A stretch of 64,000 nt of DNA from Vibrio spartinae (GTDB lineage Bacteria > Pseudomonadota > Gammaproteobacteria > Enterobacterales > Vibrionaceae): assembly GCF_024347135.1 (NCBI RefSeq), contig NZ_AP024907.1, positions 1,293,001 through 1,357,000 on the forward strand. Direction: 5' to 3'. Below are positions 1 to 64,000 of this stretch, piece after piece. The stretch's first letter is position 1. Each line of letters starts with the position of its first letter. The notes below the pieces were generated by a model. It saw only the letters and a program-made list of their open reading frames with translations. It made no database searches and had not been told where the DNA came from. Made by a program: the position numbers and the translations under genes.

Positions 1-887
1 GGACGGTGTGACGAGGCCGTCCTCAAGGCTGATTTTCGACATAAAGCTTGCTGCTTAAGATCAAGAAAGCACCCATCAAGTTTGAGTTCGCGCACCAGTT
101 CTTCCGGCGAGAGTGAGTGATCCGAGAGCTTTTTCTGGTAATCCAGGTGGGAGGTGAGCCTTTCCCATGTGTCTGTCCTTGCGAAGTGGTGGACTGGTTT
201 GTTGTTGATAGCATCCTGTTTGCCATTAAAACCAGGGCTTGTATCAGTAAGTCCATTGAGGTGTTCAAGCAGCGCTACCGCATCCTGTTTTTTGATATTA
301 ACAGTATGCTGTTCGATAAAGATTTGAAGCAACAGCGACTTTTCTTCACTGAGTAGCGCGGTGGCCTGCTGCTTTAGTTGCTGATATGTCCGTTGGGGGT
401 AATGGTGCTGCTTTAGCACCTCTGTCAACCTCGCTTCTTCATGAGGGGTGATAATCTGGTTCTGGGTAGCGGCGGCAAGTGTAGCCCGGATGTTGACCAT
501 TGGAACTGAGATCGCCGGATAGCCAAGTTCTGCTGGACCATGAACCAGTGCGACCTCATCATCATCCTCCAGTTCACCGGAGTGAAAGCGCTTGAATACT
601 TCACCAAAGCCTTCCATTCCTAAGCTTGCAAGTTCTGCGGCCCTGAGAGCCCCCATACTTGCGCAGCCGTAGACGTTGATTCCAAGAGACAGGGCGTAGA
701 GAATCTCTTTGTGCCATACCGCAGGCACGCTCTCGAAGTAGCCATCAATTAGAACGATGACCTTGGGCTTGTCGTGAGTGGCGAGATAGATATCTCCCTG
801 TTTGGCCGGAGGCCGACAATCCGCATCAAGTAGGCGGTGTACCTCTTGTGCGGTGATCGTGGGGCCGCTGAATAGAATAATGCTCAT
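1..887 (-). CDS. tfuA: TfuA-like protein, partial (C-terminus outside window)
   Basis: The ATG at 887 opens a minus-strand frame that stays open to the window edge. The N-terminus reads MSIILFSGPTI, and about 75 residues in comes YGCASMGALRAAEL, the typical TfuA core. TfuA proteins partner YcaO enzymes and are known to assist backbone thioamidation, probably by sulfur delivery. The start overlaps the YcaO stop by 4 bp (ATGA), so the pair is translationally coupled. About 295 residues are visible, longer than the conserved core, so the C-terminal part is an extension. The link to thioamidation comes from family knowledge and is not shown by the sequence. Confidence 0.88.
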   Translation of the reverse strand, partial: MSIILFSGPTITAQEVHRLLDADCRPPAKQGDIYLATHDKPKVIVLIDGYFESVPAVWHKEILYALSLGINVYGCASMGALRAAELASLGMEGFGEVFKRFHSGELEDDDEVALVHGPAELGYPAISVPMVNIRATLAAATQNQIITPHEEARLTEVLKQHHYPQRTYQQLKQQATALLSEEKSLLLQIFIEQHTVNIKKQDAVALLEHLNGLTDTSPGFNGKQDAINNKPVHHFARTDTWERLTSHLDYQKKLSDHSLSPEELVRELKLDGCFLDLKQQALCRKSALRTASSHR

Positions 888-2188
888 AGCCACTCTTCCT
901 TACGTGTCAGTGACGCTATTAGCGATGTCGCTCGTTGTCCGGGAATGTATCCTGTGGTTTCATCAATGCCTTCCAGCCCTGGTACAACGACTCTGGCAAC
1001 GGGTATTTTATATTGGTTTTTTTCGAGGTTAACGACACCGACCTGAGTGATCCCAACTTGCCTCAACTTGCCTAGGACAAGCTTTATGTCATCGTCAAAA
1101 CGTTGGTGGCTCCAAGAGGGGATATCGGCAAAGTTCCTCAGGGGCCCTGCATAACTTTCAGCAGAACGGACAGCAGTGCTTTCTTCACCACGTGAATGAT
1201 AATCGTTCGCTTTAATGTCATCTCTAGAGCCGGAAATGAGGGTGAGGCGGGTTTGGGCTGCTTCAGTCAGTGCTCGCAAAAGAGCAATAGATTTACAAGG
1301 ATGGGTGCCGGAGCCAAAAGCAGGATAGCGGGGGCTAGTGGTCGCGTTTTCTGAAATAATGCGACAGAAAAAACTCGGCAACTCAATGTCAGAAGTAATA
1401 TCCCAAACTTGGATATAAACCCCCGCCTCTCGGTATTTGGCAAGGATGCTAAGGCAGTCTGAGTCGTCGATGGTGTCGAGGTTCAGCTGGCGAGCAATAG
1501 GACTATCGGCATATTTTTGTTCGAGCCTCCACAGTGTCAGCGCATCGCGCTCTATGACTTCGCAAAGCCCGTGTACGATTGCTTCGTCGAGCGTGTTTCC
1601 AGATGCCAGCCCATTTGAGCTCATGATAAATGCGCCGCTGCCGGTAGGAAGTGGCAGGGTATAGTTGCAGTGGACCACCTCATAAGGGATATGGATGGCT
1701 TGCTGAGTGAACAGTTCCTCTCCTTCTATCCAGAGCAGTTGGTTGTGGCTGGAAAAATGGCTAAAAGACAGCTTTGGTAACCTATCCACATCTATTACAT
1801 GATGGTTTTCTGAAAGCTGAGCAAGATTTGATAACCTGAGCGGCAGGTCGATATTTTCTGCATGGTAGGTTTCAATCGCTTCCATAGCGCCTGATACCTT
1901 GGCGGAAATAACATCCAGCCCCTTTCCCTGAGCGACAGAAATAGCACATGATTCAGGGCGGCACACAGTAACAACAGGAATGCCAATGTTATCGAGGCCG
2001 GTAATATTGGCGATGCGCGTTATTCCCATGCTGGACAGCCAGGGTGATATGTTGTTGAACGTGGACTGTGGGGAGCACGAGCGATGTGTTCCCTTTTGGT
2101 GTGCTTTGCAGGCCATCGCTTGTCCTTTTGGTTTGAGGGAAGGAGTCACGCAACAGGCGTGACTCCTGGGTAAATTGCTTTCTCTCAT
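884..2188 (-). CDS. ycaO: YcaO-domain cyclodehydratase/thioamidation ATPase
   Basis: The protein has the three YcaO nucleotide-binding stretches in order: KVSGAMEAIETYHAE, then LDEAIVHGLCEVIERDAL, then ALTEAAQTRL. These Glu/Gln clusters bind Mg-ATP. YcaO enzymes activate amide backbones of precursor peptides to form azolines or, with TfuA, thioamides. I chose the ATG at 2188 because it shares one base with the stop of the upstream gene (TAATG). An in-frame ATG at 2221 would add 11 residues, and neither has a clear Shine-Dalgarno. No separate E1-like partner gene is seen in the window. The tfuA neighbour favours thioamidation over azoline formation, which is inference. Confidence 0.9.
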   Translation of the reverse strand: MRESNLPRSHACCVTPSLKPKGQAMACKAHQKGTHRSCSPQSTFNNISPWLSSMGITRIANITGLDNIGIPVVTVCRPESCAISVAQGKGLDVISAKVSGAMEAIETYHAENIDLPLRLSNLAQLSENHHVIDVDRLPKLSFSHFSSHNQLLWIEGEELFTQQAIHIPYEVVHCNYTLPLPTGSGAFIMSSNGLASGNTLDEAIVHGLCEVIERDALTLWRLEQKYADSPIARQLNLDTIDDSDCLSILAKYREAGVYIQVWDITSDIELPSFFCRIISENATTSPRYPAFGSGTHPCKSIALLRALTEAAQTRLTLISGSRDDIKANDYHSRGEESTAVRSAESYAGPLRNFADIPSWSHQRFDDDIKLVLGKLRQVGITQVGVVNLEKNQYKIPVARVVVPGLEGIDETTGYIPGQRATSLIASLTRKEEWL

Positions 2189-3105
2189 TAAAGGAAGCTT
2201 TGCAGATTCGCTACCATACATACGGTACCGACAAGTCGGCTATCAGTTTGTACATCCTTGGGGTTTAATGCGCCAGCCTGGACACCGGCATTGCGGTAGT
2301 ATCGAGCCAGTGACTGGGCGGTGAGGGTGTTGCTCTCGTTTTTGATCTTTCCCAAATGTGAAATGAGATCACTAATGTCAACAAAGGTGTGGCTGTGTAC
2401 CTGGTTTTTAAGCTCAGTAATAGTCTGCTGTAGTTCATCCAGGTCGATGTCAGCACCTTTTTCAAAATCAAGTACTGGTAGCTGATTAATATCTTCTGCG
2501 CCTAGGTAGTGGATGTGATAGGGATAAAAATCGTTAGTGTCTTTGACCTGAAGCGGATTGAGATAAGAGACGATATAAAGATTTTCAGGTACGGGTTCTT
2601 TAAGCTGGTGGGTAGAGCAAGGGGGAATGTTGCTATTGACTTGCCTGTCGGGATCTCGGGTGAGTTTGCGAATGGGCGTATCCTTCTTTTCCAAAAGAGG
2701 GGGGTTGGCATTGAGTGGGGCACGTAGCCGGTTGAGTTGTAAAACGCGTAAATCGAGCAGATAACCAGGCTTAAGTTCGCAAGGATCGACATTCTCTGGG
2801 TAGCAGGCATTGTCTAGGTTCCATGGGATGACCTTGGTTAATATCGGGCCCATAAGGTTCATGGGCTGTAACCGGTCTATGCTTTTTTGGGGAGAGAAAA
2901 AGAAATGGTGGTCAGACTCGCTATAACACCATTCGATCAGCCTTGCGTTTTGCCCAGTATAATCCTCATAGTTAATGAGTGTCGCTTGTGTTCCATCTTC
3001 CCGGATTAGGTAGATATCTTGCGAGCGGAGAGTCAGCCGCCCATCTTCATCAATATATGGGGTCAGATCTTTCTGAAGCTCATCAGGTGATAAATCGTTC
3101 ATCAT
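2188..3105 (-). CDS. Unrecognised 305-aa protein in the YcaO/TfuA operon
   Basis: I do not recognise a family. The protein is soluble, acidic and rich in Pro/Asn/Leu, with no signal peptide or membrane segment. The N-terminus (MMNDLSPDELQKDL) is followed by a middle stretch rich in PENVDP- and NPPLL-type turns. The C-terminal 100 residues are predicted helical (DLDELQQTITELKNQVHSH) and end in VCMVANLQSFL. A Shine-Dalgarno (AAAGGA) precedes the start. The gene lies 12 bp downstream of the kinase gene and directly abuts ycaO, so it is part of the operon. Possible roles are a RiPP precursor with a very long leader, a docking scaffold, or an unrelated maturation factor. Nothing in the sequence decides between them. 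Confidence 0.75.
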   Translation of the reverse strand: MMNDLSPDELQKDLTPYIDEDGRLTLRSQDIYLIREDGTQATLINYEDYTGQNARLIEWCYSESDHHFFFSPQKSIDRLQPMNLMGPILTKVIPWNLDNACYPENVDPCELKPGYLLDLRVLQLNRLRAPLNANPPLLEKKDTPIRKLTRDPDRQVNSNIPPCSTHQLKEPVPENLYIVSYLNPLQVKDTNDFYPYHIHYLGAEDINQLPVLDFEKGADIDLDELQQTITELKNQVHSHTFVDISDLISHLGKIKNESNTLTAQSLARYYRNAGVQAGALNPKDVQTDSRLVGTVCMVANLQSFL

Positions 3106-3117
3106 ATGTCCTTTTAC

Positions 3118-6100
3118 TTATAAATAGCCTAACGCTTTCGCGTGTTCCAATGCCTTGACTACTGACTTCCGGCAACTCAGTTTTTCATGAATATCGCTGT
3201 TACAAATACTGCTTTTACAAATATCGCCTTCCCGATAAGTCGCTTCCTTGAGCGAAGTAACGATTGAAGCTGGAAGCGCGTGCTGACTGGAATCCAGCAA
3301 GGTTTCTATTACTTCGAACAATCGCTGACTCACTGCATCTGGAGAGGAGAAACCTGTAGCACCGGCAAGAAGAGCTAGCTCAATAAGCAGTCCTAGCCAT
3401 TGCAAAGGAAATGGAAACTCCTTCGACAGTGCTTTCCATATCTGGTTGCTTTTATCGATTAGCGCCTGACAGTGTTGATAATCCCCTTTTTTATAGGCGA
3501 GCCAGGCTTTGTTGGCGCAGGCGATAGCAACGTAGTCATCCATTCCGGATTTTTCTGCGTATTCAATGGCCTGAACCAGATACTCTCCCGTTTCCTCTGT
3601 TTTTCCCAGCAAGCGATAAAGCACGGTAATGTACGCAAGACAGCGGGTTTTAAGCGTGGCATCCGCTTTTTCGTTGGCAATCTCTAGTGCGTCTATAAGG
3701 TGCTTTTCGGCTTCAGGGTACTGTTGACTGAATAAGCAGGTAAACCCCAGGCTAAATAAACAGTGGGTTTGCAGAGGGAAATTGTCGGTGTTAAGTGAGG
3801 CGAGGTAAGCATTGTTTGCAAGCGCTACCTGCTGGTGAGATAAGTCGTAACGCGTCTGTCGAAATTCAAACTGCAATTTGGCGTCGTAAAACTGTGCTTT
3901 TGACAGCGGGTCATGGAAATCATCGATATGTGGTTCGATTGCTTTTATCACGTCAAGCATCCCTTCCAGCTTATTACGCCAATAGAATACGTAAAGCTTG
4001 GCCATCTGTACAGATAGCCATGACATGTGCCAATCCGCACCGGTAACCGTACAACCTTCAAGTAGCTTTTCTGCCAGCTCATACGCCGCTAGCGCTTGTT
4101 CGTGCAGATGATGCGTTTCGAGCGACTTGCCGTACTTGACGTATAAACTGGCACCAGTTAGTACCTCTTCAGTTGTGCTTTCCCCACCATCTTTGTTTTC
4201 GCCGGTATTGATATTTTCCTTAATGGCTGCCAGATAATGTGCCCGTGCTTCATCATGCTGTGCTAGCCTCACTAGGTTGTCTCCCAGGCCAATACGGGCG
4301 GATAATCTTTGCTGATGGATGGTGTTGTCTGGGGATTCACTTTGAGAAAGAGAGAGTGCTTTTTCAAAGTAATGGATGGCATCTTCAACGATGGAAGAGG
4401 TGGCAGACTGGTCACCGGCTTTCAGGTAATAGGGAATAGCCTGGTCGGGTGAGCTTGTCTTGGACCATTGCGCACCAATAATCGCTGGCGAATACGCATT
4501 GCTTGGTCGCCCTTGTTCCATCGCAACCGCTACTTGCCGATGAATTGTTTTCTGCGTGGTTGCGCTCTCATAGACGGCATCGCGGATCAGGGCGTGCTTG
4601 AACTGGTATTTGTTCCCATCAACGCTACGCTGCTTGAATATAATGTTGGTGCGTTGAAGCTCCTCAAGGTCGGTTTGCAACTGGCTCGCGTCTTTTTCGG
4701 ACGCCTCAAGGAGGAGATTTTCGCTAAATGTTCGCCCGATAGCCGCAGCAAGCTGAGCCGTATCTTTGGCAAAAACCAGGCTGTCGAGTTTTTGTTGCAA
4801 TGACTCTCGCAAGTTCTCTGGAACATGAGATTCAGGCTCAGATACGACGAAGTCGATGAGGCCATTTATTTTTTCTACCAAGCCATTTTTTTGCGCATAG
4901 CCAACCAGTTCTTCGAGGAAGAGTGGATTACCGTCGCTGCGCAGAGTGAATAACTGTTCAACTCTTTCGCTCACCGGTTGATTGTCAAAGAGGTGCTGTA
5001 TCAGCTCTCGGCAGTGACTATCAGGGAGGGATGAAAGTGTCGTCTCAAGATAGTCATCGCGGCTTGGCTTCACAGGTAGCGGTGATCTTGATGTACTTAA
5101 CCAGATGGGATTGTTTGCTGAGTAAGTCGGGGTCTCAACAAAATAGCGGATAAAGTCAAGGGTTGTGGGATCGGCCCAATGGAGATCTTCACAAACAATC
5201 AGGCATGATATCCGGCCTGTTTCGCTTTCTGCATCGTTAGCTATCAGGCACAGGAGGTGAGCGAGGGACTGAAAAAGCAGTGCTTTTTGTTGTTTGAGGG
5301 AGATACCTGCAATCAGCTGCTGATATTCTTCCTCATCTTGCATGCTAAGCATTGCATAGGGTTGCAGCCATGCCCAGAGAATTGCAGAGCATCTTTCACG
5401 TTCAATAGAAGGTAATGGCAGCTTACTCAAAATGTGGGAAAGGCGTTGATCTGCCAGCTTTTCATTAAGCTGGTACAAAGTAGAAATCAAATTAAGCAAC
5501 GGATACAAAGCGCTGGTTTGATATTCAGGTAGACACTGTAATGTAAACAGGTTTGTGTTCTTCGTTTCTTCCTTAAGTGCTAACAGAAGCCGAGACTTAC
5601 CAATACCAGCTTCCCCATGAATATGAAAAAGTCGATAAGGGCAACTAGGGCGATCCAAAATCAAGAGTTCATCAAGAATTTGCTGTCGACCAAATATCTC
5701 TCCATACGTTTTTACATTGCGTAAGAAACCAAAAGCTTCAGATAATCGTTCCCCTTTGAGCAGATAATACTGCGGTGAAGAAGAATGGTTACTCTCTGCC
5801 TTCGGTTCAAACAGAAGCTGGTTGCTGAGCACATCCTTGAATTGGGCAGAACAGGCTATCTCATTCTTTTTTGCTTCTCTTGCCAGAAACATCGCATTGT
5901 TGGTAACGCGGCCTTCTGGAATAGCACCGTCAATACTCCGCATCGTTCCCGTTGTTATGCCGATTTTGAGTTCCAGTGAAATGTTGTGCCGTTCCAGCAA
6001 TTGTTCCCGTTTATTGTGTAGGTTATTCCAAATGTCGAATGCTGCTCTCGCACAGAGCCTGCTGTCGTTGTCACTGGCGGTGGGATAACCAAAATAGAAC

Positions 6101-7269
6101 AGATTGGTGTCACCGACAGAACCTACGTGTGTTGCGCCATAGCGGAGAGCAATATCGACACATTGATGATTTTGATCGGAGAGCAGCATCTCTGCGATGT
6201 CCTGATTTTCAGAGGCAGAATCAACCAAGGACGTTCGCTGCTGGGAAATAATGATACAAAGAACCGAAATCTGCCTTCGCTCTGTAAACCGCGAGTAGGT
6301 TGAAGAAACCGTATTTTCCTGTGTTAGCGACTCTTGGGGCCGCTGTTCGTTTCCAGAAGTGGCAGGGGGTGGGGAGGGCGGTACTAAGTCAGAGAAGTTG
6401 ATTCTCCTGAAGTCTCGGTATAGTTCAACGGTATTACCAGGGCGTTCTAGCGGTTTTTTGTGGAGAATTCGTCGAAAGAAAGGTGCAGAATGATGCCCTG
6501 CCAATAGGCCGAGAGGAATATTGGCAGCGCTAAGTTGATGATAAAAAACTGAAGCAGCGCTACTCCCCTTGATGGTCGCCGTTCCGGTCAGGCATTCCAT
6601 GAAAACCAGGCCCCAGACATATATATCGGTTTGAGGTAAAGAAGGCTCTCCTCTAAGTTGCTCTGGAGCGCTATATTTGGGAGTGCCAAGGGTTTCATGA
6701 CTTAAGGTGAGAGTTTGAAACTCCTTATGGTTTGCTTCACTCTTTATTGTGCTAATGCCAAAGTCGAGTATTTTGACATGTTTCTTGGCACCGACGTCAA
6801 ATAGCATAATATTAGCAGGTTTGATGTCTCGGTGGATGATACCCTGCTCATGGGCGTGTGCGAGCGCATCGAGAACACAGGCCATTATTTCGGCAGCCTC
6901 AGGAGGCGGGAGAGGTCCCTGACTTGCCAAGTAGTCCTTCAGTGTTATTCCGTCGATATATTCGTAAACGGCATAGAGAAGTGAATCGCCTTGTTGTCCT
7001 TTATCGACGAGGGACACGATATTGGGATGATTTAATCGCCGAACGAGATCACATTCGCGATTGAAGCGGGCAATACTCCTTTGCCTTTTTATTGTGGACT
7101 CAGCACCGGAAGGAGAAAGAAACTTAATCGCAACCACCTTTTGCGTGCTTGCTTGAACAGCTTTGTAAACCTGTCCGAAACCACCTTCTCCCACTTTTTC
7201 AATCAGTGTGTAGTTGGAGGAGACAAATGTCGTCTCTAATGTACCATTGGTTACTAGTTTAGAATTCAT
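3118..7269 (-). CDS. Ser/Thr kinase - cyclase-homology - AAA ATPase - TPR protein (TOMM kinase/cyclase type)
   Basis: About 1383 residues. The Hanks-type kinase is intact: glycine loop GEGGFG (27-32), AIK lysine (49), HRDIKPAN (146-153) and DFG (169-171). A class III cyclase-homology region follows at roughly 330-520. It keeps the GD and FGYP motif but lacks the usual first metal-binding Asp (ISVLCIIIS in its place), so it is probably catalytically dead. Next come a Walker A (GEAGIGKS) AAA/STAND-type ATPase and a long TPR-like C-terminal half. Length and order match the kinase/cyclase fusion proteins known beside thiazole/oxazole-modified microcin genes. Start chosen at ATG 7269; an upstream ATG at 7320 would add a Cys/Arg-rich 17 residues with no family support. 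Likely a signalling switch for the downstream ycaO-tfuA genes. Confidence 0.88.
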   Translation of the reverse strand: MNSKLVTNGTLETTFVSSNYTLIEKVGEGGFGQVYKAVQASTQKVVAIKFLSPSGAESTIKRQRSIARFNRECDLVRRLNHPNIVSLVDKGQQGDSLLYAVYEYIDGITLKDYLASQGPLPPPEAAEIMACVLDALAHAHEQGIIHRDIKPANIMLFDVGAKKHVKILDFGISTIKSEANHKEFQTLTLSHETLGTPKYSAPEQLRGEPSLPQTDIYVWGLVFMECLTGTATIKGSSAASVFYHQLSAANIPLGLLAGHHSAPFFRRILHKKPLERPGNTVELYRDFRRINFSDLVPPSPPPATSGNEQRPQESLTQENTVSSTYSRFTERRQISVLCIIISQQRTSLVDSASENQDIAEMLLSDQNHQCVDIALRYGATHVGSVGDTNLFYFGYPTASDNDSRLCARAAFDIWNNLHNKREQLLERHNISLELKIGITTGTMRSIDGAIPEGRVTNNAMFLAREAKKNEIACSAQFKDVLSNQLLFEPKAESNHSSSPQYYLLKGERLSEAFGFLRNVKTYGEIFGRQQILDELLILDRPSCPYRLFHIHGEAGIGKSRLLLALKEETKNTNLFTLQCLPEYQTSALYPLLNLISTLYQLNEKLADQRLSHILSKLPLPSIERERCSAILWAWLQPYAMLSMQDEEEYQQLIAGISLKQQKALLFQSLAHLLCLIANDAESETGRISCLIVCEDLHWADPTTLDFIRYFVETPTYSANNPIWLSTSRSPLPVKPSRDDYLETTLSSLPDSHCRELIQHLFDNQPVSERVEQLFTLRSDGNPLFLEELVGYAQKNGLVEKINGLIDFVVSEPESHVPENLRESLQQKLDSLVFAKDTAQLAAAIGRTFSENLLLEASEKDASQLQTDLEELQRTNIIFKQRSVDGNKYQFKHALIRDAVYESATTQKTIHRQVAVAMEQGRPSNAYSPAIIGAQWSKTSSPDQAIPYYLKAGDQSATSSIVEDAIHYFEKALSLSQSESPDNTIHQQRLSARIGLGDNLVRLAQHDEARAHYLAAIKENINTGENKDGGESTTEEVLTGASLYVKYGKSLETHHLHEQALAAYELAEKLLEGCTVTGADWHMSWLSVQMAKLYVFYWRNKLEGMLDVIKAIEPHIDDFHDPLSKAQFYDAKLQFEFRQTRYDLSHQQVALANNAYLASLNTDNFPLQTHCLFSLGFTCLFSQQYPEAEKHLIDALEIANEKADATLKTRCLAYITVLYRLLGKTEETGEYLVQAIEYAEKSGMDDYVAIACANKAWLAYKKGDYQHCQALIDKSNQIWKALSKEFPFPLQWLGLLIELALLAGATGFSSPDAVSQRLFEVIETLLDSSQHALPASIVTSLKEATYREGDICKSSICNSDIHEKLSCRKSVVKALEHAKALGYL

Positions 7270-7471
7270 TCTAACACCCTGCGTCGAAAACGATGCGCAA
7301 CCGACGCGCAACCAATTCATAACGCATCAATCTAGCCTTGAAATGAGTGACCGTCAATCGCGGAATATGGAGCGTTGTCTCGTAAAAATGAAAAAAAATG
7401 AAAAGAAGCAGGGAGTTTAAAAAAACTGTACTGTGATTTTGTGATCTCCATCAGCAATACTGGACACTTCA

Positions 7472-7665
7472 TTAAGCGACATTTCGATTTTCAAAGTTAA
7501 CTGGGCTTAGATACCCAAGAGTACTGTGTTTTCTTGTCCGATTATAATCAATCTCTATGTATTCAAAGATGGTCTGGCGCATCTCCTCTCTCGTCATGTT
7601 CGGTTCATATTGAATCGCTTCAACTTTCATTGAGTGAAAGAAACTTTCAACATACTCTGAACACC
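7472..7665 (-). pseudogene. IS3-family transposase C-terminal remnant
   Basis: Read on the minus strand, the segment encodes YVESFFHSMKVEAIQ, then TIFEYIEIDYNRTRKHSTLGY, then SPVNFENRNVA and a stop. This is the end of an IS3-type OrfB integrase core. Reading back past YVESFF the similarity ends, so only about 60 codons survive. It lies just upstream of the kinase gene and marks an old insertion at the border of the RiPP cluster. Confidence 0.8.
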
Positions 7666-7780
7666 TTAGCTGTAAACATCCCCCTAAACTAGCAGTATAC
7701 CATTTTAGTTAGAGTTCTTCGATTTTCGGAGATCATTTATCAAAAACAGCAGGCACTAAAACCCGGCTTATTCAGCGCAT

Positions 7781-7812
7781 AAAAAAGTCAGAACATATCT
7801 GCTCTGACTTTA
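7781..7812 (-). terminator. Rho-independent terminator of the hydrolase gene
   Basis: On the minus strand, AAAGTCAGA pairs with TCTGACTTT around a 10-base loop and is followed by a T run. It lies about 40 bp beyond the stop of the hydrolase gene. Confidence 0.75.
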
Positions 7813-7848
7813 CAAAAATCGCTAATTGACCATGAGTTATATGTATCA

Positions 7849-8742
7849 CTAATCGTAATTACAGTTATCTCGGTATTCACTCACTCTAAGACTGCTATCA
7901 AAATTTTGTCCACATAAAAATTGATTATAGCGTTTATCTTTATCAATGAAGCGCTTCATCCATGCCACGCCATTTCGCCCTAAAATATCTTCGTTAGGGT
8001 ACCCTGTATTGGCACAGAAATGACTGCCTAACGCAATTTCAAAAAATGCTTTTGGCGTGGTTCCCGGGATTTTGTTATAAAATCGAGAAGCATGTACGTC
8101 CACTGGCGCGACAGCATCGGCTTGGCACGCAATGATCATGGTTGGTGAAGTAATACTAGAAAAACGGTTTAATCCAAGATACCAAGGCGCTTGAGGGATC
8201 ACCGCATCAATCTTTCTGTCGGTTGCCAGTTTGAGGGCACCGCCCCCGCCCATCGACCAGCCAATGACGCCGACTCGATTTGGATCCACTAATCCATAAA
8301 TCGGAGAGGTTCGATCCTTACCTTTATCAATGACATAATCGATTGCTGCACTGAGCTGACCTGCTCGATTATCAGGTTGATCATAAATCGTATTTGTATC
8401 GATCGTAATCACAGTAAAGCCCCAAGATGCCAAACGCGGTCCCCACCATTTAATACTACTTTCGTAAGAAACATAGCCCGGAATGACCGCAATGATGCCT
8501 TGCTGTCCTCCCGATTCTGTCGAGTAATGAATCGTGCCCCCACCAAATCCTCTGGCGAGTCTAGAAACATTGATGGTTTTTACCGAATAAGGTCCTCTAC
8601 TGGATTCTAACTGATCAACGCGAGGAACTGGGCCTCGTTCAAATCCATTTGAACAGTCTGAACACGGTACCGCAAAACTTGGCAATGAAAAAAATATCAC
8701 TATGATTCCCAATGCTAGCTTACATTTTGTTAAAACATTCAT
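7849..8742 (-). CDS. Secreted PETase-type alpha/beta hydrolase (cutinase/dienelactone hydrolase fold)
   Basis: 297 residues beginning with a signal peptide (about 24 residues, cleavage after SLPSFA). The catalytic triad is visible: Ser163 in GWSMGGGG, Asp209 in CQADAVAP and His241 in GSHFC. Two Cys pairs stand where type II PETases have disulfides: C206/C243 next to the active site, and C277/C294 at the C-terminus. Tyr90 (PGY) and Trp187 (PWYLG) fit the substrate-cleft positions. This is the fold of bacterial polyester hydrolases, and an enzyme of this size from Vibrio gazogenes is known to act on PET. The start at 8742 has a good GGAG six bases upstream; a longer frame to 8775 lacks one. Acts outside the cell. 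Activity on any given polymer is inference. Confidence 0.9.
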   Translation of the reverse strand: MNVLTKCKLALGIIVIFFSLPSFAVPCSDCSNGFERGPVPRVDQLESSRGPYSVKTINVSRLARGFGGGTIHYSTESGGQQGIIAVIPGYVSYESSIKWWGPRLASWGFTVITIDTNTIYDQPDNRAGQLSAAIDYVIDKGKDRTSPIYGLVDPNRVGVIGWSMGGGGALKLATDRKIDAVIPQAPWYLGLNRFSSITSPTMIIACQADAVAPVDVHASRFYNKIPGTTPKAFFEIALGSHFCANTGYPNEDILGRNGVAWMKRFIDKDKRYNQFLCGQNFDSSLRVSEYRDNCNYD

Positions 8743-9063
8743 AATCACTCCATTGTGTGTTTTGAGCCTTAACAATCACATTGGCACCGTCAATAATGCG
8801 CTCTGGTGCATATGTGTTCCTTTATAAAGCTAGAGGGGTTGTTCAATTTTTCAACAACTCAATGTTGGTATGTTTAGTTTATCTGCGTTTTATTTGATAT
8901 CTGTTCAGAAACAAGGATTAACTATTAATATCACTATTGATAATAATAAGGCAGATAATCAGTGTGACACGTATGGCAAGGTATAGAAGAATTAGAAACC
9001 AATGATGAAAAGGACGTCTGATGCTTTGGTGTTGAAGCGTTGATACTCGCATGGGAGTATCAT

Positions 9064-11922
9064 TTACCTCGATTGCTTCATAAATAGATGCGCGCCTTGT
9101 TCATCAGCGATTTTCTGGGACATATTGATATAATCGGCACCATCATTATCGGCTAAACCTCCCATCAGCGCATACATAGGGGATAAGTAACAAACCTCTT
9201 TTTTTTGCAGGGCAAGTTCTATTCCCTTTTCTAAAATACGCTTCGCTTCATCAAAACAGCCAAATCTACAATAAACTTCAGCCTTAATCAGTGAATAAAG
9301 CGAGTGGGCAATCTGATCGCCACTTGATGCCAGCCAATGACTGTAACCCTCCTCAACAAGCGTTAACGACAGCTCTTCATTGGGGGCTGTGTCGACGAAA
9401 GATAATGCCCACCCTTTAAATAGTAATGCAATCCCCCGATAGAATGGAAAGTTGTTCCAATCAGCAATCTCCAGCAATTGTTCAGCAAGAATGACGATGT
9501 TGTCAAAATCTTTCAGGTGATAAGCTGACCATATTTTCCCCTGTAAAACAATTGCATAACTAAAAGGGTCATTCTGAGTCAAGGTTTCAAACTGAGGGTT
9601 TTGAAAAAATTGAACATCCTCATCACGACAAGTTAATATGGAGGATAAACCACCAAAACAGCCCGCTAAAGCCAATGGATTGATACCCACTGCCAAGTAA
9701 ACATTCTGATCTTCAATATGTTGAAAATATTGGAACGACGCTTTTGCATTACGAATGGCATCCTGATGTTTAGCGAGCCAAAATTGAGAATTTGATAAGC
9801 AACTATGGGCGAGTGATTTACAGCGGTCATTTTGGGATTGCTCAGCCAAAGAAAGCATTTCATTGGCCGTATTTTCAGACAGTTCAAAGTCCATCGCCAT
9901 CAGTTGCCTTACCCATAAGCCACTTAAAGAAATGCAATGGCGGAATGGGCAACCCATTTGTTTCGCAAGAACAATACACCGCTGATAAGCTGCAACAGTG
10001 CTATGACTGACCCATCCTTTCGTCTGCCTTTCTATGATTGCCTGAAGTAGGTAAATCTCAAACAACAAATCTAATTGCTGTTCAGTTGCTGGTTGGCGCT
10101 TGTAGCATTCAAGCGCAGTATGAAGGTCTTTTTTAGCAGCGGCATATTCCCCTTTCTCAATGTATTGCCTTCCCACCATAAGCAATGCTTGAGCGACTTT
10201 TTGCCAAGCTTCAGCCTTCGTATAGTAATCAATCATTTGTCTTTGTGTTTCTTGTGTCGGTTTTGACGCACCAGACGCCAAATAATTAGCCATGCAAAGG
10301 TAAACTTTTCGCTTCTCTTGGTGGCTGATTTTCTGTTGGAGCACGTGCGTTAAAAAAGGATGATTTACATAAACAACCTGTTCTGGTGACAACCTGATCA
10401 ATCTCATTTCGATCAGTTTGTCAATGACGCCTGATTGAGGGGTCGCTGCCGCACAAAGCTCCGTTAGCGTCAAATGATCAGTCACTAAAGCAATAAATGA
10501 CATCACTCGGCTTAATTCTGCTGGAAGTGCATCAATTTTACTCTCTAAGTAAAGCGTCACTTCGAATGGGATTTTGTTGTGAGCGTATAACATCAACAGA
10601 TGATAATAATGGGCAGGATTTCCTTTCGCACCATCTAAACTCAATGCCATCATATCAGAGGTAACATCGGAGGCTGGCAACTGCACCATATCGTCATATT
10701 CAAGCGGTTGTAATGTCATGTTGAACACGGGCATTCGGACGGTACTGAATGCATCTACATGTTGATTTGCAGCATTAGTCGGCAGATAAGCCGCACCGAT
10801 CACTAAAGACTTACTCTCAGACTGTGTAATCATTTTAAGCAATGTGGCTAGTGTGGTTTCATCAATTAAATGGAAATTATCAAGTGACAAAAAAACTGGC
10901 CCTATCCGGCCGATGGCTTTTGCCAAGCTAATTGTGCCGGTATTGGAAAAGTCGTTATCCTTATCGGTTTGTGATTCACCGTTATCTGGCAAAAGATCTT
11001 TCAATGCGTTCAGTAACAATGCCTCGGGTGCCAGTGCGAGATGAAAATCCAGCCGAACCGTTTGCCAGCCCTGCTTTTCGGCCAAATTTGCGAGAACGTT
11101 CAGCATATGGCTTTTCCCTATCCCTTGCACGCCTTGAATCGCTAGAAGACAATGTTCATTTTTACGCATTGCGCCATCGATTACATATTGAAATAAATCT
11201 ATTTCATGATGTCTTCCTTGGGTCTCCCCGAAAGAAGCTTGCCCTCCTTTTATCAGCATTTTGTAGCCAGATATGAAGGCTTGGTCACAGTAAGAAAAAT
11301 ATTGATCGCTGGCTTCGATTAATAAATCTGAGACCAGTATTGTGGCGTCATCAAGCTGCAAAGCAAAGTCTGACATCTCATGAATATAAGCTTCGTCAAG
11401 ATGCCAATGACCTTCATCTTGGTTAGACAGAAGTTGCGTTGAAATGATTGCTGTGAAATGTTGAGTCGCTTGATGAGAAAGCCTTAAGAGAAATTGTTGA
11501 AGCGTCAAATACAATTTTTTTTCATCGTCGATACAAGGTAAGGCGACCACTAAGGTGTTACCGAAATGTTCAGTGGTCAACGGTGATAATTGGTCAATCC
11601 GAATTCGTATTTCATTTAATATTATTTTTGAATCGACTTGAACCCATAATGTTAAAGCAAGTCTTTGCTTAAATTTTTCTTTTTCTGACGCCAATGATGT
11701 TGTCTTGATTAATTCCTCAAGTGGGACAGAAAAAAACTTTGCAAGACGTGCAACGGTTCTTTTACTCAATGATTTTCCAAGTTCAGCTCGTTTGATTGTG
11801 GCAATTGATACACTGCAACCCTTCTGTTGACTGCATGCGTACTCCAACCCCTCCTGAGATAAAGCCAGTTTTTCTCTCAATAGCCTTAATTTATGACCAT
11901 CAATAAAAATAGTGTCAGCCAT
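9064..11922 (-). CDS. XRE-HTH / ATPase / TPR transcriptional regulator
   Basis: 952 residues. Residues 8-60 form an XRE-type helix-turn-helix (LRLLREKLALSQEGLEYACS, then SIATIKRAELGKSLS). The next 200 residues resemble a cyclase-homology remnant (ATILVSDLLIEASD, GYKMLIKG). A Walker A (GVQGIGKS, about 270) and Walker B-like LSLDNF follow, and the rest is TPR-like helical repeats, as in MalT- or STAND-type signal ATPases. The order HTH, cyclase-like, ATPase, TPR parallels the kinase protein at 3118-7269, with an HTH in place of the kinase. A perfect palindrome lies 30 bp upstream of the start. The flanking genes are divergent or unrelated, so the regulon is unknown. Confidence 0.8.
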   Translation of the reverse strand: MADTIFIDGHKLRLLREKLALSQEGLEYACSQQKGCSVSIATIKRAELGKSLSKRTVARLAKFFSVPLEELIKTTSLASEKEKFKQRLALTLWVQVDSKIILNEIRIRIDQLSPLTTEHFGNTLVVALPCIDDEKKLYLTLQQFLLRLSHQATQHFTAIISTQLLSNQDEGHWHLDEAYIHEMSDFALQLDDATILVSDLLIEASDQYFSYCDQAFISGYKMLIKGGQASFGETQGRHHEIDLFQYVIDGAMRKNEHCLLAIQGVQGIGKSHMLNVLANLAEKQGWQTVRLDFHLALAPEALLLNALKDLLPDNGESQTDKDNDFSNTGTISLAKAIGRIGPVFLSLDNFHLIDETTLATLLKMITQSESKSLVIGAAYLPTNAANQHVDAFSTVRMPVFNMTLQPLEYDDMVQLPASDVTSDMMALSLDGAKGNPAHYYHLLMLYAHNKIPFEVTLYLESKIDALPAELSRVMSFIALVTDHLTLTELCAAATPQSGVIDKLIEMRLIRLSPEQVVYVNHPFLTHVLQQKISHQEKRKVYLCMANYLASGASKPTQETQRQMIDYYTKAEAWQKVAQALLMVGRQYIEKGEYAAAKKDLHTALECYKRQPATEQQLDLLFEIYLLQAIIERQTKGWVSHSTVAAYQRCIVLAKQMGCPFRHCISLSGLWVRQLMAMDFELSENTANEMLSLAEQSQNDRCKSLAHSCLSNSQFWLAKHQDAIRNAKASFQYFQHIEDQNVYLAVGINPLALAGCFGGLSSILTCRDEDVQFFQNPQFETLTQNDPFSYAIVLQGKIWSAYHLKDFDNIVILAEQLLEIADWNNFPFYRGIALLFKGWALSFVDTAPNEELSLTLVEEGYSHWLASSGDQIAHSLYSLIKAEVYCRFGCFDEAKRILEKGIELALQKKEVCYLSPMYALMGGLADNDGADYINMSQKIADEQGAHLFMKQSR

Positions 11923-11951
11923 TTTATTTACCCAGCATCATTTCCATATGA

Positions 11952-11968
11952 TGAACTATCATAGTTCA
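11952..11968. promoter_or_regulatory. Perfect 8-1-8 palindrome upstream of the XRE regulator
   Basis: TGAACTAT, one base, ATAGTTCA. It sits 30 bp upstream of the regulator start codon. This is the expected size and place for the operator of a dimeric HTH protein, so autoregulation is likely. A second palindrome, AAAATCATGATTTT, lies at 12001-12014. Confidence 0.5.
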
Positions 11969-12251
11969 AAGCGTTATACATTCAAGTGCATAGGTCTCAT
12001 AAAATCATGATTTTCATTATGAAATAAAAAAATTGATACCAAATTATACTGACTGATTAACACATGATGCCGGTTTGATACAGAACTACTCTCAACCACG
12101 GGTTATTTTAATTATGTCGGTGCTATGAATTAAGTACATGTTTAACCGTGTTGCTGTCTGGATTTATCTATCCTCTTACACAAAATTATGGACATAGCAT
12201 CTTCTAAATTTTATTCAAAATAACGATCTCAACTGGGAAATATGGAGAAAA

Positions 12252-12839
12252 ATGATGGAAAATATGCGACTTGTAGACCAAGTAAAAGTTAAAGTAAAAT
12301 GTAAACCAGAGCATAATAAAAATGCAAAAGAAATTAACGGATTCCTAAAAATTCAGCAAAATAAAGCTGGAGAAGTTGCTCAGAAAAAAATATTTGTAGC
12401 GACAGACAAAGAAGAAAATGCTACTGTTTTTTGTCGTTATACTACATTGCAACCTAAAGACACAGGCTATTATTATGTGGTGCAGGGTTCTGAAGATGAT
12501 GATGGCACAGTATTATACATGGATGAAGAAACTACATCTGGTGTAGTGTACGCAAATAGAATGTCATTAAATGACGAATCTACAGCGCAAAAAACGATTC
12601 ATTCCTGGAAAACTACCGAATCTAAAAAACATAATGCACAACGATTAAGCGCATTCCTAACTGGACATACTCCAGAGATGTTTGATGAAGCTCTTGCTGT
12701 TGCAAGAAAAGATCAACTGAAAATTAGTAAACAGAATGGTGAAAAAGAAATCTTTTGCAATGCAAAGAAAAACCGTGATGGGCTTACTGTTGATATTATA
12801 GAAGTTAAAGCAGATAATAAGGAATTAGAGAATGTTTAA
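12252..12839 (+). CDS. Unrecognised 195-aa protein, AT-rich orphan gene
   Basis: GGAG lies just before the start (a second in-frame ATG is 3 bases on). The protein is highly charged, Lys/Glu-rich, with no signal peptide or membrane segment. It has a beta-rich middle (TGYYYVVQGSEDDDG) and a helical C-terminus (EALAVARKDQLKISKQ). I recognise no family. The gene is much richer in A and T than its neighbours, stands alone between a regulator and a convergent operon, and has its own terminator. These features suggest recent acquisition. It may be a target of the adjacent regulator, but nothing shows that. Confidence 0.7.
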   Translation: MMENMRLVDQVKVKVKCKPEHNKNAKEINGFLKIQQNKAGEVAQKKIFVATDKEENATVFCRYTTLQPKDTGYYYVVQGSEDDDGTVLYMDEETTSGVVYANRMSLNDESTAQKTIHSWKTTESKKHNAQRLSAFLTGHTPEMFDEALAVARKDQLKISKQNGEKEIFCNAKKNRDGLTVDIIEVKADNKELENV

Positions 12840-12888
12840 ATTAATATTTATCCATTAATTAAATAATAAAATTCTAACTATAATCTAC

Positions 12889-12917
12889 AAAAGCAGCCTT
12901 ATATTGGCTGCTTTTTT
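12889..12917 (+). terminator. Rho-independent terminator of the 195-aa gene
   Basis: AAAAGCAGCC pairs with GGCTGCTTTT around TTATATT-type bases and runs into seven or more Ts. It may also serve the convergent racemase gene. Confidence 0.8.
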
Positions 12918-12958
12918 TAAAATAATGTTTATCTTATGATTTATATAATAACAAATAA

Positions 12959-13699
12959 CTAAACCTTAACTTTATCTCGATATGGATAACTCAACCCACT
13001 TTGAGATAAACCATTTTCCACGAGCATGATTAAATACCCCATGGCACAACAGTTCGGATCCATTACCGGCACATTTTGTTTATACTTCGCAGTGAGCAAT
13101 TCACTCAAAGGTGCTGAGAAACTGGTAAACCCGGTACAACCAAACATAATGCTGTCGGCACCATCTTGTTCAATAGCCCTGCAGGCCAGCTCGAATAACT
13201 CCGTGAGAATTATTTCTTCCGCATCTGGAGACGGTGCTTTCAATTCATTAACGCATTTATCCAAAGGCAAGATCGATGCAAGGTTTTCGGTGACGCCAAA
13301 AGCCCGCACATGTTCGTTCTGAAGATCAACAACATCACGGACAGTCAGAATCGAAACCTTTTGACTCAATAACATTGCAGTAAAAAAGTTTGGTCTGAAG
13401 CCACCGACAACGGGGATTTTGACTGCTTGTCTTGCAGCCTCAACCCCACACATATCCATATCCGTCACAAATACACCCTGATATCCGTCTTGTTCTGCCT
13501 GAATCACTTTATCTAAGACATACGGCGCATTGATTGTCAGATCAACCCGGGATTGAATAAATGGCGTGCCATGATCAATATGCTCTAAATCAATCGTCAC
13601 CTTATCACTTCTGAACCGATTCACACTTTTTGAGATTTGCTCAGTAAACTCTGTGGTATTTACCGGAATAATAATTTTAAGTTTCATCTTCATCGACAT
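12959..13699 (-). CDS. Asp/Glu/hydantoin racemase family protein
   Basis: 246 residues with the two-cysteine arrangement of the family: a first Cys in TDMDMCGVEA and a second in MFGCTGF. The two halves are similar Rossmann-like lobes that close over a small acid or hydantoin. AGAGG stands 5 bases before the start at 13699, one base after the stop of the DUF917 gene, so the two are co-transcribed. The DUF917 partner suggests a hydantoin or cyclic-amide substrate and not a cell-wall glutamate racemase, which is inference. Confidence 0.8.
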   Translation of the reverse strand: MSMKMKLKIIIPVNTTEFTEQISKSVNRFRSDKVTIDLEHIDHGTPFIQSRVDLTINAPYVLDKVIQAEQDGYQGVFVTDMDMCGVEAARQAVKIPVVGGFRPNFFTAMLLSQKVSILTVRDVVDLQNEHVRAFGVTENLASILPLDKCVNELKAPSPDAEEIILTELFELACRAIEQDGADSIMFGCTGFTSFSAPLSELLTAKYKQNVPVMDPNCCAMGYLIMLVENGLSQSGLSYPYRDKVKV

Positions 13700-13700
13700 A

Positions 13701-14885
13701 TCAACCTCTCATCTTATGTTGAATTGGTGGGTGATAGTTACCAAAATAACCGAATCGTCTAAATATCTCTGAAAAATGCTCATGGAACCAAGGCTGATTA
13801 ATTTGAGGGGCAGCATCTACAGTAAATATTGCCATCTCTTTGAGCCGGGGATCGTCTTGATCGGCTTTCCATGCATCAATGATTTCATCATTACTCATTA
13901 GTGAAGCATCACTGGACAGGCAGCAAATCAAATCAGGGGCCATTGCAACGGGCATACTTAAATCATCTGCCCACAAAATCATATTTTCATTTTGTGAAAT
14001 GACGTAATATTTTTTACCGGAGTGATCTTGCTGATATTCTTGTGCAACCCAGTCAAAACCATTGCCGGTCATCGTGATAATGTTATTCAGTCTGCCTTTC
14101 ATCACACACTGTGCGCCATCCAGCGTTTCTATCACATCAAAGCAGGAAAGCTGATCCTCAATACACTGTCTGATATGTTGACCGAGGGCTTTTGCTTTCA
14201 ATAACATCCCCGGGACAACGGCATTGGTTTGCTTTAATTGACGTCCAGTCATTGCAAATGATGCAAGGGAGGCCCGGTCATCAAAACTTTTCGATTGACT
14301 GATAATCCCTCTCGTCATTGCGTCAACATCAGCACTCGATTTACAGCCAATCGCGATGACGCCGCCATCTTCTTTTAGATATTTTTCTGATGTGAGTACA
14401 CAGGGTGAGACCGCTATCGGGCTTTCTAATGCCAAATTCGCAAACGTCGATAACTGTAAACAGGGGAAGGCCCGGCCGCCACCGTCACCGTTAATTATCG
14501 GAATCTTTCTGTCTGCGGCCACCAGTAAACTCATACCGTAGGCAATCGGTCCGGTTTCGACGGGTGACAATGTTGAAAATGTCGTGTTTTTGGTTTTCTC
14601 CAGATCATTAAATGCCGTGACGGGAGAAGAACGATATCCTTTCTGGAGAAACTTTTGTGGTGCCCCCATGGCAGCCAGTACCGGAAGCTGATCGGTATCT
14701 TGAACCTCATGGATATCAATGTACTGTACTTGAACATCAGATGTTGACGCGAAGAGCTTGTCAATTTCTTTGAGTAATTCTTCTCCATTTTTCTGCGCAC
14801 CGCCACCACCACAAGCATAAAAATGCGCCCCCAAAATCACATCAGCCAAATCTGTCCGATTCAAGGTTTTTACTTTTGATACCAT
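13701..14885 (-). CDS. DUF917 domain protein (thiohydantoin/hydantoin metabolism type)
   Basis: 394 residues of the DUF917 family: the N-terminal GAHFYACGGGGAQKNG glycine-rich signature, VLAAMGAPQ, and INGDGGGRAFPCLQL in the middle. Members occur beside hydantoinases and racemases, and some are reported to act on S-methyl-thiohydantoins. AGAGGA lies 8 bases before the ATG. First gene of a two-gene operon with the racemase. No transporter or hydantoinase is adjacent, so the pathway here is incomplete or the substrate is different. Confidence 0.8.
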   Translation of the reverse strand: MVSKVKTLNRTDLADVILGAHFYACGGGGAQKNGEELLKEIDKLFASTSDVQVQYIDIHEVQDTDQLPVLAAMGAPQKFLQKGYRSSPVTAFNDLEKTKNTTFSTLSPVETGPIAYGMSLLVAADRKIPIINGDGGGRAFPCLQLSTFANLALESPIAVSPCVLTSEKYLKEDGGVIAIGCKSSADVDAMTRGIISQSKSFDDRASLASFAMTGRQLKQTNAVVPGMLLKAKALGQHIRQCIEDQLSCFDVIETLDGAQCVMKGRLNNIITMTGNGFDWVAQEYQQDHSGKKYYVISQNENMILWADDLSMPVAMAPDLICCLSSDASLMSNDEIIDAWKADQDDPRLKEMAIFTVDAAPQINQPWFHEHFSEIFRRFGYFGNYHPPIQHKMRG

Positions 14886-15051
14886 AAATAACGTCCTCTG
14901 TTGAAATGAACAGAAACATTAAACTGATGTCGAGATCAATTCAGTATCAAGGCAGTATCATTTGGTTATCTGCCGGATGCCCGGACTTGTGCCGGCGTAG
15001 ACTGTACATCTGACATTCAGCAATTGGTGTCGCTGGTGTTGTGTTCCAGTG

Positions 15052-15081
15052 GGTATAAGGGGCTGTTCCGCCCCTTATACC
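15052..15081. repeat. Perfect 12-bp inverted repeat in the DUF917/nirB intergenic region
   Basis: GGTATAAGGGGC and GCCCCTTATACC flank a 6-base loop. There is no T run on either side, so it is not an obvious terminator. The rest of the 14886-15338 gap holds no convincing gene. Confidence 0.6.
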
Positions 15082-15338
15082 AAGGTGACGCTTCATTAAC
15101 TATGCGCTTGACGACTTTCTACTTTATTTGCCCCTGAGCCTTGATTAAATGCGACGGCTATCAGAATCAATAACAGGGCTACCCATGTATTCAGTCCCAC
15201 ATGCTTTCACAATGAGAGGATGCTCATCTTCGCATTTAGACAGAAGCAACAACGTGATACCAAAAGAGGCGGGGCCTTACCATCGTTTTATTCAAAAATA
15301 ACAACGAATAAAGGTATAAAATCCGCTTTCTGACAGGC

Positions 15339-15354
15339 TACTCCCTTAGGAGTA
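15339..15354. promoter_or_regulatory. NarL/NarP 7-2-7 heptamer palindrome upstream of nirB
   Basis: TACTCCC, TT, AGGAGTA. The right half is a perfect TACYYMT heptamer on the other strand; the left half differs at the last base. The 7-2-7 inverted arrangement is the known binding site for phosphorylated NarL and NarP. Its centre lies 29 bp upstream of the centre of the FNR-like site. Confidence 0.75.
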
Positions 15355-15368
15355 GCTGAATACCAATC

Positions 15369-15410
15369 TTGTTTTATATCAAAAAATGACCGGATTGATT
15401 TCATTAGACT
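15369..15410 (+). promoter_or_regulatory. FNR-like site and -10 box of the nirB promoter
   Basis: TTGTT-TTAT-ATCAA (15369-15382) matches the FNR consensus TTGAT-N4-ATCAA at 9 of 10 bases. If the site is centred at -41.5, transcription would start near 15417, and TAGACT (15405-15410) falls in the right place for a -10 box. The NarL site would then be centred near -70, against -69.5 for nirB in E. coli. Confidence 0.7.
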
Positions 15411-15447
15411 CTGGCGATAAGTGACGTATTACAGGCAGAGTATATTG

Positions 15448-18021
15448 ATGCAGCAAAAGAAAAAATTGGTGGTCGTTGGGAATGGGATGGTCGGGCATCG
15501 ATTGATTGAAGACCTGATAAACAGAGATGGTGCGGGTGCGGAGAATATCGAGATAACGGTTCTGAGTGAAGAACGGCGGCTTGCTTATGACCGTGTTCAC
15601 TTGTCTTCTTACTTTGGAAATGACAGTTCAGATGCATTAACGTTGGTCTCACCGGGTTTTTATCGTGAGAATCACGTTCAGGTATTGTTGGGGGATCGGG
15701 CGGTAAAGATTGATTGTGAAAAGCAATTTGTCGTTGCTGAGAGCGGGAAACAAATTGCTTTTGACACGTTAATTCTTGCGACCGGATCCTATCCTTGGGT
15801 GCCGCCCATTCAAGGTGCTGATAACCCCGATTGTTTTGTTTATCGGACAATCGATGATCTCGATGCGATCAAAGCTTGTGCAGGCCACAGTAAAAAAGGT
15901 GCTGTGATTGGCGGGGGGCTGCTTGGCCTTGAAGCCGCAGGCGCATTAAAAGCATTGGGTGTTGAAACCCACGTCGTGGAGTTTGCGCCGGTGTTAATGG
16001 CGGAACAACTGGATAAACAGGGCGGCGAACTACTTCGGCAAAAAATAGCAAGGATTGGTGTTCAGGTTCATACCGGTAAAAATACACGCGAAATTGTCGA
16101 TTCGGGCACGTCAGCGCGTCACACGCTCAATTTTGCTGATGGTACAGCGTTAGACGTTGATTTTATTGTCTTCTCAACCGGTATCAGGCCGCAAGACCGT
16201 GTGGCAAAAGAAGCCGGACTGGCCGTCGCGCCACGCGGTGGTGTCGTGATTAATGATCATTGCCAGACCTCAAACTCAAATATTTATGCGATTGGCGAAT
16301 GTGCTTCATGGCAGGGACATTTCTTTGGACTCGTCGCCCCGGGTTATAAAATGGCGACTGTCGCCGTTGACCACTTATTGGGAGAAAAGAGTCAGTTTGA
16401 GGGCGCCGATATGAGTGCCAAATTGAAGTTATTGGGGGTCGATGTCGGGAGTATCGGTGATGCAAACGGTGATACTCCGGGCAGTAAAAGTTATGTGTAT
16501 CTCAACGAGGCTGAGGGTATTTATAAACGTGTGATTGTATCGCATGATGAAAAATACTTACTGGGTGCGGTATTGGTGGGTGATACCGCTGATTATGACC
16601 ATCTGCTACAACTCAAACTGAATCATATCGAATTGCCGAAGTATCCTGATACCTTAATTCTGCCTGCTTATGCCGGGGCCAAAAAGCCGGTTCTCGGCCC
16701 GGACTCTCTGCCGGATTCGGCTGTCATTTGCTCGTGTTTTGATGTGACGAAAGGTCAAATCGTCAAGGCGGTTGGCGAGGGCTGCCATACTTTGGCTGAA
16801 GTGAAGGCGGCCACAAATGCCGGTAATGGTTGTGGGGGATGTCTTCCGCTAGTCAGTTCAGTGCTCAATGTTGCGTTGAAAAAAGCGGGTGTGGCGGTGA
16901 ACCATCATCTGTGTGAACATTTTGCATACTCACGGCAGGAGTTGTTCCACCTCATCAGAACACACGAAATCACAACGTTTGATGCATTAATCAAAACTTA
17001 TGGTCGTGGCTATGGGTGTGAGATCTGTAAACCGACGGTGGGGTCTATTCTCGCGTCTTGTTGGGGGGAGCATATTTTAAACCCTCAATTGGTTGGGTTA
17101 CATGACACCAACGACAACTTTCTCGGCAATATGCAAAAAGACGGCACCTATTCGGTCATTCCAAGAATGCCGGGAGGTGAAGTGACACCGCAGGGATTAG
17201 CAGCATTAGCAACGGTCGCTCAACAATATGGCCTTTATACGAAAATAACCGGTGCGCAGCGTATCGCATTATTCGGTGCGCAAAAAGATGATCTTCCGGC
17301 GATATGGCAAGGATTGATTGCAGCAGGGTTTGAAACTGGTCAGGCGTACGCAAAATCGTTACGGATGGTAAAAAGTTGTGTCGGTAGTACCTGGTGTCGT
17401 TTCGGTGTTAAAGACAGTCTTGGACTCGGGGTACGGATTGAAAATCGCTATAAGGGCATCCGGACGCCACATAAAATGAAAATGGGGGTTTCTGGCTGTA
17501 CTCGGGAGTGCGCGGAAGCACAGGGAAAAGATCTCGGGATTATTGCCACCGATGCCGGCTGGAATATGTACGTCTGTGGTAACGGCGGTATGAAGCCGAG
17601 ACACGCAGATTTGTTCGCAGCAGGTTTAGATGAGCCAACCTTATTCAAATATATTGACCGTTTTATGATGTTTTATATTCGGACCGCGGACAAACAACAG
17701 CGCACCTCTGTCTGGCTGGATAATCTTGAAGGTGGCATCGAATATCTGCAAGCGGTCATCATTGATGACAAACTGGGTATCAACCCACAACTCGAAGCTG
17801 ATATCAGGCGACTGATTGAGAATTATCGTTGTGAATGGCAACAGACGCTTGATGATCCGCATTCATTAAAACGATTCTCTCATTTCATTAATAGTGATTT
17901 ACGTGATGATAATGTTCAGTTTGTGTCACAACGTCAGCAACACCGCCCTGCAACTTATCTGGAGAAACATCCACAGATCAAGGGTGAAATTTTACATATT
18001 GAACGGGAGGTTGAGTCATGA
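15448..18021 (+). CDS. nirB: NADH-dependent nitrite reductase, large subunit
   Basis: 857 residues. Reduces nitrite to ammonium in the cytoplasm with NADH. In order: FAD/NAD(P) oxidoreductase domain (VVVGNGMVGHRLIEDL near the start, GAVIGGGLLGLEAAGAL about 150), two BFD-like [2Fe-2S] segments (CSCFDV and CGGCLP; CEICKP), then the sulfite/nitrite reductase ferredoxin-like and sirohaem/[4Fe-4S] domains (VSGCTRECAEAQ and CGNGGMKPRHADLF). The start is placed at ATG 15448. An in-frame GTG at 15421 lies only about 4 bases after the predicted transcription start, leaving no room for a ribosome site. Overlaps nirD by 4 bp. Confidence 0.97.
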   Translation: MQQKKKLVVVGNGMVGHRLIEDLINRDGAGAENIEITVLSEERRLAYDRVHLSSYFGNDSSDALTLVSPGFYRENHVQVLLGDRAVKIDCEKQFVVAESGKQIAFDTLILATGSYPWVPPIQGADNPDCFVYRTIDDLDAIKACAGHSKKGAVIGGGLLGLEAAGALKALGVETHVVEFAPVLMAEQLDKQGGELLRQKIARIGVQVHTGKNTREIVDSGTSARHTLNFADGTALDVDFIVFSTGIRPQDRVAKEAGLAVAPRGGVVINDHCQTSNSNIYAIGECASWQGHFFGLVAPGYKMATVAVDHLLGEKSQFEGADMSAKLKLLGVDVGSIGDANGDTPGSKSYVYLNEAEGIYKRVIVSHDEKYLLGAVLVGDTADYDHLLQLKLNHIELPKYPDTLILPAYAGAKKPVLGPDSLPDSAVICSCFDVTKGQIVKAVGEGCHTLAEVKAATNAGNGCGGCLPLVSSVLNVALKKAGVAVNHHLCEHFAYSRQELFHLIRTHEITTFDALIKTYGRGYGCEICKPTVGSILASCWGEHILNPQLVGLHDTNDNFLGNMQKDGTYSVIPRMPGGEVTPQGLAALATVAQQYGLYTKITGAQRIALFGAQKDDLPAIWQGLIAAGFETGQAYAKSLRMVKSCVGSTWCRFGVKDSLGLGVRIENRYKGIRTPHKMKMGVSGCTRECAEAQGKDLGIIATDAGWNMYVCGNGGMKPRHADLFAAGLDEPTLFKYIDRFMMFYIRTADKQQRTSVWLDNLEGGIEYLQAVIIDDKLGINPQLEADIRRLIENYRCEWQQTLDDPHSLKRFSHFINSDLRDDNVQFVSQRQQHRPATYLEKHPQIKGEILHIEREVES

Positions 18022-18347
18022 GCCAATGGCAGCAACTGTGTAATGTAAATGATATTATTCCCGGGACTGGGGTCTGTGCTTTAGTCAATCAAACCCAAGT
18101 GGCGCTATTTCGTCCCTATACGGATGAACAGATATTTGCGGTTGATAATTATGATCCGATTGCACAAGCCAACGTATTATCCCGTGGCATTATATGTGAA
18201 CACCATGCAGAGCTCTGGGTGGCAAGTCCGGTGAAAAAGCAGCGTTTTAACCTCAGCGATGGCCGCTGTTTGGAAGATGAACAATTTAATATTCGCGCTT
18301 ATTCTGTCCGTGTTGTTGACCATACCATTGAGATAGTCGCAACCTGA
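18018..18347 (+). CDS. nirD: Nitrite reductase, small subunit
   Basis: 109 residues, the usual length. Rieske-like fold without the metal-ligand pair typical of true Rieske proteins (ICEHHAELWVASPVKKQRFNL). Partner of NirB in the cytoplasmic nitrite reductase. The ATG overlaps the nirB TGA (ATGA), so the two are translated together. A strong stem-loop follows. Confidence 0.95.
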   Translation: MSQWQQLCNVNDIIPGTGVCALVNQTQVALFRPYTDEQIFAVDNYDPIAQANVLSRGIICEHHAELWVASPVKKQRFNLSDGRCLEDEQFNIRAYSVRVVDHTIEIVAT

Positions 18348-18358
18348 TATCAATCTGC

Positions 18359-18391
18359 ATCAGATACAGCCTCTCGGATGCTGTATCTGAT
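18359..18391 (+). terminator. Stem-loop after nirBD
   Basis: ATCAGATACAGC and GCTGTATCTGAT form a perfect 12-bp stem around 9 bases. The following T run is weak (TTGGCATTTC), so termination may be partial. Confidence 0.6.
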
Positions 18392-18708
18392 TGGCATTTC
18401 AATATAAATTTCTCTGCAATTTTTCTTCTCCCCCTCACACTGAATGTCGCTGTTATTTATTGTGCGTGACGAGTTCTCAGCGCTGAACATTATGCTGGTC
18501 AGTGAGTATGTTGCAAATCAGCCAAATCAGGTGAGTCGGCTGTATCTCCGGCCACTAAAAAATAACGAGGTGCTACGGATTTTTCGGACATATGATGCGT
18601 GATGAGCACGCGTACCCCTAAATAGTCATGATGCGGGATATTTACACCACACTAATCGCATGGTTATTTAACTTGCTGTTAAATATTGTTTTTATTTGTT
18701 TTTCATTC

Positions 18709-18775
18709 TACTTCTTTGGGAGTATGCCCCTCTTTTCTATTGATAAAGTCCCTATTTGATATTGATGTCGGTCAA
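18709..18775 (+). promoter_or_regulatory. NarL/NarP 7-2-7 site and FNR site upstream of narK
   Basis: TACTTCT-TT-GGGAGTA (18709-18724) is a 7-2-7 NarL/NarP palindrome whose left half is a perfect TACYYMT. TTGAT-GTCG-GTCAA (18762-18775) matches the FNR consensus at 9 of 10. With FNR at -41.5, transcription would start near 18810, and TAAAAG (18798-18803) is a plausible -10. A single perfect heptamer, TACCCCT, is at 18613-18619. The rest of 18392-18708 shows no gene. Confidence 0.7.
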
Positions 18776-18837
18776 CAAGCACATCTGCGTAAATCGGTAA
18801 AAGTGAACACCTATTCATCAATATGAAGGACGTAAAC

Positions 18838-20259
18838 ATGTCTCATGCCAACTCTAACGCTTGTGATGTGAAATCGAAAATGCTCACGCAATGGCATCCG
18901 GAAGATCCTCAATTTTGGGCTGAAAGTGGCAAAAACATTGCGAATCGAAATTTATGGATATCCATTCCCTGCTTATTACTCTCATTTTGTGTGTGGATGC
19001 TATTTTCTGCCGTTGCGGTCAACCTCAATCAAGTCGGTTTTCATTTTTCAACGGACCAACTGTTTTTATTAACAGCCTTACCTGCTGTATCGGGGGCGAT
19101 TGGCCGTATTCCTTATTCATTCATTGTCCCGGTTGTCGGCGGACGGAAGTGGACGGTATTCAGTACGTTAATTCTAACGATTCCATGCTTATGGCTGGCT
19201 TATGCCGTTGAGCATCCGGATACCCCATTCGAACAATTCGTCTTGATTGCTCTGCTCTGCGGTATCGCCGGTGCTAATTTTGCGTCAAGTATGGCGAATA
19301 TCAGCTTTTTTTACCCGAAAGCGCAACAGGGGAAAGCGCTTGGATTAAACGGCGGGCTGGGCAACCTCGGTGTGAGTGTGATGCAGTTAGTTGTCCCGCT
19401 GGTGGTGTCGGTTGGTCTCTTCGGCGGTTTTTCTTCTGGTGTGATTCAGCCTTCCGGGAAGGTGCTTTATCTTGCCAATGCTGCGTTGATCTGGGTTCCT
19501 TTCCTGTGCCTGTTATCTTTGGTTGCATGGTTTGGGATGAATGATCTGAAAACTGCGCAAACATCAATCAAAGCACAATTACCCGTGTTGAAAGAGCCAC
19601 ACCTCTGGGGACTAAGTATCCTCTACTTGGCGACATTCGGGTCATTCATTGGGTTCTCTGCTGGTTTTTCCATGCTCTCTAAAACCCAGTTTCCGGCACA
19701 TGACATCTTATCTTATATGTTCTTTGGTCCTTTGATTGGCGCGCTTGCCCGTCCTTTAGGGGGGACGCTTTCTGATCGGTTAGGCGGCATTCGGGTCACG
19801 CTCATCAACTTTATTGCCATGGGGTTATTAACGGGAGCGATTTTTTTCACACTGCCATCAGCCTCCAGTCAAGGCTCATTCTATCTGTTCTTTGCCATGT
19901 TCATGGGCTTATTTGCCGCGTCTGGATTAGGCAGTGGGTCTACTTTCCAAATGATTGCGGTGATTTTCCGCAAAATATCTACAGATAAAGCAACCTTGCA
20001 AGGTGCGGCGCCAGATGTTGCGCTCAGAAAAGCCTCTACCGATACGGCTGCCGCTTTGGGATTTATCTCAGCGATTGGCGCCATCGGTGGATTCTTTATT
20101 CCAAGAGGGTTTGGTCTTTCGCTGTCATTAACCGGTTCGCCTCTCACGGCGATGAAAGTCTTTTTGGTTTTTTATGTGTGTTGCGTGTTCATGACTTGGT
20201 TTGTTTATGGCCGGAATCTTGACCGATTAGCAACGAAAAAGACCGCAGCAAAAGTTTAA
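18838..20259 (+). CDS. narK: Nitrate/nitrite transporter of the major facilitator superfamily
   Basis: 473 residues from ATG 18838, which has AAGGA at the right distance. An upstream in-frame ATG at 18823 has none. Twelve membrane segments are apparent. The substrate arginine region GRIPYSF and the nitrate signature (GNLGVSVMQLVVPL) are present, and the N-terminus HPEDPQFW is typical of NarK. Moves nitrate in and nitrite out during anaerobic respiration. Sits 80 bp before narG; a small stem (GATAGC and GCTATC) lies between. Probably part of a narK-narGHJI transcript. Confidence 0.95.
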   Translation: MSHANSNACDVKSKMLTQWHPEDPQFWAESGKNIANRNLWISIPCLLLSFCVWMLFSAVAVNLNQVGFHFSTDQLFLLTALPAVSGAIGRIPYSFIVPVVGGRKWTVFSTLILTIPCLWLAYAVEHPDTPFEQFVLIALLCGIAGANFASSMANISFFYPKAQQGKALGLNGGLGNLGVSVMQLVVPLVVSVGLFGGFSSGVIQPSGKVLYLANAALIWVPFLCLLSLVAWFGMNDLKTAQTSIKAQLPVLKEPHLWGLSILYLATFGSFIGFSAGFSMLSKTQFPAHDILSYMFFGPLIGALARPLGGTLSDRLGGIRVTLINFIAMGLLTGAIFFTLPSASSQGSFYLFFAMFMGLFAASGLGSGSTFQMIAVIFRKISTDKATLQGAAPDVALRKASTDTAAALGFISAIGAIGGFFIPRGFGLSLSLTGSPLTAMKVFLVFYVCCVFMTWFVYGRNLDRLATKKTAAKV

Positions 20260-20339
20260 TGACTCCCTATACCAATAAGCAATGACCAAACCGCAATGTG
20301 AGATAGCGTCAAGCTATCGAAAGCAAAGGAGAAAGCTCA

Positions 20340-23300
20340 ATGAGTAAATTTCTGGACCGTTTCCGTTATTTTAAACAGCGAGGCGAAACTTTTTCAGATG
20401 GGCATGGGCAGTCATATGACGTCAATCGTGACTGGGAACATGCTTATCGCAATCGGTGGCAGCACGACAAGGTTGTCCGTTCAACTCACGGTGTCAATTG
20501 CACTGGATCGTGTAGTTGGCAGATTTTTGTGAAAAATGGGTTAGTAACATGGGAAATGCAGCAAACTGATTATCCCCGTACTCGCCCGGATATGCCCAAT
20601 CATGAGCCGCGGGGGTGTCCGCGTGGCGCCAGTTATTCGTGGTATCTCTATAGTGCCAATCGGGTCAAGTATCCCATGATACGTCAAGAACTGTTAGAGC
20701 TATGGCGTCAGGCAAAAACGAAGCATGCTGATCCTGTCGATGCATGGGCATCGATTGTTGAAGATAAACAGCAAACTGAACTTTATAAGAAAGCCCGGGG
20801 TCGTGGCGGCATGATTCGTTCAACTTGGCAAGAGCTGAACGAATTGATCGCGGCAGCAAACGTTTACACCACCAAAACGCATGGGCCTGATCGAATTGTC
20901 GGGTTTTCTCCGATTCCTGCCATGTCGATGGTGTCCTATTCTTCCGGAGCGCGCTATTTATCATTGATTGGCGGAACCACCTTAAGTTTCTACGACTGGT
21001 ATTGTGATTTACCGCCGGCATCTCCGATGACTTGGGGAGAGCAGACCGATGTACCGGAATCAGCGGATTGGTACAACTCAGGCTATATCATGGCATGGGG
21101 GTCGAATGTTCCTCAAACACGCACACCAGATGCACATTTCTTTACCGAGGTGCGTTACAAAGGGACAAAAACAGTTGCCGTGAGCCCGGATTATTCAGAA
21201 GTCGCCAAGTTGAGTGATGAATGGCTTCATCCGAAACAGGGCACAGATAGTGCACTGGCACTGGCAATGGGTCATGTGATTTTAACCGAGTGCCATCAGC
21301 AGCGAAAAGTTGAATATTTCCAAGAATATCTACGGCGTTATTCAGATATGCCTATGCTGGTGATGCTGGAAGAAACCCAGTCCGGTTCGTACACTGCCGG
21401 GCGCTTTTTACGCGCCGCAGATCTGGTCGATGATTTAGGGGAGCATAACAATCCAGAATGGAAAACTATCGCGATTGATAGCACGACCAACCAAATGGTT
21501 GTACCTCAGGGCTCGATTGGGTTTCGCTGGGGTGAAAAAGGGCGTTGGAATTTAGAATCCGTGGTTGGCGAACACCAACAAGAAACAACTTTGGCGCTGG
21601 GGATTCCCCATGTTGATGAATACGCCTGTGTTCAGTTTCCTTATTTCGGTGGTATTGAATCTGCACATTTTGACTCTGTGCCATTGTCCGACATTATTGA
21701 GCATTCCTTACCCGTTAAATCAGTCACATTAGCCAATGGCAAGATCGCCAAAGTCACGACGGTTTATGATCTCATGTTGGCAAACTATGGGGTTGATCGT
21801 GGGTTGGACGATGCGTCTAGCGCAACATCTTACGATGATGTGAAAGCCTACTCTCCTGCATGGGCTGAAGCGATTACGGGGGTTGAACGCCACCGTATTA
21901 TTCAAATCGCACGAGAGTTTGCGCACAATGCAGAAAAAACGCGAGGCCGTTCGATGATCATTGTCGGTGCCGGAGTGAATCACTGGTATCACATGGATAT
22001 GTCGTATCGGGCGATGATCAATATGCTGGTCTTTTGTGGCTGTGTTGGTCAAAGCGGTGGTGGCTGGTCTCACTATGTCGGACAAGAAAAACTGCGCCCG
22101 CAAACGGGATGGTTACCGCTTAGTTTTGCCTTAGACTGGCAACGCCCCCCACGCCAAATGAATACCACGTCCTATTTTTATAACCATTCGAGTCAATGGC
22201 GCTATGAAACCGTGCAAACCGATGCGCTATTGTCCCCATTGGCGAAAAAAGAGCGTTATAGCGCTCATCTCATTGATCTAAATATTAAAGCTGAACGAAT
22301 GGGGTGGTTACCATCGGCCCCGCAACTCAATGTCAATCCATTAACCATTGCCAAAACAGCCAAGCAGCAAAATATGGATCCGGTGGATTATACAGTTGCA
22401 GCGTTAAAGAATGGCTCGATTCGGTTTGCCTGTGAGCAACCGGAGCAACATTATCCGCGCAACATGTTTATCTGGCGGAGTAACTTGTTAGGGTCATCAG
22501 GCAAAGGACATGAGTACATGTTGAAATACCTGTTAGGCACAGAGCATGGCATTCAAGGGAAAGATTTAGGCAGTTACGCCAAGACCAAACCCCAAGAGCT
22601 GGATTGGGAAGACCAATCGACGGAAGGAAAACTGGATTTAGTGGTGACCTTAGATTTTAGAATGTCGAGTACCTGTTTGTATTCCGATATCGTGTTACCG
22701 ACAGCAACATGGTATGAAAAAAATGACATGAATACATCGGACATGCACCCATTCATTCATCCGTTTTCTCAGGCTGTTGACCCCGCATGGGAGGCAAAAT
22801 CAGACTGGGATATTTATCGCGATATTGCCAAAAGTTTCTCGCAAGTTTGTCCGGGGCATTTGGGGGTTGAAACCGATATTGTCACATTAGCGAATCAACA
22901 TGATAGTGACAGTGAAATTGCTCAGGCATTTGGCGGTAAAGACTGGCGTCATGGTGAATGTGAACTGATTCCGGGTAAAACTGCGCCCAAAATTATTCCG
23001 GTGGAGCGTGATTACCCCAACACTGCTGCCCGTTTCTCTTCCATTGGTCCGAAGCTTGAAGAATTAGGTAACGGTGGTAAAGGGATCTCTTGGAATACCG
23101 AATCAGAATTAGCGTTACTCAAACAATTAAATCAAGTCCATCCATCCGGGGCGACCAAAGGGCGACCCAAACTGGTGTCTGCGATTGATGCCGCAGAAAT
23201 GATCCTCACGCTTGCTCCTGAAACCAATGGTGAAGTTGCGGTCAAAGCATGGCAGGCGTTAAGTCAGGTGACAGGGCGGGATCATACTCATTTAGCGCGG

Positions 23301-24098
23301 AGCAAAGCGGATGAAAAAATACGTTTTCGTGATATTCAGGCTCAGCCACGCAAGATCATTTCCAGCCCGACTTGGTCAGGTCTTGAAGATGAACATGTGT
23401 CATACAATGCGTGTTATACCAATGTACATGAGCTGATTCCGTGGCGAACACTGACCGGGCGTCAGCAACTCTATCAAGACCATCAATGGATGCGAGATTT
23501 TGGTGAAAGTCTGGTTGTATACCGGCCACCGATTGACACCCGTGCTGTGCAGCAAATCGAGCAGCGTCATCATAACGGTCAACCGGAGCTGGCTTTAAAC
23601 TTCATTACACCGCACCAAAAATGGGGCATTCACTCAACTTATAGTGACAACTTACTCATGTTGACGCTTTCGCGGGGTGGCCCGATCGTGTGGCTCAGCG
23701 AAGTCGATGCGCAAACACTGAACATCCAAGACAATGATTGGATTGAAGCCTACAACGCCAATGGCGCATTAACTGCGCGAGCTGTTGTCAGTCAACGCGT
23801 GCCGCAAGGGATGGTGATGATGTATCACGCACAAGAGCGGCTCATTAACCTACCCGGTTCAGAAGTGACAGGGCAGCGTGGCGGTATTCATAACTCCGTG
23901 ACACGTATCTGTCCTAAGCCAACCCATATGATTGGCGGATATGCCCAACAGGCATATGGATTTAATTACTACGGCACTGTCGGTTCTAACCGGGATGAAT
24001 TTGTCGTGATTCGGCGGATGAATCGCGTCGATTGGTTGGATGATGAGCATTCACCACATCGTGTTCCCACCCAGCCAATCAATCAGCAGGAGAAATAG
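20340..24098 (+). CDS. narG: Respiratory nitrate reductase, alpha (molybdenum) subunit
   Basis: 1252 residues, full length. The N-terminal FS0 cluster ligands are His50, Cys54, Cys58 (HGVNCTGSC) and a Cys in PRGCPRGASYSW near 93. The bis-MGD ligand Asp lies in SFYDWYCDLPPASP. Reduces nitrate to nitrite on the cytoplasmic side of the inner membrane, taking quinol electrons through NarH and NarI. AAAGGAG precedes the start. First gene of narGHJI, 2 bp before narH. Confidence 0.98.
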   Translation: MSKFLDRFRYFKQRGETFSDGHGQSYDVNRDWEHAYRNRWQHDKVVRSTHGVNCTGSCSWQIFVKNGLVTWEMQQTDYPRTRPDMPNHEPRGCPRGASYSWYLYSANRVKYPMIRQELLELWRQAKTKHADPVDAWASIVEDKQQTELYKKARGRGGMIRSTWQELNELIAAANVYTTKTHGPDRIVGFSPIPAMSMVSYSSGARYLSLIGGTTLSFYDWYCDLPPASPMTWGEQTDVPESADWYNSGYIMAWGSNVPQTRTPDAHFFTEVRYKGTKTVAVSPDYSEVAKLSDEWLHPKQGTDSALALAMGHVILTECHQQRKVEYFQEYLRRYSDMPMLVMLEETQSGSYTAGRFLRAADLVDDLGEHNNPEWKTIAIDSTTNQMVVPQGSIGFRWGEKGRWNLESVVGEHQQETTLALGIPHVDEYACVQFPYFGGIESAHFDSVPLSDIIEHSLPVKSVTLANGKIAKVTTVYDLMLANYGVDRGLDDASSATSYDDVKAYSPAWAEAITGVERHRIIQIAREFAHNAEKTRGRSMIIVGAGVNHWYHMDMSYRAMINMLVFCGCVGQSGGGWSHYVGQEKLRPQTGWLPLSFALDWQRPPRQMNTTSYFYNHSSQWRYETVQTDALLSPLAKKERYSAHLIDLNIKAERMGWLPSAPQLNVNPLTIAKTAKQQNMDPVDYTVAALKNGSIRFACEQPEQHYPRNMFIWRSNLLGSSGKGHEYMLKYLLGTEHGIQGKDLGSYAKTKPQELDWEDQSTEGKLDLVVTLDFRMSSTCLYSDIVLPTATWYEKNDMNTSDMHPFIHPFSQAVDPAWEAKSDWDIYRDIAKSFSQVCPGHLGVETDIVTLANQHDSDSEIAQAFGGKDWRHGECELIPGKTAPKIIPVERDYPNTAARFSSIGPKLEELGNGGKGISWNTESELALLKQLNQVHPSGATKGRPKLVSAIDAAEMILTLAPETNGEVAVKAWQALSQVTGRDHTHLARSKADEKIRFRDIQAQPRKIISSPTWSGLEDEHVSYNACYTNVHELIPWRTLTGRQQLYQDHQWMRDFGESLVVYRPPIDTRAVQQIEQRHHNGQPELALNFITPHQKWGIHSTYSDNLLMLTLSRGGPIVWLSEVDAQTLNIQDNDWIEAYNANGALTARAVVSQRVPQGMVMMYHAQERLINLPGSEVTGQRGGIHNSVTRICPKPTHMIGGYAQQAYGFNYYGTVGSNRDEFVVIRRMNRVDWLDDEHSPHRVPTQPINQQEK

Positions 24099-24100
24099 GG

Positions 24101-25627
24101 ATGAAAATTCGTTCGCAAGTTGCCATGGTTCTCAACCTAGATAAATGCATTGGCTGTCATACCTGTTCTGTCACTTGTAAAAATGTCTGGACGAGTCGCG
24201 AGGGGGTAGAATATGCGTGGTTTAATAATGTAGAAACAAAACCGGGCGTGGGGTACCCAACGGACTGGGAAAATCAGGATCGCTGGAAAGGCGGGTGGAT
24301 CCGCGGGATTAAAGGTCAGCTTACTCTGCGTCAAGGCAATAAAATCGGGGTGTTGTCGAAGTTATTCAACAATCCGCATATGCCGGAAATCGATGATTAC
24401 TATGAACCGTTTACCTTTGATTATGAGCATCTGCAAAAGGCACCGAAACAACGTCATCAGCCCATTGCTCGTCCGCGATCGCTGATTACCGGGCAAAGAA
24501 TGGAAAAAATCACTCAGGGTCCTAACTGGGAAGATACATTAGGCGGAGAGTTTGCAACACGTTCTAATGACTACAATTTTCATCACATACAAAAGCAGAT
24601 GTATGGTGAATTTGAAAACACGTTCATGACCTATTTGCCGCGTTTATGTGAGCATTGTCTGAACCCTGCCTGTGTTGCCAGTTGTCCGAGCGGCACGATT
24701 TATAAACGAGAAGAGGATGGCATTGTCCTGATCGACCAAGAGAAGTGTCGCGGATGGCGGATGTGTATTAGTGGGTGTCCTTATAAGAAAATTTACTTCA
24801 ACTGGAAAAGTGGTAAATCCGAAAAATGCATCTTCTGCTATCCCCGTATTGAGGCAGGAATGCCAACCGTTTGTTCGGAGTCTTGTGTCGGCAGAATCCG
24901 TTATTTAGGGGTCATGCTTTATGATGCTGATCGAATTCAAGAGGCAGCCAGTGTTGAACGTGAACATGATCTCTACTCAAGTCAGTTGAGTCTTTTCCTT
25001 GACCCGCATGATCCAGAAGTGATTCGTCAGGCGAAAGAGCAGGGAATCAGTCAAAGCGTGTTAGATGCGGCACAACAGTCTCCGGTATACAAAATGGCCG
25101 TGGAATGGCAGTTGGCGCTACCGTTACATCCCGAATACCGCACGTTACCCATGGTTTGGTATGTGCCGCCGCTATCGCCGATTCAATCCGCCGCAGATTC
25201 AGGATATCTGCCGCTGCGCAACGGGCTACCGGATATCGATATGCTGCGTATTCCTTTGCAATATTTAGCGAATTTGCTGACCGCGGGGGACATTCAACCG
25301 ATACAACTGGCACTCAAACGCTTGATGGCGATGCGTCATTATAAGCGCAGCGAGACCGTCGATGGCATCATTGATACCACCGTGATTGAGGACGTTGGTT
25401 TGACTGAATTGCAAGTGGAAGAAATGTATCGTTATCTGGCGATTGCCAACTACGAAGATCGCTTTGTCGTACCGTCCGGTATGCGCCAAGAAGCGGATAA
25501 TGCTTACGCAGAATCAAATGGTTGTGGTTTCAGTTTTGGTGACGGTTGTGGGGGTAGCGACAACCGCATTAATCTGTTCAATAGTCAGAGAATCGATGCA
25601 ATAGATATAACCACGGGGGATAAATGA
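24101..25627 (+). CDS. narH: Respiratory nitrate reductase, beta (iron-sulfur) subunit
   Basis: 508 residues. Four Cys clusters are visible: CIGCHTCSVTC near the N-terminus, CEHCLNPACVASCPSG, CRGWRMCISGCPYK (Trp in place of one Cys marks the [3Fe-4S] cluster) and CIFCYPR with CSESCVGR. Carries electrons from NarI haem to NarG. AGGAGA lies before the start. Its stop overlaps the narJ start (ATGA). Confidence 0.98.
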   Translation: MKIRSQVAMVLNLDKCIGCHTCSVTCKNVWTSREGVEYAWFNNVETKPGVGYPTDWENQDRWKGGWIRGIKGQLTLRQGNKIGVLSKLFNNPHMPEIDDYYEPFTFDYEHLQKAPKQRHQPIARPRSLITGQRMEKITQGPNWEDTLGGEFATRSNDYNFHHIQKQMYGEFENTFMTYLPRLCEHCLNPACVASCPSGTIYKREEDGIVLIDQEKCRGWRMCISGCPYKKIYFNWKSGKSEKCIFCYPRIEAGMPTVCSESCVGRIRYLGVMLYDADRIQEAASVEREHDLYSSQLSLFLDPHDPEVIRQAKEQGISQSVLDAAQQSPVYKMAVEWQLALPLHPEYRTLPMVWYVPPLSPIQSAADSGYLPLRNGLPDIDMLRIPLQYLANLLTAGDIQPIQLALKRLMAMRHYKRSETVDGIIDTTVIEDVGLTELQVEEMYRYLAIANYEDRFVVPSGMRQEADNAYAESNGCGFSFGDGCGGSDNRINLFNSQRIDAIDITTGDK

Positions 25628-26352
25628 TGCTGAGTTTACGAATCATTGCTCACTTATTGGATTACCCGCAAGAAATGTTGTGGTCTCAGTATAACGAGCT
25701 GATTTCATCGACAGATCAATGTACTGAATTAAACGCTAAGCAACAAAGTGAGTTAAAACAATGGATCCGCTCATATTGCGAGCAGCGATTATTTGATGTA
25801 CAGGCGCAATATTGTGCGCTTTTTGACCGTGGCAGATCATTATCACTGCTGTTGTTTGAACATGTGCATGGCCAATCGCGCGAACGTGGTCAGGCGATGG
25901 TCGATCTGATGACACAATATCAGAACAAGGGGTTAGAACTCGATTCTAAAGAGCTACCCGATTACTTACCGATGTATCTTGAATACTTATCGATATTACC
26001 TTTAGACGATGCCGTTCAGGGGTTAGAGGATATTGCACCGATTTTGGCATTGCTGGCAGAAAGATTGCGGCAAAGAGAAAGTGACTACGCAGCATTGATG
26101 TCACTGTTGCTCTCTCTCAGTGCCGTCCGGTTGAATGTGTCCTCAATTGTGCAAAAAGTCACTCAAGAGGTGCGGGACGACACTGTCGAAGCACTCGATC
26201 AAGTGTGGGAAGAAGAGCAAGTCACATTTATGGACAACAGTTCGTGTTGTGACAGCAGCACTCAGCAACACCAACGACGTTTTGCGCATACCATTCAACC
26301 GCAATATCTCGATATCAGTAAACTGGGGGAGAAGCATAATGGACGTTCTTAA
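25624..26352 (+). CDS. narJ: Nitrate reductase molybdenum-cofactor assembly chaperone
   Basis: 242 residues of the TorD/NarJ helical family ([10 protein letters not shown] at the start, [14 protein letters not shown] in the middle). Holds apo-NarG for cofactor insertion and is not part of the final enzyme. Overlaps narH by 4 bp and narI by 14 bp, the usual narGHJI arrangement. Confidence 0.96.
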
Positions 26353-27016
26353 TCAATTTTTATTTGATGTCTATCCTTATATCGCGGCTGTTGTGTTTTT
26401 ACTCGGAAGCTGGCTGCGTTACGACTACGGCCAATATTCCTGGCGTGCCGGTTCGAGCCAACTAATGGACAACAAAGGGATGCGGCTTGCCTCAAATCTG
26501 TTCCATATCGGTATTCTCGGTGTCCTTGGTGGACATGCATTCGGGATGTTAACGCCGCATTGGGTCTATGAAGGTTTTCTGTCTATCGCATTGAAACAAA
26601 AACTCGCCATGTTTGGCGGGGGAACATTTGGGATAATGACACTGGTTGGTGGTGCATTGTTACTGAAACGTCGTTTGTACAATCCGAGAGTCAGAGCCAC
26701 TTCATCATTTGCTGATATTTTTATTCTGGGGTTATTAGTTGTTCAAGTGTGTTTAGGATTGTTAACGATTCCATTTTCTGCACAACATATGGACGGTTCA
26801 GAAATGGTGAAGTTCATGGAATGGGCGCAAGCAATCGTCTATTTTCATGGCGGTGCAGCCGAGCATCTAAGTGATGTCGCATGGATATTTAAACTCCATA
26901 TTGTGCTTGGCATGAGCTTATTTGTTGCGTTCCCGTTCTGCCGTCTGGTGCACATCTGGAGCGTGCCGATAGAGTATATCAGCCGCCGCTATCAAGTGGT
27001 CAGAGCCCGGCGCTGA
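26339..27016 (+). CDS. narI: Respiratory nitrate reductase, gamma (cytochrome b) subunit
   Basis: 225 residues from ATG 26339 ([15 protein letters not shown]); a longer frame upstream lies inside narJ. Five membrane helices are present, with the haem His residues in [16 protein letters not shown] and in FKLHIVLGM. Oxidises quinol at the periplasmic side and passes electrons to NarH. Confidence 0.97.
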
Positions 27017-27028
27017 CCATGAATATAC

Positions 27029-27050
27029 GATGGCTACATCGTTAGCCATC
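27029..27050. terminator. Stem-loop between convergent narI and narL
   Basis: GATGGCTA and TAGCCATC form an 8-bp stem in the 38-bp gap between convergent genes. There is no strong T run, so it is a likely but unproven bidirectional terminator. Confidence 0.5.
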
Positions 27051-27054
27051 GATG

Positions 27055-27723
27055 TTATTGATCAATGCCTTGTTGATGAACCCAGACTGCTGCTTCAACA
27101 CGAGAGCGCAATTGCAGTTTTTTCAGGATATGTTTGACATGCACTTTTACGGTTGTTTCTGCAATATTCAGTTTTCGCGCGATTAACTTATTAGGCAAAC
27201 TTTGTGCCAGTAGTTTAAGCACATCCAACTCTCGTGCGGTTAACGTATCGATTTCTCTTTGCGATTGATGGGGAGAATTGCGCAGTTGTTTCGCCAACAG
27301 ATTCGCAAGCTTGGGGCTCACGACTAACTCGCCGAGACAAATTTGTTCAATTGCGTGTAATAAATCCTCCGCTTCCATATCTTTTAATAAATAGCCATCT
27401 GCACCGGCTTGTATAGCTCGGATTAAGTCTTCCTCATAATTGGAAACCGTAAAAATGATGATACGACTGGTGATATTATTTTCGCGGAGTAATTTGAGCG
27501 TTTGGATCCCATCGATATCAGGCATATTAATATCAAGTAAAATTACATCCGGTTCGTCATCGAGAGCAAGTTTGACGGCTTGTTGACCATTATTACACTC
27601 TTTGACAACGTCTATTTGAGGATTCAATTGCAGAAGTTGCTTGAGTCCCTCCCGGAGCATCGGGTGATCATCCACTAGCATGACAGTTGCTGGTGATACA
27701 GTCGTTGAGTTGGTTGAATGCAT
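27055..27723 (-). CDS. narL: NarL-type nitrate response regulator
   Basis: 222 residues. The receiver domain has the acidic pocket (VDDHP) and phospho-Asp in VILLDINMPDIDG, followed by a LuxR-type helix-turn-helix (LTARELDVLKLLAQSLPNKL, then KVHVKHILKKL). Binds heptamer sites such as those before nirB and narK. Lies 15 bp downstream of the sensor kinase gene. NarL and NarP are hard to separate by eye; the narX partner and narGHJI neighbourhood favour NarL. Confidence 0.88.
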   Translation of the reverse strand: MHSTNSTTVSPATVMLVDDHPMLREGLKQLLQLNPQIDVVKECNNGQQAVKLALDDEPDVILLDINMPDIDGIQTLKLLRENNITSRIIIFTVSNYEEDLIRAIQAGADGYLLKDMEAEDLLHAIEQICLGELVVSPKLANLLAKQLRNSPHQSQREIDTLTARELDVLKLLAQSLPNKLIARKLNIAETTVKVHVKHILKKLQLRSRVEAAVWVHQQGIDQ

Positions 27724-27738
27724 ATCGACTCCCTTAAA

Positions 27739-29475
27739 TTATGGATAGAAATGAACTGCGATTGCTGTTCCCTGATCGGGAGTAGAATGAATCGTCAAGT
27801 GACCGGCAAGTGCTTTCACTCGATCCGCGATGATGGTTAAGCCGTAATGATTCGCCATTGCCTGTTGTTGTGGTTCGATACCGACACCATTATCTATAAT
27901 CTCCAAGTGGCACATTTTATCTTTATTTTGAGTTAAGTTAATCGTGACTTCCGTTGCTTTTGAGTGTTTGTAAATATTACTCAATGCTTCACGGATAATC
28001 TGCAATATATGGATAAAGTGGTGTGGTGTAATACTGTTATCTTGCCACTGATTATTGAGCTGAATTGTAAATCCCATTTTTTCACTATATTCATCGATAC
28101 TATTTTGAATGGCATTTGATAAATCTGAGTCATCGACTTTTAGTCTGAATGTAACCAGTAATTCTCTTAATTGATGGTAAGCCGAACGAATCTCTTTACT
28201 GATGTCTTCAAGTAACGTGTGTTGTGTCGGGGAGAAATTATCACTTTGCATCCGCAAAATCCCACTTTTTATTTTTAAAAAAGACAGCGATTGTGCGATA
28301 GAGTCGTGAAGCTCGCGCGCGATGGTATGGCGTTCTTCAATCACAAGGAGTTGATGTTTCCGCTGTTCCTGAACCAGTGTCGCAAGGTATTGTGTAAAGA
28401 GATCACAAAACGTTTCGATAAGTTTTTGTTTTTCTGATGGTAACGTGTCATAGGGGTAAACTGTCTTTAGGGTACCGTATTCATGATAGTCGTCACCAAC
28501 AGGCCAGTTGTGTGTCGTCGAAGAACGATTGAGCGGCTCGCTTGTGGTTCTATGGTAATCCATTTGTTGGTCGATAAAATAACGCAGCTTATCGCTTGGA
28601 CAGAATGTCACGCTTTGCAAATCTAGCAATAAAATTAACTCTTTAAATAAAGGTGATAGTGTGTCGATATTTAAATGATGACGGTTAAACCGTTGTCCGC
28701 TGCGATAGAGAAAATCCAGATAATCATTTTGCTGTTTTAATTCGGATGTTTTTTGGTGGACTATTTCTTCTAAGTCGTCGTACATCACTTTCAATTCAAC
28801 GGACATGTCATTGAATGTTTCACCCAAGACTGCCATTTCATCCCGATAATGACGAGAATCGAACCGTTGTTCAAAGTCACCATGACGAATCGCATTGGCA
28901 ATCGTCAGTAACTCTCGCCACGGGGTAAATAACCGCTTATGTAAACTTTTAAAGGCAAGGAAAAGAAAAATGATAGTCAGCGTGATAAATATATTCTGCG
29001 TTTGTGAAATGGTGGCAATTGTATGTTCGGTATGATTATCTATTTGTGAGATTAAAACGTTCAGTTGAATGATAAAAGATTGTACCGCGCGTAATTTTTC
29101 ATCTTCGTCCTGAGAGTTCAATAGTGTTGGCTTTATTTTTGAGTACCAAAGTTGAACGATATCTAAATAGGGCTTTTCGAAATTTTCATGTTTGATAAAG
29201 CGCTTAAAAGAAGCAGCTTCTAACATATTTTCAAGGACCAATATATCCGCGGTAATGGCTGGTTGAAACGCATTGCTTAAGGCTAATAGTCGATAGCTTT
29301 GCATTCGTATCGCACCGACTTGATTAATCATATGCGCATTCCCTTGAATGCTCTCACTGGTATTGGCACTGATCAGCATGCCGGTAATCGAGAGTGATGC
29401 AAGGCACAGGATAATGATGCTGATCTTTTTTACAAAAGAGAACTGACGCCAAAACATAAGGTTTTTAATCGACAT
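27739..29475 (-). CDS. narX: Nitrate/nitrite sensor histidine kinase
   Basis: 578 residues. Two membrane helices (about 17-37 and 160-180) flank a periplasmic domain carrying the nitrate-binding P-box (INQVGAIRMQSYRLLA). HAMP, a GAF-like/cysteine-poor linker, HisKA_3 (ERHTIARELHDSIAQ) and an HATPase domain (DNGVGI) follow. Start set at ATG 29475; the frame opens with a TTG at 29496 without a ribosome site. Could also be called NarQ; the family is certain. Confidence 0.88.
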   Translation of the reverse strand: MSIKNLMFWRQFSFVKKISIIILCLASLSITGMLISANTSESIQGNAHMINQVGAIRMQSYRLLALSNAFQPAITADILVLENMLEAASFKRFIKHENFEKPYLDIVQLWYSKIKPTLLNSQDEDEKLRAVQSFIIQLNVLISQIDNHTEHTIATISQTQNIFITLTIIFLFLAFKSLHKRLFTPWRELLTIANAIRHGDFEQRFDSRHYRDEMAVLGETFNDMSVELKVMYDDLEEIVHQKTSELKQQNDYLDFLYRSGQRFNRHHLNIDTLSPLFKELILLLDLQSVTFCPSDKLRYFIDQQMDYHRTTSEPLNRSSTTHNWPVGDDYHEYGTLKTVYPYDTLPSEKQKLIETFCDLFTQYLATLVQEQRKHQLLVIEERHTIARELHDSIAQSLSFLKIKSGILRMQSDNFSPTQHTLLEDISKEIRSAYHQLRELLVTFRLKVDDSDLSNAIQNSIDEYSEKMGFTIQLNNQWQDNSITPHHFIHILQIIREALSNIYKHSKATEVTINLTQNKDKMCHLEIIDNGVGIEPQQQAMANHYGLTIIADRVKALAGHLTIHSTPDQGTAIAVHFYP

Positions 29476-29530
29476 AGACACACAAATGTTAATCAAGCAG
29501 AGGGGATGATTGTATCATGCAAGATAAGGT

Positions 29531-29770
29531 CTATTGGTTAAAGTTATCTGCTGATATCACATTAATCTTCATTGAAGCTGATACGCCATGCGCAATGGCA
29601 ATCCATGTGGCCGCGTAGTCAGTGTTCGCAAAGTCGCCGGCTGAATGCCAAAGGTGCATCAACTGTTTGGTATCACTGGCCGCATTTGCTGTGACTTGGT
29701 AGTGATCACCCGCTTTGACATTACCACAGAAAAAGCGTTTAGAATTTGTTGGCGATATAGCATCAATGGC
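29531..29770 (-). pseudogene. Possible remnant of a small secreted protein
   Basis: The minus frame ending at 29531 reads protein-like over its last 75 codons (CGNVKAGDHYQVTAN, then DYAATWIAIAHGVSASMKI). Its only upstream ATG (29854) lies across the GH6 terminator, so no sensible start remains. Probably the C-terminal end of a decayed gene. Weak call. Confidence 0.25.
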
Positions 29771-29794
29771 TGGTGTTGCAAAATGGATGAGGAT

Positions 29795-29823
29795 AAAAAG
29801 CCGGATCCTGTGACAGATCCGGC
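29795..29823 (-). terminator. Rho-independent terminator of the GH6 gene
   Basis: On the minus strand GCCGGATC pairs with GATCCGGC around an 8-base loop and is followed by TTTTT. It lies 65 bp after the GH6 stop. Confidence 0.85.
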
Positions 29824-29888
29824 GGTTGGGGGATAATCTGACTGACCGAAACATCGTCCGGGGGTCAGATGGTTAATGATAACGTACC

Positions 29889-32102
29889 TTACTCGGCTGG
29901 TGGACCTGCTGGCTGATCAACCGATGGATAAGCATTTTCTAACAGATACTGGAAGCCTTCGGAGTACCAGCGACCTGCGTGTGGCGCATTATCCATGGCC
30001 CCAGTAGGGAGTGGTGCAGACGTGCTCATTTTGTCTGGGTCACACATTGCATCGTATTGCTTCGCTGGGTCATCCGGATCAGGCTGGAAGTCTGGTTCAG
30101 ACATACCATCGGATTCACCCGGTGGTTTCACCCAAACGAAAGCATCAACGCCGGCATAAGGGTCAGCCCATGGTTTGTAGCCGATACCACTAGGTTGGTT
30201 ACACCAGTTACCACGGTGATAACGACGGTCAATCCGTGATTCATCGACATAGGTGTTCTTATCCGATGAAGAACTGACATGTGTTGGTCGGTCAGGACCA
30301 CCCCAGCCGTTGCGACCTGTATCAATCAACATCCCGATGGAGGTTGGTGCCCCTTTGGTGATCATCCGTTTACGGAATTCAATCGCATAGTCTTTCTCAT
30401 CAAAGTTCGGGTTCCATTCATAGAAATCGGCACTTCGAATCGGGCCGCCGCCGACATTCTTGTTTGGATTTGGAAGATAGGTTTCAACCAACGGACTGTA
30501 GTTGGCGGTGTTGGTCACGAAACCAGCAACACTATCCCAGCTTGCATTGGTACCTTTGATCACGTTGGAAATCAGTGTAATTGCCGGATCAAAGTTACTA
30601 TCCCAGCCTAGCCAACCTGAGTGAGCCGCATCAATGTATGAATACACGTTTTTGATTGGCGCGAACTGATTCAGTGCGTAAGTGATCCCTTCACGATAGC
30701 CACCAGGGCCATTTGCTTCTGCACATTTTGGAATGTCCAGATTGGTGACGAGGTTTGGCAACGAGTCAATCTCGATAACCGCAGCAATGCGGATGCTCTG
30801 ATATTTCGGATCGGCAAAGATTTCTGCAATTGGGTCGATAAACTCATTTTTATAGCGAACGATGTCGCCTCTAGAAATGAGCAACTCACCATTCGATGCC
30901 AGAGCTTTACAGTCACGGTTTGGTAAGTCATAGACCACAACAGTGAACAAGTTCGCGCCTTGTTCGAGAGCTTCATCTAAGTGTGCCCGCAGACCCATTT
31001 TGCTGTCTGTTCCTTCAATCGCACCGATGCGATCTAGCCAGACACCTGTGTTTTGGTCAGCGACTGCACTACCGCCCGGTTCTGCTGCTGCTTTGGCCGA
31101 CCACTCAGGGTTGACATACCAAGTTGCATCACGGAATGGGTTGTCCACTCGTTCAACGGTTGGCGGGACATCATCATCGGTAACATTGACGGTTTTGACA
31201 ATTTTGCTGGTATCCATGCCGTCGCTGACAATTAACGAGACGGTATATTTACCAGGATCGGCATACGTGTGTGATGTGCTGACACCTGAACCGGTTGCGC
31301 CATCACCGAAGTCCCAGATATAGGTGAGAACATCGTTATCCGCATCGGTTGACGCAGACGCATCAAAGTTAACCAGTAACGGCGCTTGTCCGGATGCCGG
31401 TGTCACAGTCATCGCTGCCACAGGTGGGGTATTACCTGATTCGGTCGTGACATTGATCACCACATTGGCCGTATCAACACCAGTGCCATCACTGACAGTC
31501 AGTTTCGCTGTGTACTCACCGGGTTCAGTGTAGGTATGCAGGACATCTTTGCCTGTACCGGTTTCACCATCACCGAAATCCCAGACGTAGGTTAATGCAT
31601 CTCCGTCAGCATCGCTTGAGCCACTGGCACTGAAGCTGACTTCGAGTGGTGCAATACCGGAGACCGGTGTCGCATCAGCAACTGCGTCAGGTAAATTATT
31701 GGGTGGTGGAGTGTCGCCGCCAGTACAGGTTGAACCCATTAATTCAACATTCGCAGCACTGGTCGCGTTGCGGCTTCCCATGAAGTTAACCGCCAGACTT
31801 TGGCCTTGTTTAATGGTTCCGTTCCACTCTTTGTTCACAATGTAATAGGGGTTATTCCCTGAAAGTTCGCCACTCCAAGATTGTGTAATCGCCACGCCGG
31901 CTGGATATTTCATCCCGATTTGCCAGCCATTAATATCGGCACTCTCGTCATTCGTGATGGTGACAGCACCTTGAAATCCGCCATCCCATTCATTGGTTAA
32001 TGAATACGAACAGGATGCAGCTTGTGCACCGACTGACGACAATGCCGCCCCCAGTGCAAACACCAGCGGTAACAACCGGAGTTGTTTCTGCCTTTTTCTC
32101 AT
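29889..32102 (-). CDS. Secreted glycoside hydrolase family 6 cellulase with CBM2 and two PKD domains
   Basis: 737 residues from ATG 32102, which has AGGAGG six bases upstream; an ATG at 32132 has none. In order: signal peptide ending SVGAQAA, CBM2 cellulose-binding module (about 30-125, CSYSLTNEWDGGFQG to MGSTC), two PKD repeats with YVWDFGDGETG and YIWDFGDGATG, then the GH6 catalytic domain (NPFRDATWYVNPEW, VVYDLPNRDCKA, YIDAAHSGWLGWDSNF). GH6 enzymes invert the linkage while cutting beta-1,4-glucan, as endoglucanases or cellobiohydrolases. No neighbouring cellulose genes, so a stand-alone extracellular enzyme. Confidence 0.93.
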   Translation of the reverse strand: MRKRQKQLRLLPLVFALGAALSSVGAQAASCSYSLTNEWDGGFQGAVTITNDESADINGWQIGMKYPAGVAITQSWSGELSGNNPYYIVNKEWNGTIKQGQSLAVNFMGSRNATSAANVELMGSTCTGGDTPPPNNLPDAVADATPVSGIAPLEVSFSASGSSDADGDALTYVWDFGDGETGTGKDVLHTYTEPGEYTAKLTVSDGTGVDTANVVINVTTESGNTPPVAAMTVTPASGQAPLLVNFDASASTDADNDVLTYIWDFGDGATGSGVSTSHTYADPGKYTVSLIVSDGMDTSKIVKTVNVTDDDVPPTVERVDNPFRDATWYVNPEWSAKAAAEPGGSAVADQNTGVWLDRIGAIEGTDSKMGLRAHLDEALEQGANLFTVVVYDLPNRDCKALASNGELLISRGDIVRYKNEFIDPIAEIFADPKYQSIRIAAVIEIDSLPNLVTNLDIPKCAEANGPGGYREGITYALNQFAPIKNVYSYIDAAHSGWLGWDSNFDPAITLISNVIKGTNASWDSVAGFVTNTANYSPLVETYLPNPNKNVGGGPIRSADFYEWNPNFDEKDYAIEFRKRMITKGAPTSIGMLIDTGRNGWGGPDRPTHVSSSSDKNTYVDESRIDRRYHRGNWCNQPSGIGYKPWADPYAGVDAFVWVKPPGESDGMSEPDFQPDPDDPAKQYDAMCDPDKMSTSAPLPTGAMDNAPHAGRWYSEGFQYLLENAYPSVDQPAGPPAE

Positions 32103-32666
32103 TTCTAGCCTCCTACGGTTAGTTTTATGCATATTTTCTCAATCCTCCTGATTAAGCATTTCTTTTTAGATTACTGATTAAAATGTTATTTATAAGAGTA
32201 AAAAATCAACAAATACTTATACTATTTGGTTCTAGATGGCGTTCATTCTAGCGTCAAGAAATTGCGGTAAAATAATGTGAATTATTTTATTTATTGTGAG
32301 GTTATCCGCGAAATAAAGAGTGTTGAATAAGTAAATGGTCAGTGTTTTTTAGATGTGAAATTAAAATGAAATAAAATTTTAATTATCTGGTGGTTTGTTT
32401 TATCTGTTTGATTTTTATTGATTTATTTTTTATTGTTTTCTGTTATGTTTTTTGGTTTTGTTTATTTAAGGTCTTGTATTTTAATATGATATTTATAATT
32501 GGTAAATATTATAAGACAACGTACCCTATATTGATTTTTTATTTAATTACCAGAGAATATTTAGGGTGTGTTGTAAGTAAATATTATATGTAATTGGAAT
32601 GGTGATCACTGATGGTTTTAATTTTTATGATCTGTCATTGTGACATTTTTAAATAAGAGGGGAGAT
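32103..32666. other. Long AT-rich intergenic region
   Basis: About 560 bp of very AT-rich, T-run-rich sequence between the divergent GH6 gene and the next plus-strand genes. No gene, clear palindrome or repeat was found. It probably holds both promoters. Confidence 0.5.
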
Positions 32667-32891
32667 ATGGCAAAATATCATTTTATGCAACTATGTGAAT
32701 ATACGAGTAAGTCAGTTCATTGTATCTTTCAGTCGGGTGGGGCTCATCAAATGTTGGTGTTTGGTCGCGCTATCAATGAAGCACAACGATTTTCTCTGGG
32801 TTGGCGCTGCGTTTCATATTACACTGCTCCTCCAGAAACACGACCCGCAATCAAAGGCCATCCAGATGAAGAAAGTGCTGTTACTTGTTGA
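32667..32891 (+). CDS. Possible 74-aa protein upstream of and overlapping the NYN gene
   Basis: A strong ribosome site (GAGGGGAGAT) lies directly before ATG 32667, much better than that of the longer gene that follows. The frame encodes MAKYHFMQLCEYTSKSVHC and ends in DEESAVTC, overlapping the next gene by 26 bp. It may be a small coupled protein, or this may be a leader that feeds ribosomes to the NYN gene. No family recognised. Confidence 0.4.
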   Translation: MAKYHFMQLCEYTSKSVHCIFQSGGAHQMLVFGRAINEAQRFSLGWRCVSYYTAPPETRPAIKGHPDEESAVTC

Positions 32892-33342
32892 TGTACAAAA
32901 CGTGTATTACACCACCCGACAAGCTTATCAACGTCACCTGAATTACAACAAGTTATGGGCGAAATCGACTGAGAACAGGCAAGTGGTCAAGGCGATTGCC
33001 TATGCGATTGACCGCGGGGATCCGAAGCAACAGGAATTTCAGAATATCCTGAGAGCGATCGGTTTCGAGGTCAAACTGAAACCCTTTATTCAACGGGCTG
33101 ATGGTTCAGCGAAAGGGGACTGGGATGTCGGGATTACCATCGATGCGATGGAGTATGCCGCGGATGTCGATATTGTCGTGCTGGTTTCCGGAGATGGTGA
33201 TTTTGATGTATTGGTGAAAAAATTATCCGGCGACAAAGAGAAATGGGTTGAAGTGTATGGTGTCCCGGAGCTGACCTCAGTGACGTTGATGCAAGCGGCC
33301 AGTCAATATTTTCCGATTGACGCAGATCTGTTGATGTCATAA
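32866..33342 (+). CDS. NYN-domain (LabA/PIN-like) putative RNase
   Basis: 158 residues from ATG 32866. The NYN acidic residues are visible: LLVDVQNVYY at the N-terminus, GDWDVGITIDAME in the middle and LVSGDGDFDVLVKKL near the C-terminus. The family is PIN-like, metal-dependent and thought to cut RNA. The frame continues 57 codons upstream, but those residues do not look like a NYN protein and belong to another small frame. Convergent with the hybrid kinase. Confidence 0.88.
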   Translation: MKKVLLLVDVQNVYYTTRQAYQRHLNYNKLWAKSTENRQVVKAIAYAIDRGDPKQQEFQNILRAIGFEVKLKPFIQRADGSAKGDWDVGITIDAMEYAADVDIVVLVSGDGDFDVLVKKLSGDKEKWVEVYGVPELTSVTLMQAASQYFPIDADLLMS

Positions 33343-33365
33343 AACTCAGCGGATGATGCTTTCAT

Positions 33366-36300
33366 TTATCGCTTGCTATCCGTGTCATCAGCCAGTGTGA
33401 CAAGATAGTGTTCGATAGCTTGCGCCAGAAATGTCTGTTCTGACAGCGCGAACGTAAAGTAATCTTTGATCTTATCCTCTCGGAGGTGCCCTTCTGACAT
33501 CGCCTGGTTTTCTATATCTGACATAATCTGACGGAGTCGCGCGGCACCAATTGAGCCATAGGACCCCTTCAATTTATGACTATGGTGGAGTATCTGTGCT
33601 GAATCTTGCTGCTCGATAGCCACAGCAAGCTGTGACATTGCCTCGGAGATAGTCTCTTTGGACATACGCAGCACTTTATTGAATAACGCTTGCTTTCCCC
33701 CCATTCGGCTGAGTGCTTGTTGTTTATCCCACCGAAGCTCGTGATGCCACGTCATTTCATTCGTCTGCTGAATGTCACTATTCTGCTGAATTTTATTATC
33801 CTGCTGACGCTCAGTCTCGAATGATGTGGTATGAGATGGTGGACGCGCTGGTGTCAATGTTGTTTCAGAGTGCGCTTCGGTTGCTACTGTCTCGGTGTTT
33901 TCTGCTGGCGTCAGTGTTGTGGAGGGGACGGGCTCCTCATGATGTTCGACGGTTTGTGCCGGTGGGTTGACGGAGCCCGACGTTGGCAAATCGGATACCG
34001 ACGTGGGTAAATTAGATTGCGCATGCGGTCGCGTCCATTGCGTGACTTTCTGATGTAACAGCACTTGATCGAGTGGTTTGGTGATGTAGTCACTCATGCC
34101 GCTTTCCAGACATTTTTCTTTTTCACCGGAGAAGGCATTGGCCGTCATCGCAATGATCGGTGTTTTTTCATGGCCGATGTCCGAATGTTCAAATCGAATC
34201 TGCCGGGCACAATCATAGCCATTCATGATCGGCATCTGACAATCCATCAAAATACAGTGAAATGGGCGTCCTTCCTGAGTGGCTCGGGTCAGAATCTCAA
34301 TGGCTGCTTGTCCATTGTTTGCCACGTCAAACTCAAAGTGAAGATCAGACAGATAACCTTTGGCAACCTCAACATTGATTTTATTATCTTCAACAATCAG
34401 AATTCTGATGCCGGCAAAAGATAAGTCCGCATCCGGTGCGTTCGGTGTCGTTGTCTCCTCAATCTCATGAGGAACGGCGTGATGATTGGTCAGTTCATTG
34501 GCAAGTGCTTCGGTCTGGCAATCCTTGGCGGGCATATCGATCGAGAAGTAGAAGCGACTGCCAATGCCTTGTCGGGATTCAAAACCAATATCACCATTCA
34601 TCAATTCGCATAGTTTTTGACAAATCGATAAACCCAGTCCTGTTCCCCCGTATTTAACCGAGGTTGTCGCGTCTTCCTGAGTAAAGGGTTGGAAAAGCTT
34701 CCCTTGATTTTCGGGAGCAATGCCAATCCCCGTGTCGATAACTTCAATGAACAAGCGGACGACTTCGGGCTGTTCCGGTAGATTATGCGAAGATGCCCGA
34801 ACCATAATCTCTCCTTCGTCAGTAAACTTGGTGGCATTGGTCAAAAGATTGTTGATGATCTGTTTTAGACGGTTCGGGTCGGTGGTGATTTGATTGTGTT
34901 GCAGATGATTGAGATCAAGCACCAACTCAAGGTTTTTTTCCTTAACCCGGATGGCTGCGGATTGCACCATATCTTCAAGAAGCTGACCCACATGAAATGA
35001 CTGGTGAATGATTTCCAGTTTTTCCGACTCTATTTTCGATAGATCCAAAATGTCATTAATCAGCACGGACAGGGTACTGATACTCTGCTCTGCCATGTTC
35101 AGGTAACGTTGTTGATTGGTGCTTAAAGGATCGCGCTTCACCAGTGAGAGCGTGCCGATCATCCCATTCAGTGGGGTGCGCATCTCATGACTGATCACAG
35201 AAATGAAATTACTTTTGGCCTGACTGGCTTCCATCGCTTTTTGATGGGCGATTTCCAACTGTTGTGTATATTGGGTCAACTGTTCGGTGCGTTGTTGTAC
35301 TTTTTCCTCCAGCTCGGTATTACTGGACTTAAGCTGCTGCGCGGCTTCTTCTTCAGGGGTGCGATCCTGAACCTGAATGGTGTAAGCATCGACTTTATTG
35401 TTCGAATCCATAACCGGGTTGATGGTAATTTCCAGATATTTGGTGTCACCGGTTTTTTTATAGAGCCATGAATCGGTGAATGTCGCTGAAATATTAGAGG
35501 TTCTGACGGAGATAAAAGCAGCCATTAGGTCTTGGTGATTAAGGGTGATGCACTGATCTAACGACTGGTTTAATACAATATATTCGGGGATATCAAACAG
35601 CGTCGTTGCGGCATGATTCCATGTTTTGATTTGACCATACTTGTTGACACCAATAATGGCATTCGGAGAACTGCCGACAATCGACTGGTAAGTTGAGTTG
35701 ACTTTATTCAGCCGCAGGCTGGTGCTGTAGGTGCGATAGAAAATGATTAAGATGATGGTGAGAGCACCAACCGTTAATCCAACCAGTATCATCTGTTCTT
35801 GATGACGAGTGGCAATTTTCTGCTGGAGCTTACTTTTTTTGAATATGCCGTACAGATAGATGTGTTCATCAAAACTGGATCCGGAATAAACCCGCTGTCT
35901 GTCAACAATCAAAGTCTCTGGGGTCCGATTTTTGCGGATAGCCGAGAGTAAGCCGCTTTGACCAATATCGGATAACTGATACTCGCTTGCGAGGGTTGCT
36001 TCGGGATGAAGCTGCTTGCTGAATTGTAAATCTGGATCCGGATGATAAATAAAATGGCCGTCTGCATCGACCAGCCACATACTGTCAATGATCCCTTGGT
36101 TTTTAGTGAAGGTGGCCAGAATACTGCTTGCATCAATATTCATGATTAAAAAACCGAACCGTTCCCGATGACTAAAAAATATCGGGGTGATAATGCGTAA
36201 AGTCGGCTGGAGTGGATAGGCAATTTTTCCGTGTTCAATATTGAGATTGATTGGCGCAACATGGATTTCATTCGGCTGAAGCCGGGAAGCGGCAGAATAG

Positions 36301-36761
36301 TAGTCTTCTTGAGATTTATGTTGCAGAAAAGCCTCGGGGACTCTGACAACTTTGCCCCCGTCACGATCAACACGGAGGAACTCTTTTCCTTTATCGTTCA
36401 CGGAAATAATCCGGAGTTGCTTAATATCCGGCTGGTTTTCGATCAGCGCTTGAAAAATGACTGCAAGTCGATTGAGCCATTGTGTTGTTGTGGTTGAATC
36501 TTTCGGATCAAGGCCATTATTTTCAAGCGCACGGGTGAGTCCTGAAATCGGGGGCGTATTGTGGAGAAATTTAACCAGTGCAATTTTACTGGCAATTGCC
36601 GCTTCGATTTTTTTAACTTCATAAATGGTATCGTCAACGAGTGCCGCTTTGGCTTCAGCCGCAATCTGCTTGGTGGCATAGGCGTTATATTTGACGATGA
36701 TGACCCCTGCGAGTATCAGTACGGTGATAAATATGATGATGTAGGATGATTTTGCGACCAT
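33366..36761 (-). CDS. Hybrid sensor histidine kinase with PAS, receiver and Hpt domains
   Basis: 1131 residues. A membrane helix (8-28), a large periplasmic Cache-like sensor and a second helix (about 330-350) lead to PAS (SIVGSSPNAIIGVNKYG), HisKA (FISVISHEMRTPLNG), HATPase (DTGIGIAPE, GGTGLGLSI), a receiver (ILIVEDNKIN, CILMDCQMPIMNG) and a C-terminal Hpt (HHSHKLKGSYGSIGA). This is a full phosphorelay in one chain, like BarA or LuxQ types. It follows the diguanylate cyclase gene in the same orientation, so the two probably form one signalling unit. Confidence 0.92.
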   Translation of the reverse strand: MVAKSSYIIIFITVLILAGVIIVKYNAYATKQIAAEAKAALVDDTIYEVKKIEAAIASKIALVKFLHNTPPISGLTRALENNGLDPKDSTTTTQWLNRLAVIFQALIENQPDIKQLRIISVNDKGKEFLRVDRDGGKVVRVPEAFLQHKSQEDYYSAASRLQPNEIHVAPINLNIEHGKIAYPLQPTLRIITPIFFSHRERFGFLIMNIDASSILATFTKNQGIIDSMWLVDADGHFIYHPDPDLQFSKQLHPEATLASEYQLSDIGQSGLLSAIRKNRTPETLIVDRQRVYSGSSFDEHIYLYGIFKKSKLQQKIATRHQEQMILVGLTVGALTIILIIFYRTYSTSLRLNKVNSTYQSIVGSSPNAIIGVNKYGQIKTWNHAATTLFDIPEYIVLNQSLDQCITLNHQDLMAAFISVRTSNISATFTDSWLYKKTGDTKYLEITINPVMDSNNKVDAYTIQVQDRTPEEEAAQQLKSSNTELEEKVQQRTEQLTQYTQQLEIAHQKAMEASQAKSNFISVISHEMRTPLNGMIGTLSLVKRDPLSTNQQRYLNMAEQSISTLSVLINDILDLSKIESEKLEIIHQSFHVGQLLEDMVQSAAIRVKEKNLELVLDLNHLQHNQITTDPNRLKQIINNLLTNATKFTDEGEIMVRASSHNLPEQPEVVRLFIEVIDTGIGIAPENQGKLFQPFTQEDATTSVKYGGTGLGLSICQKLCELMNGDIGFESRQGIGSRFYFSIDMPAKDCQTEALANELTNHHAVPHEIEETTTPNAPDADLSFAGIRILIVEDNKINVEVAKGYLSDLHFEFDVANNGQAAIEILTRATQEGRPFHCILMDCQMPIMNGYDCARQIRFEHSDIGHEKTPIIAMTANAFSGEKEKCLESGMSDYITKPLDQVLLHQKVTQWTRPHAQSNLPTSVSDLPTSGSVNPPAQTVEHHEEPVPSTTLTPAENTETVATEAHSETTLTPARPPSHTTSFETERQQDNKIQQNSDIQQTNEMTWHHELRWDKQQALSRMGGKQALFNKVLRMSKETISEAMSQLAVAIEQQDSAQILHHSHKLKGSYGSIGAARLRQIMSDIENQAMSEGHLREDKIKDYFTFALSEQTFLAQAIEHYLVTLADDTDSKR

Positions 36762-36879
36762 GAGCCAGCCTTCTCGTATTGTCTTATGCTTTCCTGTCGG
36801 ATTAACCCCGAATCGAATTCACTGCATCGGATGATGGGGCTTTCAATTCGTAGCATGTTAATTCTGGCAAATGTTCATC

Positions 36880-37821
36880 CTAGTGATGACACGGTTTAAC
36901 TTCTGTCAGGATGAAACAGTTTCTCCCCGCCTGTTTTGCATCGTAGAGGGCGTGGTCAGCCACTTCTATCGCCTCGTCGAGGTGTTGCGGGAGCTTCGCC
37001 CAGTCGAAAGTTGTAACACCGATACTGACGGTTACATGTCCGAGTGGGGCTGATTGGTGTTCAATATGCTGTCCGGAGATCGTGTTGAGCAGCACTACGG
37101 TTATTTTTTGTGCCCCTTCGCGGTCGGTATTCGGCAGTAGTGCCGTAAACTCTTCACCGCCATAGCGAAAAACTCGATCGGAAGTGCGTTTGATCGTGCT
37201 TTTCAGAATCTTTGCGACCTGTTGCAGGCACTTATCTCCCTGAAGATGACCATAATGGTCGTTGTACTGCTTGAAATGATCGATGTCGATCATCAGCAAT
37301 GAAAGGGGATGTCCATTGCGCTGACAGACACCTTTGAGCATCGGATAGGTGTTATCTAACGCGCGGCGGTTGGAGAGCTGGGTCAGGCCATCCCGGGTTG
37401 AGAGGGTGGTCAGCAGTTCGGTGGTGAGCTTATACCGCATGTGCATTTTTACGCGGTGCTCTAAAGTGACAAAATTGAAAGGTTTGGTAATAAAGTCAGC
37501 ACAGCCGGCTTCCCAGCAGCGAATTTGCGTATCGTCATTATCATGTGACGTGATGAAAAGAATCGGAATATGGGCCAGTGGCGGAGAGGATTTCATCTGT
37601 TGGCAGATCTCCCAACCGCTTATGCCTTCCATCATGATATCCAGCAGGATCAGGTCCGGTATGTTGTCATTGGCTCGTTTGACTGCTTCCCGGCCATCTT
37701 GCACCAGTTCTGTCTGAAATGTTTCTGACAGACAGGTATCGAGCAACTCAAGATTCATTGGGTCATCATCAATGATCAACACTCGGGCATTGTTGTAACG
37801 TTCTTCCAATTCATCAAGCAC
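36880..37821 (-). CDS. Response regulator diguanylate cyclase (REC-GGDEF)
   Basis: 313 residues. The receiver holds the pocket IIDDDP and phospho-Asp in LILLDIMMEGISG; the output domain has the active-site motif RYGGEEF and an inhibitory RxxD site (RTSD) five residues before it. Predicted to make cyclic di-GMP when phosphorylated and to be product-inhibited. The start is GTG 37821 with GGAAAG upstream. Probably acts with the hybrid kinase 118 bp downstream. Confidence 0.92.
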   Translation of the reverse strand: MLDELEERYNNARVLIIDDDPMNLELLDTCLSETFQTELVQDGREAVKRANDNIPDLILLDIMMEGISGWEICQQMKSSPPLAHIPILFITSHDNDDTQIRCWEAGCADFITKPFNFVTLEHRVKMHMRYKLTTELLTTLSTRDGLTQLSNRRALDNTYPMLKGVCQRNGHPLSLLMIDIDHFKQYNDHYGHLQGDKCLQQVAKILKSTIKRTSDRVFRYGGEEFTALLPNTDREGAQKITVVLLNTISGQHIEHQSAPLGHVTVSIGVTTFDWAKLPQHLDEAIEVADHALYDAKQAGRNCFILTEVKPCHH

Positions 37822-38150
37822 CGAACTTTCCTTCTATTTCCTTATAACGATGACCCGGCGTTTTCCATGCGAACTTATTTTTTGAAGTGTTCTTGATTTT
37901 AAAGTCTCACCAAAGTGTGACGTGATGGATTGATTCGGGGTCGGTGATCAATCCATTGGAGCGACAGGTATCACGTCATACCGATTCAATCAGGATATGA
38001 GTCCATTTTGGTATTATCACATTAACAATAGCACCAAAATTGATATTTGGGTCGGCGGGCGGGTCGCACGACCCTGACAGTGAACCTCCGCGGGCGCAGA
38101 TAGCCGCGCGGAGTACCATTAATGGTGAATGGTGAATGGTGCAGGCGAGT
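37822..38150. other. Intergenic region with hairpins and a 7-bp tandem repeat
   Basis: No gene. It contains GGGTCG/CGACCC (about 38050-38075), CTCCGCG/CGCGGAG (about 38088-38117) and three tandem copies of ATGGTGA (38121-38141), just beyond the aminotransferase stop. The GC-rich hairpins may end aminotransferase transcription, though T runs are lacking. Confidence 0.45.
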
Positions 38151-39305
38151 TTAGTTCAGATAAGCTTTTAGTCCATCGACCAAACGTCTGACGGCTTCGG
38201 TCAGTTCTTCCGGGTTGGCATTGGTAAAATTCAATCGCAATGCCGCAGGCAATGGCGCGCCATCCGGATAAAATACCGGGCTTGGGACGACGGCCACACC
38301 TTGCTCCAACATGGTTTTTGCCAGCGCAAATGTGTCGCAATCCGGTAATGAAAGCCAGATGAACATGCCGCCGGCGATTGGTTTGAGGTGACAACGCTCT
38401 GGCAGTTGTTGACGCAGCGCTGTATACAGACAGTCATAACGTGACTGATATAAGCGACGAATCTGTTGAATATGTTGATCAAAATCGGGGTGTTGCAGTA
38501 GTCCAAGCAGCAGCGCTTGCATCGGCACACTGGAATGGAGATCCGCGCCCTGTTTGACTTTAATCAATGGCTCTAGATCACCGTGCTTTCCTGTCACCAC
38601 ACCGATTCTCAGCCCCGGAGAGGCAATTTTTGAAAATGAACGCAATACAATGGCGTGGTTCGGACAGAAATCAGAAACCATCGGCAGTGCTTCACCGCTG
38701 AAGCGTAGCTCGCGATAGGGCGCATCTTCAATGAAAACCACGTTGTATTGAGAGCAGAGTGCCGCAACTTGCTGGCGGACTGCCAGTGTCCAGCAGACGC
38801 CGGTCGGGTTGTGGAAATCTGGTACGGCATAGAAGGCTTTTGGCTTTTGTTGCTGGAAGCTCTGTTCAAGTAACCTGATGTCCGGACCATCTTCGGTTTG
38901 CGGCACAGTGACAATATTGGCCTGAACCAGATTGAAAACCTGCATGGCACCCAAATAACTGGGGGCTTCCATCACAATGGTGTCTTGGGGATTAAAGTAA
39001 GCTCTGGCAATCAGATCCAAGCCCTGTTGTGACCCGGTACAGATCATGGCAGCGTGGGTATCGGGTAATTGATACAAGTTGTGCAGGTAGTCGAGCAACG
39101 GTTCATAACCCGCAGTTGCGCCGTATTGAAAGACTTCTGGCATGTGCGCCAGTTGCTTGAGCATCGGTTGCATCAGGGCAATCGGAAACGTCTGCTCGTC
39201 TGGCAGGCCACCGGCCAGCGAGATCACATTTTTATTGGTGGCGGCACTGAGGATTTCCCGAATATAAGATGAACGGGTCTGTTGTAATGAATGCGCAATT
39301 TCCAT
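38151..39305 (-). CDS. PLP-dependent aminotransferase (class I/II, 2-aminoadipate/MocR-like)
   Basis: 384 residues. The PLP lysine is in VLRSFSKIASPGLR, and the substrate/cofactor stretches NPTGVCW and SLAGGLPDEQTFP are present. AGGAA lies six bases before ATG 39305; a longer frame to 39428 would run into the divergent promoter. The family includes LysN-type and valine/aromatic aminotransferases, so the substrate is not fixed. Divergent from an AraC regulator that probably controls it. Confidence 0.88.
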   Translation of the reverse strand: MEIAHSLQQTRSSYIREILSAATNKNVISLAGGLPDEQTFPIALMQPMLKQLAHMPEVFQYGATAGYEPLLDYLHNLYQLPDTHAAMICTGSQQGLDLIARAYFNPQDTIVMEAPSYLGAMQVFNLVQANIVTVPQTEDGPDIRLLEQSFQQQKPKAFYAVPDFHNPTGVCWTLAVRQQVAALCSQYNVVFIEDAPYRELRFSGEALPMVSDFCPNHAIVLRSFSKIASPGLRIGVVTGKHGDLEPLIKVKQGADLHSSVPMQALLLGLLQHPDFDQHIQQIRRLYQSRYDCLYTALRQQLPERCHLKPIAGGMFIWLSLPDCDTFALAKTMLEQGVAVVPSPVFYPDGAPLPAALRLNFTNANPEELTEAVRRLVDGLKAYLN

Positions 39306-39398
39306 GTCTGTTCCTGTTTGGTGTTTATTGTGTCGGGCTGTTTTCTGATGGAGTACAGCCTCTGGAAGGAAATAGTACAGGGGATTGCTTAAATGCAA

Positions 39399-39434
39399 AT
39401 GTCCATTTATGCTTAACAATATGTCCATTTATGC
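39399..39434. promoter_or_regulatory. 14-bp direct repeats, 22 bp apart, between aminotransferase and AraC genes
   Basis: ATGTCCATTTATGC occurs at 39399-39412 and again at 39421-39434. The 22-bp repeat distance is about two helical turns, as for an AraC-type regulator binding two tandem half-sites. The second copy lies 12 bases before the araC-like start, so binding would also shut the regulator's own gene. Confidence 0.65.
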
Positions 39435-39446
39435 GATTTCTCTGCC

Positions 39447-40316
39447 GTGAACCCCCATCATATCTCCCGCATCAATGATATTCTTTTTTATATTCACAAA
39501 GATATCAGTAGAGAGCTGTCAGCCAAGGCGCTCGCCGAGGTGGCCGCTTATTCTGAGCAGCATTTCCACCGAGTGTTTAAACGAACGGTTGGTGAGTCAA
39601 TTCATCAATATATCCGGCGCACACGGATGGAATATGCAGCCAATCAACTGATGTTTGATCCGACATCTTCTGTGTCCGAAATTGCTAATAACTGTGGTTT
39701 CAGTTCGGCATCCTCGTTTAGTCGGGCGTTTAAGGCAACTTTTCATCTGTATCCCGGTCAGTGGCGACAGCATGATATGGAAGTCGCAGAAAAACCGTAT
39801 CTCAAAGACCCTGAAATTGCGGCCGGATACCAGCGCGTCGCCACTTGCCCGCTCCAACCGGCGAAAATCCTCGATGTGCCGGGGCGCATGGCTGCTTACG
39901 TGCGACATACGGGATACAATCGTTCGATTCGCCATGCGTGGTTAGTGCTGCAAGCGTGGGCGGACAGCGAAGGGCGGGATTTTTCCACTCAGTTTGGGTT
40001 GCATCATTCGAATCCCGCTTGGGTCGCGCTGGACAAATGCCGTTACGTCGCCTGCCTTGAAATCGACCGGCCCTTGTCGTTTCGGGGGGTGGTCAATCAA
40101 ATGATGATCCCCGGTGGTTTACATGCCGTGTTTCATTTACAGGGCGTCTATGGTGACCTGTTGCCATATATCAGCCTGATTATGGAACAGTGGTTACCGA
40201 CTTCTGGGTTTAAGCTGCGTTCGACACCGGCTTACGTTCACTACCAGCAAAATCATTTTCTTCATCCTGAGGAACAGTTTGAGTTGGATTTTTATCTGCC
40301 GGTGAAGTTTTTTTAG
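39447..40316 (+). CDS. AraC-family regulator with GyrI-like effector domain
   Basis: 289 residues from GTG 39447. Two AraC helix-turn-helix motifs occupy residues 5-105 (LSAKALAEVAAYSEQHFHRV; VSEIANNCGFSSASSFSRAF). A GyrI-like small-molecule domain fills 125-289 (CLEIDRPLSFRGVVNQMMIPGG). DNA-binding at the N-terminus and sensor at the C-terminus is the Rob/SoxS-like layout. Divergent from the aminotransferase, its likely target. Confidence 0.88.
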   Translation: MNPHHISRINDILFYIHKDISRELSAKALAEVAAYSEQHFHRVFKRTVGESIHQYIRRTRMEYAANQLMFDPTSSVSEIANNCGFSSASSFSRAFKATFHLYPGQWRQHDMEVAEKPYLKDPEIAAGYQRVATCPLQPAKILDVPGRMAAYVRHTGYNRSIRHAWLVLQAWADSEGRDFSTQFGLHHSNPAWVALDKCRYVACLEIDRPLSFRGVVNQMMIPGGLHAVFHLQGVYGDLLPYISLIMEQWLPTSGFKLRSTPAYVHYQQNHFLHPEEQFELDFYLPVKFF

Positions 40317-40550
40317 ATACATTGACCTCTCCGTCATTGCGTCATCGACGCTGAGGGCATTTCCCATTGTATAGGGGTAAGATGCCCTAATCTGTCAATG
40401 CTACCTTATTCATACGGTTCTGTGAGATCAAACGAATTAATATCAATGTAAAAGCAGTAGTGTCTACCAGCATCATACAGATAATGGTGGGTTAAACGGG
40501 CTGTGAGTCCTTTGACTCAAGCAATTCGTAATTTTTAAGGAATTCAAGCA

Positions 40551-41303
40551 TTGGACATTCCACGGATTTTCAATATTACAGAAAGTGCACACCGCATCCA
40601 CAATCCATTCACGCCTGACAAGTTCGCGACTCTCGGTGCTGCGTTACGGCTTGCACCGGAGGACCGCATTCTGGATCTCGGCAGTGGCTCGGGTGAGATG
40701 CTTTGTACCTGGGCCCGTGACTACGGTATTGTCGGCACCGGTATCGACATGAGCCCGTTGTTTACGACACAGGCAAAACAGCGAGCTGAAGCACTCGGCG
40801 TTGCCCATCAAATTAAGTTTATTCACAACGATGCCGCAGGTTACGTCTCTGACGAGCAAGTCGATGTCGCTGCTTGTGTCGGTGCCACATGGATTGGTGG
40901 CGGTGTCGCCGGAACCATCGAGCTTCTGGCAAAAAGTTTGCGACCTCGCGGTATCATTCTGATTGGTGAACCTTACTGGCGACAGGTGCCGCCAACGGAA
41001 GAGATAGCCAAAAAGTGTCTTGCTAACGCAATCTCCGACTTTCTCAGTCTGCCAGAGTTGCTCGCGTCGATTGGTCACCTCGGTTACGACGTGGTTGAGA
41101 TGGTTCTCGCCAATCAAGATGGTTGGGACCGATACGAAGCGGCCAAGTGGCTCACAATGCGCCGCTGGCTTGAAGAAAACCCTAACGATGAGTTGGCTGA
41201 AGAGATCCGCGCCAAACTGAGTACAGAGCCTGTACGCCATGCCGCCTACACGCGGGAGTATTTGGGGTGGGGTGTGTTTGCGTTGATGCCACGGCTGACT
41301 TGA
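40551..41303 (+). CDS. SAM-dependent class I methyltransferase
   Basis: 250 residues. The SAM-binding motif ILDLGSGSGEML is near residue 45 and GTGIDMSPLF supplies the ribose-binding acidic residue. The only start with a ribosome site is TTG 40551 (AAGGAA nine bases upstream). Substrate unknown. Last gene before the repeat-rich accessory region. Confidence 0.85.
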   Translation: MDIPRIFNITESAHRIHNPFTPDKFATLGAALRLAPEDRILDLGSGSGEMLCTWARDYGIVGTGIDMSPLFTTQAKQRAEALGVAHQIKFIHNDAAGYVSDEQVDVAACVGATWIGGGVAGTIELLAKSLRPRGIILIGEPYWRQVPPTEEIAKKCLANAISDFLSLPELLASIGHLGYDVVEMVLANQDGWDRYEAAKWLTMRRWLEENPNDELAEEIRAKLSTEPVRHAAYTREYLGWGVFALMPRLT

Positions 41304-41334
41304 ATGAAGTGAAGCATGGTCAGATATTTTTCTG

Positions 41335-41724
41335 CCCAGCCTCCGGCCCCCGAATTTTGACGCACAATTTAGTTTCTCGATTTCAGTAACATCGGTACTC
41401 AGTGCGCCAGTTACTCTTGCCAAGATGCAAGCGTAACCAGAAAATCTTCTTGTTTGGCTGAGTCAGGTGTTGTCCAGAACCGTCTTTTACGGGCGTCCTG
41501 CCCGGAAAAGCCTAACCATTCTTCCTTGAATGGTTTTCTTGGTTCGGTGGTTTGTTTGAGTTGAGTGAAACATGTTAAAAGCCGACTTGGTTGCTTTCGA
41601 AGATGGAAAGTAATCGCGCACCAAACCACTGCATCACAATTTTCACTGATTGTTAAAACGCTGCAATTTTGTACAAACCTTATCGATATCAAAAAATATC
41701 ATGTGTATATCAATTTTTCTGGCG
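41335..41724 (+). repeat. Hairpin-rich repeat, array 1 (unit 1 plus truncated D module)
   Basis: One unit of the element also found at 43119, 43591, 49049, 49525, 51958, 52424, 56011 and 56496. It contains the core A module (41335-41512), the AACCATTC/GAATGGTT hairpin and the first 80 bp of the D module. This is the most diverged copy. Its main hairpin (41410-41437) has different stem bases but still pairs. Confidence 0.85.
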
Positions 41725-41806
41725 GTGGTAAGTGATACAGAACAATGACAGGATGTTATACGGCAGGATGCTGCCTAATAATTGTTAGTTGCTTAATCAG
41801 CTTCAG

Positions 41807-42085
41807 CTACTCAATTGGGAATTTTTGCTTTTGATGAAGAACTCGCATAATACGAATATTAGAATCATCGACAAAGTACGAAACGATCATTGATACTTCA
41901 GAAATGATAAGTAATCGACCTCGAATTCCATCACGTTGAACACCCATTAATGGTTGATCGTTAAGGTTTTCAACTTTAGCTTCAATAATGTCGTCGGTTC
42001 TTTCTGCGACATCAGGGTTAAAATCATATAGAAATTCAAAGATTTTTTCGCGGTCATTTAAAGATTCTTCTTCCCAGTAAATCAT
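41807..42085 (-). CDS. RelE/ParE-family toxin
   Basis: 92 residues of the ParE/RelE fold (MIYWEEESLNDREKIFEFLY, then GRLLIISEVSMIVSYFVDD and IRIMRVLH). Usually a ribosome-dependent mRNase or gyrase poison. The ATG overlaps the antitoxin stop by one base (TAATG). Such pairs are common in Vibrio integron cassettes, and a GTTATAC core lies at 41755-41761 just beyond the stop. Confidence 0.88.
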   Translation of the reverse strand: MIYWEEESLNDREKIFEFLYDFNPDVAERTDDIIEAKVENLNDQPLMGVQRDGIRGRLLIISEVSMIVSYFVDDSNIRIMRVLHQKQKFPIE

Positions 42086-42366
42086 TACTGACCTCGATTA
42101 CGAATTTTAGCTTTGCGTGCAGCCATGCGATTTTTGGCAGACTCATGGTCAACAAACACAGCACGGCCAGAATCAAATTTGTCAAATGCGAGATTAACTT
42201 GTTCAGTAAGCCAACCATCGTGGGATAATGCTTTACGTTGTTGTTCTGCTAGCTGTTCAGTGAGTTCGCGGCAAGCGTCACTAAGAGTTCGACCTTGGCT
42301 TTCAGCCATTTGTTGGGCTAAACGTTTTGTTTCTTCATCAACACGAAACTGAATTCTGGTATCCAT
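42085..42366 (-). CDS. RelB/DinJ-family antitoxin
   Basis: 93 residues from ATG 42366 with AGGAG seven bases upstream. Ribbon-helix-helix N-terminus (MDTRIQFRVDEETKRLAQQM), followed by a toxin-binding C-terminal tail rich in Lys/Arg. Represses its own operon and neutralises the toxin encoded next. Confidence 0.85.
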   Translation of the reverse strand: MDTRIQFRVDEETKRLAQQMAESQGRTLSDACRELTEQLAEQQRKALSHDGWLTEQVNLAFDKFDSGRAVFVDHESAKNRMAARKAKIRNRGQ

Positions 42367-42486
42367 GAGTAACTCCTGAATTTTTTGTGTGTACAAATGT
42401 TAGCACTGGTATTGGTGAAGGGCAATTAACAAATCGAAGCAATTGACAAAAATACCTGTCATGAATTTTGGTCCCCCATTCGCAAA

Positions 42487-42530
42487 GGCACATAACAAAC
42501 GCGTCAATTGGGACTGGTTTTCCGCTGGCG
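42487..42530 (+). repeat. Truncated Vibrio attC (VCR-type) fragment
   Basis: ATAACAAACGCGTCAA followed by GGGACTGG and a GCTGGCG stretch is the left arm of a Vibrio attC. The right arm is absent: the sequence switches to GC-rich DNA of unknown origin (42531-42700). This is a broken integron cassette boundary. Confidence 0.65.
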
Positions 42531-42756
42531 CTACAAACCAACCCATTACGCGGGCGCTGACGGATCCCTTCATGATTTTTCAAGCCCTGAATCGCGGCGA
42601 CGTGCAGAATGTCGAGCGTGAAGGACGATCGAGCCTGGACAGGCTGTTTACGGGGCTTGAGGACGTTAGCAGCGAGGAGCATGAAATGCGAATTTACTGA
42701 AAGAGGATAGATTGTTATCTTTACTGGCGACAAACAAATTAGACAGGAACAAAGAT

Positions 42757-43086
42757 ATGACTATCAACGAAAACGAAACTGCCGTCACTGTGGTTCTATG
42801 GGAAGCGAAGGCGAAACCAGGCCGCGAAGCGGATATGAAGGCTTTTATAGCCAATGCAGTTACTGCATCGCGCCATGACGCCGGCAACATCGACTATGAG
42901 GCACATGAAGTTGAGGGTGAACCTGGAGTGTTTATCATCTACGAGCGCTGGATCAGTCGCGCAGCGCTTGATGCTCATCTCGGCGCTCCCCGGATGCAAT
43001 CATTGGTACCTCAACTTATGGACATGATGGACGGTTCTATTGAAGACGGCATACGTATCCTTCGTTCTTTCAGACCGGCTGAATGA
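42757..43086 (+). CDS. Antibiotic biosynthesis monooxygenase (ABM) domain protein
   Basis: 109 residues from ATG 42757 (AGGA eight bases upstream). Dimeric alpha/beta-barrel ABM fold (VVLWEAKAKPGREADMKAFI; VFIIYERWISRAALDAHL). Usually acts on quinols or polyketide-like aromatics without a cofactor. A short GC-rich frame fragment (42531-42700) lies upstream. Probably acquired with the adjacent broken cassette. Confidence 0.85.
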   Translation: MTINENETAVTVVLWEAKAKPGREADMKAFIANAVTASRHDAGNIDYEAHEVEGEPGVFIIYERWISRAALDAHLGAPRMQSLVPQLMDMMDGSIEDGIRILRSFRPAE

Positions 43087-43118
43087 GTTTAGGAATCAAA
43101 AAGGTCAGATGGGTTCTT

Positions 43119-43868
43119 CCCAGCCTTCGGCCCCCCGAATTTTGACGGACAATTACGTTTTGCGATTTCAGAGGCATTGGCACTCTGTGCGCCAGTTCAT
43201 CTTTCAGAGATGAAAGACGAACCAGAAAATCTTTTTTGTTTGACGGCGTCGCACGTTGTCCAGAACCGACTTTTACGGACGTCCTGCCCGGAAAAGCCTA
43301 ACCATTCATCCGTGAATGATTTTCTTGGTTGGGTGGTTGATTTGAATTGAGTGAAATCTAAAGAAAGTCGATTTGGTCGCTGCTCTCAGGGGGAAAAATC
43401 CCGGATGGATTTTTCAGGATTGCTTGAGCAGGATGCGAATCAATCCGACCCTGATAACGCGTACTGAACCTAAAAAGATGCTTTTGGTTCCTTTTGCATC
43501 ATCAAAAGGAACTGGGGCGCTGTCGGAGATGTCATTGAAATCGGCAAAAATAATCGCGCACCAAACCGCTGCACCTCAATTTTTATATTCCCCAGCCATT
43601 GGCCCCAAATTTTGACGCACAATCTCGTTTTTCGGTTTCAGAGGCATTGGCACTCTGTGCGCCAGTTCATCTTTCAGAGATGAAAGACGAACCAGAAAAT
43701 CTTTTTTGTTTGACGGCGTCGCACGTTGTCCAGAACCGACTTTTACGGACGTCCTGCCCGGAAAAGCCTAACCATTCTCCCGGAATGGTTTTCTTGGTTG
43801 GGTGGTTGATTTGAATTGAGTGAAATCTAAAGAAAGTCGATTTGGTCGCTGCTCTCAGGGGGAAAAAT
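43119..43868 (+). repeat. Hairpin-rich repeat, array 2 (units 2 and 3 in tandem)
   Basis: Units start at 43119 and 43591, 472 bp apart. The first is complete (hairpins H1 to H5; the H4 stem GAAAAATCC/GGATTTTTC is at 43393-43415, the H5 stem GTTCCTTTTG/CAAAAGGAAC at 43487-43512). The second breaks off inside H4 at about 43868. Both share a GGACGTCC variant of H2, showing one copy arose from the other. Confidence 0.88.
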
Positions 43869-44095
43869 CAGGACGAACTTTTTATTTTTGTTTATAACCA
43901 AATGATTTTATTGAAATTAATTAAAATTTTGCTTATTAAAAAACCGATTTTATACACGCATTGCTACACGCAATTGTTTTGAATAATCATAGACTTACAT
44001 GAACAACAATGAAGTACCTAATTTAAGGTTTGCTTGATTTTTAAACATATTGACTATCTTTGCAAGTCCTGATTTTGCAGGAAAAGGGCTGATAC

Positions 44096-44123
44096 AAAAA
44101 GAGCCACAACATTATGCGGCTCT
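44096..44123 (-). terminator. Rho-independent terminator of the nuclease/ankyrin operon
   Basis: On the minus strand AGAGCC pairs with GGCTCT around 12 bases, followed by TTTTTG. It lies about 50 bp after the ankyrin gene stop. The segment 43869-44095 is AT-rich and empty. Confidence 0.75.
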
Positions 44124-44171
44124 GAATGGCTTCCGTTTTAAATAACAGCTTTACTTATAGTTGGGCTTTAT

Positions 44172-44678
44172 TTAGTAATGACTGACTAATTCAATGATTT
44201 TAGGATCAACACCTACGATTTTATGAATCAATTCACGAACGGAACAGCCATCATCTTTTTCATCAGGGTTAGCACCATATTCAAGCAATATTTTCACAAC
44301 CTCATAAGGAATTGGCATTCGATCAAAAGCCATTCTCAACGCACTAATACCATCAGCATCTTGATGTTCGATCATCTTATCCGCACCGTTTTCCAACAAG
44401 AGCCGGATCCCCTCAACGTTGCGTTGGCGAACGGCATATATCAGTGGCGTATAGCCATAGCTATCAATTGCGTTGACATCCAGCCCTTGGTCAATCAGAT
44501 ATTGGATAGATACCGGTGGAGTTTTTCTAGTTACCGATTTGAATGCGTAATGTAAATATGTCCATTTATCATTAGCCGTGATTCGATGAATGTCCTTGCC
44601 GTTTGCAATTGATCTTTTCACAGTTTCAATGTCACCACGAACTATAGCTGAGTAAGGTTGATTATCTACATTATTCAT
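44172..44678 (-). CDS. Ankyrin-repeat protein, probable immunity protein
   Basis: 168 residues with three to four ankyrin repeats (DSYGYTPLIYAVRQRNVEGI; DADGISALRMAFDRM; VVKILLEYGANPDEKDD). The start overlaps the stop of the nuclease gene (ATGA) and has AGGAG at the right distance. Small ankyrin proteins directly after nuclease toxins are known immunity proteins. That role is inferred from position. Confidence 0.8.
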   Translation of the reverse strand: MNNVDNQPYSAIVRGDIETVKRSIANGKDIHRITANDKWTYLHYAFKSVTRKTPPVSIQYLIDQGLDVNAIDSYGYTPLIYAVRQRNVEGIRLLLENGADKMIEHQDADGISALRMAFDRMPIPYEVVKILLEYGANPDEKDDGCSVRELIHKIVGVDPKIIELVSHY

Positions 44679-46237
44679 TGTGATCTCCTGTCACTTAAAA
44701 AGTCTTTCATGTCTTCCAAAATATCCTCTAATTCATCACTGCCCGGTTTCTCATTGACATGACTAAGGTTGGTCTTGGCATCCTCAATCAGAAAATAGTC
44801 AGGGTGTGAATTCACAAAATCATTCAATTCTTCCTGAGTCATACTCATCTCATCAGCCGCTCTGAGTATCCGTCGGTTTTCCAAGCCTTTTTTATGTCCA
44901 TAATGCCAGTCGGTTAAGACTTTGCCTTTTTTATCCGTGAAGTTACCATTTTCATCTCTTAAAGCCTCTGCTTCAATCTGCCGTTTGGTATCAGCCCTCA
45001 ACGTTGTCCGGTCAAGGTTTGGTTTCGGGTACTTGCTCGCACCAAACTGACCATTCGGTTGACGGATTTGATGACTATAGACCACATACAGTGGTGGTAA
45101 TCCGGTATCGGCCGGAAAGGTCAGAATATAGTCTTGTAAATCCGCATCAGCAATTGGCGTGATGTAGGTGTTATCAAATTCTTGGCCTTGCTCAGCCTCC
45201 GGATACACCCAGATATTGTAAGTTTTCAGGTCAGGAATCGGATTAACCAGAATCGGTTTACCGCCAAAATCGCCGCTCATCGGTATCCATTCAATAGTGA
45301 CATCCGGCTCTAACGCAACGACAAATTTATCACCGACCCGAGTCACTTCACGCTTGGGAATATCTGCCCCATTGACGTGATAGCCGTAAATCCGATTATC
45401 AGCATTGAACCCTAAGCGGATATTGGTTTCAACCGTGGTTTTATCCATCAGGTCATTTTCATTGTACAGCGTGCCGTCACCAAACTGGCTGGGCAGAAAT
45501 GCGGCCAGAATGCCAGCCCGACCGACAATTTTCATCGTCAGGTTCGGCAGCTCTGCCAGTGCTGCACCACCAATACGCGTTAAAAAAGCGTCTTCAGTCG
45601 CTGCCGTCCCAATCCCCTGACCAATCGCCAGCGTATAGGTAGCATACTCACCCAGAGAAGAGAGTTGCTCTCTTTGTGTACCGATATCACACGTTCCTCT
45701 CGGCACAAGGGCAGATTTGGCAAAACGTGAGGGTTTGAGCGGTGACTTGTTAAACGAGTCTTGCCATGATAACGGGGGCAGTTGAATATTATCTAATTCC
45801 TGTATTCGTTCCTGACGCTGTTTTGCCAGCCGCTCGGCTAAAGTGAGTTTCACAGGTTCACGTTCAACATAAGGCTCGGTATACACCGAGGCATTCACAC
45901 TGCCGGAATAAGTCGAACCAATGCCGTGATTAACCAGCTCAACCCGTGCGGTATAGGCCTTGTATGCCAGCCAGTCGAGCTGAGGCTCAACCTCGGGATT
46001 GACTCGCCAGTATCGATTGCCCCATTCATCCCGATCCCGAATCAATAAGGGGATGGATGGTGTATCAGTGAGTAAGACTTGATGGCCGCTGCGTAGCTGT
46101 TCGAGAAAATCAGAACAGCGTATTCCGGCAGGCGTCACGGATTTGATATCCGATTCGTGCAGGGATGAAAAATCCCCTTCAACCTGAGCAAATTCATACC
46201 TCATTAGGTTGTAGATTTGAATGGTTTGATAGTTCAT
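44675..46237 (-). CDS. S-type pyocin-domain protein with GH-E-like HNH/EndoVII nuclease tip
   Basis: 520 residues. The middle (about 270-388) is a pyocin S domain (RLGFNADNRIYGYHVNGADI, IWVYPEAEQGQEFDNTY). The C-terminus at 437-500 has DWHYGHKKGLENRRI, the GH-E motif of an HNH/Endonuclease VII-type nuclease, and SHPDYFLIEDAKTNLSH. The N-terminal 260 residues lack the usual receptor-binding domain of colicins. The toxin may therefore leave the cell by another route, for example type VI secretion, which is inference. Followed by its ankyrin immunity gene. Confidence 0.82.
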   Translation of the reverse strand: MNYQTIQIYNLMRYEFAQVEGDFSSLHESDIKSVTPAGIRCSDFLEQLRSGHQVLLTDTPSIPLLIRDRDEWGNRYWRVNPEVEPQLDWLAYKAYTARVELVNHGIGSTYSGSVNASVYTEPYVEREPVKLTLAERLAKQRQERIQELDNIQLPPLSWQDSFNKSPLKPSRFAKSALVPRGTCDIGTQREQLSSLGEYATYTLAIGQGIGTAATEDAFLTRIGGAALAELPNLTMKIVGRAGILAAFLPSQFGDGTLYNENDLMDKTTVETNIRLGFNADNRIYGYHVNGADIPKREVTRVGDKFVVALEPDVTIEWIPMSGDFGGKPILVNPIPDLKTYNIWVYPEAEQGQEFDNTYITPIADADLQDYILTFPADTGLPPLYVVYSHQIRQPNGQFGASKYPKPNLDRTTLRADTKRQIEAEALRDENGNFTDKKGKVLTDWHYGHKKGLENRRILRAADEMSMTQEELNDFVNSHPDYFLIEDAKTNLSHVNEKPGSDELEDILEDMKDFLSDRRSQ

Positions 46238-46405
46238 TTGACGTTGTGTCTGTATGAATTCAGTTCATATCGATATAGGAGAAGTATTGTACAACAGCGT
46301 CATAAAAGATGATCCATTATCAATAGAATCAGATGGTTAATATGGTTTACATTCCATAAATAGGGGGATTTACTGCCTTATTGATGAATAGTAATCACGT
46401 TGATG

Positions 46406-46609
46406 CTACTTCTCAGCTTTTGGTCGTTCATAGATCCCGTCAAAAGAGACCAGCTGAACTTCGATTACCCCACCAAAGTATTCAATTTTGACTCGTGGGT
46501 CATCTTGCTGTTTTAGCTGAGCGCTGAAGGTTTCATAAAGGGATGCAATAAACTCTCTGACAGGTTGATCAGCATCAAGCAGAGAGTGAGATGATTTATC
46601 TTGTTTCAT
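46406..46609 (-). CDS. Unrecognised 67-aa protein upstream of the nuclease gene
   Basis: From ATG 46609 the frame gives MKQDKSSHSLLDADQPVREF and ends in SFDGIYERPKAEK. Soluble, no recognised family. It lies 170 bp upstream of the nuclease gene in the same orientation, and may be an adaptor or an unrelated small protein. Confidence 0.5.
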   Translation of the reverse strand: MKQDKSSHSLLDADQPVREFIASLYETFSAQLKQQDDPRVKIEYFGGVIEVQLVSFDGIYERPKAEK

Positions 46610-46726
46610 AAGCCTACCAACATCGTGTGTAACAAATGAGCGATGACGCAATGCAACCGCTTCTGTTTATTCTTATTTATATGAATGATTTATATTTTGC
46701 TCTCCATTTCTAAAAGGAGAAACACA

Positions 46727-46950
46727 ATGGAAATCAATCAAATTATTCTCAATGAAAATCTATTCAGATATGCTTTATATCGGAATGAACAATCTGATGA
46801 GTATGTGATACTTCTATTAGGTTCTTTGCAAGAGTATTTACACAGACTTTAATGTCAGATCATCCTGATATCCCAAGAAATAAAGCGATAGCAAAAGCTA
46901 TAAAACAGAATATATCTAAATTTTCAGATGAAAGACGAAATATTTTTTGA
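46727..46950 (+). pseudogene. Two overlapping small frames, possibly one frameshifted gene
   Basis: AAAGGAG precedes ATG 46727, which opens a 41-codon frame (MEINQIILNENLFRYALYRN) ending at TAA 46850-46852. A second ATG overlaps that stop (TAATG) and opens a 32-codon frame (MSDHPDIPRNKAIAKAIKQN) to 46950. Either two coupled peptides or a gene split by a frameshift near 46825. No family recognised. Confidence 0.4.
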
Positions 46951-47103
46951 GATATTGATAGAATTAATTTTAAAAAAATCATCAAAAATATAATACACAT
47001 GCATTAATTAAATATAGAAAATAATCAGATAGTTAAGATATCAATTTTTATAGTTGTTTTTTCTTACCAAGGAATGCATACGATTCTAGTTTTTTAGCAC
47101 ATA

Positions 47104-48003
47104 TCAAGTCAACTTAAAATTATACTCTTTTATTGATAATTGGGATATTAATTGAATCACTTCATGTTTTTGATGAAGGTTGAGCCGACGGAAGGCTTCT
47201 ACAATCAGAATATCTCTATAATGCTGATATCGTCTCAGTTGGTGGAAGGCATAAAACTGCTTCATCTCACTTGTAAAATCAGCATGAGAGTTTGTATTAA
47301 AACCAAGGCGAACCCTAGCACCAATTGATATGGAGAACGGGACCGTTTTACGCTCATTTTCCAAGACATCGTACTGATATTTTGATAGCCCTAAGACTCT
47401 CGCCATGATGTTAGGTGATATACCATTTTCGAGTCGAAACCTCTTCATCATAATGGCGACAGAGCGATAATAATCAATCGCAAAAGCTTGTAAATCTAAT
47501 ACACTGGGTGGGAACAGTTGGTCATATTCTTTTTTACTGTAAAAATTATCTTTTACATTATTTTTGAAGATTAAAAAACTCTGTTTTGAATCGTTATCAA
47601 GTAACATATAGACCACGTCAAGAATGGAATTAAATTGTTTAGACGATAACCTACCAATATATATCAATGCTTTTATAGCACTATCATCCATTCCACGGAA
47701 TTGCTCTTTTACCTTTAAGCCATAGTAAAAGCTGGTTGAAGGAACCATTGTGACCCATGAATAGGCAGCAACAAAATGAATTGGTCTCATTGATAAATAA
47801 CTTTGTTGCATATATTTTTTCAAAGTTTCTCCGCTAAGTCCTCTAAATCGTTTTTGCAATTCATTAAAAGTAATTCCTTGTATTCTTTTTACATAAGACA
47901 TTCCCATAGCAATATCAGAGTCTATATTTTTCAATGTCTCATTTAAGTGTGCGATTTCTTGATCAGATGCAATTACAATTTTGTTGTTCTTTTGATTAGC
48001 CAT
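47104..48003 (-). CDS. Unrecognised 299-aa protein with C-terminal XRE-like helix-turn-helix
   Basis: From ATG 48003; a TTG two codons upstream is less likely. Most of the protein is helical with no known domain. Around residue 205 is a helix-turn-helix (RLENGISPNIMARVLGLSKY, then VLENERKTVPFSISIGARV) like that of XRE repressors. The gene is AT-rich, single, and lies between two toxin/immunity sets. It may regulate them, but there is no direct sign. Confidence 0.65.
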   Translation of the reverse strand: MANQKNNKIVIASDQEIAHLNETLKNIDSDIAMGMSYVKRIQGITFNELQKRFRGLSGETLKKYMQQSYLSMRPIHFVAAYSWVTMVPSTSFYYGLKVKEQFRGMDDSAIKALIYIGRLSSKQFNSILDVVYMLLDNDSKQSFLIFKNNVKDNFYSKKEYDQLFPPSVLDLQAFAIDYYRSVAIMMKRFRLENGISPNIMARVLGLSKYQYDVLENERKTVPFSISIGARVRLGFNTNSHADFTSEMKQFYAFHQLRRYQHYRDILIVEAFRRLNLHQKHEVIQLISQLSIKEYNFKLT

Positions 48004-48188
48004 ATACAAACTAGCCTAATAATGAATATCCCATTAATTACATAGGCACAGAGGTTATTAATTTTTTCAGATATGTCAATCTTGTTTGTGTGTCATTTTG
48101 CTCACAATATCTATGAATAATTAATTTTACATCATCTGTTCAATATATGTTTTCACTAATCGCTATTATTAATTAACACAAAATACAC

Positions 48189-48416
48189 TTATTCACAGAA
48201 CTCCAAGTTAAAAGAAGGTGCTAAGCCGGACTCTATCTGCCACGCAAAGACACGGGTGATGAATTCACGTCCGGCAGTTATCACCCCTTTTAAAGCCCTG
48301 ACCAATTCGTTATCACAATATTGGCTGGTTTTCACCGCTCCGGTGGTTTGGTTAACAGCAAGCTTATAATAGGGCTTAAATACCTGTGCTTGGCGCTCAC
48401 AGAATACACCGCCCAT
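48189..48416 (-). other. Open frame of unknown nature beside the orphan DNase module
   Basis: A 75-codon frame with protein-like composition (YYKLAVNQTTGAVKTSQYC; ALKGVITAGREFITRVFAWQ). It runs opposite to and slightly overlaps the DNase module. Possibly the remnant of a gene into which the toxin tip was inserted. Not recognised. Confidence 0.3.
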
Positions 48417-48778
48417 TTGCTGAAGATATCACCGGCCTGTGGTTAGAAGCCGCCGAGAAAGAGCTAGGCTCTCCGGTGCCGTCGCAAATTGCGGATCAGC
48501 TCAGAGGACAGAAGTTCGAAAGCTTTGACAAGTTCAGGGAAAGCTTTTGGTTGACAGTGAGTGAAGACGGAAATTTGTTATCGCAGTTTGCGTCAAAGAA
48601 CCAACGATTAATCAAAAAAGGACGTTCACCTTTTGCTTTACCTCAAGAACATGTTGGTAAAAGAAGTCGATATGAAATTCATCATGTAGAAGAAATTCAG
48701 CATGGTGGTAAAGTCTATGATGTTGATAATATGAGAGTTATGACGCCTAAAAGTCATATAAATATTCATAGGAAATAA
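48386..48778 (+). CDS. Orphan colicin/pyocin-type HNH DNase toxin domain
   Basis: Only the C-terminal killing domain is present. Similarity to the E2/E7/E9 DNases begins near ITGLWLEAAEKELGSPVPSQ and runs to the HNH site (EIHHVEEIQHGG, DVDNMRVMTPKSHINIHR), which is complete. The translocation and receptor-binding domains are missing. The first residues from GTG 48386 have no ribosome site and no family support. So this is a detached toxin tip, either silent or waiting to recombine behind another N-terminus. Its immunity gene follows by 4 bp. Confidence 0.85.
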   Translation: MLGAHRIHRPFAEDITGLWLEAAEKELGSPVPSQIADQLRGQKFESFDKFRESFWLTVSEDGNLLSQFASKNQRLIKKGRSPFALPQEHVGKRSRYEIHHVEEIQHGGKVYDVDNMRVMTPKSHINIHRK

Positions 48779-48782
48779 CAAA

Positions 48783-49031
48783 ATGAAATTAAAAGATAGC
48801 TTACAAGATTATACAGAAAATGAGTTTCTCATTACTTTGGAATGGTTCTGGGATGGTGAAGGTTCGGAAGAAGATGAATTTGTCTATCAGTTCAATCAGA
48901 TCGTACGCCATCCAGAGAAAAGCGCTCTATTAACTCATCCAAAATCACACCAAGAAGATTCTCCCGAAGGTGTTATTCAAGAGTTGAAACGATGGTATGC
49001 CGAACAAGGATTACCATGCTTTAAGGATTGA
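48783..49031 (+). CDS. Colicin E/pyocin-type immunity protein
   Basis: 82 residues of the Im7/Im9 four-helix family (MKLKDSLQDYTENEFLITLE; EDSPEGVIQELKRWYAEQG). Binds and blocks the DNase of the cognate toxin. The helix III region, which usually has the specificity pair Tyr-Tyr before Pro, reads LTHPKSHQ here. Intact and well placed, so it may protect against outside DNases even if the adjacent toxin is headless. Confidence 0.9.
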   Translation: MKLKDSLQDYTENEFLITLEWFWDGEGSEEDEFVYQFNQIVRHPEKSALLTHPKSHQEDSPEGVIQELKRWYAEQGLPCFKD

Positions 49032-49048
49032 TTCAGTCTTTTTAATTT

Positions 49049-50129
49049 CCGGTCTTTGGCTCCTCAATTTGACGCACAATCTCGTTTTTCGGTTTCAGGG
49101 GGATTGGTGCTCTGTGCGCCAGTTCATCTTTCAGAGATGAAAGACGAACTAGGAAATCTTTTTTATTTGGCTGAGTTGCGGGTTGTCCAGAACCCGCTTT
49201 TACGGGCGTCCTGCCCGGAAAAGCCTAATCATTCTTCCTTGAATGGTTTTCTTGGTTTGTAGATTTATTTGAATTCAGTGAAACATTCTAAAAGGCAATT
49301 GGATCGATGGGCTCAGGGTAAAAATTCATGGATGAATTTTAAGCTATCCCTTAACAAAAAGACTGAGCAGGAGCGAATAAAAGCGACCCGGGCCGCGACC
49401 ACGAACTAAAACGTTCTTTTGGGTACTTTTGGAACGCCAAAAGTATCTGGGGCGCGTGCATCAGATGTCGCAGAAATTAATAAACTCATTGCGCCTCAAA
49501 CAACAGAGCCACAATGTTCATCTCCCCAGCCTCCGGCCCCAAATTTTGACGCACCATTGCGTTACTCAATTTCAGATGCATCGGTGTTCTGTGCGCCAGT
49601 TCATCTTTCAGAGATGAAAGACGAACCAGAAAATCTTTTTTTGTTTGACGGCGTCGCATATTGTCCAGAACCAGCTTTTACGGGCGTCCTGCCCGGAAAA
49701 GCCTAACCATTCATCCGTGAATGGTTTTCTTGGTTGAGTGGTTGATTTGAAGTTGGGCGCAACATTTTTAAAAGCCAATTCCCTGATGATCAAAACGCTG
49801 CAATTTTGTACAAAAACCTACCGGCATCAAAAAATATCACATTAGTGCCAATTCTTTCTGGCGATTTTCTGCAAGATCTCCAATGCTATATACAGTGTTT
49901 TGAGGCTCACTCGCGAACAAATGGGGCTTATCCGAGATGTGTCTAAGGGTGGGAACGTTAGTCAATCATTTGTGAGTGAGTTAGACAGCGTTGTGCTGTG
50001 GTTTCTGACGTAGTGATATTTTTTACTGGAATTTTGTCTGTATTTTCATGCGATTAGGACAGAAATTTCATCGAGTGTCAGTAAGTTATACAGAAGTATT
50101 CCTATAGAGTGGTTCTATAATAAACTGTT
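49049..50129 (+). repeat. Hairpin-rich repeat, array 3 (units 4 and 5, then full D module)
   Basis: Units start at about 49049 and 49525, 476 bp apart. The first carries the C2 variant of H4/H5 (AAAATTCA/TGAATTTT; GGTACTTTTGG/CCAAAAGTATC). The second is followed by a 340-bp D module (about 49780-50129). D ends with a perfect TATAAT (50116-50121) and AAACTGTT, then the histidine kinase leader. D is similar along its whole length to 52680-53029. Confidence 0.88.
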
Positions 50130-50191
50130 CGCATTTCAAGAATAGGAAAATTGCTGATTTTGACTCGCCAAAATCAAATGGAGACTTCGCA

Positions 50192-51883
50192 ATGCATCCA
50201 TTAGAACAACTTCTCAGAAAAAATGAATTGTGGTTAATGCGTCGTATCCGTGATTATGCCGTGGAAAGAGATTACAGCCGTTATACTTCGACTTTAGAAG
50301 AAGCTTGGAGGATTTCAATTGTTGGGTTGACAGACTCCATCATATCGGCACTTACTATTTCGGAAGATCCTTGGGAATTGTCCCCCGAAGATACCTACAT
50401 TTCCGACCCCATTGCAGCTTTCGGAGTTCTTGAGGCTCAGAAGCATAGATCCCGCGGAGTTACGCTTGAGATGTTCCTGGGTTTGATGAAGTATTACCGA
50501 CAAACATACCTTGATTTGCTCCGAAAGTCCTACCCTATAGGGCAGGTATCTAAAGAGGAACCTCTAAACGAAGTCAATAATGATAGAGAGAAGTATTCCC
50601 ATTTTATTGAGCGGGTTTTTGATCGGATCGAAATAGCTTTTTGTGCCGAATGGGGCAGGAGCGATACAATGAACCGGGCTATTGGAGAACTGCAGGAAAC
50701 CAACCGCCGGATCACCAATGAGAAGAACAAGTTTCTTACCATTTTCGAAAGTATGCCGACGGCAGTTTTTCTACTGGATGATAAAAGACGTATCGTTCAT
50801 ATGAATTTTTCTGGGGCACAGATGATCGATCCCACAGCTAAATCGGGTGGACACTATTATTCACATCCTGATGACAGAATACCTTTTCCATGGTTGGAAG
50901 ATGAGTTGTCTCGTTTTTATGAGACAGGCGATGAAAAAGAATACGAGTATTTAATTGAATTGCCGGACAAGGATGAATGCCAGGTGTTGGCGCGTTTTCA
51001 TCCCATGGAGGATATTAGTTTTAAGTACACAGGCAAAGTTGTCATTCTCCAAGATATTACTGAAAGAAAAAAAGCTGAAAAAGAATTAAAACAAACACAG
51101 ACATATATAATTCATCAGGAGAAAATGGCGTCCATCGGGCAACTGGCAGCAGGTGTGGCGCACGAAATAAACAACCCGATGGGATTTATCATAAGCAACC
51201 TTTCCAGCCTCAGGAAATATATTGAGTGTCTGACTGAATTCATTACTGTGGAGGATCAGGCGATAGCCCTTGCGGACATTCCCAACGACTTCCAGTTGGC
51301 TGAAATCAGGGAAAAACTCAAGATCGATTATATATCGGAGGATGTAAAAGAGCTCATAGTTGAGAGTCTGGACGGCGCTGAACGAGTAAAGCACATTGTT
51401 CAGGAGTTAAAGACTTTTTCCAGGATAGATCAAGCCGATTACACATTAATCGATCTGAACGAGACAATAAAGACTACAATGAATATTGCTTGGAACGAGA
51501 TCAAATATGTAGCCACTCTCGAACATGAGTTCGGAAATATCCCTAAAATTAACTGTTATCCACAGCAGTTGAACCAAGTTTTTCTTAATCTTCTGGTCAA
51601 TGCGGCCCAAGCAATCAAGGACCAGGGAACAATCACGGTGCGCACTTGGTGTGATGAAAAAAATATTAATGTATCTATTACCGATACCGGTGGTGGAATT
51701 TTACCAAAAGATTTGGCCCGGATATTTGAACCTTTTTATACCACAAAGGATGTTGGTAAAGGAACGGGTCTTGGACTTTCTATCAGCTATGGCATTATTC
51801 AAAACCATGGTGGTGAAATTAGAGTTGAGAGTGAAATTGGCAAAGGTAGTACTTTCACGGTAACGCTTCCAATACATAAATGA
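50192..51883 (+). CDS. Sensor histidine kinase with RsbRD-like N-terminus and PAS domain
   Basis: 563 residues, no membrane helices. The N-terminal 160 residues look like the RsbRD sensor fold (LLRKNELWLMRRIRDYAVER). Then come a PAS domain (IFESMPTAVFLLDDKRRIVH), HisKA (IGQLAAGVAHEINNPMGF) and HATPase (FLNLLVNAAQAIKDQG; GKGTGLGLSIS). GGAG precedes the start. The HEINNP-type catalytic box and domain order are typical of Desulfobacterota and unusual for a Vibrio, so transfer is likely. No response regulator is adjacent. Repeats enclose the gene on both sides. Confidence 0.9.
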   Translation: MHPLEQLLRKNELWLMRRIRDYAVERDYSRYTSTLEEAWRISIVGLTDSIISALTISEDPWELSPEDTYISDPIAAFGVLEAQKHRSRGVTLEMFLGLMKYYRQTYLDLLRKSYPIGQVSKEEPLNEVNNDREKYSHFIERVFDRIEIAFCAEWGRSDTMNRAIGELQETNRRITNEKNKFLTIFESMPTAVFLLDDKRRIVHMNFSGAQMIDPTAKSGGHYYSHPDDRIPFPWLEDELSRFYETGDEKEYEYLIELPDKDECQVLARFHPMEDISFKYTGKVVILQDITERKKAEKELKQTQTYIIHQEKMASIGQLAAGVAHEINNPMGFIISNLSSLRKYIECLTEFITVEDQAIALADIPNDFQLAEIREKLKIDYISEDVKELIVESLDGAERVKHIVQELKTFSRIDQADYTLIDLNETIKTTMNIAWNEIKYVATLEHEFGNIPKINCYPQQLNQVFLNLLVNAAQAIKDQGTITVRTWCDEKNINVSITDTGGGILPKDLARIFEPFYTTKDVGKGTGLGLSISYGIIQNHGGEIRVESEIGKGSTFTVTLPIHK

Positions 51884-51904
51884 ACCGACTGTCCCTTTAG
51901 GGAT

Positions 51905-53029
51905 AAAATTGAGGAAAGTGATTGCGCACCAAACCGCTGCACCTCAATTTTTATATTCCCCAGCCATTGGCCCCAAATTTTGACGCACCATTGCGTTACT
52001 CAATTTCAGAGGCATTGGCACTCTGTGCGACAGTTCATCTTTCAGAGATGAAAGACGAACCAGAAAATCTTTTTTTGTTTGACGGCGTCGCACGTTGTCC
52101 AGAACCGGCTTTTACGGGCGTCCTGCCCGGAAAAGCTTAACCATTCTTCCTTGAATGGTTTTCTTGGTTTGTAGATTTATTTGAATTCAGTGAAACATTC
52201 TAAAAGGCAATTGGATCGATGGGCTCAGGGTAAAAATTCATGGATGAATTTTAAGCTTTTCGTGAGCAGGAGCGAATAAAAGCGACCCGGGCAGCGACCA
52301 CGAACTAAAACGTTCTTTTGGGTACTTTTGGAACGCCAAAAGTATCTGGGGCGCGTGCATCAGATGTCGCAGAAATTAATAAACTCATTGCGCCTCAAAC
52401 AACAGAGCCACAATGTTCATCTCCCCAGCCATTGGCACCGAATTTTGACGCACAATTGCGTTACTCAATTTCAGAGGCTTCTGAGCTCTGTGCGCCAGTT
52501 CATCTTTCAGAGATGAAAGACGAACCAGAAAATCTTTTTTGTTTGGCTGAGTTGCGTGTTGTCCAGAACCGGCTTTTACGGGCGTCCTGCCCGGAAAAAG
52601 CCTAATCATTCTCCCGGAATGGTTTTCTTGGTTGAGTGGTTGATTTGACGTTGGGCGCAACATTTTTAAAAGCCAATCTCCTGATGATTAAAACGCTGCA
52701 ATTTCGTACAAACCTTATTGATGTCAAAAATGTCATGTTTATGTCAATTTTTACTGGCGATTTTCAGTAACATATTCAATGCTATGTAGGGTGTTTTGAT
52801 GATTATTCGCAAACGCATGGTAATGATACGAGATGTATATATGGTGGTGGGAATGTTAGTCAATCATTTGTGAGCAAATTAGATAGCGTTGTACTGTGAT
52901 TTCTGATGTAATGACATTTTTTACTGGCATTTTGTCTGTATTTTCATGCGTTTAGGACAGAAGTTTCATTGAGTGTCAGTAAGTTATACAGAAGTATCCC
53001 TATAGAGTGGCTCTGTATAATAAACTGTT
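51905..53029 (+). repeat. Hairpin-rich repeat, array 4 (unit end, units 6 and 7, full D module)
   Basis: Begins 22 bp after the kinase stop with the tail of a C1 segment (GAGGAAAGTGATTGCG). Units start at 51958 and 52424, 466 bp apart, and a D module follows (about 52680-53029) with TATAAT at 53016-53021 and GTT at 53027-53029. The stretch 52160-52420 is nearly identical to 49255-49520, so arrays 3 and 4 share a recent duplication. Confidence 0.88.
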
Positions 53030-53066
53030 ATAACACTTTCCGGAGTGTCAGCATGGAGGCAATAAT

Positions 53067-53450
53067 ATGGACATAAAAAGAGTACACAATGCACAATGTC
53101 ATTGTGGTGCAGTTGAATTGGAACTAACGATGCCAAATGGACTAGAAGACCCTCGTCGTTGCTCTTGTTCTATGTGTAGGAAGCGCGGAGCAATTGCTGC
53201 ATCAGTCTTGCTTGAAAACCTCAAAATTGTAAAAGGTGAAGATAACTTGACCCTTTATCAATTTAATACCATGACGGCGAAGCACTACTTTTGTAAAACT
53301 TGCGGCATATACACTCATCACCAAAGGCGCTCCAATCCACATCAATTCGCAATTAATGTTGCGTGTCTTGAAGGTGTTAATCCTTATGATTTGGAGCCAG
53401 TCAAAATTTACGATGGTATTCATCACCCAAAAGACAGCATTAACTTGTAA
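53067..53450 (+). CDS. GFA-family (glutathione-dependent formaldehyde-activating-like) zinc protein
   Basis: 127 residues with the zinc-binding cysteines of the GFA fold: CHCGAVELEL, CSCSMCRKRGA and CKTCGIYTHHQRR. GGAGG stands seven bases before ATG. The family name comes from a single characterised member; most members have unknown substrates. The gene with its attC site makes up a complete integron cassette from 53028 to 53590. Confidence 0.9.
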   Translation: MDIKRVHNAQCHCGAVELELTMPNGLEDPRRCSCSMCRKRGAIAASVLLENLKIVKGEDNLTLYQFNTMTAKHYFCKTCGIYTHHQRRSNPHQFAINVACLEGVNPYDLEPVKIYDGIHHPKDSINL

Positions 53451-53468
53451 GCGCAAATGTTGAGGCGT

Positions 53469-53596
53469 GTTATAACAAGGCGTTTAAGGCAGATTCGCAA
53501 CGCATGGCATTTTCGGTTTGCTTTGAATTTAGTGTTTACGGCACAATGATTTAGGTTAAGTGGAGGTGTCGCTCACTACTTAACGCGGCGTTATAC
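53469..53596 (+). repeat. attC: Complete Vibrio-type attC recombination site
   Basis: The left core GTTATAAC (53469-53476) and right core GTTATAC (53590-53596) bound about 128 bp. The outer arms TATAACAAGGCGTTTAAG and CTTAACGCGGCGTTATA are imperfect complements, and the middle TTTGAATTTAGTGTTT is typical of Vibrio cassettes. Lies between the GFA and DUF1963 genes, the normal cassette position. Confidence 0.88.
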
Positions 53597-53619
53597 CCTT
53601 CCAACCAAGGAACATATTA

Positions 53620-54414
53620 ATGAATTCAAGTGAAGATAAAATCGTAGTTCCTTCAGTTCTTAAAGAGTTTGAAGATGACCTTAAAAAGCTACAACGTGAA
53701 TATATCTCAGTTGAAGCTAAAGCATTAAATACCGGCCTTTCAGCCGACCCGTTGAATCTAACTAGAAGCAAGTTTCTTGGTTTTCCTTTTTATCCAATTG
53801 ATTCTGAATACCCAATGGATAAGGCTGGTAACCCAATGGTTTTGCTAGCTCAAATAAATTTTTCAGAAACTCCTAGTCTAGAAGGCTTTCCATCTTCTGG
53901 CTTGTTACAGCTTTTCTTCCCTACCGATGACTGGTGGGATATGGATTCAGGAAAAATAATCTTCCATAAAGAGAGTGATCTTGAAAAAAGTGCGGTCACT
54001 GATTTTTCATTTATTAATGAGAAACTTTATGAAGAGCTACCGATCAATAGAATTCATGAGATGATATTCAAGAAGGCTATAGATACAGGCTGTAGTGAAG
54101 ATTCACAATTCTCCTTTATGTTTGGTTCTAAAGATTATTGGGACTTCGAAGAAGGCTTAAATGATGCTGGTAAAGCGGAGTTTGATAACTACTTCTCTTC
54201 AACAGGGCATAAAATTGGAGGCTACGCTGATTTTACCCAGGGCGATCCTCGAGATTACAGTAAAGAACAAAGAAATGATGTTCAGTTGCTTCAAATAGAC
54301 GTCGATGATTATATTATGTTTGGCGATAGCGGAATTGGACATATTTTCATTAACCCTGAAGATCTAAAAGCAGAAAAATTTGAGAATGCTTATTTTTACT
54401 GGGACTGCTGTTAA
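53620..54414 (+). CDS. DUF1963/YwqG-family protein
   Basis: 264 residues of DUF1963: FYPIDSEYPMDKAGNPMVLL, LLQLFFPTDDWWDMD, GGYADFTQGDPRDY and MFGDSGIGHIFINPEDL. Function unknown; common in integron cassettes. AAGGA precedes ATG, 24 bp after the attC core, so this is the next cassette. Its own attC is missing: an IS110 remnant begins right after the stop. Confidence 0.88.
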   Translation: MNSSEDKIVVPSVLKEFEDDLKKLQREYISVEAKALNTGLSADPLNLTRSKFLGFPFYPIDSEYPMDKAGNPMVLLAQINFSETPSLEGFPSSGLLQLFFPTDDWWDMDSGKIIFHKESDLEKSAVTDFSFINEKLYEELPINRIHEMIFKKAIDTGCSEDSQFSFMFGSKDYWDFEEGLNDAGKAEFDNYFSSTGHKIGGYADFTQGDPRDYSKEQRNDVQLLQIDVDDYIMFGDSGIGHIFINPEDLKAEKFENAYFYWDCC

Positions 54415-54439
54415 CCTAAATTTTTGGCATAACCAGAGG

Positions 54440-54690
54440 CTATGCCGTCAATAATGAATTTTTACCCATATTAGCGTCCCATTTGCTTCCGTCTCTGAGC
54501 ATCGAATTGAGGATAACAACCATTTTTCCGATGCAGGTAATGATTGCCACTTTCTTGGGTTTTCCAACAGCTAAAAGGCGCTGATAAGTAGCCTTAAAAA
54601 CTGGATGGGTTGCAACGCAGACATCATTGCCATGTACAAAACGACACGTATTTGCGAGCCCCCTCCTTGGAGCATGCTCCTGCCTTTGTT
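54440..54690 (-). pseudogene. IS110-family transposase C-terminal remnant
   Basis: Minus-strand reading gives HPVFKATYQRLLAVGKPKK, then VAIITCIGKMVVILNSMLRD, the end of an IS110 transposase. The preceding RFVLYMAMMSALQP lies in another frame, so there is a frameshift near 54630. The insertion removed the 3' end of the DUF1963 cassette. Confidence 0.82.
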
Positions 54691-54754
54691 TTGGACACTT
54701 CACCACCACTCACAAAAAGATTAAAGCAAGAAATCCGTCGCATTTTTCCCCGCA

Positions 54755-54788
54755 ACACCGATAAAACTATGATAAACGGTGTTTTTTG
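54755..54788 (+). promoter_or_regulatory. Inverted repeat with -10-like box before the MNT-HEPN gene
   Basis: AACACCG and CGGTGTT flank 16 bases that include TATGAT (54769-54774), followed by a T run. It could be a promoter under an operator, since the arms enclose the -10, or a terminator with a large loop. Not resolved. Confidence 0.45.
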
Positions 54789-54845
54789 TTGAACGCTTCT
54801 TTTATGCTAACGCCATTCATCCACCACCAACCCTATGCCGCGATT

Positions 54846-55727
54846 ATGAAAACAGCACTTGACCATCTGCCCGAATATAAACAGCGTGAGCTGGCGACGA
54901 TTTCAACTATTCTGCGCGACACGTTAGACGATTATCTGCAAGGTAAAGCGGGGAGTAAGAGTGAGTTCCGTATTCTGAAAATCATCCTGTTTGGCAGCCA
55001 TGCGAAAGGGAATTGGGTCAAGGATCCGGTTAATGGTTATATTAGTGATTACGATATTCTGGTGATTGTGAATAAAGCAGCAATGGTTGAGGAAGATGTC
55101 GTCTGGCAACGCGCCAAAGAGCAGATTGACCGGAAAGTCACCTCTGCTCCGCTGGGTTTGATTGTGCATGATTTAAACGAAGTGAATAATCGACTGCAAC
55201 AGGGGCATTATTTCTTTAAAGATATTCGCGAAGAAGGGATTGAGCTGTTTGCCGCCACACCGAAACAGCTGGTAGAGCCGGGGGATTTAACCGAGGCAGA
55301 AAAACGGGAAATCGCCCGTAAGCATTATGAGCAGTGGTTTGAGAGTGCTTCGGATTTTCTGGTGACTTATCAATTTGATAAAAATCGCGGCAAGTTGAAA
55401 CAAGCAGCTTTTCTCCTTCATCAATCGACAGAACGGTTTCTTGCCGGAACGTTACTCGTCTGCACCAATTACCTACCCAAATCTCACGATATTGAAAAGC
55501 TGGGTAAACTTTGTTCACAAATCGCCCCTGATTTTGCGACGATTTTCCCGCTCGACAGCAAATTGCACCGTCGCAGTTTCCGCCGCCTACAACGGGCTTA
55601 TATCGAAGCGCGTTACTCTGAACATTACGAAATCACTGAAGAAGAGCTGGCTTATCTCGAAGGGAGAGTGTTGCAGTTAAAAGCGGTCGTTGAACGGGTT
55701 TGTTTCGCGCGGATTGATTCTGCCTAA
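54846..55727 (+). CDS. MNT nucleotidyltransferase - HEPN fusion protein
   Basis: 293 residues from ATG 54846; ATGs at 54786 and 54804 are also in frame. The N-terminal half has the minimal nucleotidyltransferase site (ILFGSHAKGNWV, then DYDILVIV). The C-terminal half is a HEPN-type helical domain (AAFLLHQSTERFLAGTLLVC). HEPN/MNT pairs act as toxin-antitoxin systems in which MNT adenylylates HEPN; fused forms exist, often with sugar or antibiotic-type MNT. The stop TAA belongs to the first bases of a repeat (GCCTAACCATTC), so the end may be trimmed. Confidence 0.85.
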   Translation: MKTALDHLPEYKQRELATISTILRDTLDDYLQGKAGSKSEFRILKIILFGSHAKGNWVKDPVNGYISDYDILVIVNKAAMVEEDVVWQRAKEQIDRKVTSAPLGLIVHDLNEVNNRLQQGHYFFKDIREEGIELFAATPKQLVEPGDLTEAEKREIARKHYEQWFESASDFLVTYQFDKNRGKLKQAAFLLHQSTERFLAGTLLVCTNYLPKSHDIEKLGKLCSQIAPDFATIFPLDSKLHRRSFRRLQRAYIEARYSEHYEITEEELAYLEGRVLQLKAVVERVCFARIDSA

Positions 55728-56966
55728 CCATTCTCCTGTGAATGGTTTTCTTGGTTTAGTGGCTTATTTGAATTGAGAGAAACATTTTAAGAGCCGACTT
55801 GAACGATGCACTCAGGGTAAAAATTCATGGATGAATTTTAAGCTTTTCGTGAGCAGGAGCGAATAAAAGCGACCCGGGCAGCGACCACGAACTAAAACGT
55901 TCTTTTGGGTACTTTTGGAACGCCAAAAGTATCTGGGGCGCGTGCATCAGATGTCGCAGAAATTAATAAACTCATTGCGCCTCAAACAACAGAGCCACAA
56001 TGTTCATCTCCCCAGCCTTCGGCCCCAAATTTTGACGCACAATCTCGTTTTTCGGTTTCAGAGGCTTCGGTGCTCTGTGCGCCAGTTCATCTTTCAGAGA
56101 TGAAAGACGAACCAGAAAATCTTTTTTGTTTGGCTGAGTTGCGTGTTGTCCAGAACCGGCTTTTACGGGCGTCCTGCCCGGAAAAGCCTAACCATTCATC
56201 CGTGAATGGTTTTCTTGGTTGGGTGGTTTGTTTGAATTGGGTGAAACATAGCAAAAGCTGGATTGGTCACGAGACTCAGGGTGAAAAATCATGGAGGATT
56301 TTTCAATTATCCCCTAACAAAAAATCTTGAGCAGGATGCGAATCAATCCGACCCTGATTGCGTGTGCTGAACTTAAACTCAAGGCATTTTTGGGGACTTT
56401 TGCTGCTGGGCAAAAGTCTCTGGGGCGCTTTCGGAGATGCTAATGAAATCGAGGAAAGTGATTGCGTCCCAAACTCAGCATCATCCTTTTACGTTTCCAG
56501 CCATCGGCGTTGCAGTTTGACGCACAATGACGTTTTTCGGTTTCAGAGGCTTCGGTGCTCTGTGCGCCAGTTCATCTTTCAGAGATGAAAGACGAACCAG
56601 AAAATCTTTTTTGTTTGACGGCGTCGCACGTTGTCCAGAACCGGCTTTACGGGCGTCCTGCCCGGAAAAGTCTAACCATTCATCCGTGAATGGTTTTCTT
56701 GGTTGGGTGGTTTGTTTGAATTGGGTGAAACATAGCAAAAGCTGGATTGGTCACGAGACTCAGGGTGAAAAATCATGGAGGATTTTTCAATTATCCCCTA
56801 ACAAAAAATCTTGAGCAGGATGCGAATCAATCCGACCCTGATAACGCGTACTGAACCCAAAAAAGATGCTTTTGGTTCCTTTTGACATCCATCAAAAGGA
56901 ACTGGGGCGCATTCGACAATGCTAATGAAATCAATGAATGTGATTGCGTCCCAAACACCTGCATCA
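55722..56966 (+). repeat. Hairpin-rich repeat, array 5 (partial unit, units 8 and 9)
   Basis: Starts inside the MNT-HEPN gene at its stop codon with the H3 hairpin and a C2 segment. Units 8 and 9 begin at 56011 and about 56496, 485 bp apart. C1-type segments follow each. The H5 stems are at 56393-56420 (GGGACTTTTGC/GCAAAAGTCTC) and 56875-56902 (GTTCCTTTTGA/TCAAAAGGAAC). Ends exactly at the panF stop codon. Confidence 0.88.
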
Positions 56967-58424
56967 TCATTCAGCCGCCACAACCGCTGAAGCGGCTGAG
57001 GGCTTAAGATAACTACCGACAATAAAGGCCACCAAACCGAGGATCAAAGTCGGCACAATCGGATGAATCCCGCTGAGATCAGGCTTGAAGAGCGCCAACG
57101 AAATATAACTGGCCAAGCCGACTATCATGCTGCTCAGCGCGCCTGTTGCCGATGCTTTCGACCAATATAACCCCAGCACTAACGGCCAGAGAAAGACAGC
57201 TTGCAAACCACCTAAAGCCATCAGATTCAGCCAGATAATCATATCTGGCGGGTGGGTGGCGGCCAAAAAGACCAGCAGCGCAAAAATCGCGGTCACCCAG
57301 ACGGAAAGCCGGCTGAGTTTTCGCTCTCCCTGATCTTCGTTCAGCATCTGGGGATTAATATAGTTGAGATAAAGGTCTTTCAGCAGGGTTGCAGAAGCCT
57401 GAATCAGTTGTGAGTCAATCGTGGACATGATCGCAGCCATGGGGCCGGCGAGAAAAATCCCCGCAACCATCGGTGGCAACACTGTCATCATCAGTGTTGG
57501 CATGATGAGATCAGGGCTGGCAACTTCCGGTACAATTGCTCGGCCCAGCGCACCGGCCAGATGGGTGCCGAACATCAGTAACGCCATCATAATGGTACTG
57601 ATGACAATGCCTTTATGTAATGAAGCGCTGTCTTTGTAAGACATACAGCGAATTGCTGCGTGAGGCAAGCCGATCACCCCGAAACAGACTAATACCCAGA
57701 AACTGAGAATAAATGGCTGATTGAGAAAATGGTCCGGCCCGTATGGGGTGACTAACGCCGGGTCAATGTGATGTAGCCGGGTGATTAATTCACCGATACC
57801 GTTGCCGGCATGGATCACACCCCAAAGCAAGACGAATGTCCCGATCAGCATCATGATGCCCTGAACGGTATCGGTCAGGACGACAGCCCGGAAGCCACCG
57901 ATGGTGGTATATAACCCGACAGTACAGGCAAACAGAAACAGACCTTGGTGATAAGACAATCCGGTGACGGTCTGGAGTAATCGCGCTCCACCGACGAACT
58001 GAACCACCATGGTGCCGAAAAAGGCGAGCAGCAGCGTGAGTGAAGCAATGATAACCACGGTGCGACTCTGAAAACGGGCAAACAAAATGTCATTGAGAGT
58101 CACCGCATTGTGGCGTCTGGCTTCCATCGCAAACTTTTTCCCCAGCACACCTAAGGTCAGCCAAGTTGCGGGCAATTGAATCATCGCCAGTAATACCCAG
58201 CCCAGCCCCATTTTATAGGCAGCACCCGGCCCACCGATAAAACTGCTGGCACTGGCATACGTTGCTGCCAGTGTCATCGCGAGGACAAACCCGCCGAGGC
58301 TACGACTGCCGATAAAATATTCACTGAGAAACTGGCCCGGCCGATGATGCCGTCGGGTTAGCATGGCGAGTGCAAAGACTGCGGCAAGATAGATGAGTAA
58401 AGGGATAATCAGTTGACTATTCAT
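56967..58424 (-). CDS. panF: Sodium/pantothenate symporter
   Basis: 485 residues, about 13 membrane helices, sodium:solute symporter family (GPGAAYKMGLGWVLLAMIQL; AAIMSTIDSQLIQASATLLK). The yhdT gene directly upstream, overlapping by 8 bp, is the standard panF partner. Brings in pantothenate for coenzyme A synthesis. The last codon abuts the repeat array. Confidence 0.92.
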   Translation of the reverse strand: MNSQLIIPLLIYLAAVFALAMLTRRHHRPGQFLSEYFIGSRSLGGFVLAMTLAATYASASSFIGGPGAAYKMGLGWVLLAMIQLPATWLTLGVLGKKFAMEARRHNAVTLNDILFARFQSRTVVIIASLTLLLAFFGTMVVQFVGGARLLQTVTGLSYHQGLFLFACTVGLYTTIGGFRAVVLTDTVQGIMMLIGTFVLLWGVIHAGNGIGELITRLHHIDPALVTPYGPDHFLNQPFILSFWVLVCFGVIGLPHAAIRCMSYKDSASLHKGIVISTIMMALLMFGTHLAGALGRAIVPEVASPDLIMPTLMMTVLPPMVAGIFLAGPMAAIMSTIDSQLIQASATLLKDLYLNYINPQMLNEDQGERKLSRLSVWVTAIFALLVFLAATHPPDMIIWLNLMALGGLQAVFLWPLVLGLYWSKASATGALSSMIVGLASYISLALFKPDLSGIHPIVPTLILGLVAFIVGSYLKPSAASAVVAAE

Positions 58425-58758
58425 GATCTTCGTTCTGTTGTGAGGTGTTGGTCTGAGATGAATTCAGTGTGTGAGGGGCGGGTTCCAAAACGTCTTCTTC
58501 TGTGGATAGAGAGAAATTACGGTAGACATATTTCACCATCAGGGCACACAAGAGTGTAAAGAGTACCGGGCCGACAACACAAGAAAGTAGAAACCATAAC
58601 GGCATTCCCCAATAAAGCTCAGGTAATGCCTGAGATTCAGGCGCTGGAGAGAAGCCGTAAGCTGTGGCGTACCACCAGATAAAATATCCCAATGCCAGAG
58701 CAATTGCCCATAAGGCTTCCCGATGCGCCTGACGATGAGGGTTGGTCTGTTGATTCAT
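58417..58758 (-). CDS. yhdT: YhdT family (DUF997) small membrane protein
   Basis: 113 residues from ATG 58758; an ATG at 58782 would add eight. Two membrane helices (ALWAIALALGYFIWWYATAY; FLLSCVVGPVLFTLLCALMV). Known only as the panF partner, perhaps a small subunit. The C-terminal tail (STEEDVLEPAPHTLNSSQTN) is longer than usual. Confidence 0.9.
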   Translation of the reverse strand: MNQQTNPHRQAHREALWAIALALGYFIWWYATAYGFSPAPESQALPELYWGMPLWFLLSCVVGPVLFTLLCALMVKYVYRNFSLSTEEDVLEPAPHTLNSSQTNTSQQNEDHE

Positions 58759-58782
58759 CTGATATGATTCTCCCTGTTTCAT

Positions 58783-59125
58783 ATAACTCTGAAGAGGTCA
58801 CTATTCCTGAAATGATATAATCAGTATTAATACCAATGGGTTAATTTGGCTGGTGATCATACCAGATAGAATGCATTTGAGGTAATTTGGGAATATTGTC
58901 TGCATGAAAGCGGTGAACCAAGACAATCGCTTAAATTTGGTCAGCAGCGGGAAGTGAGTATTTATCTTGCTGCACATTGAGTCAGCCAGAACCTTGCGTC
59001 CCTGTATCATCCGGAAGATGATTCTGCTCAAGCGATTCAGCCGGTCCATTACGGTGAATGGCTAAAATAGTGATCCATCGGTGATGTCCCGTGATTCATC
59101 ATACGACTTGAAGGTGAGCTAAAAA
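58783..59125. other. Intergenic region without a recognisable gene
   Basis: A minus-strand frame at 58801-59049 has no ribosome site or family features, and I do not call it. No clear repeat or terminator was seen. Confidence 0.4.
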
Positions 59126-59866
59126 TTATACCAAAGCCATGTTGATTTGGTGTTCTGATAAGCTCGCCTGATAGTTTGGCTCTAATTGCTGATCAGTGAT
59201 GACCCGATGGATAAAATGAGCCGGTCCGATTGGATGAGGATGAATTACACCGAATTTAGTACTATCAGTTAACACAATGTTTTCAGAACATTTTTGTAAG
59301 GCCGCATTGACGATATCGGTGCGCATCATGTCTCTACCGGTAAATCCTGTTTCCGGATGATAGCCGTCAACACCAATAAACAATTTACTGAAATGAACCT
59401 GTTGTAGATTCTGCCGGGTCAGCGGCCCCACCATACTTTCACTGCGTTTCTGGTATATGCCGCCAAGCAAGATGACTTCACATTCACTGTCCCGTAGCAG
59501 GTGGGCAATATAATTGCTGACTGTTATCAGGGTCATATTACGTTTTTTTCCAAGCAGACGGGCCAACAGTGCATTGGTACTGCCGCTTTCAATAAAAACT
59601 GTTTCTCCGTCATGTACCAGTGATGCGGCATATTCAGCGAGTGCCTGCTTCTGCGAGTAATTCGTCATCAGTCGGGTTTCGGTGTCTTCGCTGTTGATTG
59701 CAACCGCGAACCCGTGAACCCGTTTGAGGAATTTCCCCTGTTCAAGAAAATTTAGGTCATGCCGGACTGTGACAACCGACACCCCAGTAATGTCTGCGAG
59801 TTCGTTCACACTGATTTTCTTTTTCTCCGCTACAAGCTGAAGAATGCTCTGCTGTCTTTGATTCAT
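59126..59866 (-). CDS. DeoR-family transcriptional repressor
   Basis: 246 residues. N-terminal DeoR helix-turn-helix ([20 protein letters not shown]) and a C-terminal sugar-phosphate-binding domain ([30 protein letters not shown]). Placed beside a transaldolase-type aldolase and a glycyl-radical enzyme, which it probably represses until a sugar phosphate accumulates. Confidence 0.9.
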
Positions 59867-59907
59867 TACATGGTTCTGTTAGGTAGGGATTGTTTCTATA
59901 TTACCTT

Positions 59908-59935
59908 AAGTTAGAAGGAAAGTAAGTTAGAAGGA
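59908..59935. promoter_or_regulatory. Tandem 12-bp repeats upstream of the DeoR gene
   Basis: AAGTTAGAAGGA occurs at 59908-59919 and 59924-59935, a 16-bp step, 40-70 bp upstream of the DeoR start. A candidate operator, or a slipped duplication. The rest of 59936-60112 shows no convincing gene. Confidence 0.45.
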
Positions 59936-60112
59936 CATACACCTTTCAGGAATACACGAAGCTTAAAGCCATGAATTCATCTTATTTGAAGATGGACAGT
60001 TGTAAGCAGTTTAAAGCCGGTGAAATTGTTGCTTTAGATGGGCATAAAATAGGAACTGACAAGCTTCACAATGAAATGAAAGACGTTATGAGTTTGTTTT
60101 CCCCGAACCTAT

Positions 60113-60775
60113 TCAAAAATGCAATGATTGATAAGTTTTGCACCAGTCTTTCTCAAACTGAGTGAGGGCACTATCCGTTGCCGGTGAGGCGATTAACTGC
60201 CCGGCAACATCCACTGGAACTGTAACGGCTTGGGCTCCGGCGATTAGGCAATCTATTACCTGACGGCAGTTTTTAAAGCTGGCTGCCAGTATTTTGGTTT
60301 GCGGAGCGTGTAATTGTAACAATCGGCTCAGGGTGATCACGGTCTCAGTGCCATTACCGGACAATGCATCCAGTCGATTAACATACGGCGCAATATATTG
60401 AGCACCGGCTGTGGCCGCAAGCAGTCCCTGACTGGCGCTATATACCGCTGTGCCAAGTAGCGGAACCCCTTCCTGTTTCAGTTGGTTCATGGCGGCTAGC
60501 CCTTCAACCGTCACCGGGACTTTGACGACCATATTCTCATCGATACTCCGCAGATAACGGGCTTCTTCCACCATGCCCTCTGCTTGTCTGGCAAGCACCT
60601 GAGCGAATAGCCGGGGTGATTCTCCGAGTACTTCACGTAATTGTCTGAGCAACTCATGAATTTTCTTGCCGGAGGCAGCCACGATTGTTGGATTGGTCGT
60701 CACACCAGCGAGTGGCAAGATACGTTGAAAGTGTCGGATCGCATCAATATCGGCGGTATCCAGATAAATTTCCAT
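60113..60775 (-). CDS. fsa: Fructose-6-phosphate aldolase (transaldolase-like)
   Basis: 220 residues, the FsaA/FsaB length. MEIYLDTADIDAIRHFQRIL at the start, GVTTNPTIVAASGK, and the Schiff-base lysine in MVVKVPVTVEGLAAM. Splits fructose-6-phosphate to dihydroxyacetone and glyceraldehyde-3-phosphate, or related aldol reactions. In E. coli fsa genes sit beside the same glycyl-radical enzyme family. Divergent from the activase gene. Confidence 0.93.
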   Translation of the reverse strand: MEIYLDTADIDAIRHFQRILPLAGVTTNPTIVAASGKKIHELLRQLREVLGESPRLFAQVLARQAEGMVEEARYLRSIDENMVVKVPVTVEGLAAMNQLKQEGVPLLGTAVYSASQGLLAATAGAQYIAPYVNRLDALSGNGTETVITLSRLLQLHAPQTKILAASFKNCRQVIDCLIAGAQAVTVPVDVAGQLIASPATDSALTQFEKDWCKTYQSLHF

Positions 60776-60908
60776 TGATGGCTGGCTCCTCGGAATTTTT
60801 AATACTGCCCATTATAGATTGATCTTTGTAGCTTGTTATGATCGATATCAAATAAATTTTCGTTAGAAAGTATTGTAATGACCGTACGAATATTTTCTGG
60901 TGTGTAAT

Positions 60909-61808
60909 ATGATTTTTAATATTCAGCGTTATTCAACACATGATGGTCCGGGAATCCGAACGGTCGTGTTTATGAAAGGCTGCCCGTTACGATGCCGATG
61001 GTGCCAGAACCCGGAAAGTCACCAATGTGGGCGAGAGCTTCTGTTCGACCCGAGTTTGTGTCTGGCCGGGTGTACATTGTGTTGTGATGCCGTTCCGGAT
61101 GTGATCCGACAGAGCGGAGAGCAGCTGTGCATCGATCGGGCACAACTACAGGAAGAACATTTGACAGTTTTAGAACAGCTCTGCCCGGCACAGGCTTTGA
61201 CTGTCTGTGGTGAAGCGCTGGACGTTGACACGATCATGCAGACTATTCGCAGAGATAGATCCTTTTATGATCGGAGTGGCGGTGGTGTGACTTTGTCCGG
61301 TGGCGAGCCGTTTATGGCGCCTGAACTGAGTGGAGAGTTGCTTGCACGGTGCCATCAGGAAGGGATTCATACCGCTGTGGAAACTTGCCTGCATGTTCCC
61401 TGGAAATATATCGAACCGTCATTGGCTGATGTTGACCTGTTTCTGGCGGATCTGAAACATGTCGAACCACAAATATTCAGACGCTGGACCCGCGGGAGCG
61501 CCAAACAGGTTATGACTAACCTGAAGAAGCTTTCCCAGCGAGGGAAAACGGTGATTATTCGGGTTCCGCTGATTCCTGATTTTAATGCGGATGAGTCATC
61601 GGTTAAAGCGATTATTGACTTTGTGACGGCGGAACTGTCGGGAAAAGAAATTCATTTTCTGCCTTACCACACGCTGGGAAAACAGAAATATCAGTTGCTA
61701 GGGCTTCCTTATCTGGCTCGTACCACAAGATTAGATGCTCCGGAACTGTTGGATTTTGCCCGGGACTATGCTCAGGCCAATGGTCTGAGAGTAACCTTGA
61801 GAGGATAA
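60909..61808 (+). CDS. Glycyl-radical enzyme activating protein (radical SAM)
   Basis: 299 residues from ATG 60909; the frame also has a GTG at 60900. The radical SAM cluster is CPLRCRWC in residues 28-35, and further Cys groups ([18 protein letters not shown]) bind auxiliary clusters, as in PflC/YbiY/PflE types. SGGEPF binds SAM. Installs the glycyl radical on the enzyme encoded 4 bp downstream. Confidence 0.92.
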
Positions 61809-61812
61809 AATA

Positions 61813-64000
61813 ATGGTGACACTGAATCTGAAGCAGGCCAGTGAGAGAATTCAGGCACATAAAAACGCACTGATTCATATTGTTCAGCCTGCAGTGTGCA
61901 CAGAGCGGGCCGTTCATTACACCGAGAGCTATCAACAGCATGCAGATAAACCTGTATCGGTACGCCGGGCGTTGGCATTGGCTCATCACCTTGAACAGAG
62001 AACGATCTGGATCAAACACGATGAAATGATTATTGGTAATCAGGCCAGTCAGGTTCGCGCCGCTCCTGTTTTTCCTGAGTATACGGTGAACTGGATTCTG
62101 GCGGAAATCGATGAATTGGCTGAGCGACCCGGAGCCGGTTTTTCCGTGACTCAGGAAAATAAAGATACGATTCACCGGGTGCTTCCCTGGTGGCAGGGTC
62201 AGACCGTCCAGGATCGCTGTTATGGTATTTTTTCTCAGGAGCATAAAGATATTCTGGCAACCGGGATGATTAAAGCCGAAGGAAATATGACGTCGGGAGA
62301 CGCCCATCTGGCGGTTGATTATGCGCTGTTGCTTGAGAAAGGTCTGGACTGGTTACGTGACAAGGTCACTCAGCGTCAAGCCCGAATAAATCTGACCGTG
62401 TTGGATGATCTGCATGGTAATCAGTTTCTCAGAGCCGTAGCGATAACGCTTGCCGCAGTCAGTCAGCATATCCATCGCTATGCAGAACTGGCTCGCCGGG
62501 AAGCAGCAAAGGCTGGGACAGAGCAGAGAAGGGGGGAACTGCTGGCAATTGCTGAAAACTGTGACGTCATTGCTCATCAACCTCCGCAAACATTCTGGCA
62601 GGGAGTGCAGTTGGCTTATTTTATCCAACTGTTTCTGCAAATCGAGTCAAATGGTCATTCAGTCTCTTTCGGGCGGATGGATCAGTTCTTATATCCGTTA
62701 TATCACCAAGATGTTGAACAAGAGAAAACCCTGAGCCGGGAAGATGCGATTGAACTTTTACAATGTTGTTGGTTAAAGCTGCTGGAGGTCAACAAGATTC
62801 GGTCAGGGACTCATTCAAAAGCCTCGGCGGGGAGCCCTCTTTATCAGAATGTTACGATTGGCGGACAGAAGCTGATAGAAGGACAGGCGGTTGATGCGGT
62901 GAACTCGTTATCTTATGCCATCCTTGAGTCCTGCGGACGGTTACGTTCGACTCAGCCAAATCTGAGTGTTCGCTATCATGCCGGAATGAGTGATGATTTC
63001 TTAGATGCCTGTGTGCAAGTGATTCGCTGCGGTTTTGGTATGCCGGCATTTAATAATGATGAAATCGTTATTCCCGAATTTATTCGTCTGGGAGTGACGC
63101 CTGAAGATGCTTATGAGTATGCCGCTGTCGGCTGTATTGAAACGGCGGTTGCCGGGAAATGGGGCTATCGCTGCACCGGGATGAGCTTCATCAATTTTGC
63201 CAGAGTGATGTTAGCGGCACTGGAAGGGGGACAGGATGCTACATCGGGGCAGATCTTTCTGCCACAGGAACAGGCACTCTCTCAAGGCAACTTCTCTTCA
63301 TTTGATGACGTGATGCTGGCCTGGGATCGGCAAATTCGTTACTACACCAGAAAATCAATTGAGATCGAATATGTGGTCGATACCATGCTGGAAGAAAATG
63401 CACATGACCTTCTGTGCTCTTCTCTGGTTGACGACTGTATTGAGCGGGCAAGAACGATTAAACAGGGCGGTGCAAAGTATGACTGGGTCTCCGGACTACA
63501 GGTCGGGATTGCGAATCTGGGGAATAGTCTGGCAGCGGTAAAGACATTGATTTTTGAACAGGGTTTGGTTCGTCAGCAGGAACTGGCTCAGGCACTATCT
63601 GACGATTTTTCCGGACTGACACATGAACAGCTTCGTCAGCGTCTGGTTAACCGGGCACCGAAGTATGGCAATGATGATGAATCTGTTGATCAGTTATTGG
63701 TTCGTGCATATCAGAGTTATATCGATGAACTCAAACAATACCATAACCCTCGCTATGGACGAGGGCCTGTCGGTGGTAATTATTACGCCGGAACTTCATC
63801 CATTTCAGCGAATGTACCGTTTGGCGCTGCAACGATGGCGACACCGGACGGACGCAAAGCCGGAATGCCATTGGCTGAAGGTGCAAGTCCTGCATCCGGT
63901 ACCGATCATCTGGGACCGACGGCGGTGATGAACTCCGTCAGTGCACTGCCAACAGGCTCTATTCTGGGAGGGGTATTACTGAATCAGAAACTAAATCCAT
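61813..64000 (+). CDS. Glycyl-radical enzyme of the PflD/YbiW (PFL2) type, partial
   Basis: The first 729 residues are present; the radical Gly (RVxGY) lies beyond the window. The active-site cysteine is in EYAAVGCIETAVAGKWG, and the SQPNLS-type stretch reads RSTQPNLSVRYH. The single Cys with Ile-Glu after it, without a CC pair, rules out pyruvate formate-lyase. The family includes dehydratases and decarboxylases, and the actual substrate is unknown; the aldolase and DeoR neighbours suggest a sugar-derived diol or alcohol. Oxygen-sensitive, so active in anaerobic growth. Four bases after the activase stop. Confidence 0.9.
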   Translation, partial: MVTLNLKQASERIQAHKNALIHIVQPAVCTERAVHYTESYQQHADKPVSVRRALALAHHLEQRTIWIKHDEMIIGNQASQVRAAPVFPEYTVNWILAEIDELAERPGAGFSVTQENKDTIHRVLPWWQGQTVQDRCYGIFSQEHKDILATGMIKAEGNMTSGDAHLAVDYALLLEKGLDWLRDKVTQRQARINLTVLDDLHGNQFLRAVAITLAAVSQHIHRYAELARREAAKAGTEQRRGELLAIAENCDVIAHQPPQTFWQGVQLAYFIQLFLQIESNGHSVSFGRMDQFLYPLYHQDVEQEKTLSREDAIELLQCCWLKLLEVNKIRSGTHSKASAGSPLYQNVTIGGQKLIEGQAVDAVNSLSYAILESCGRLRSTQPNLSVRYHAGMSDDFLDACVQVIRCGFGMPAFNNDEIVIPEFIRLGVTPEDAYEYAAVGCIETAVAGKWGYRCTGMSFINFARVMLAALEGGQDATSGQIFLPQEQALSQGNFSSFDDVMLAWDRQIRYYTRKSIEIEYVVDTMLEENAHDLLCSSLVDDCIERARTIKQGGAKYDWVSGLQVGIANLGNSLAAVKTLIFEQGLVRQQELAQALSDDFSGLTHEQLRQRLVNRAPKYGNDDESVDQLLVRAYQSYIDELKQYHNPRYGRGPVGGNYYAGTSSISANVPFGAATMATPDGRKAGMPLAEGASPASGTDHLGPTAVMNSVSALPTGSILGGVLLNQKLNP

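Follow-up and report, generated by a model that had tools for sequence, protein, structure and literature searches.

Organization of the repeats and neighbouring genes

Within the window (the whole 64-kb stretch of Vibrio spartinae DNA that was analysed) are 9 A and 7 B monomers, which are the diverged halves (~215 bp) of an inverted-pair repeat unit of ~470 bp. All A copies lie on the minus strand and all B copies on the plus strand; the A-to-B gap inside a unit is ~6 nt, and the A-B pairs follow each other in tandem with linkers of ~28 nt. An earlier note had counted nine copies of an element with five hairpins (H1 to H5), and these are found as the nine A monomers. The repeat unit is a head-to-head dimer, in which H1 and H5, as well as H3 and H4, are the same elements in opposite orientation.

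A monomer 1 (41338-41553, core 41474-41542) is followed by cargo encoding a ParE toxin-like protein and a RelB-like protein (41807-42396, minus strand), the latter just below the Pfam cut-off. Next come A monomer 2 (43122-43341), B monomer 1 (43347-43565), A monomer 3 (43594-43810) and a truncated B monomer (43816-43887). An S-type pyocin/colicin-like protein with a GH-E nuclease domain and an adjoining ankyrin-repeat protein are encoded at 44172-46237 (minus strand), and a colicin/pyocin DNase-domain protein of 130 aa, together with a small downstream ORF, at 48386-49031 (plus strand). These are followed by A monomer 4 (49054-49267), B monomer 2 (49274-49500, with the long form of the hp2 spacer) and A monomer 5 (49528-49746), and then by A monomer 6 (51962-52179), B monomer 3 (52186-52399) and A monomer 7 (52427-52644). 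An integron-type gene cassette was recognised by eye in the nearby sequence at 53030-53600. The MNT-HEPN gene (54846-55727, plus strand; an inner ATG was chosen as the start) encodes a HEPN domain and has a weak nucleotidyltransferase match. Its stop codon lies in hairpin hp1 of a truncated A remnant (55722-55772), which is followed by B monomer 4 (55773-55986), A monomer 8 (56014-56229), B monomer 5 (56237-56473), A monomer 9 (56499-56713) and B monomer 6 (56721-56955). The fetched parts of the two-chromosome genome contain 84 A and 73 B copies, and both chromosomes carry arrays, which total about 20 loci.

Secondary structure and folding strand

The fold of each monomer, which forms on one strand, is a three-way junction closed by a GCGC stem and carrying two GGA-loop hairpins (hp1 and hp2) and a third hairpin, H1 in A or H5 in B. 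A folds on the minus strand and B on the plus strand: the RNAalifold values of the folding and the opposite strand were -37.1 and -22.9 for A, and -28.8 and -14.2 for B, and G-U cells exceeded A-C cells by 412:11 and 185:2. The hairpins H1, H3 and H5 were present as previously described. The 13 pairs of H1 were 91-100% standard in the 74 full A copies, and the 13 pairs of H5 were 92-100% standard in the 61 full B copies. Two-sided changes were seen at stem pairs 129-150, 135-144, 130-149 and 128-151 of A, and at 148-173, 149-172, 150-171, 156-165 and 157-164 of B.

The loop of H3 had been said to vary freely around a preserved stem; the stem is indeed kept and the loop is variable, but GGA is retained in it. 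With parsing patterns that did not require GGA, this triplet (TCC on the plus strand) was found in 43/44 A loops and 43/44 B loops. Its column conservation in the full-copy alignments is 0.91-0.99 in A (n=74) and 1.00 in B (n=61), and some bases beside it in the loops fall to 34-52% identity. The hp1 loop is usually ANGGAN or AGGAN, and the hp2 loop is mostly AGGAC, AGGAU or AGGA; the two GGAs in the A cores are spaced 24 nt apart. Support for the proposed selection on a folded strand comes from the one-strand G-U bias, the GGA in both loops of the diverged halves, and the same fold in other families. Both a folded RNA and a single-stranded DNA had been suggested; the latter is probably the less likely, because the folding strand alternates between A (minus) and B (plus) in each unit.

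Covariation and the H1 alleles

The paired changes reported in H1 do exist; however, they are not many independent events, because they represent two linked alleles (37 and 36 of the 74 A copies, with 1 other) which are exchanged as blocks. In the window, A monomer 1 is the sole copy with one allele, whereas the other eight A monomers have the other. These alleles show almost no linkage to the remaining monomer sequence (best agreement 0.67), and therefore the 25-26 compensatory events counted on a tree for three H1 pairs were rejected as independent events. In an R-scape-like test, of the kind that the earlier note had proposed, three H1 pairs had E about 0.002, but non-pairs belonging to the same allele had an equal E. 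No signal was detected in P1, hp1 or hp2, and none of the true stem pairs of B was below 0.05.

Better support for the fold than the H1 covariation comes from the A/B split, the other lineages and the one-strand G-U bias. In the A/B alignment, three of five pairing measures were above all 500 shuffles, whereas pairs changed on both sides (8 vs 7.6) and further pair types (14 vs 15.8) were not. Sliding the partners reduced the paired fraction from 95.5% to 27-51%. All five measures agree in the other lineages, where the alignment was fitted to the model. When hairpin arms were swapped between copies, own and swapped arms formed 7.60 and 7.55 of 8 pairs within A, and 7.33 and 6.68 within B; 4.94 of 8 were paired across A and B. 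The GGA counts of this test (42/43 and 57/57) were left out because its loop patterns mostly required GGA.

Match to TwoAYGGAY RNA and distribution

The repeats had been thought to match no named family. This does not hold, since TwoAYGGAY (RF01731) exceeds its gathering cut-off of 43 bits twice in the window, in A monomer 8 (56151-56217, 47.4 bits) and A monomer 5 (49658-49732, 43.1 bits), and a model built from A and B only recovers RF01731 loci elsewhere, both in other species of Vibrio and in two further families. No other Rfam family reached its gathering score in the window. RF01731 has 17 matches in the Vibrio spartinae genome, 5/17 at the Rfam cut-off, and 0 in 14 control genomes. At E <0.02, the A/B-only model recovered 11/40 RF01731 loci, including two in family f12 (L129, 1.7e-7; L137, 4.5e-5) and one in family f2 (L134, 0.006); the other 8 were from two other Vibrio genomes.

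The two adjacent hairpins of A and B are closed by a common stem, as in RF01731. The stretch 52050-52195, overlapping A monomer 6, aligned end to end with the 168-position model (37.8 bits, below the cut-off), with much of the long outer stem non-pairing. The repeats are thus an RF01731 match in the core and are named TwoAYGGAY-like in the outer part, because the long outer stem is not formed. The outer stem of TwoAYGGAY was reported to be not well conserved (PMC4333381).

Among 369 genomes of the class, 24 were positive for RF01731 and 16 were over the cut-off, as were 11/196 genomes of the genus. At least 14/24 of the positive class genomes were multi-copy, with at most 7 candidates scored per class genome and 13 per genus genome. 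Inverted RF01731 pairs of 589-675 bp occur in families f160 and f89, whereas many loci elsewhere are single monomers. With its multiple copies and with inverted pairs present in two further families, RF01731 behaves as an interspersed repeat. Two C-A(N)GGAN-G loops were found in 25/33 hits examined (of 35 folded) and a single GGA loop in 8/33, and ACGAC replaces GGA in one loop of 5/33 hits from three high-GC families; these MFE folds are biased toward pairing since the hits were found by structure. One 492-bp unit had no match among plasmids and phages, within the sensitivity of blastn and with records near its own genome possibly absent. The unit DNA also had no match in 149 other genomes of the family (4 candidates scored per genome, close relatives lying outside the draw); the element was found in close relatives by RF01731 and pattern searches.

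Cassette cargo and possible mobility

Changeable cargo (CRISPR-Cas, colicins, toxin-antitoxin) flanks the arrays of the Vibrio ruber group, which often lie 3' of an MNT-HEPN gene, which has 15-41 copies per genome, fragments counted, in six Vibrio genomes. Arrays at a site shared by the Vibrio spartinae genome and Vibrio sp. MEBiC08052 carry different cargo. MNT-HEPN was rejected as an obligate partner of RF01731 elsewhere: it was present (E <=1e-20) in 7/369 class genomes and RF01731 in 24, with both in only 2. Of 19 MNT-HEPN copies in other genomes of the class, none had an A/B match 3' of it, although the flanks of 5 were only 65-321 bp long. MNT-HEPN as a known defence protein was rejected, with no PADLOC family matched.

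Truncated copies repeatedly break off between hp2 and hp1, at unit position 171-177, and have various partners upstream. The candidate sites revealed neither an empty site nor a target duplication. The apparent insertion point C1:1225157 is only the join of two separately fetched loci on one V. ruber contig, and the 451-kb C2 site in genome G533 is not a clean empty site, as its left flank loses synteny on the right. No dedicated transposase was found in the genome, which has one PF01797 match (153 aa, IS200-like by eye). There are 11 PF00589 matches to tyrosine recombinases, and none of the 9 proteins inspected looked integron-integrase-like by eye.

Possible function and alternative explanations

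RF01731 was listed in 2010, and its function was not given. The sole proposal found in print is CsrA binding, derived from motif matching (PMC4333381). In the available text of PMC7652899, the SELEX consensus for CsrA is RUACARGGAUGU and dual sites are spaced 10-63 nt apart; the A and B monomers likewise have GGA in hairpin loops at two sites within this range. According to the same text, very stable stems may be unfavourable, and the hairpin stems of the repeats are longer than those of the SELEX winners it describes. A CsrA gene was found in 17/17 RF01731-positive genomes tried (of 36 positive), and in 3/14 controls. Rfam clan CL00106 also places RF01731 alongside rsmX and RsmW.

The monomer RNA would most likely be a two-site target for dimeric CsrA/RsmA. 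Because the A-B pair points both ways, a transcript crossing the unit in either direction would carry one correctly oriented monomer, and the arrays might serve as untranslated-region CsrA binding sites and/or as a sponge. The repeats may have spread through the genome and formed arrays between exchangeable cassettes, with cargo turnover at fixed sites probably via recombination between repeats. Alongside the observed anatomy, copy number, fold, strand, GGA conservation, family evidence and same-site arrays with different cargo, the best reading would be an interspersed repeat in which the transcribed strand, whichever it is, presents a two-site target to CsrA. There is about an even chance that the repeats are a high-copy interspersed repeat of the TwoAYGGAY kind acting in this way. 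A wider proposal is doubtful: that RF01731, instead of being a small-RNA gene, is a widespread mobile-repeat class, with the inverted pair giving a two-site CsrA target on every transcript that crosses it in either direction, and that in the Vibrio ruber group it would have become the spacer in a cassette system free of integrases, with MNT-HEPN as partner and the hp1/hp2 branch point as the joining point for captured genes.

It is unlikely, to a similar degree, that the hairpins act as DNA, being extruded as single strands or cruciforms and then cut by a structure-specific nuclease or a recombinase (attC, IS200/IS605 ends, REP/BIME-like), with genes captured and shuffled. The recurrent truncations, the exchange of H1 as a block and the integron-type cassette nearby would fit this, as would the element orientation, which follows the replication arms (from sampled GC skew) at 17/20 loci (p = 0.0026); however, gene-strand bias could yield the same orientation effect. 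The A-B alternation also means that no single replication strand carries the fold, only one Y1 transposase gene (IS200-like by eye) was found, none of the 9 tyrosine-recombinase proteins inspected resembled an integron integrase by eye, and the GGA conservation is left unexplained. Somewhat less probable still are BIME-like 3' untranslated elements, namely bidirectional mRNA stabilisers or attenuators spread by extinct transposition without a CsrA role. The inverted-pair architecture, the elements directly 3' of stop codons and those between convergent csd-like genes (named by eye) in three Vibrio genomes point this way, but GGA in both loops of A, B and distant lineages is again unexplained.

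It is improbable, and already disfavoured, that the repeats are passive and decayed, with an apparent covariation produced by shared ancestry and the two alleles. The linked and shuffled H1 alleles, the weak R-scape-like test and the two measures no higher than shuffles are consistent with decay; whereas A and B fold alike despite many differences at stem positions, three measures exceed all shuffles, the slid-partner controls fall, and the other lineages agree on all five measures in the model-fitted alignment. Protein-coding repeats are most improbable of all. Some long ORFs overlap units, but no reading frame is conserved over the 74 A and 61 B full copies, as had been anticipated; the best frame is open in only 16/74 A and 1/61 B copies, and the monomer lengths spread over all three classes modulo 3.

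High-copy inverted pairs of RF01731 turn the question from what a small RNA regulates to why a GGA-hairpin RNA spreads, which is now testable in cultured Vibrio. What has been regarded as a regulatory RNA could in fact be a repeat that spreads in genomes. If CsrA is bound, >150 copies could load this global regulator onto the transcripts of toxin, CRISPR and other cassettes. The arrays also resemble a cassette-building scheme outside integrons.

Comparison with known systems

The repeats resemble TwoAYGGAY RNA (RF01731) in the strand, the three-way junction and the two adjacent GGA-loop hairpins, and some copies are above the cut-off. However, the outer long stem of the Rfam model is unpaired in the Vibrio repeats, their hp2 loop is usually AGGAY rather than AYGGAY, and they form head-to-head dimers in tandem arrays with >150 monomers. 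The Rfam label of RF01731 is cis-regulatory, whereas it is multi-copy in the present counts. The sponge RNAs CsrB, RsmX, RsmY and RsmZ also have GGA in hairpin loops, and a clan is common to RF01731, rsmX and RsmW; whereas the repeats are scattered in arrays instead of forming one small-RNA gene, and any promoter of their own would be hypothetical.

BIMEs are inverted pairs of palindromic monomers in high copy. The repeats share this arrangement with REP/BIME elements, but the Vibrio monomers are about 215 nt with a branched fold, and the one Y1 transposase found in the genome looks by eye IS200-like rather than RAYT-like. Integron cassette arrays (attC) likewise have a structured repeat after genes and swappable cargo at a fixed site; whereas the unit here is 470 bp, its arrays occupy about 20 loci spread over both chromosomes, and no integron integrase was recognised by eye among the 9 of 11 tyrosine-recombinase matches inspected.

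Unit anatomy and copy number

Repeat finding and nhmmer in the fetched genome stretches showed that the ~470-bp unit is made up of two diverged versions of the same element, placed in opposite orientations and here called monomers A (minus) and B (plus). Run on its own reverse strand, the unit HMM gives a match, and the halves align once one is reversed. The stretches contain 157 monomers, 84 A and 73 B (74 and 61 at full length); the window holds 9 A, 7 B (one truncated) and one A remnant. Adjacent monomers (gap ≤60 bp) alternate between A and B, with one B-B neighbour as the sole exception, and the median gap is 6 nt from A to B (n=56 junctions) and 28 nt from B to A (n=47). Truncations also fall on the A/B border at unit position 219 (five ends and six starts, relatives' loci included); together with the solitary monomers, these show that the two monomers can be separated as modules. 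At C2:1107771-1108641 of this genome, three A monomers stand in direct tandem (~320 bp each) with no B among them; at the corresponding V. ruber site, a single A lies beside the shared flank.

Relation to RF01731

The earlier note placed these multi-hairpin copies in no named family; the Rfam family RF01731 (TwoAYGGAY), however, matches the window twice above the Rfam cut-off on the minus strand. A further alignment at 52050-52195 runs end to end with a score below the cut-off. This genome has 17 matches (5 above cut-off), and 14 control genomes have none. At E ≤0.001 the family was found in 24 of 369 class genomes (16 over cut-off), 14 of them with at least two matches, and in 13 of 196 genomes of the genus (11 over cut-off); at most 7 (class) or 13 (genus) candidates were scored per genome. 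TwoAYGGAY was described from human gut, gamma-proteobacteria and Clostridiales as a probable RNA that is unlikely to be cis-regulatory (PMC2864571), and is listed among families with improved structures (PMC11701678). Among the open-licence PMC papers listed, none presents TwoAYGGAY as a repeat, or these arrays, in its title or the opening of its abstract.

Model R1, built from 21 A/B rows only, was run against 40 loci (all 29 new class loci and 11 of the 24 new genus loci). It gave 14 matches at E ≤1, 13 of them distinct; the 11 at E <0.02 all lie on RF01731 places, namely L129, L137 (family f12), L134 (f2) and eight loci from two further Vibrio genomes. R1 missed most of the high-GC class loci. 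Among the 20 of 29 class loci and 19 of 24 genus loci scanned, close inverted pairs are divergent at L122, L126, L130 and L146 and convergent at L145. Self-inverted stretches of 589-675 bp occur at these five loci and L149, all from the two families f160 and f89, and a tandem spacing of 463-494 bp at L158, L165 and L169 of genome G586. In three Vibrio genomes (L151, L152, L153) a lone RF01731 element, possibly a conserved old copy, lies between convergent csdA- and csdE-like genes.

Common fold and covariation

Both monomers share a fold on strand R, the folding strand of each (minus for A, plus for B): a three-way junction of stem P1 with hairpins hp1 and hp2, followed by a third hairpin (H1 in A, H5 in B) and a closing GCGC stem. 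RNAalifold gave -37.1 on R versus -22.9 on the opposite strand for A, and -28.8 versus -14.2 for B. Cells with G-U outnumber those with A-C by 412:11 in A and 185:2 in B (predicted pairs plus H1 or H5), so R is the pairing strand.

The A/B alignment comprises 21 rows, diversity-picked from 88 fixed-pattern cores (44 A, 44 B). Its cells are paired in 95.5%, compared with 81.7% when shuffled and 27-51% with slid partners, and two-sided changed cells and the covariation score also exceed all shuffles. Pairs changed on both sides (8 versus 7.6 shuffled) and further pair types (14 versus 15.8) show no excess in this alignment, where changes mostly reflect the A/B split and hence few events. In the R1-found rows, 16 of 18 pairs are changed on both sides versus 7.9 in shuffles, and all five measures exceed all 500 shuffles; R1 itself both retrieved and aligned these rows, a bias towards pairing, and three of the rows are weak matches (E 0.08-0.09). 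The paired changes claimed for H1 are present, but as two alleles, found in 37 and 36 of the 74 copies. Linkage is seen inside the hairpin and is almost absent beyond it, as if short conversion tracts had swapped only the hairpin. In an R-scape-like test of the proposed covariation, A pairs were not separable from linked non-pairs, and in B no stem pair fell below E 0.05.

The GGA of the loops is conserved amid variable neighbours. Loop-column frequencies in hp1 of A are A 0.91, T 0.34, G 0.97, G 0.99, A 0.91 and A 0.76, and in hp1 of B A 0.95, T 0.51, GGA 1.00 and C 0.43; hp2 of B has AGGA 1.00 followed by T 0.52, and hp2 of A is near-invariant along the whole loop. Of 35 folded RF01731 hits, 33 were examined: 25 have two GGA loops and eight have one, and in five of the 33 ACGAC replaces GGA in one loop. 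An exact scan of a species-genome collection, which possibly lacks the window genome's own records, matched the 32-base hp2 core in 33 stretches, all from Vibrio ruber DSM 16370 or Vibrio sp. MEBiC08052.

Genomic context

At 17 of 20 loci, units are oriented away from the origin (p = 0.0026; copies ≤30 kb apart in one orientation merged, arms from sampled GC skew). Truncated copies repeatedly begin at unit position 171-177, which falls between hp2 and hp1 (21 joint rows, several being copies of one event). Their partners include the MNT-HEPN gene and at least two other sequences; position 35 and other inner or starting unit parts are also joined there (internal deletions).

The MNT-HEPN gene (54846..55727, plus strand) encodes HEPN (44 bits) and NTP_transf_2 (22.7, cut-off 21) domains. 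Counting fragments, there are 31 copies here, 15-41 in each of five other element-bearing Vibrio genomes and none in two other Vibrio genomes. By raw adjacency, a monomer lies ≤150 bp 3' of 9 of 25 copies here (six fragments excluded), and an A/B match ≤1.1 kb past the stop at 16 of the 26 loci L248-L273, one of them from this genome, with none at the other 10. The gene can also be multi-copy in other class genomes (up to 6 scored), without A/B downstream. In another Vibrio genome (G643), ~20 genes or fragments are spread at intervals of a few kb over 70 kb (C2:811995-882000). At L001 and L156 the gene adjoins, by eye, Rhs-like C-terminal fragments.

Eight window cargo proteins were scanned; they include ParE, RelB-like, ABM, ankyrin, pyocin-like and colicin DNase proteins, and one has no family. 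The same site carries different cargo: in this genome, C2:451-496 kb contains arrays, I-F cas genes (Cas1f, Cas8f, Cas6f) and Cmr1/Cas10-like genes, whereas the same flanks in MEBiC08052 enclose ~5 kb matching the window's ankyrin/pyocin stretch. Within C2:462425-486000, which holds the I-F cas genes and the Cas10/Cmr1-type cluster, I-F-like CRISPR repeats (by eye) directly abut B monomers.

A ~337-bp repeat follows A monomers at 49783-50119 and 52681-53017, with its start also at 41646, and is matched near C2:918k, C2:74k and in V. ruber loci. By eye it looks like an integron attI/promoter region without integrase. It terminates at TTATAAC, ahead of 53030-53600, where a GFA-like gene (53067-53450) is followed by a presumably attC-like stretch TATAACAAGGCG...GCGTTATACC; by eye, we take this segment to resemble an integron gene cassette. 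Another short repeat family, with GGACACACACCTTAAAGTGCGTC-type palindromes, lies beside some units (L051, flanks of C1:1211507 and 1223174) and has many copies in G643.

Possible functions

Candidate CsrA targeting is our first choice of function, and DNA-level recombination sites are the second. Of the 36 RF01731-positive genomes, 17 were checked and all of these encode CsrA, a figure that covers positive genomes alone. TwoAYGGAY was proposed as a CsrA-binding RNA on the basis of motif matches (PMC4333381). The CsrA target is given as RUACARGGAUGU with GGA within a hairpin loop, with a dual-site binding range of 10-63 nt, and very stable structure might be a disadvantage (PMC7652899). The repeat itself is real, ordered and high-copy, and represents the RF01731 core in a new arrangement.
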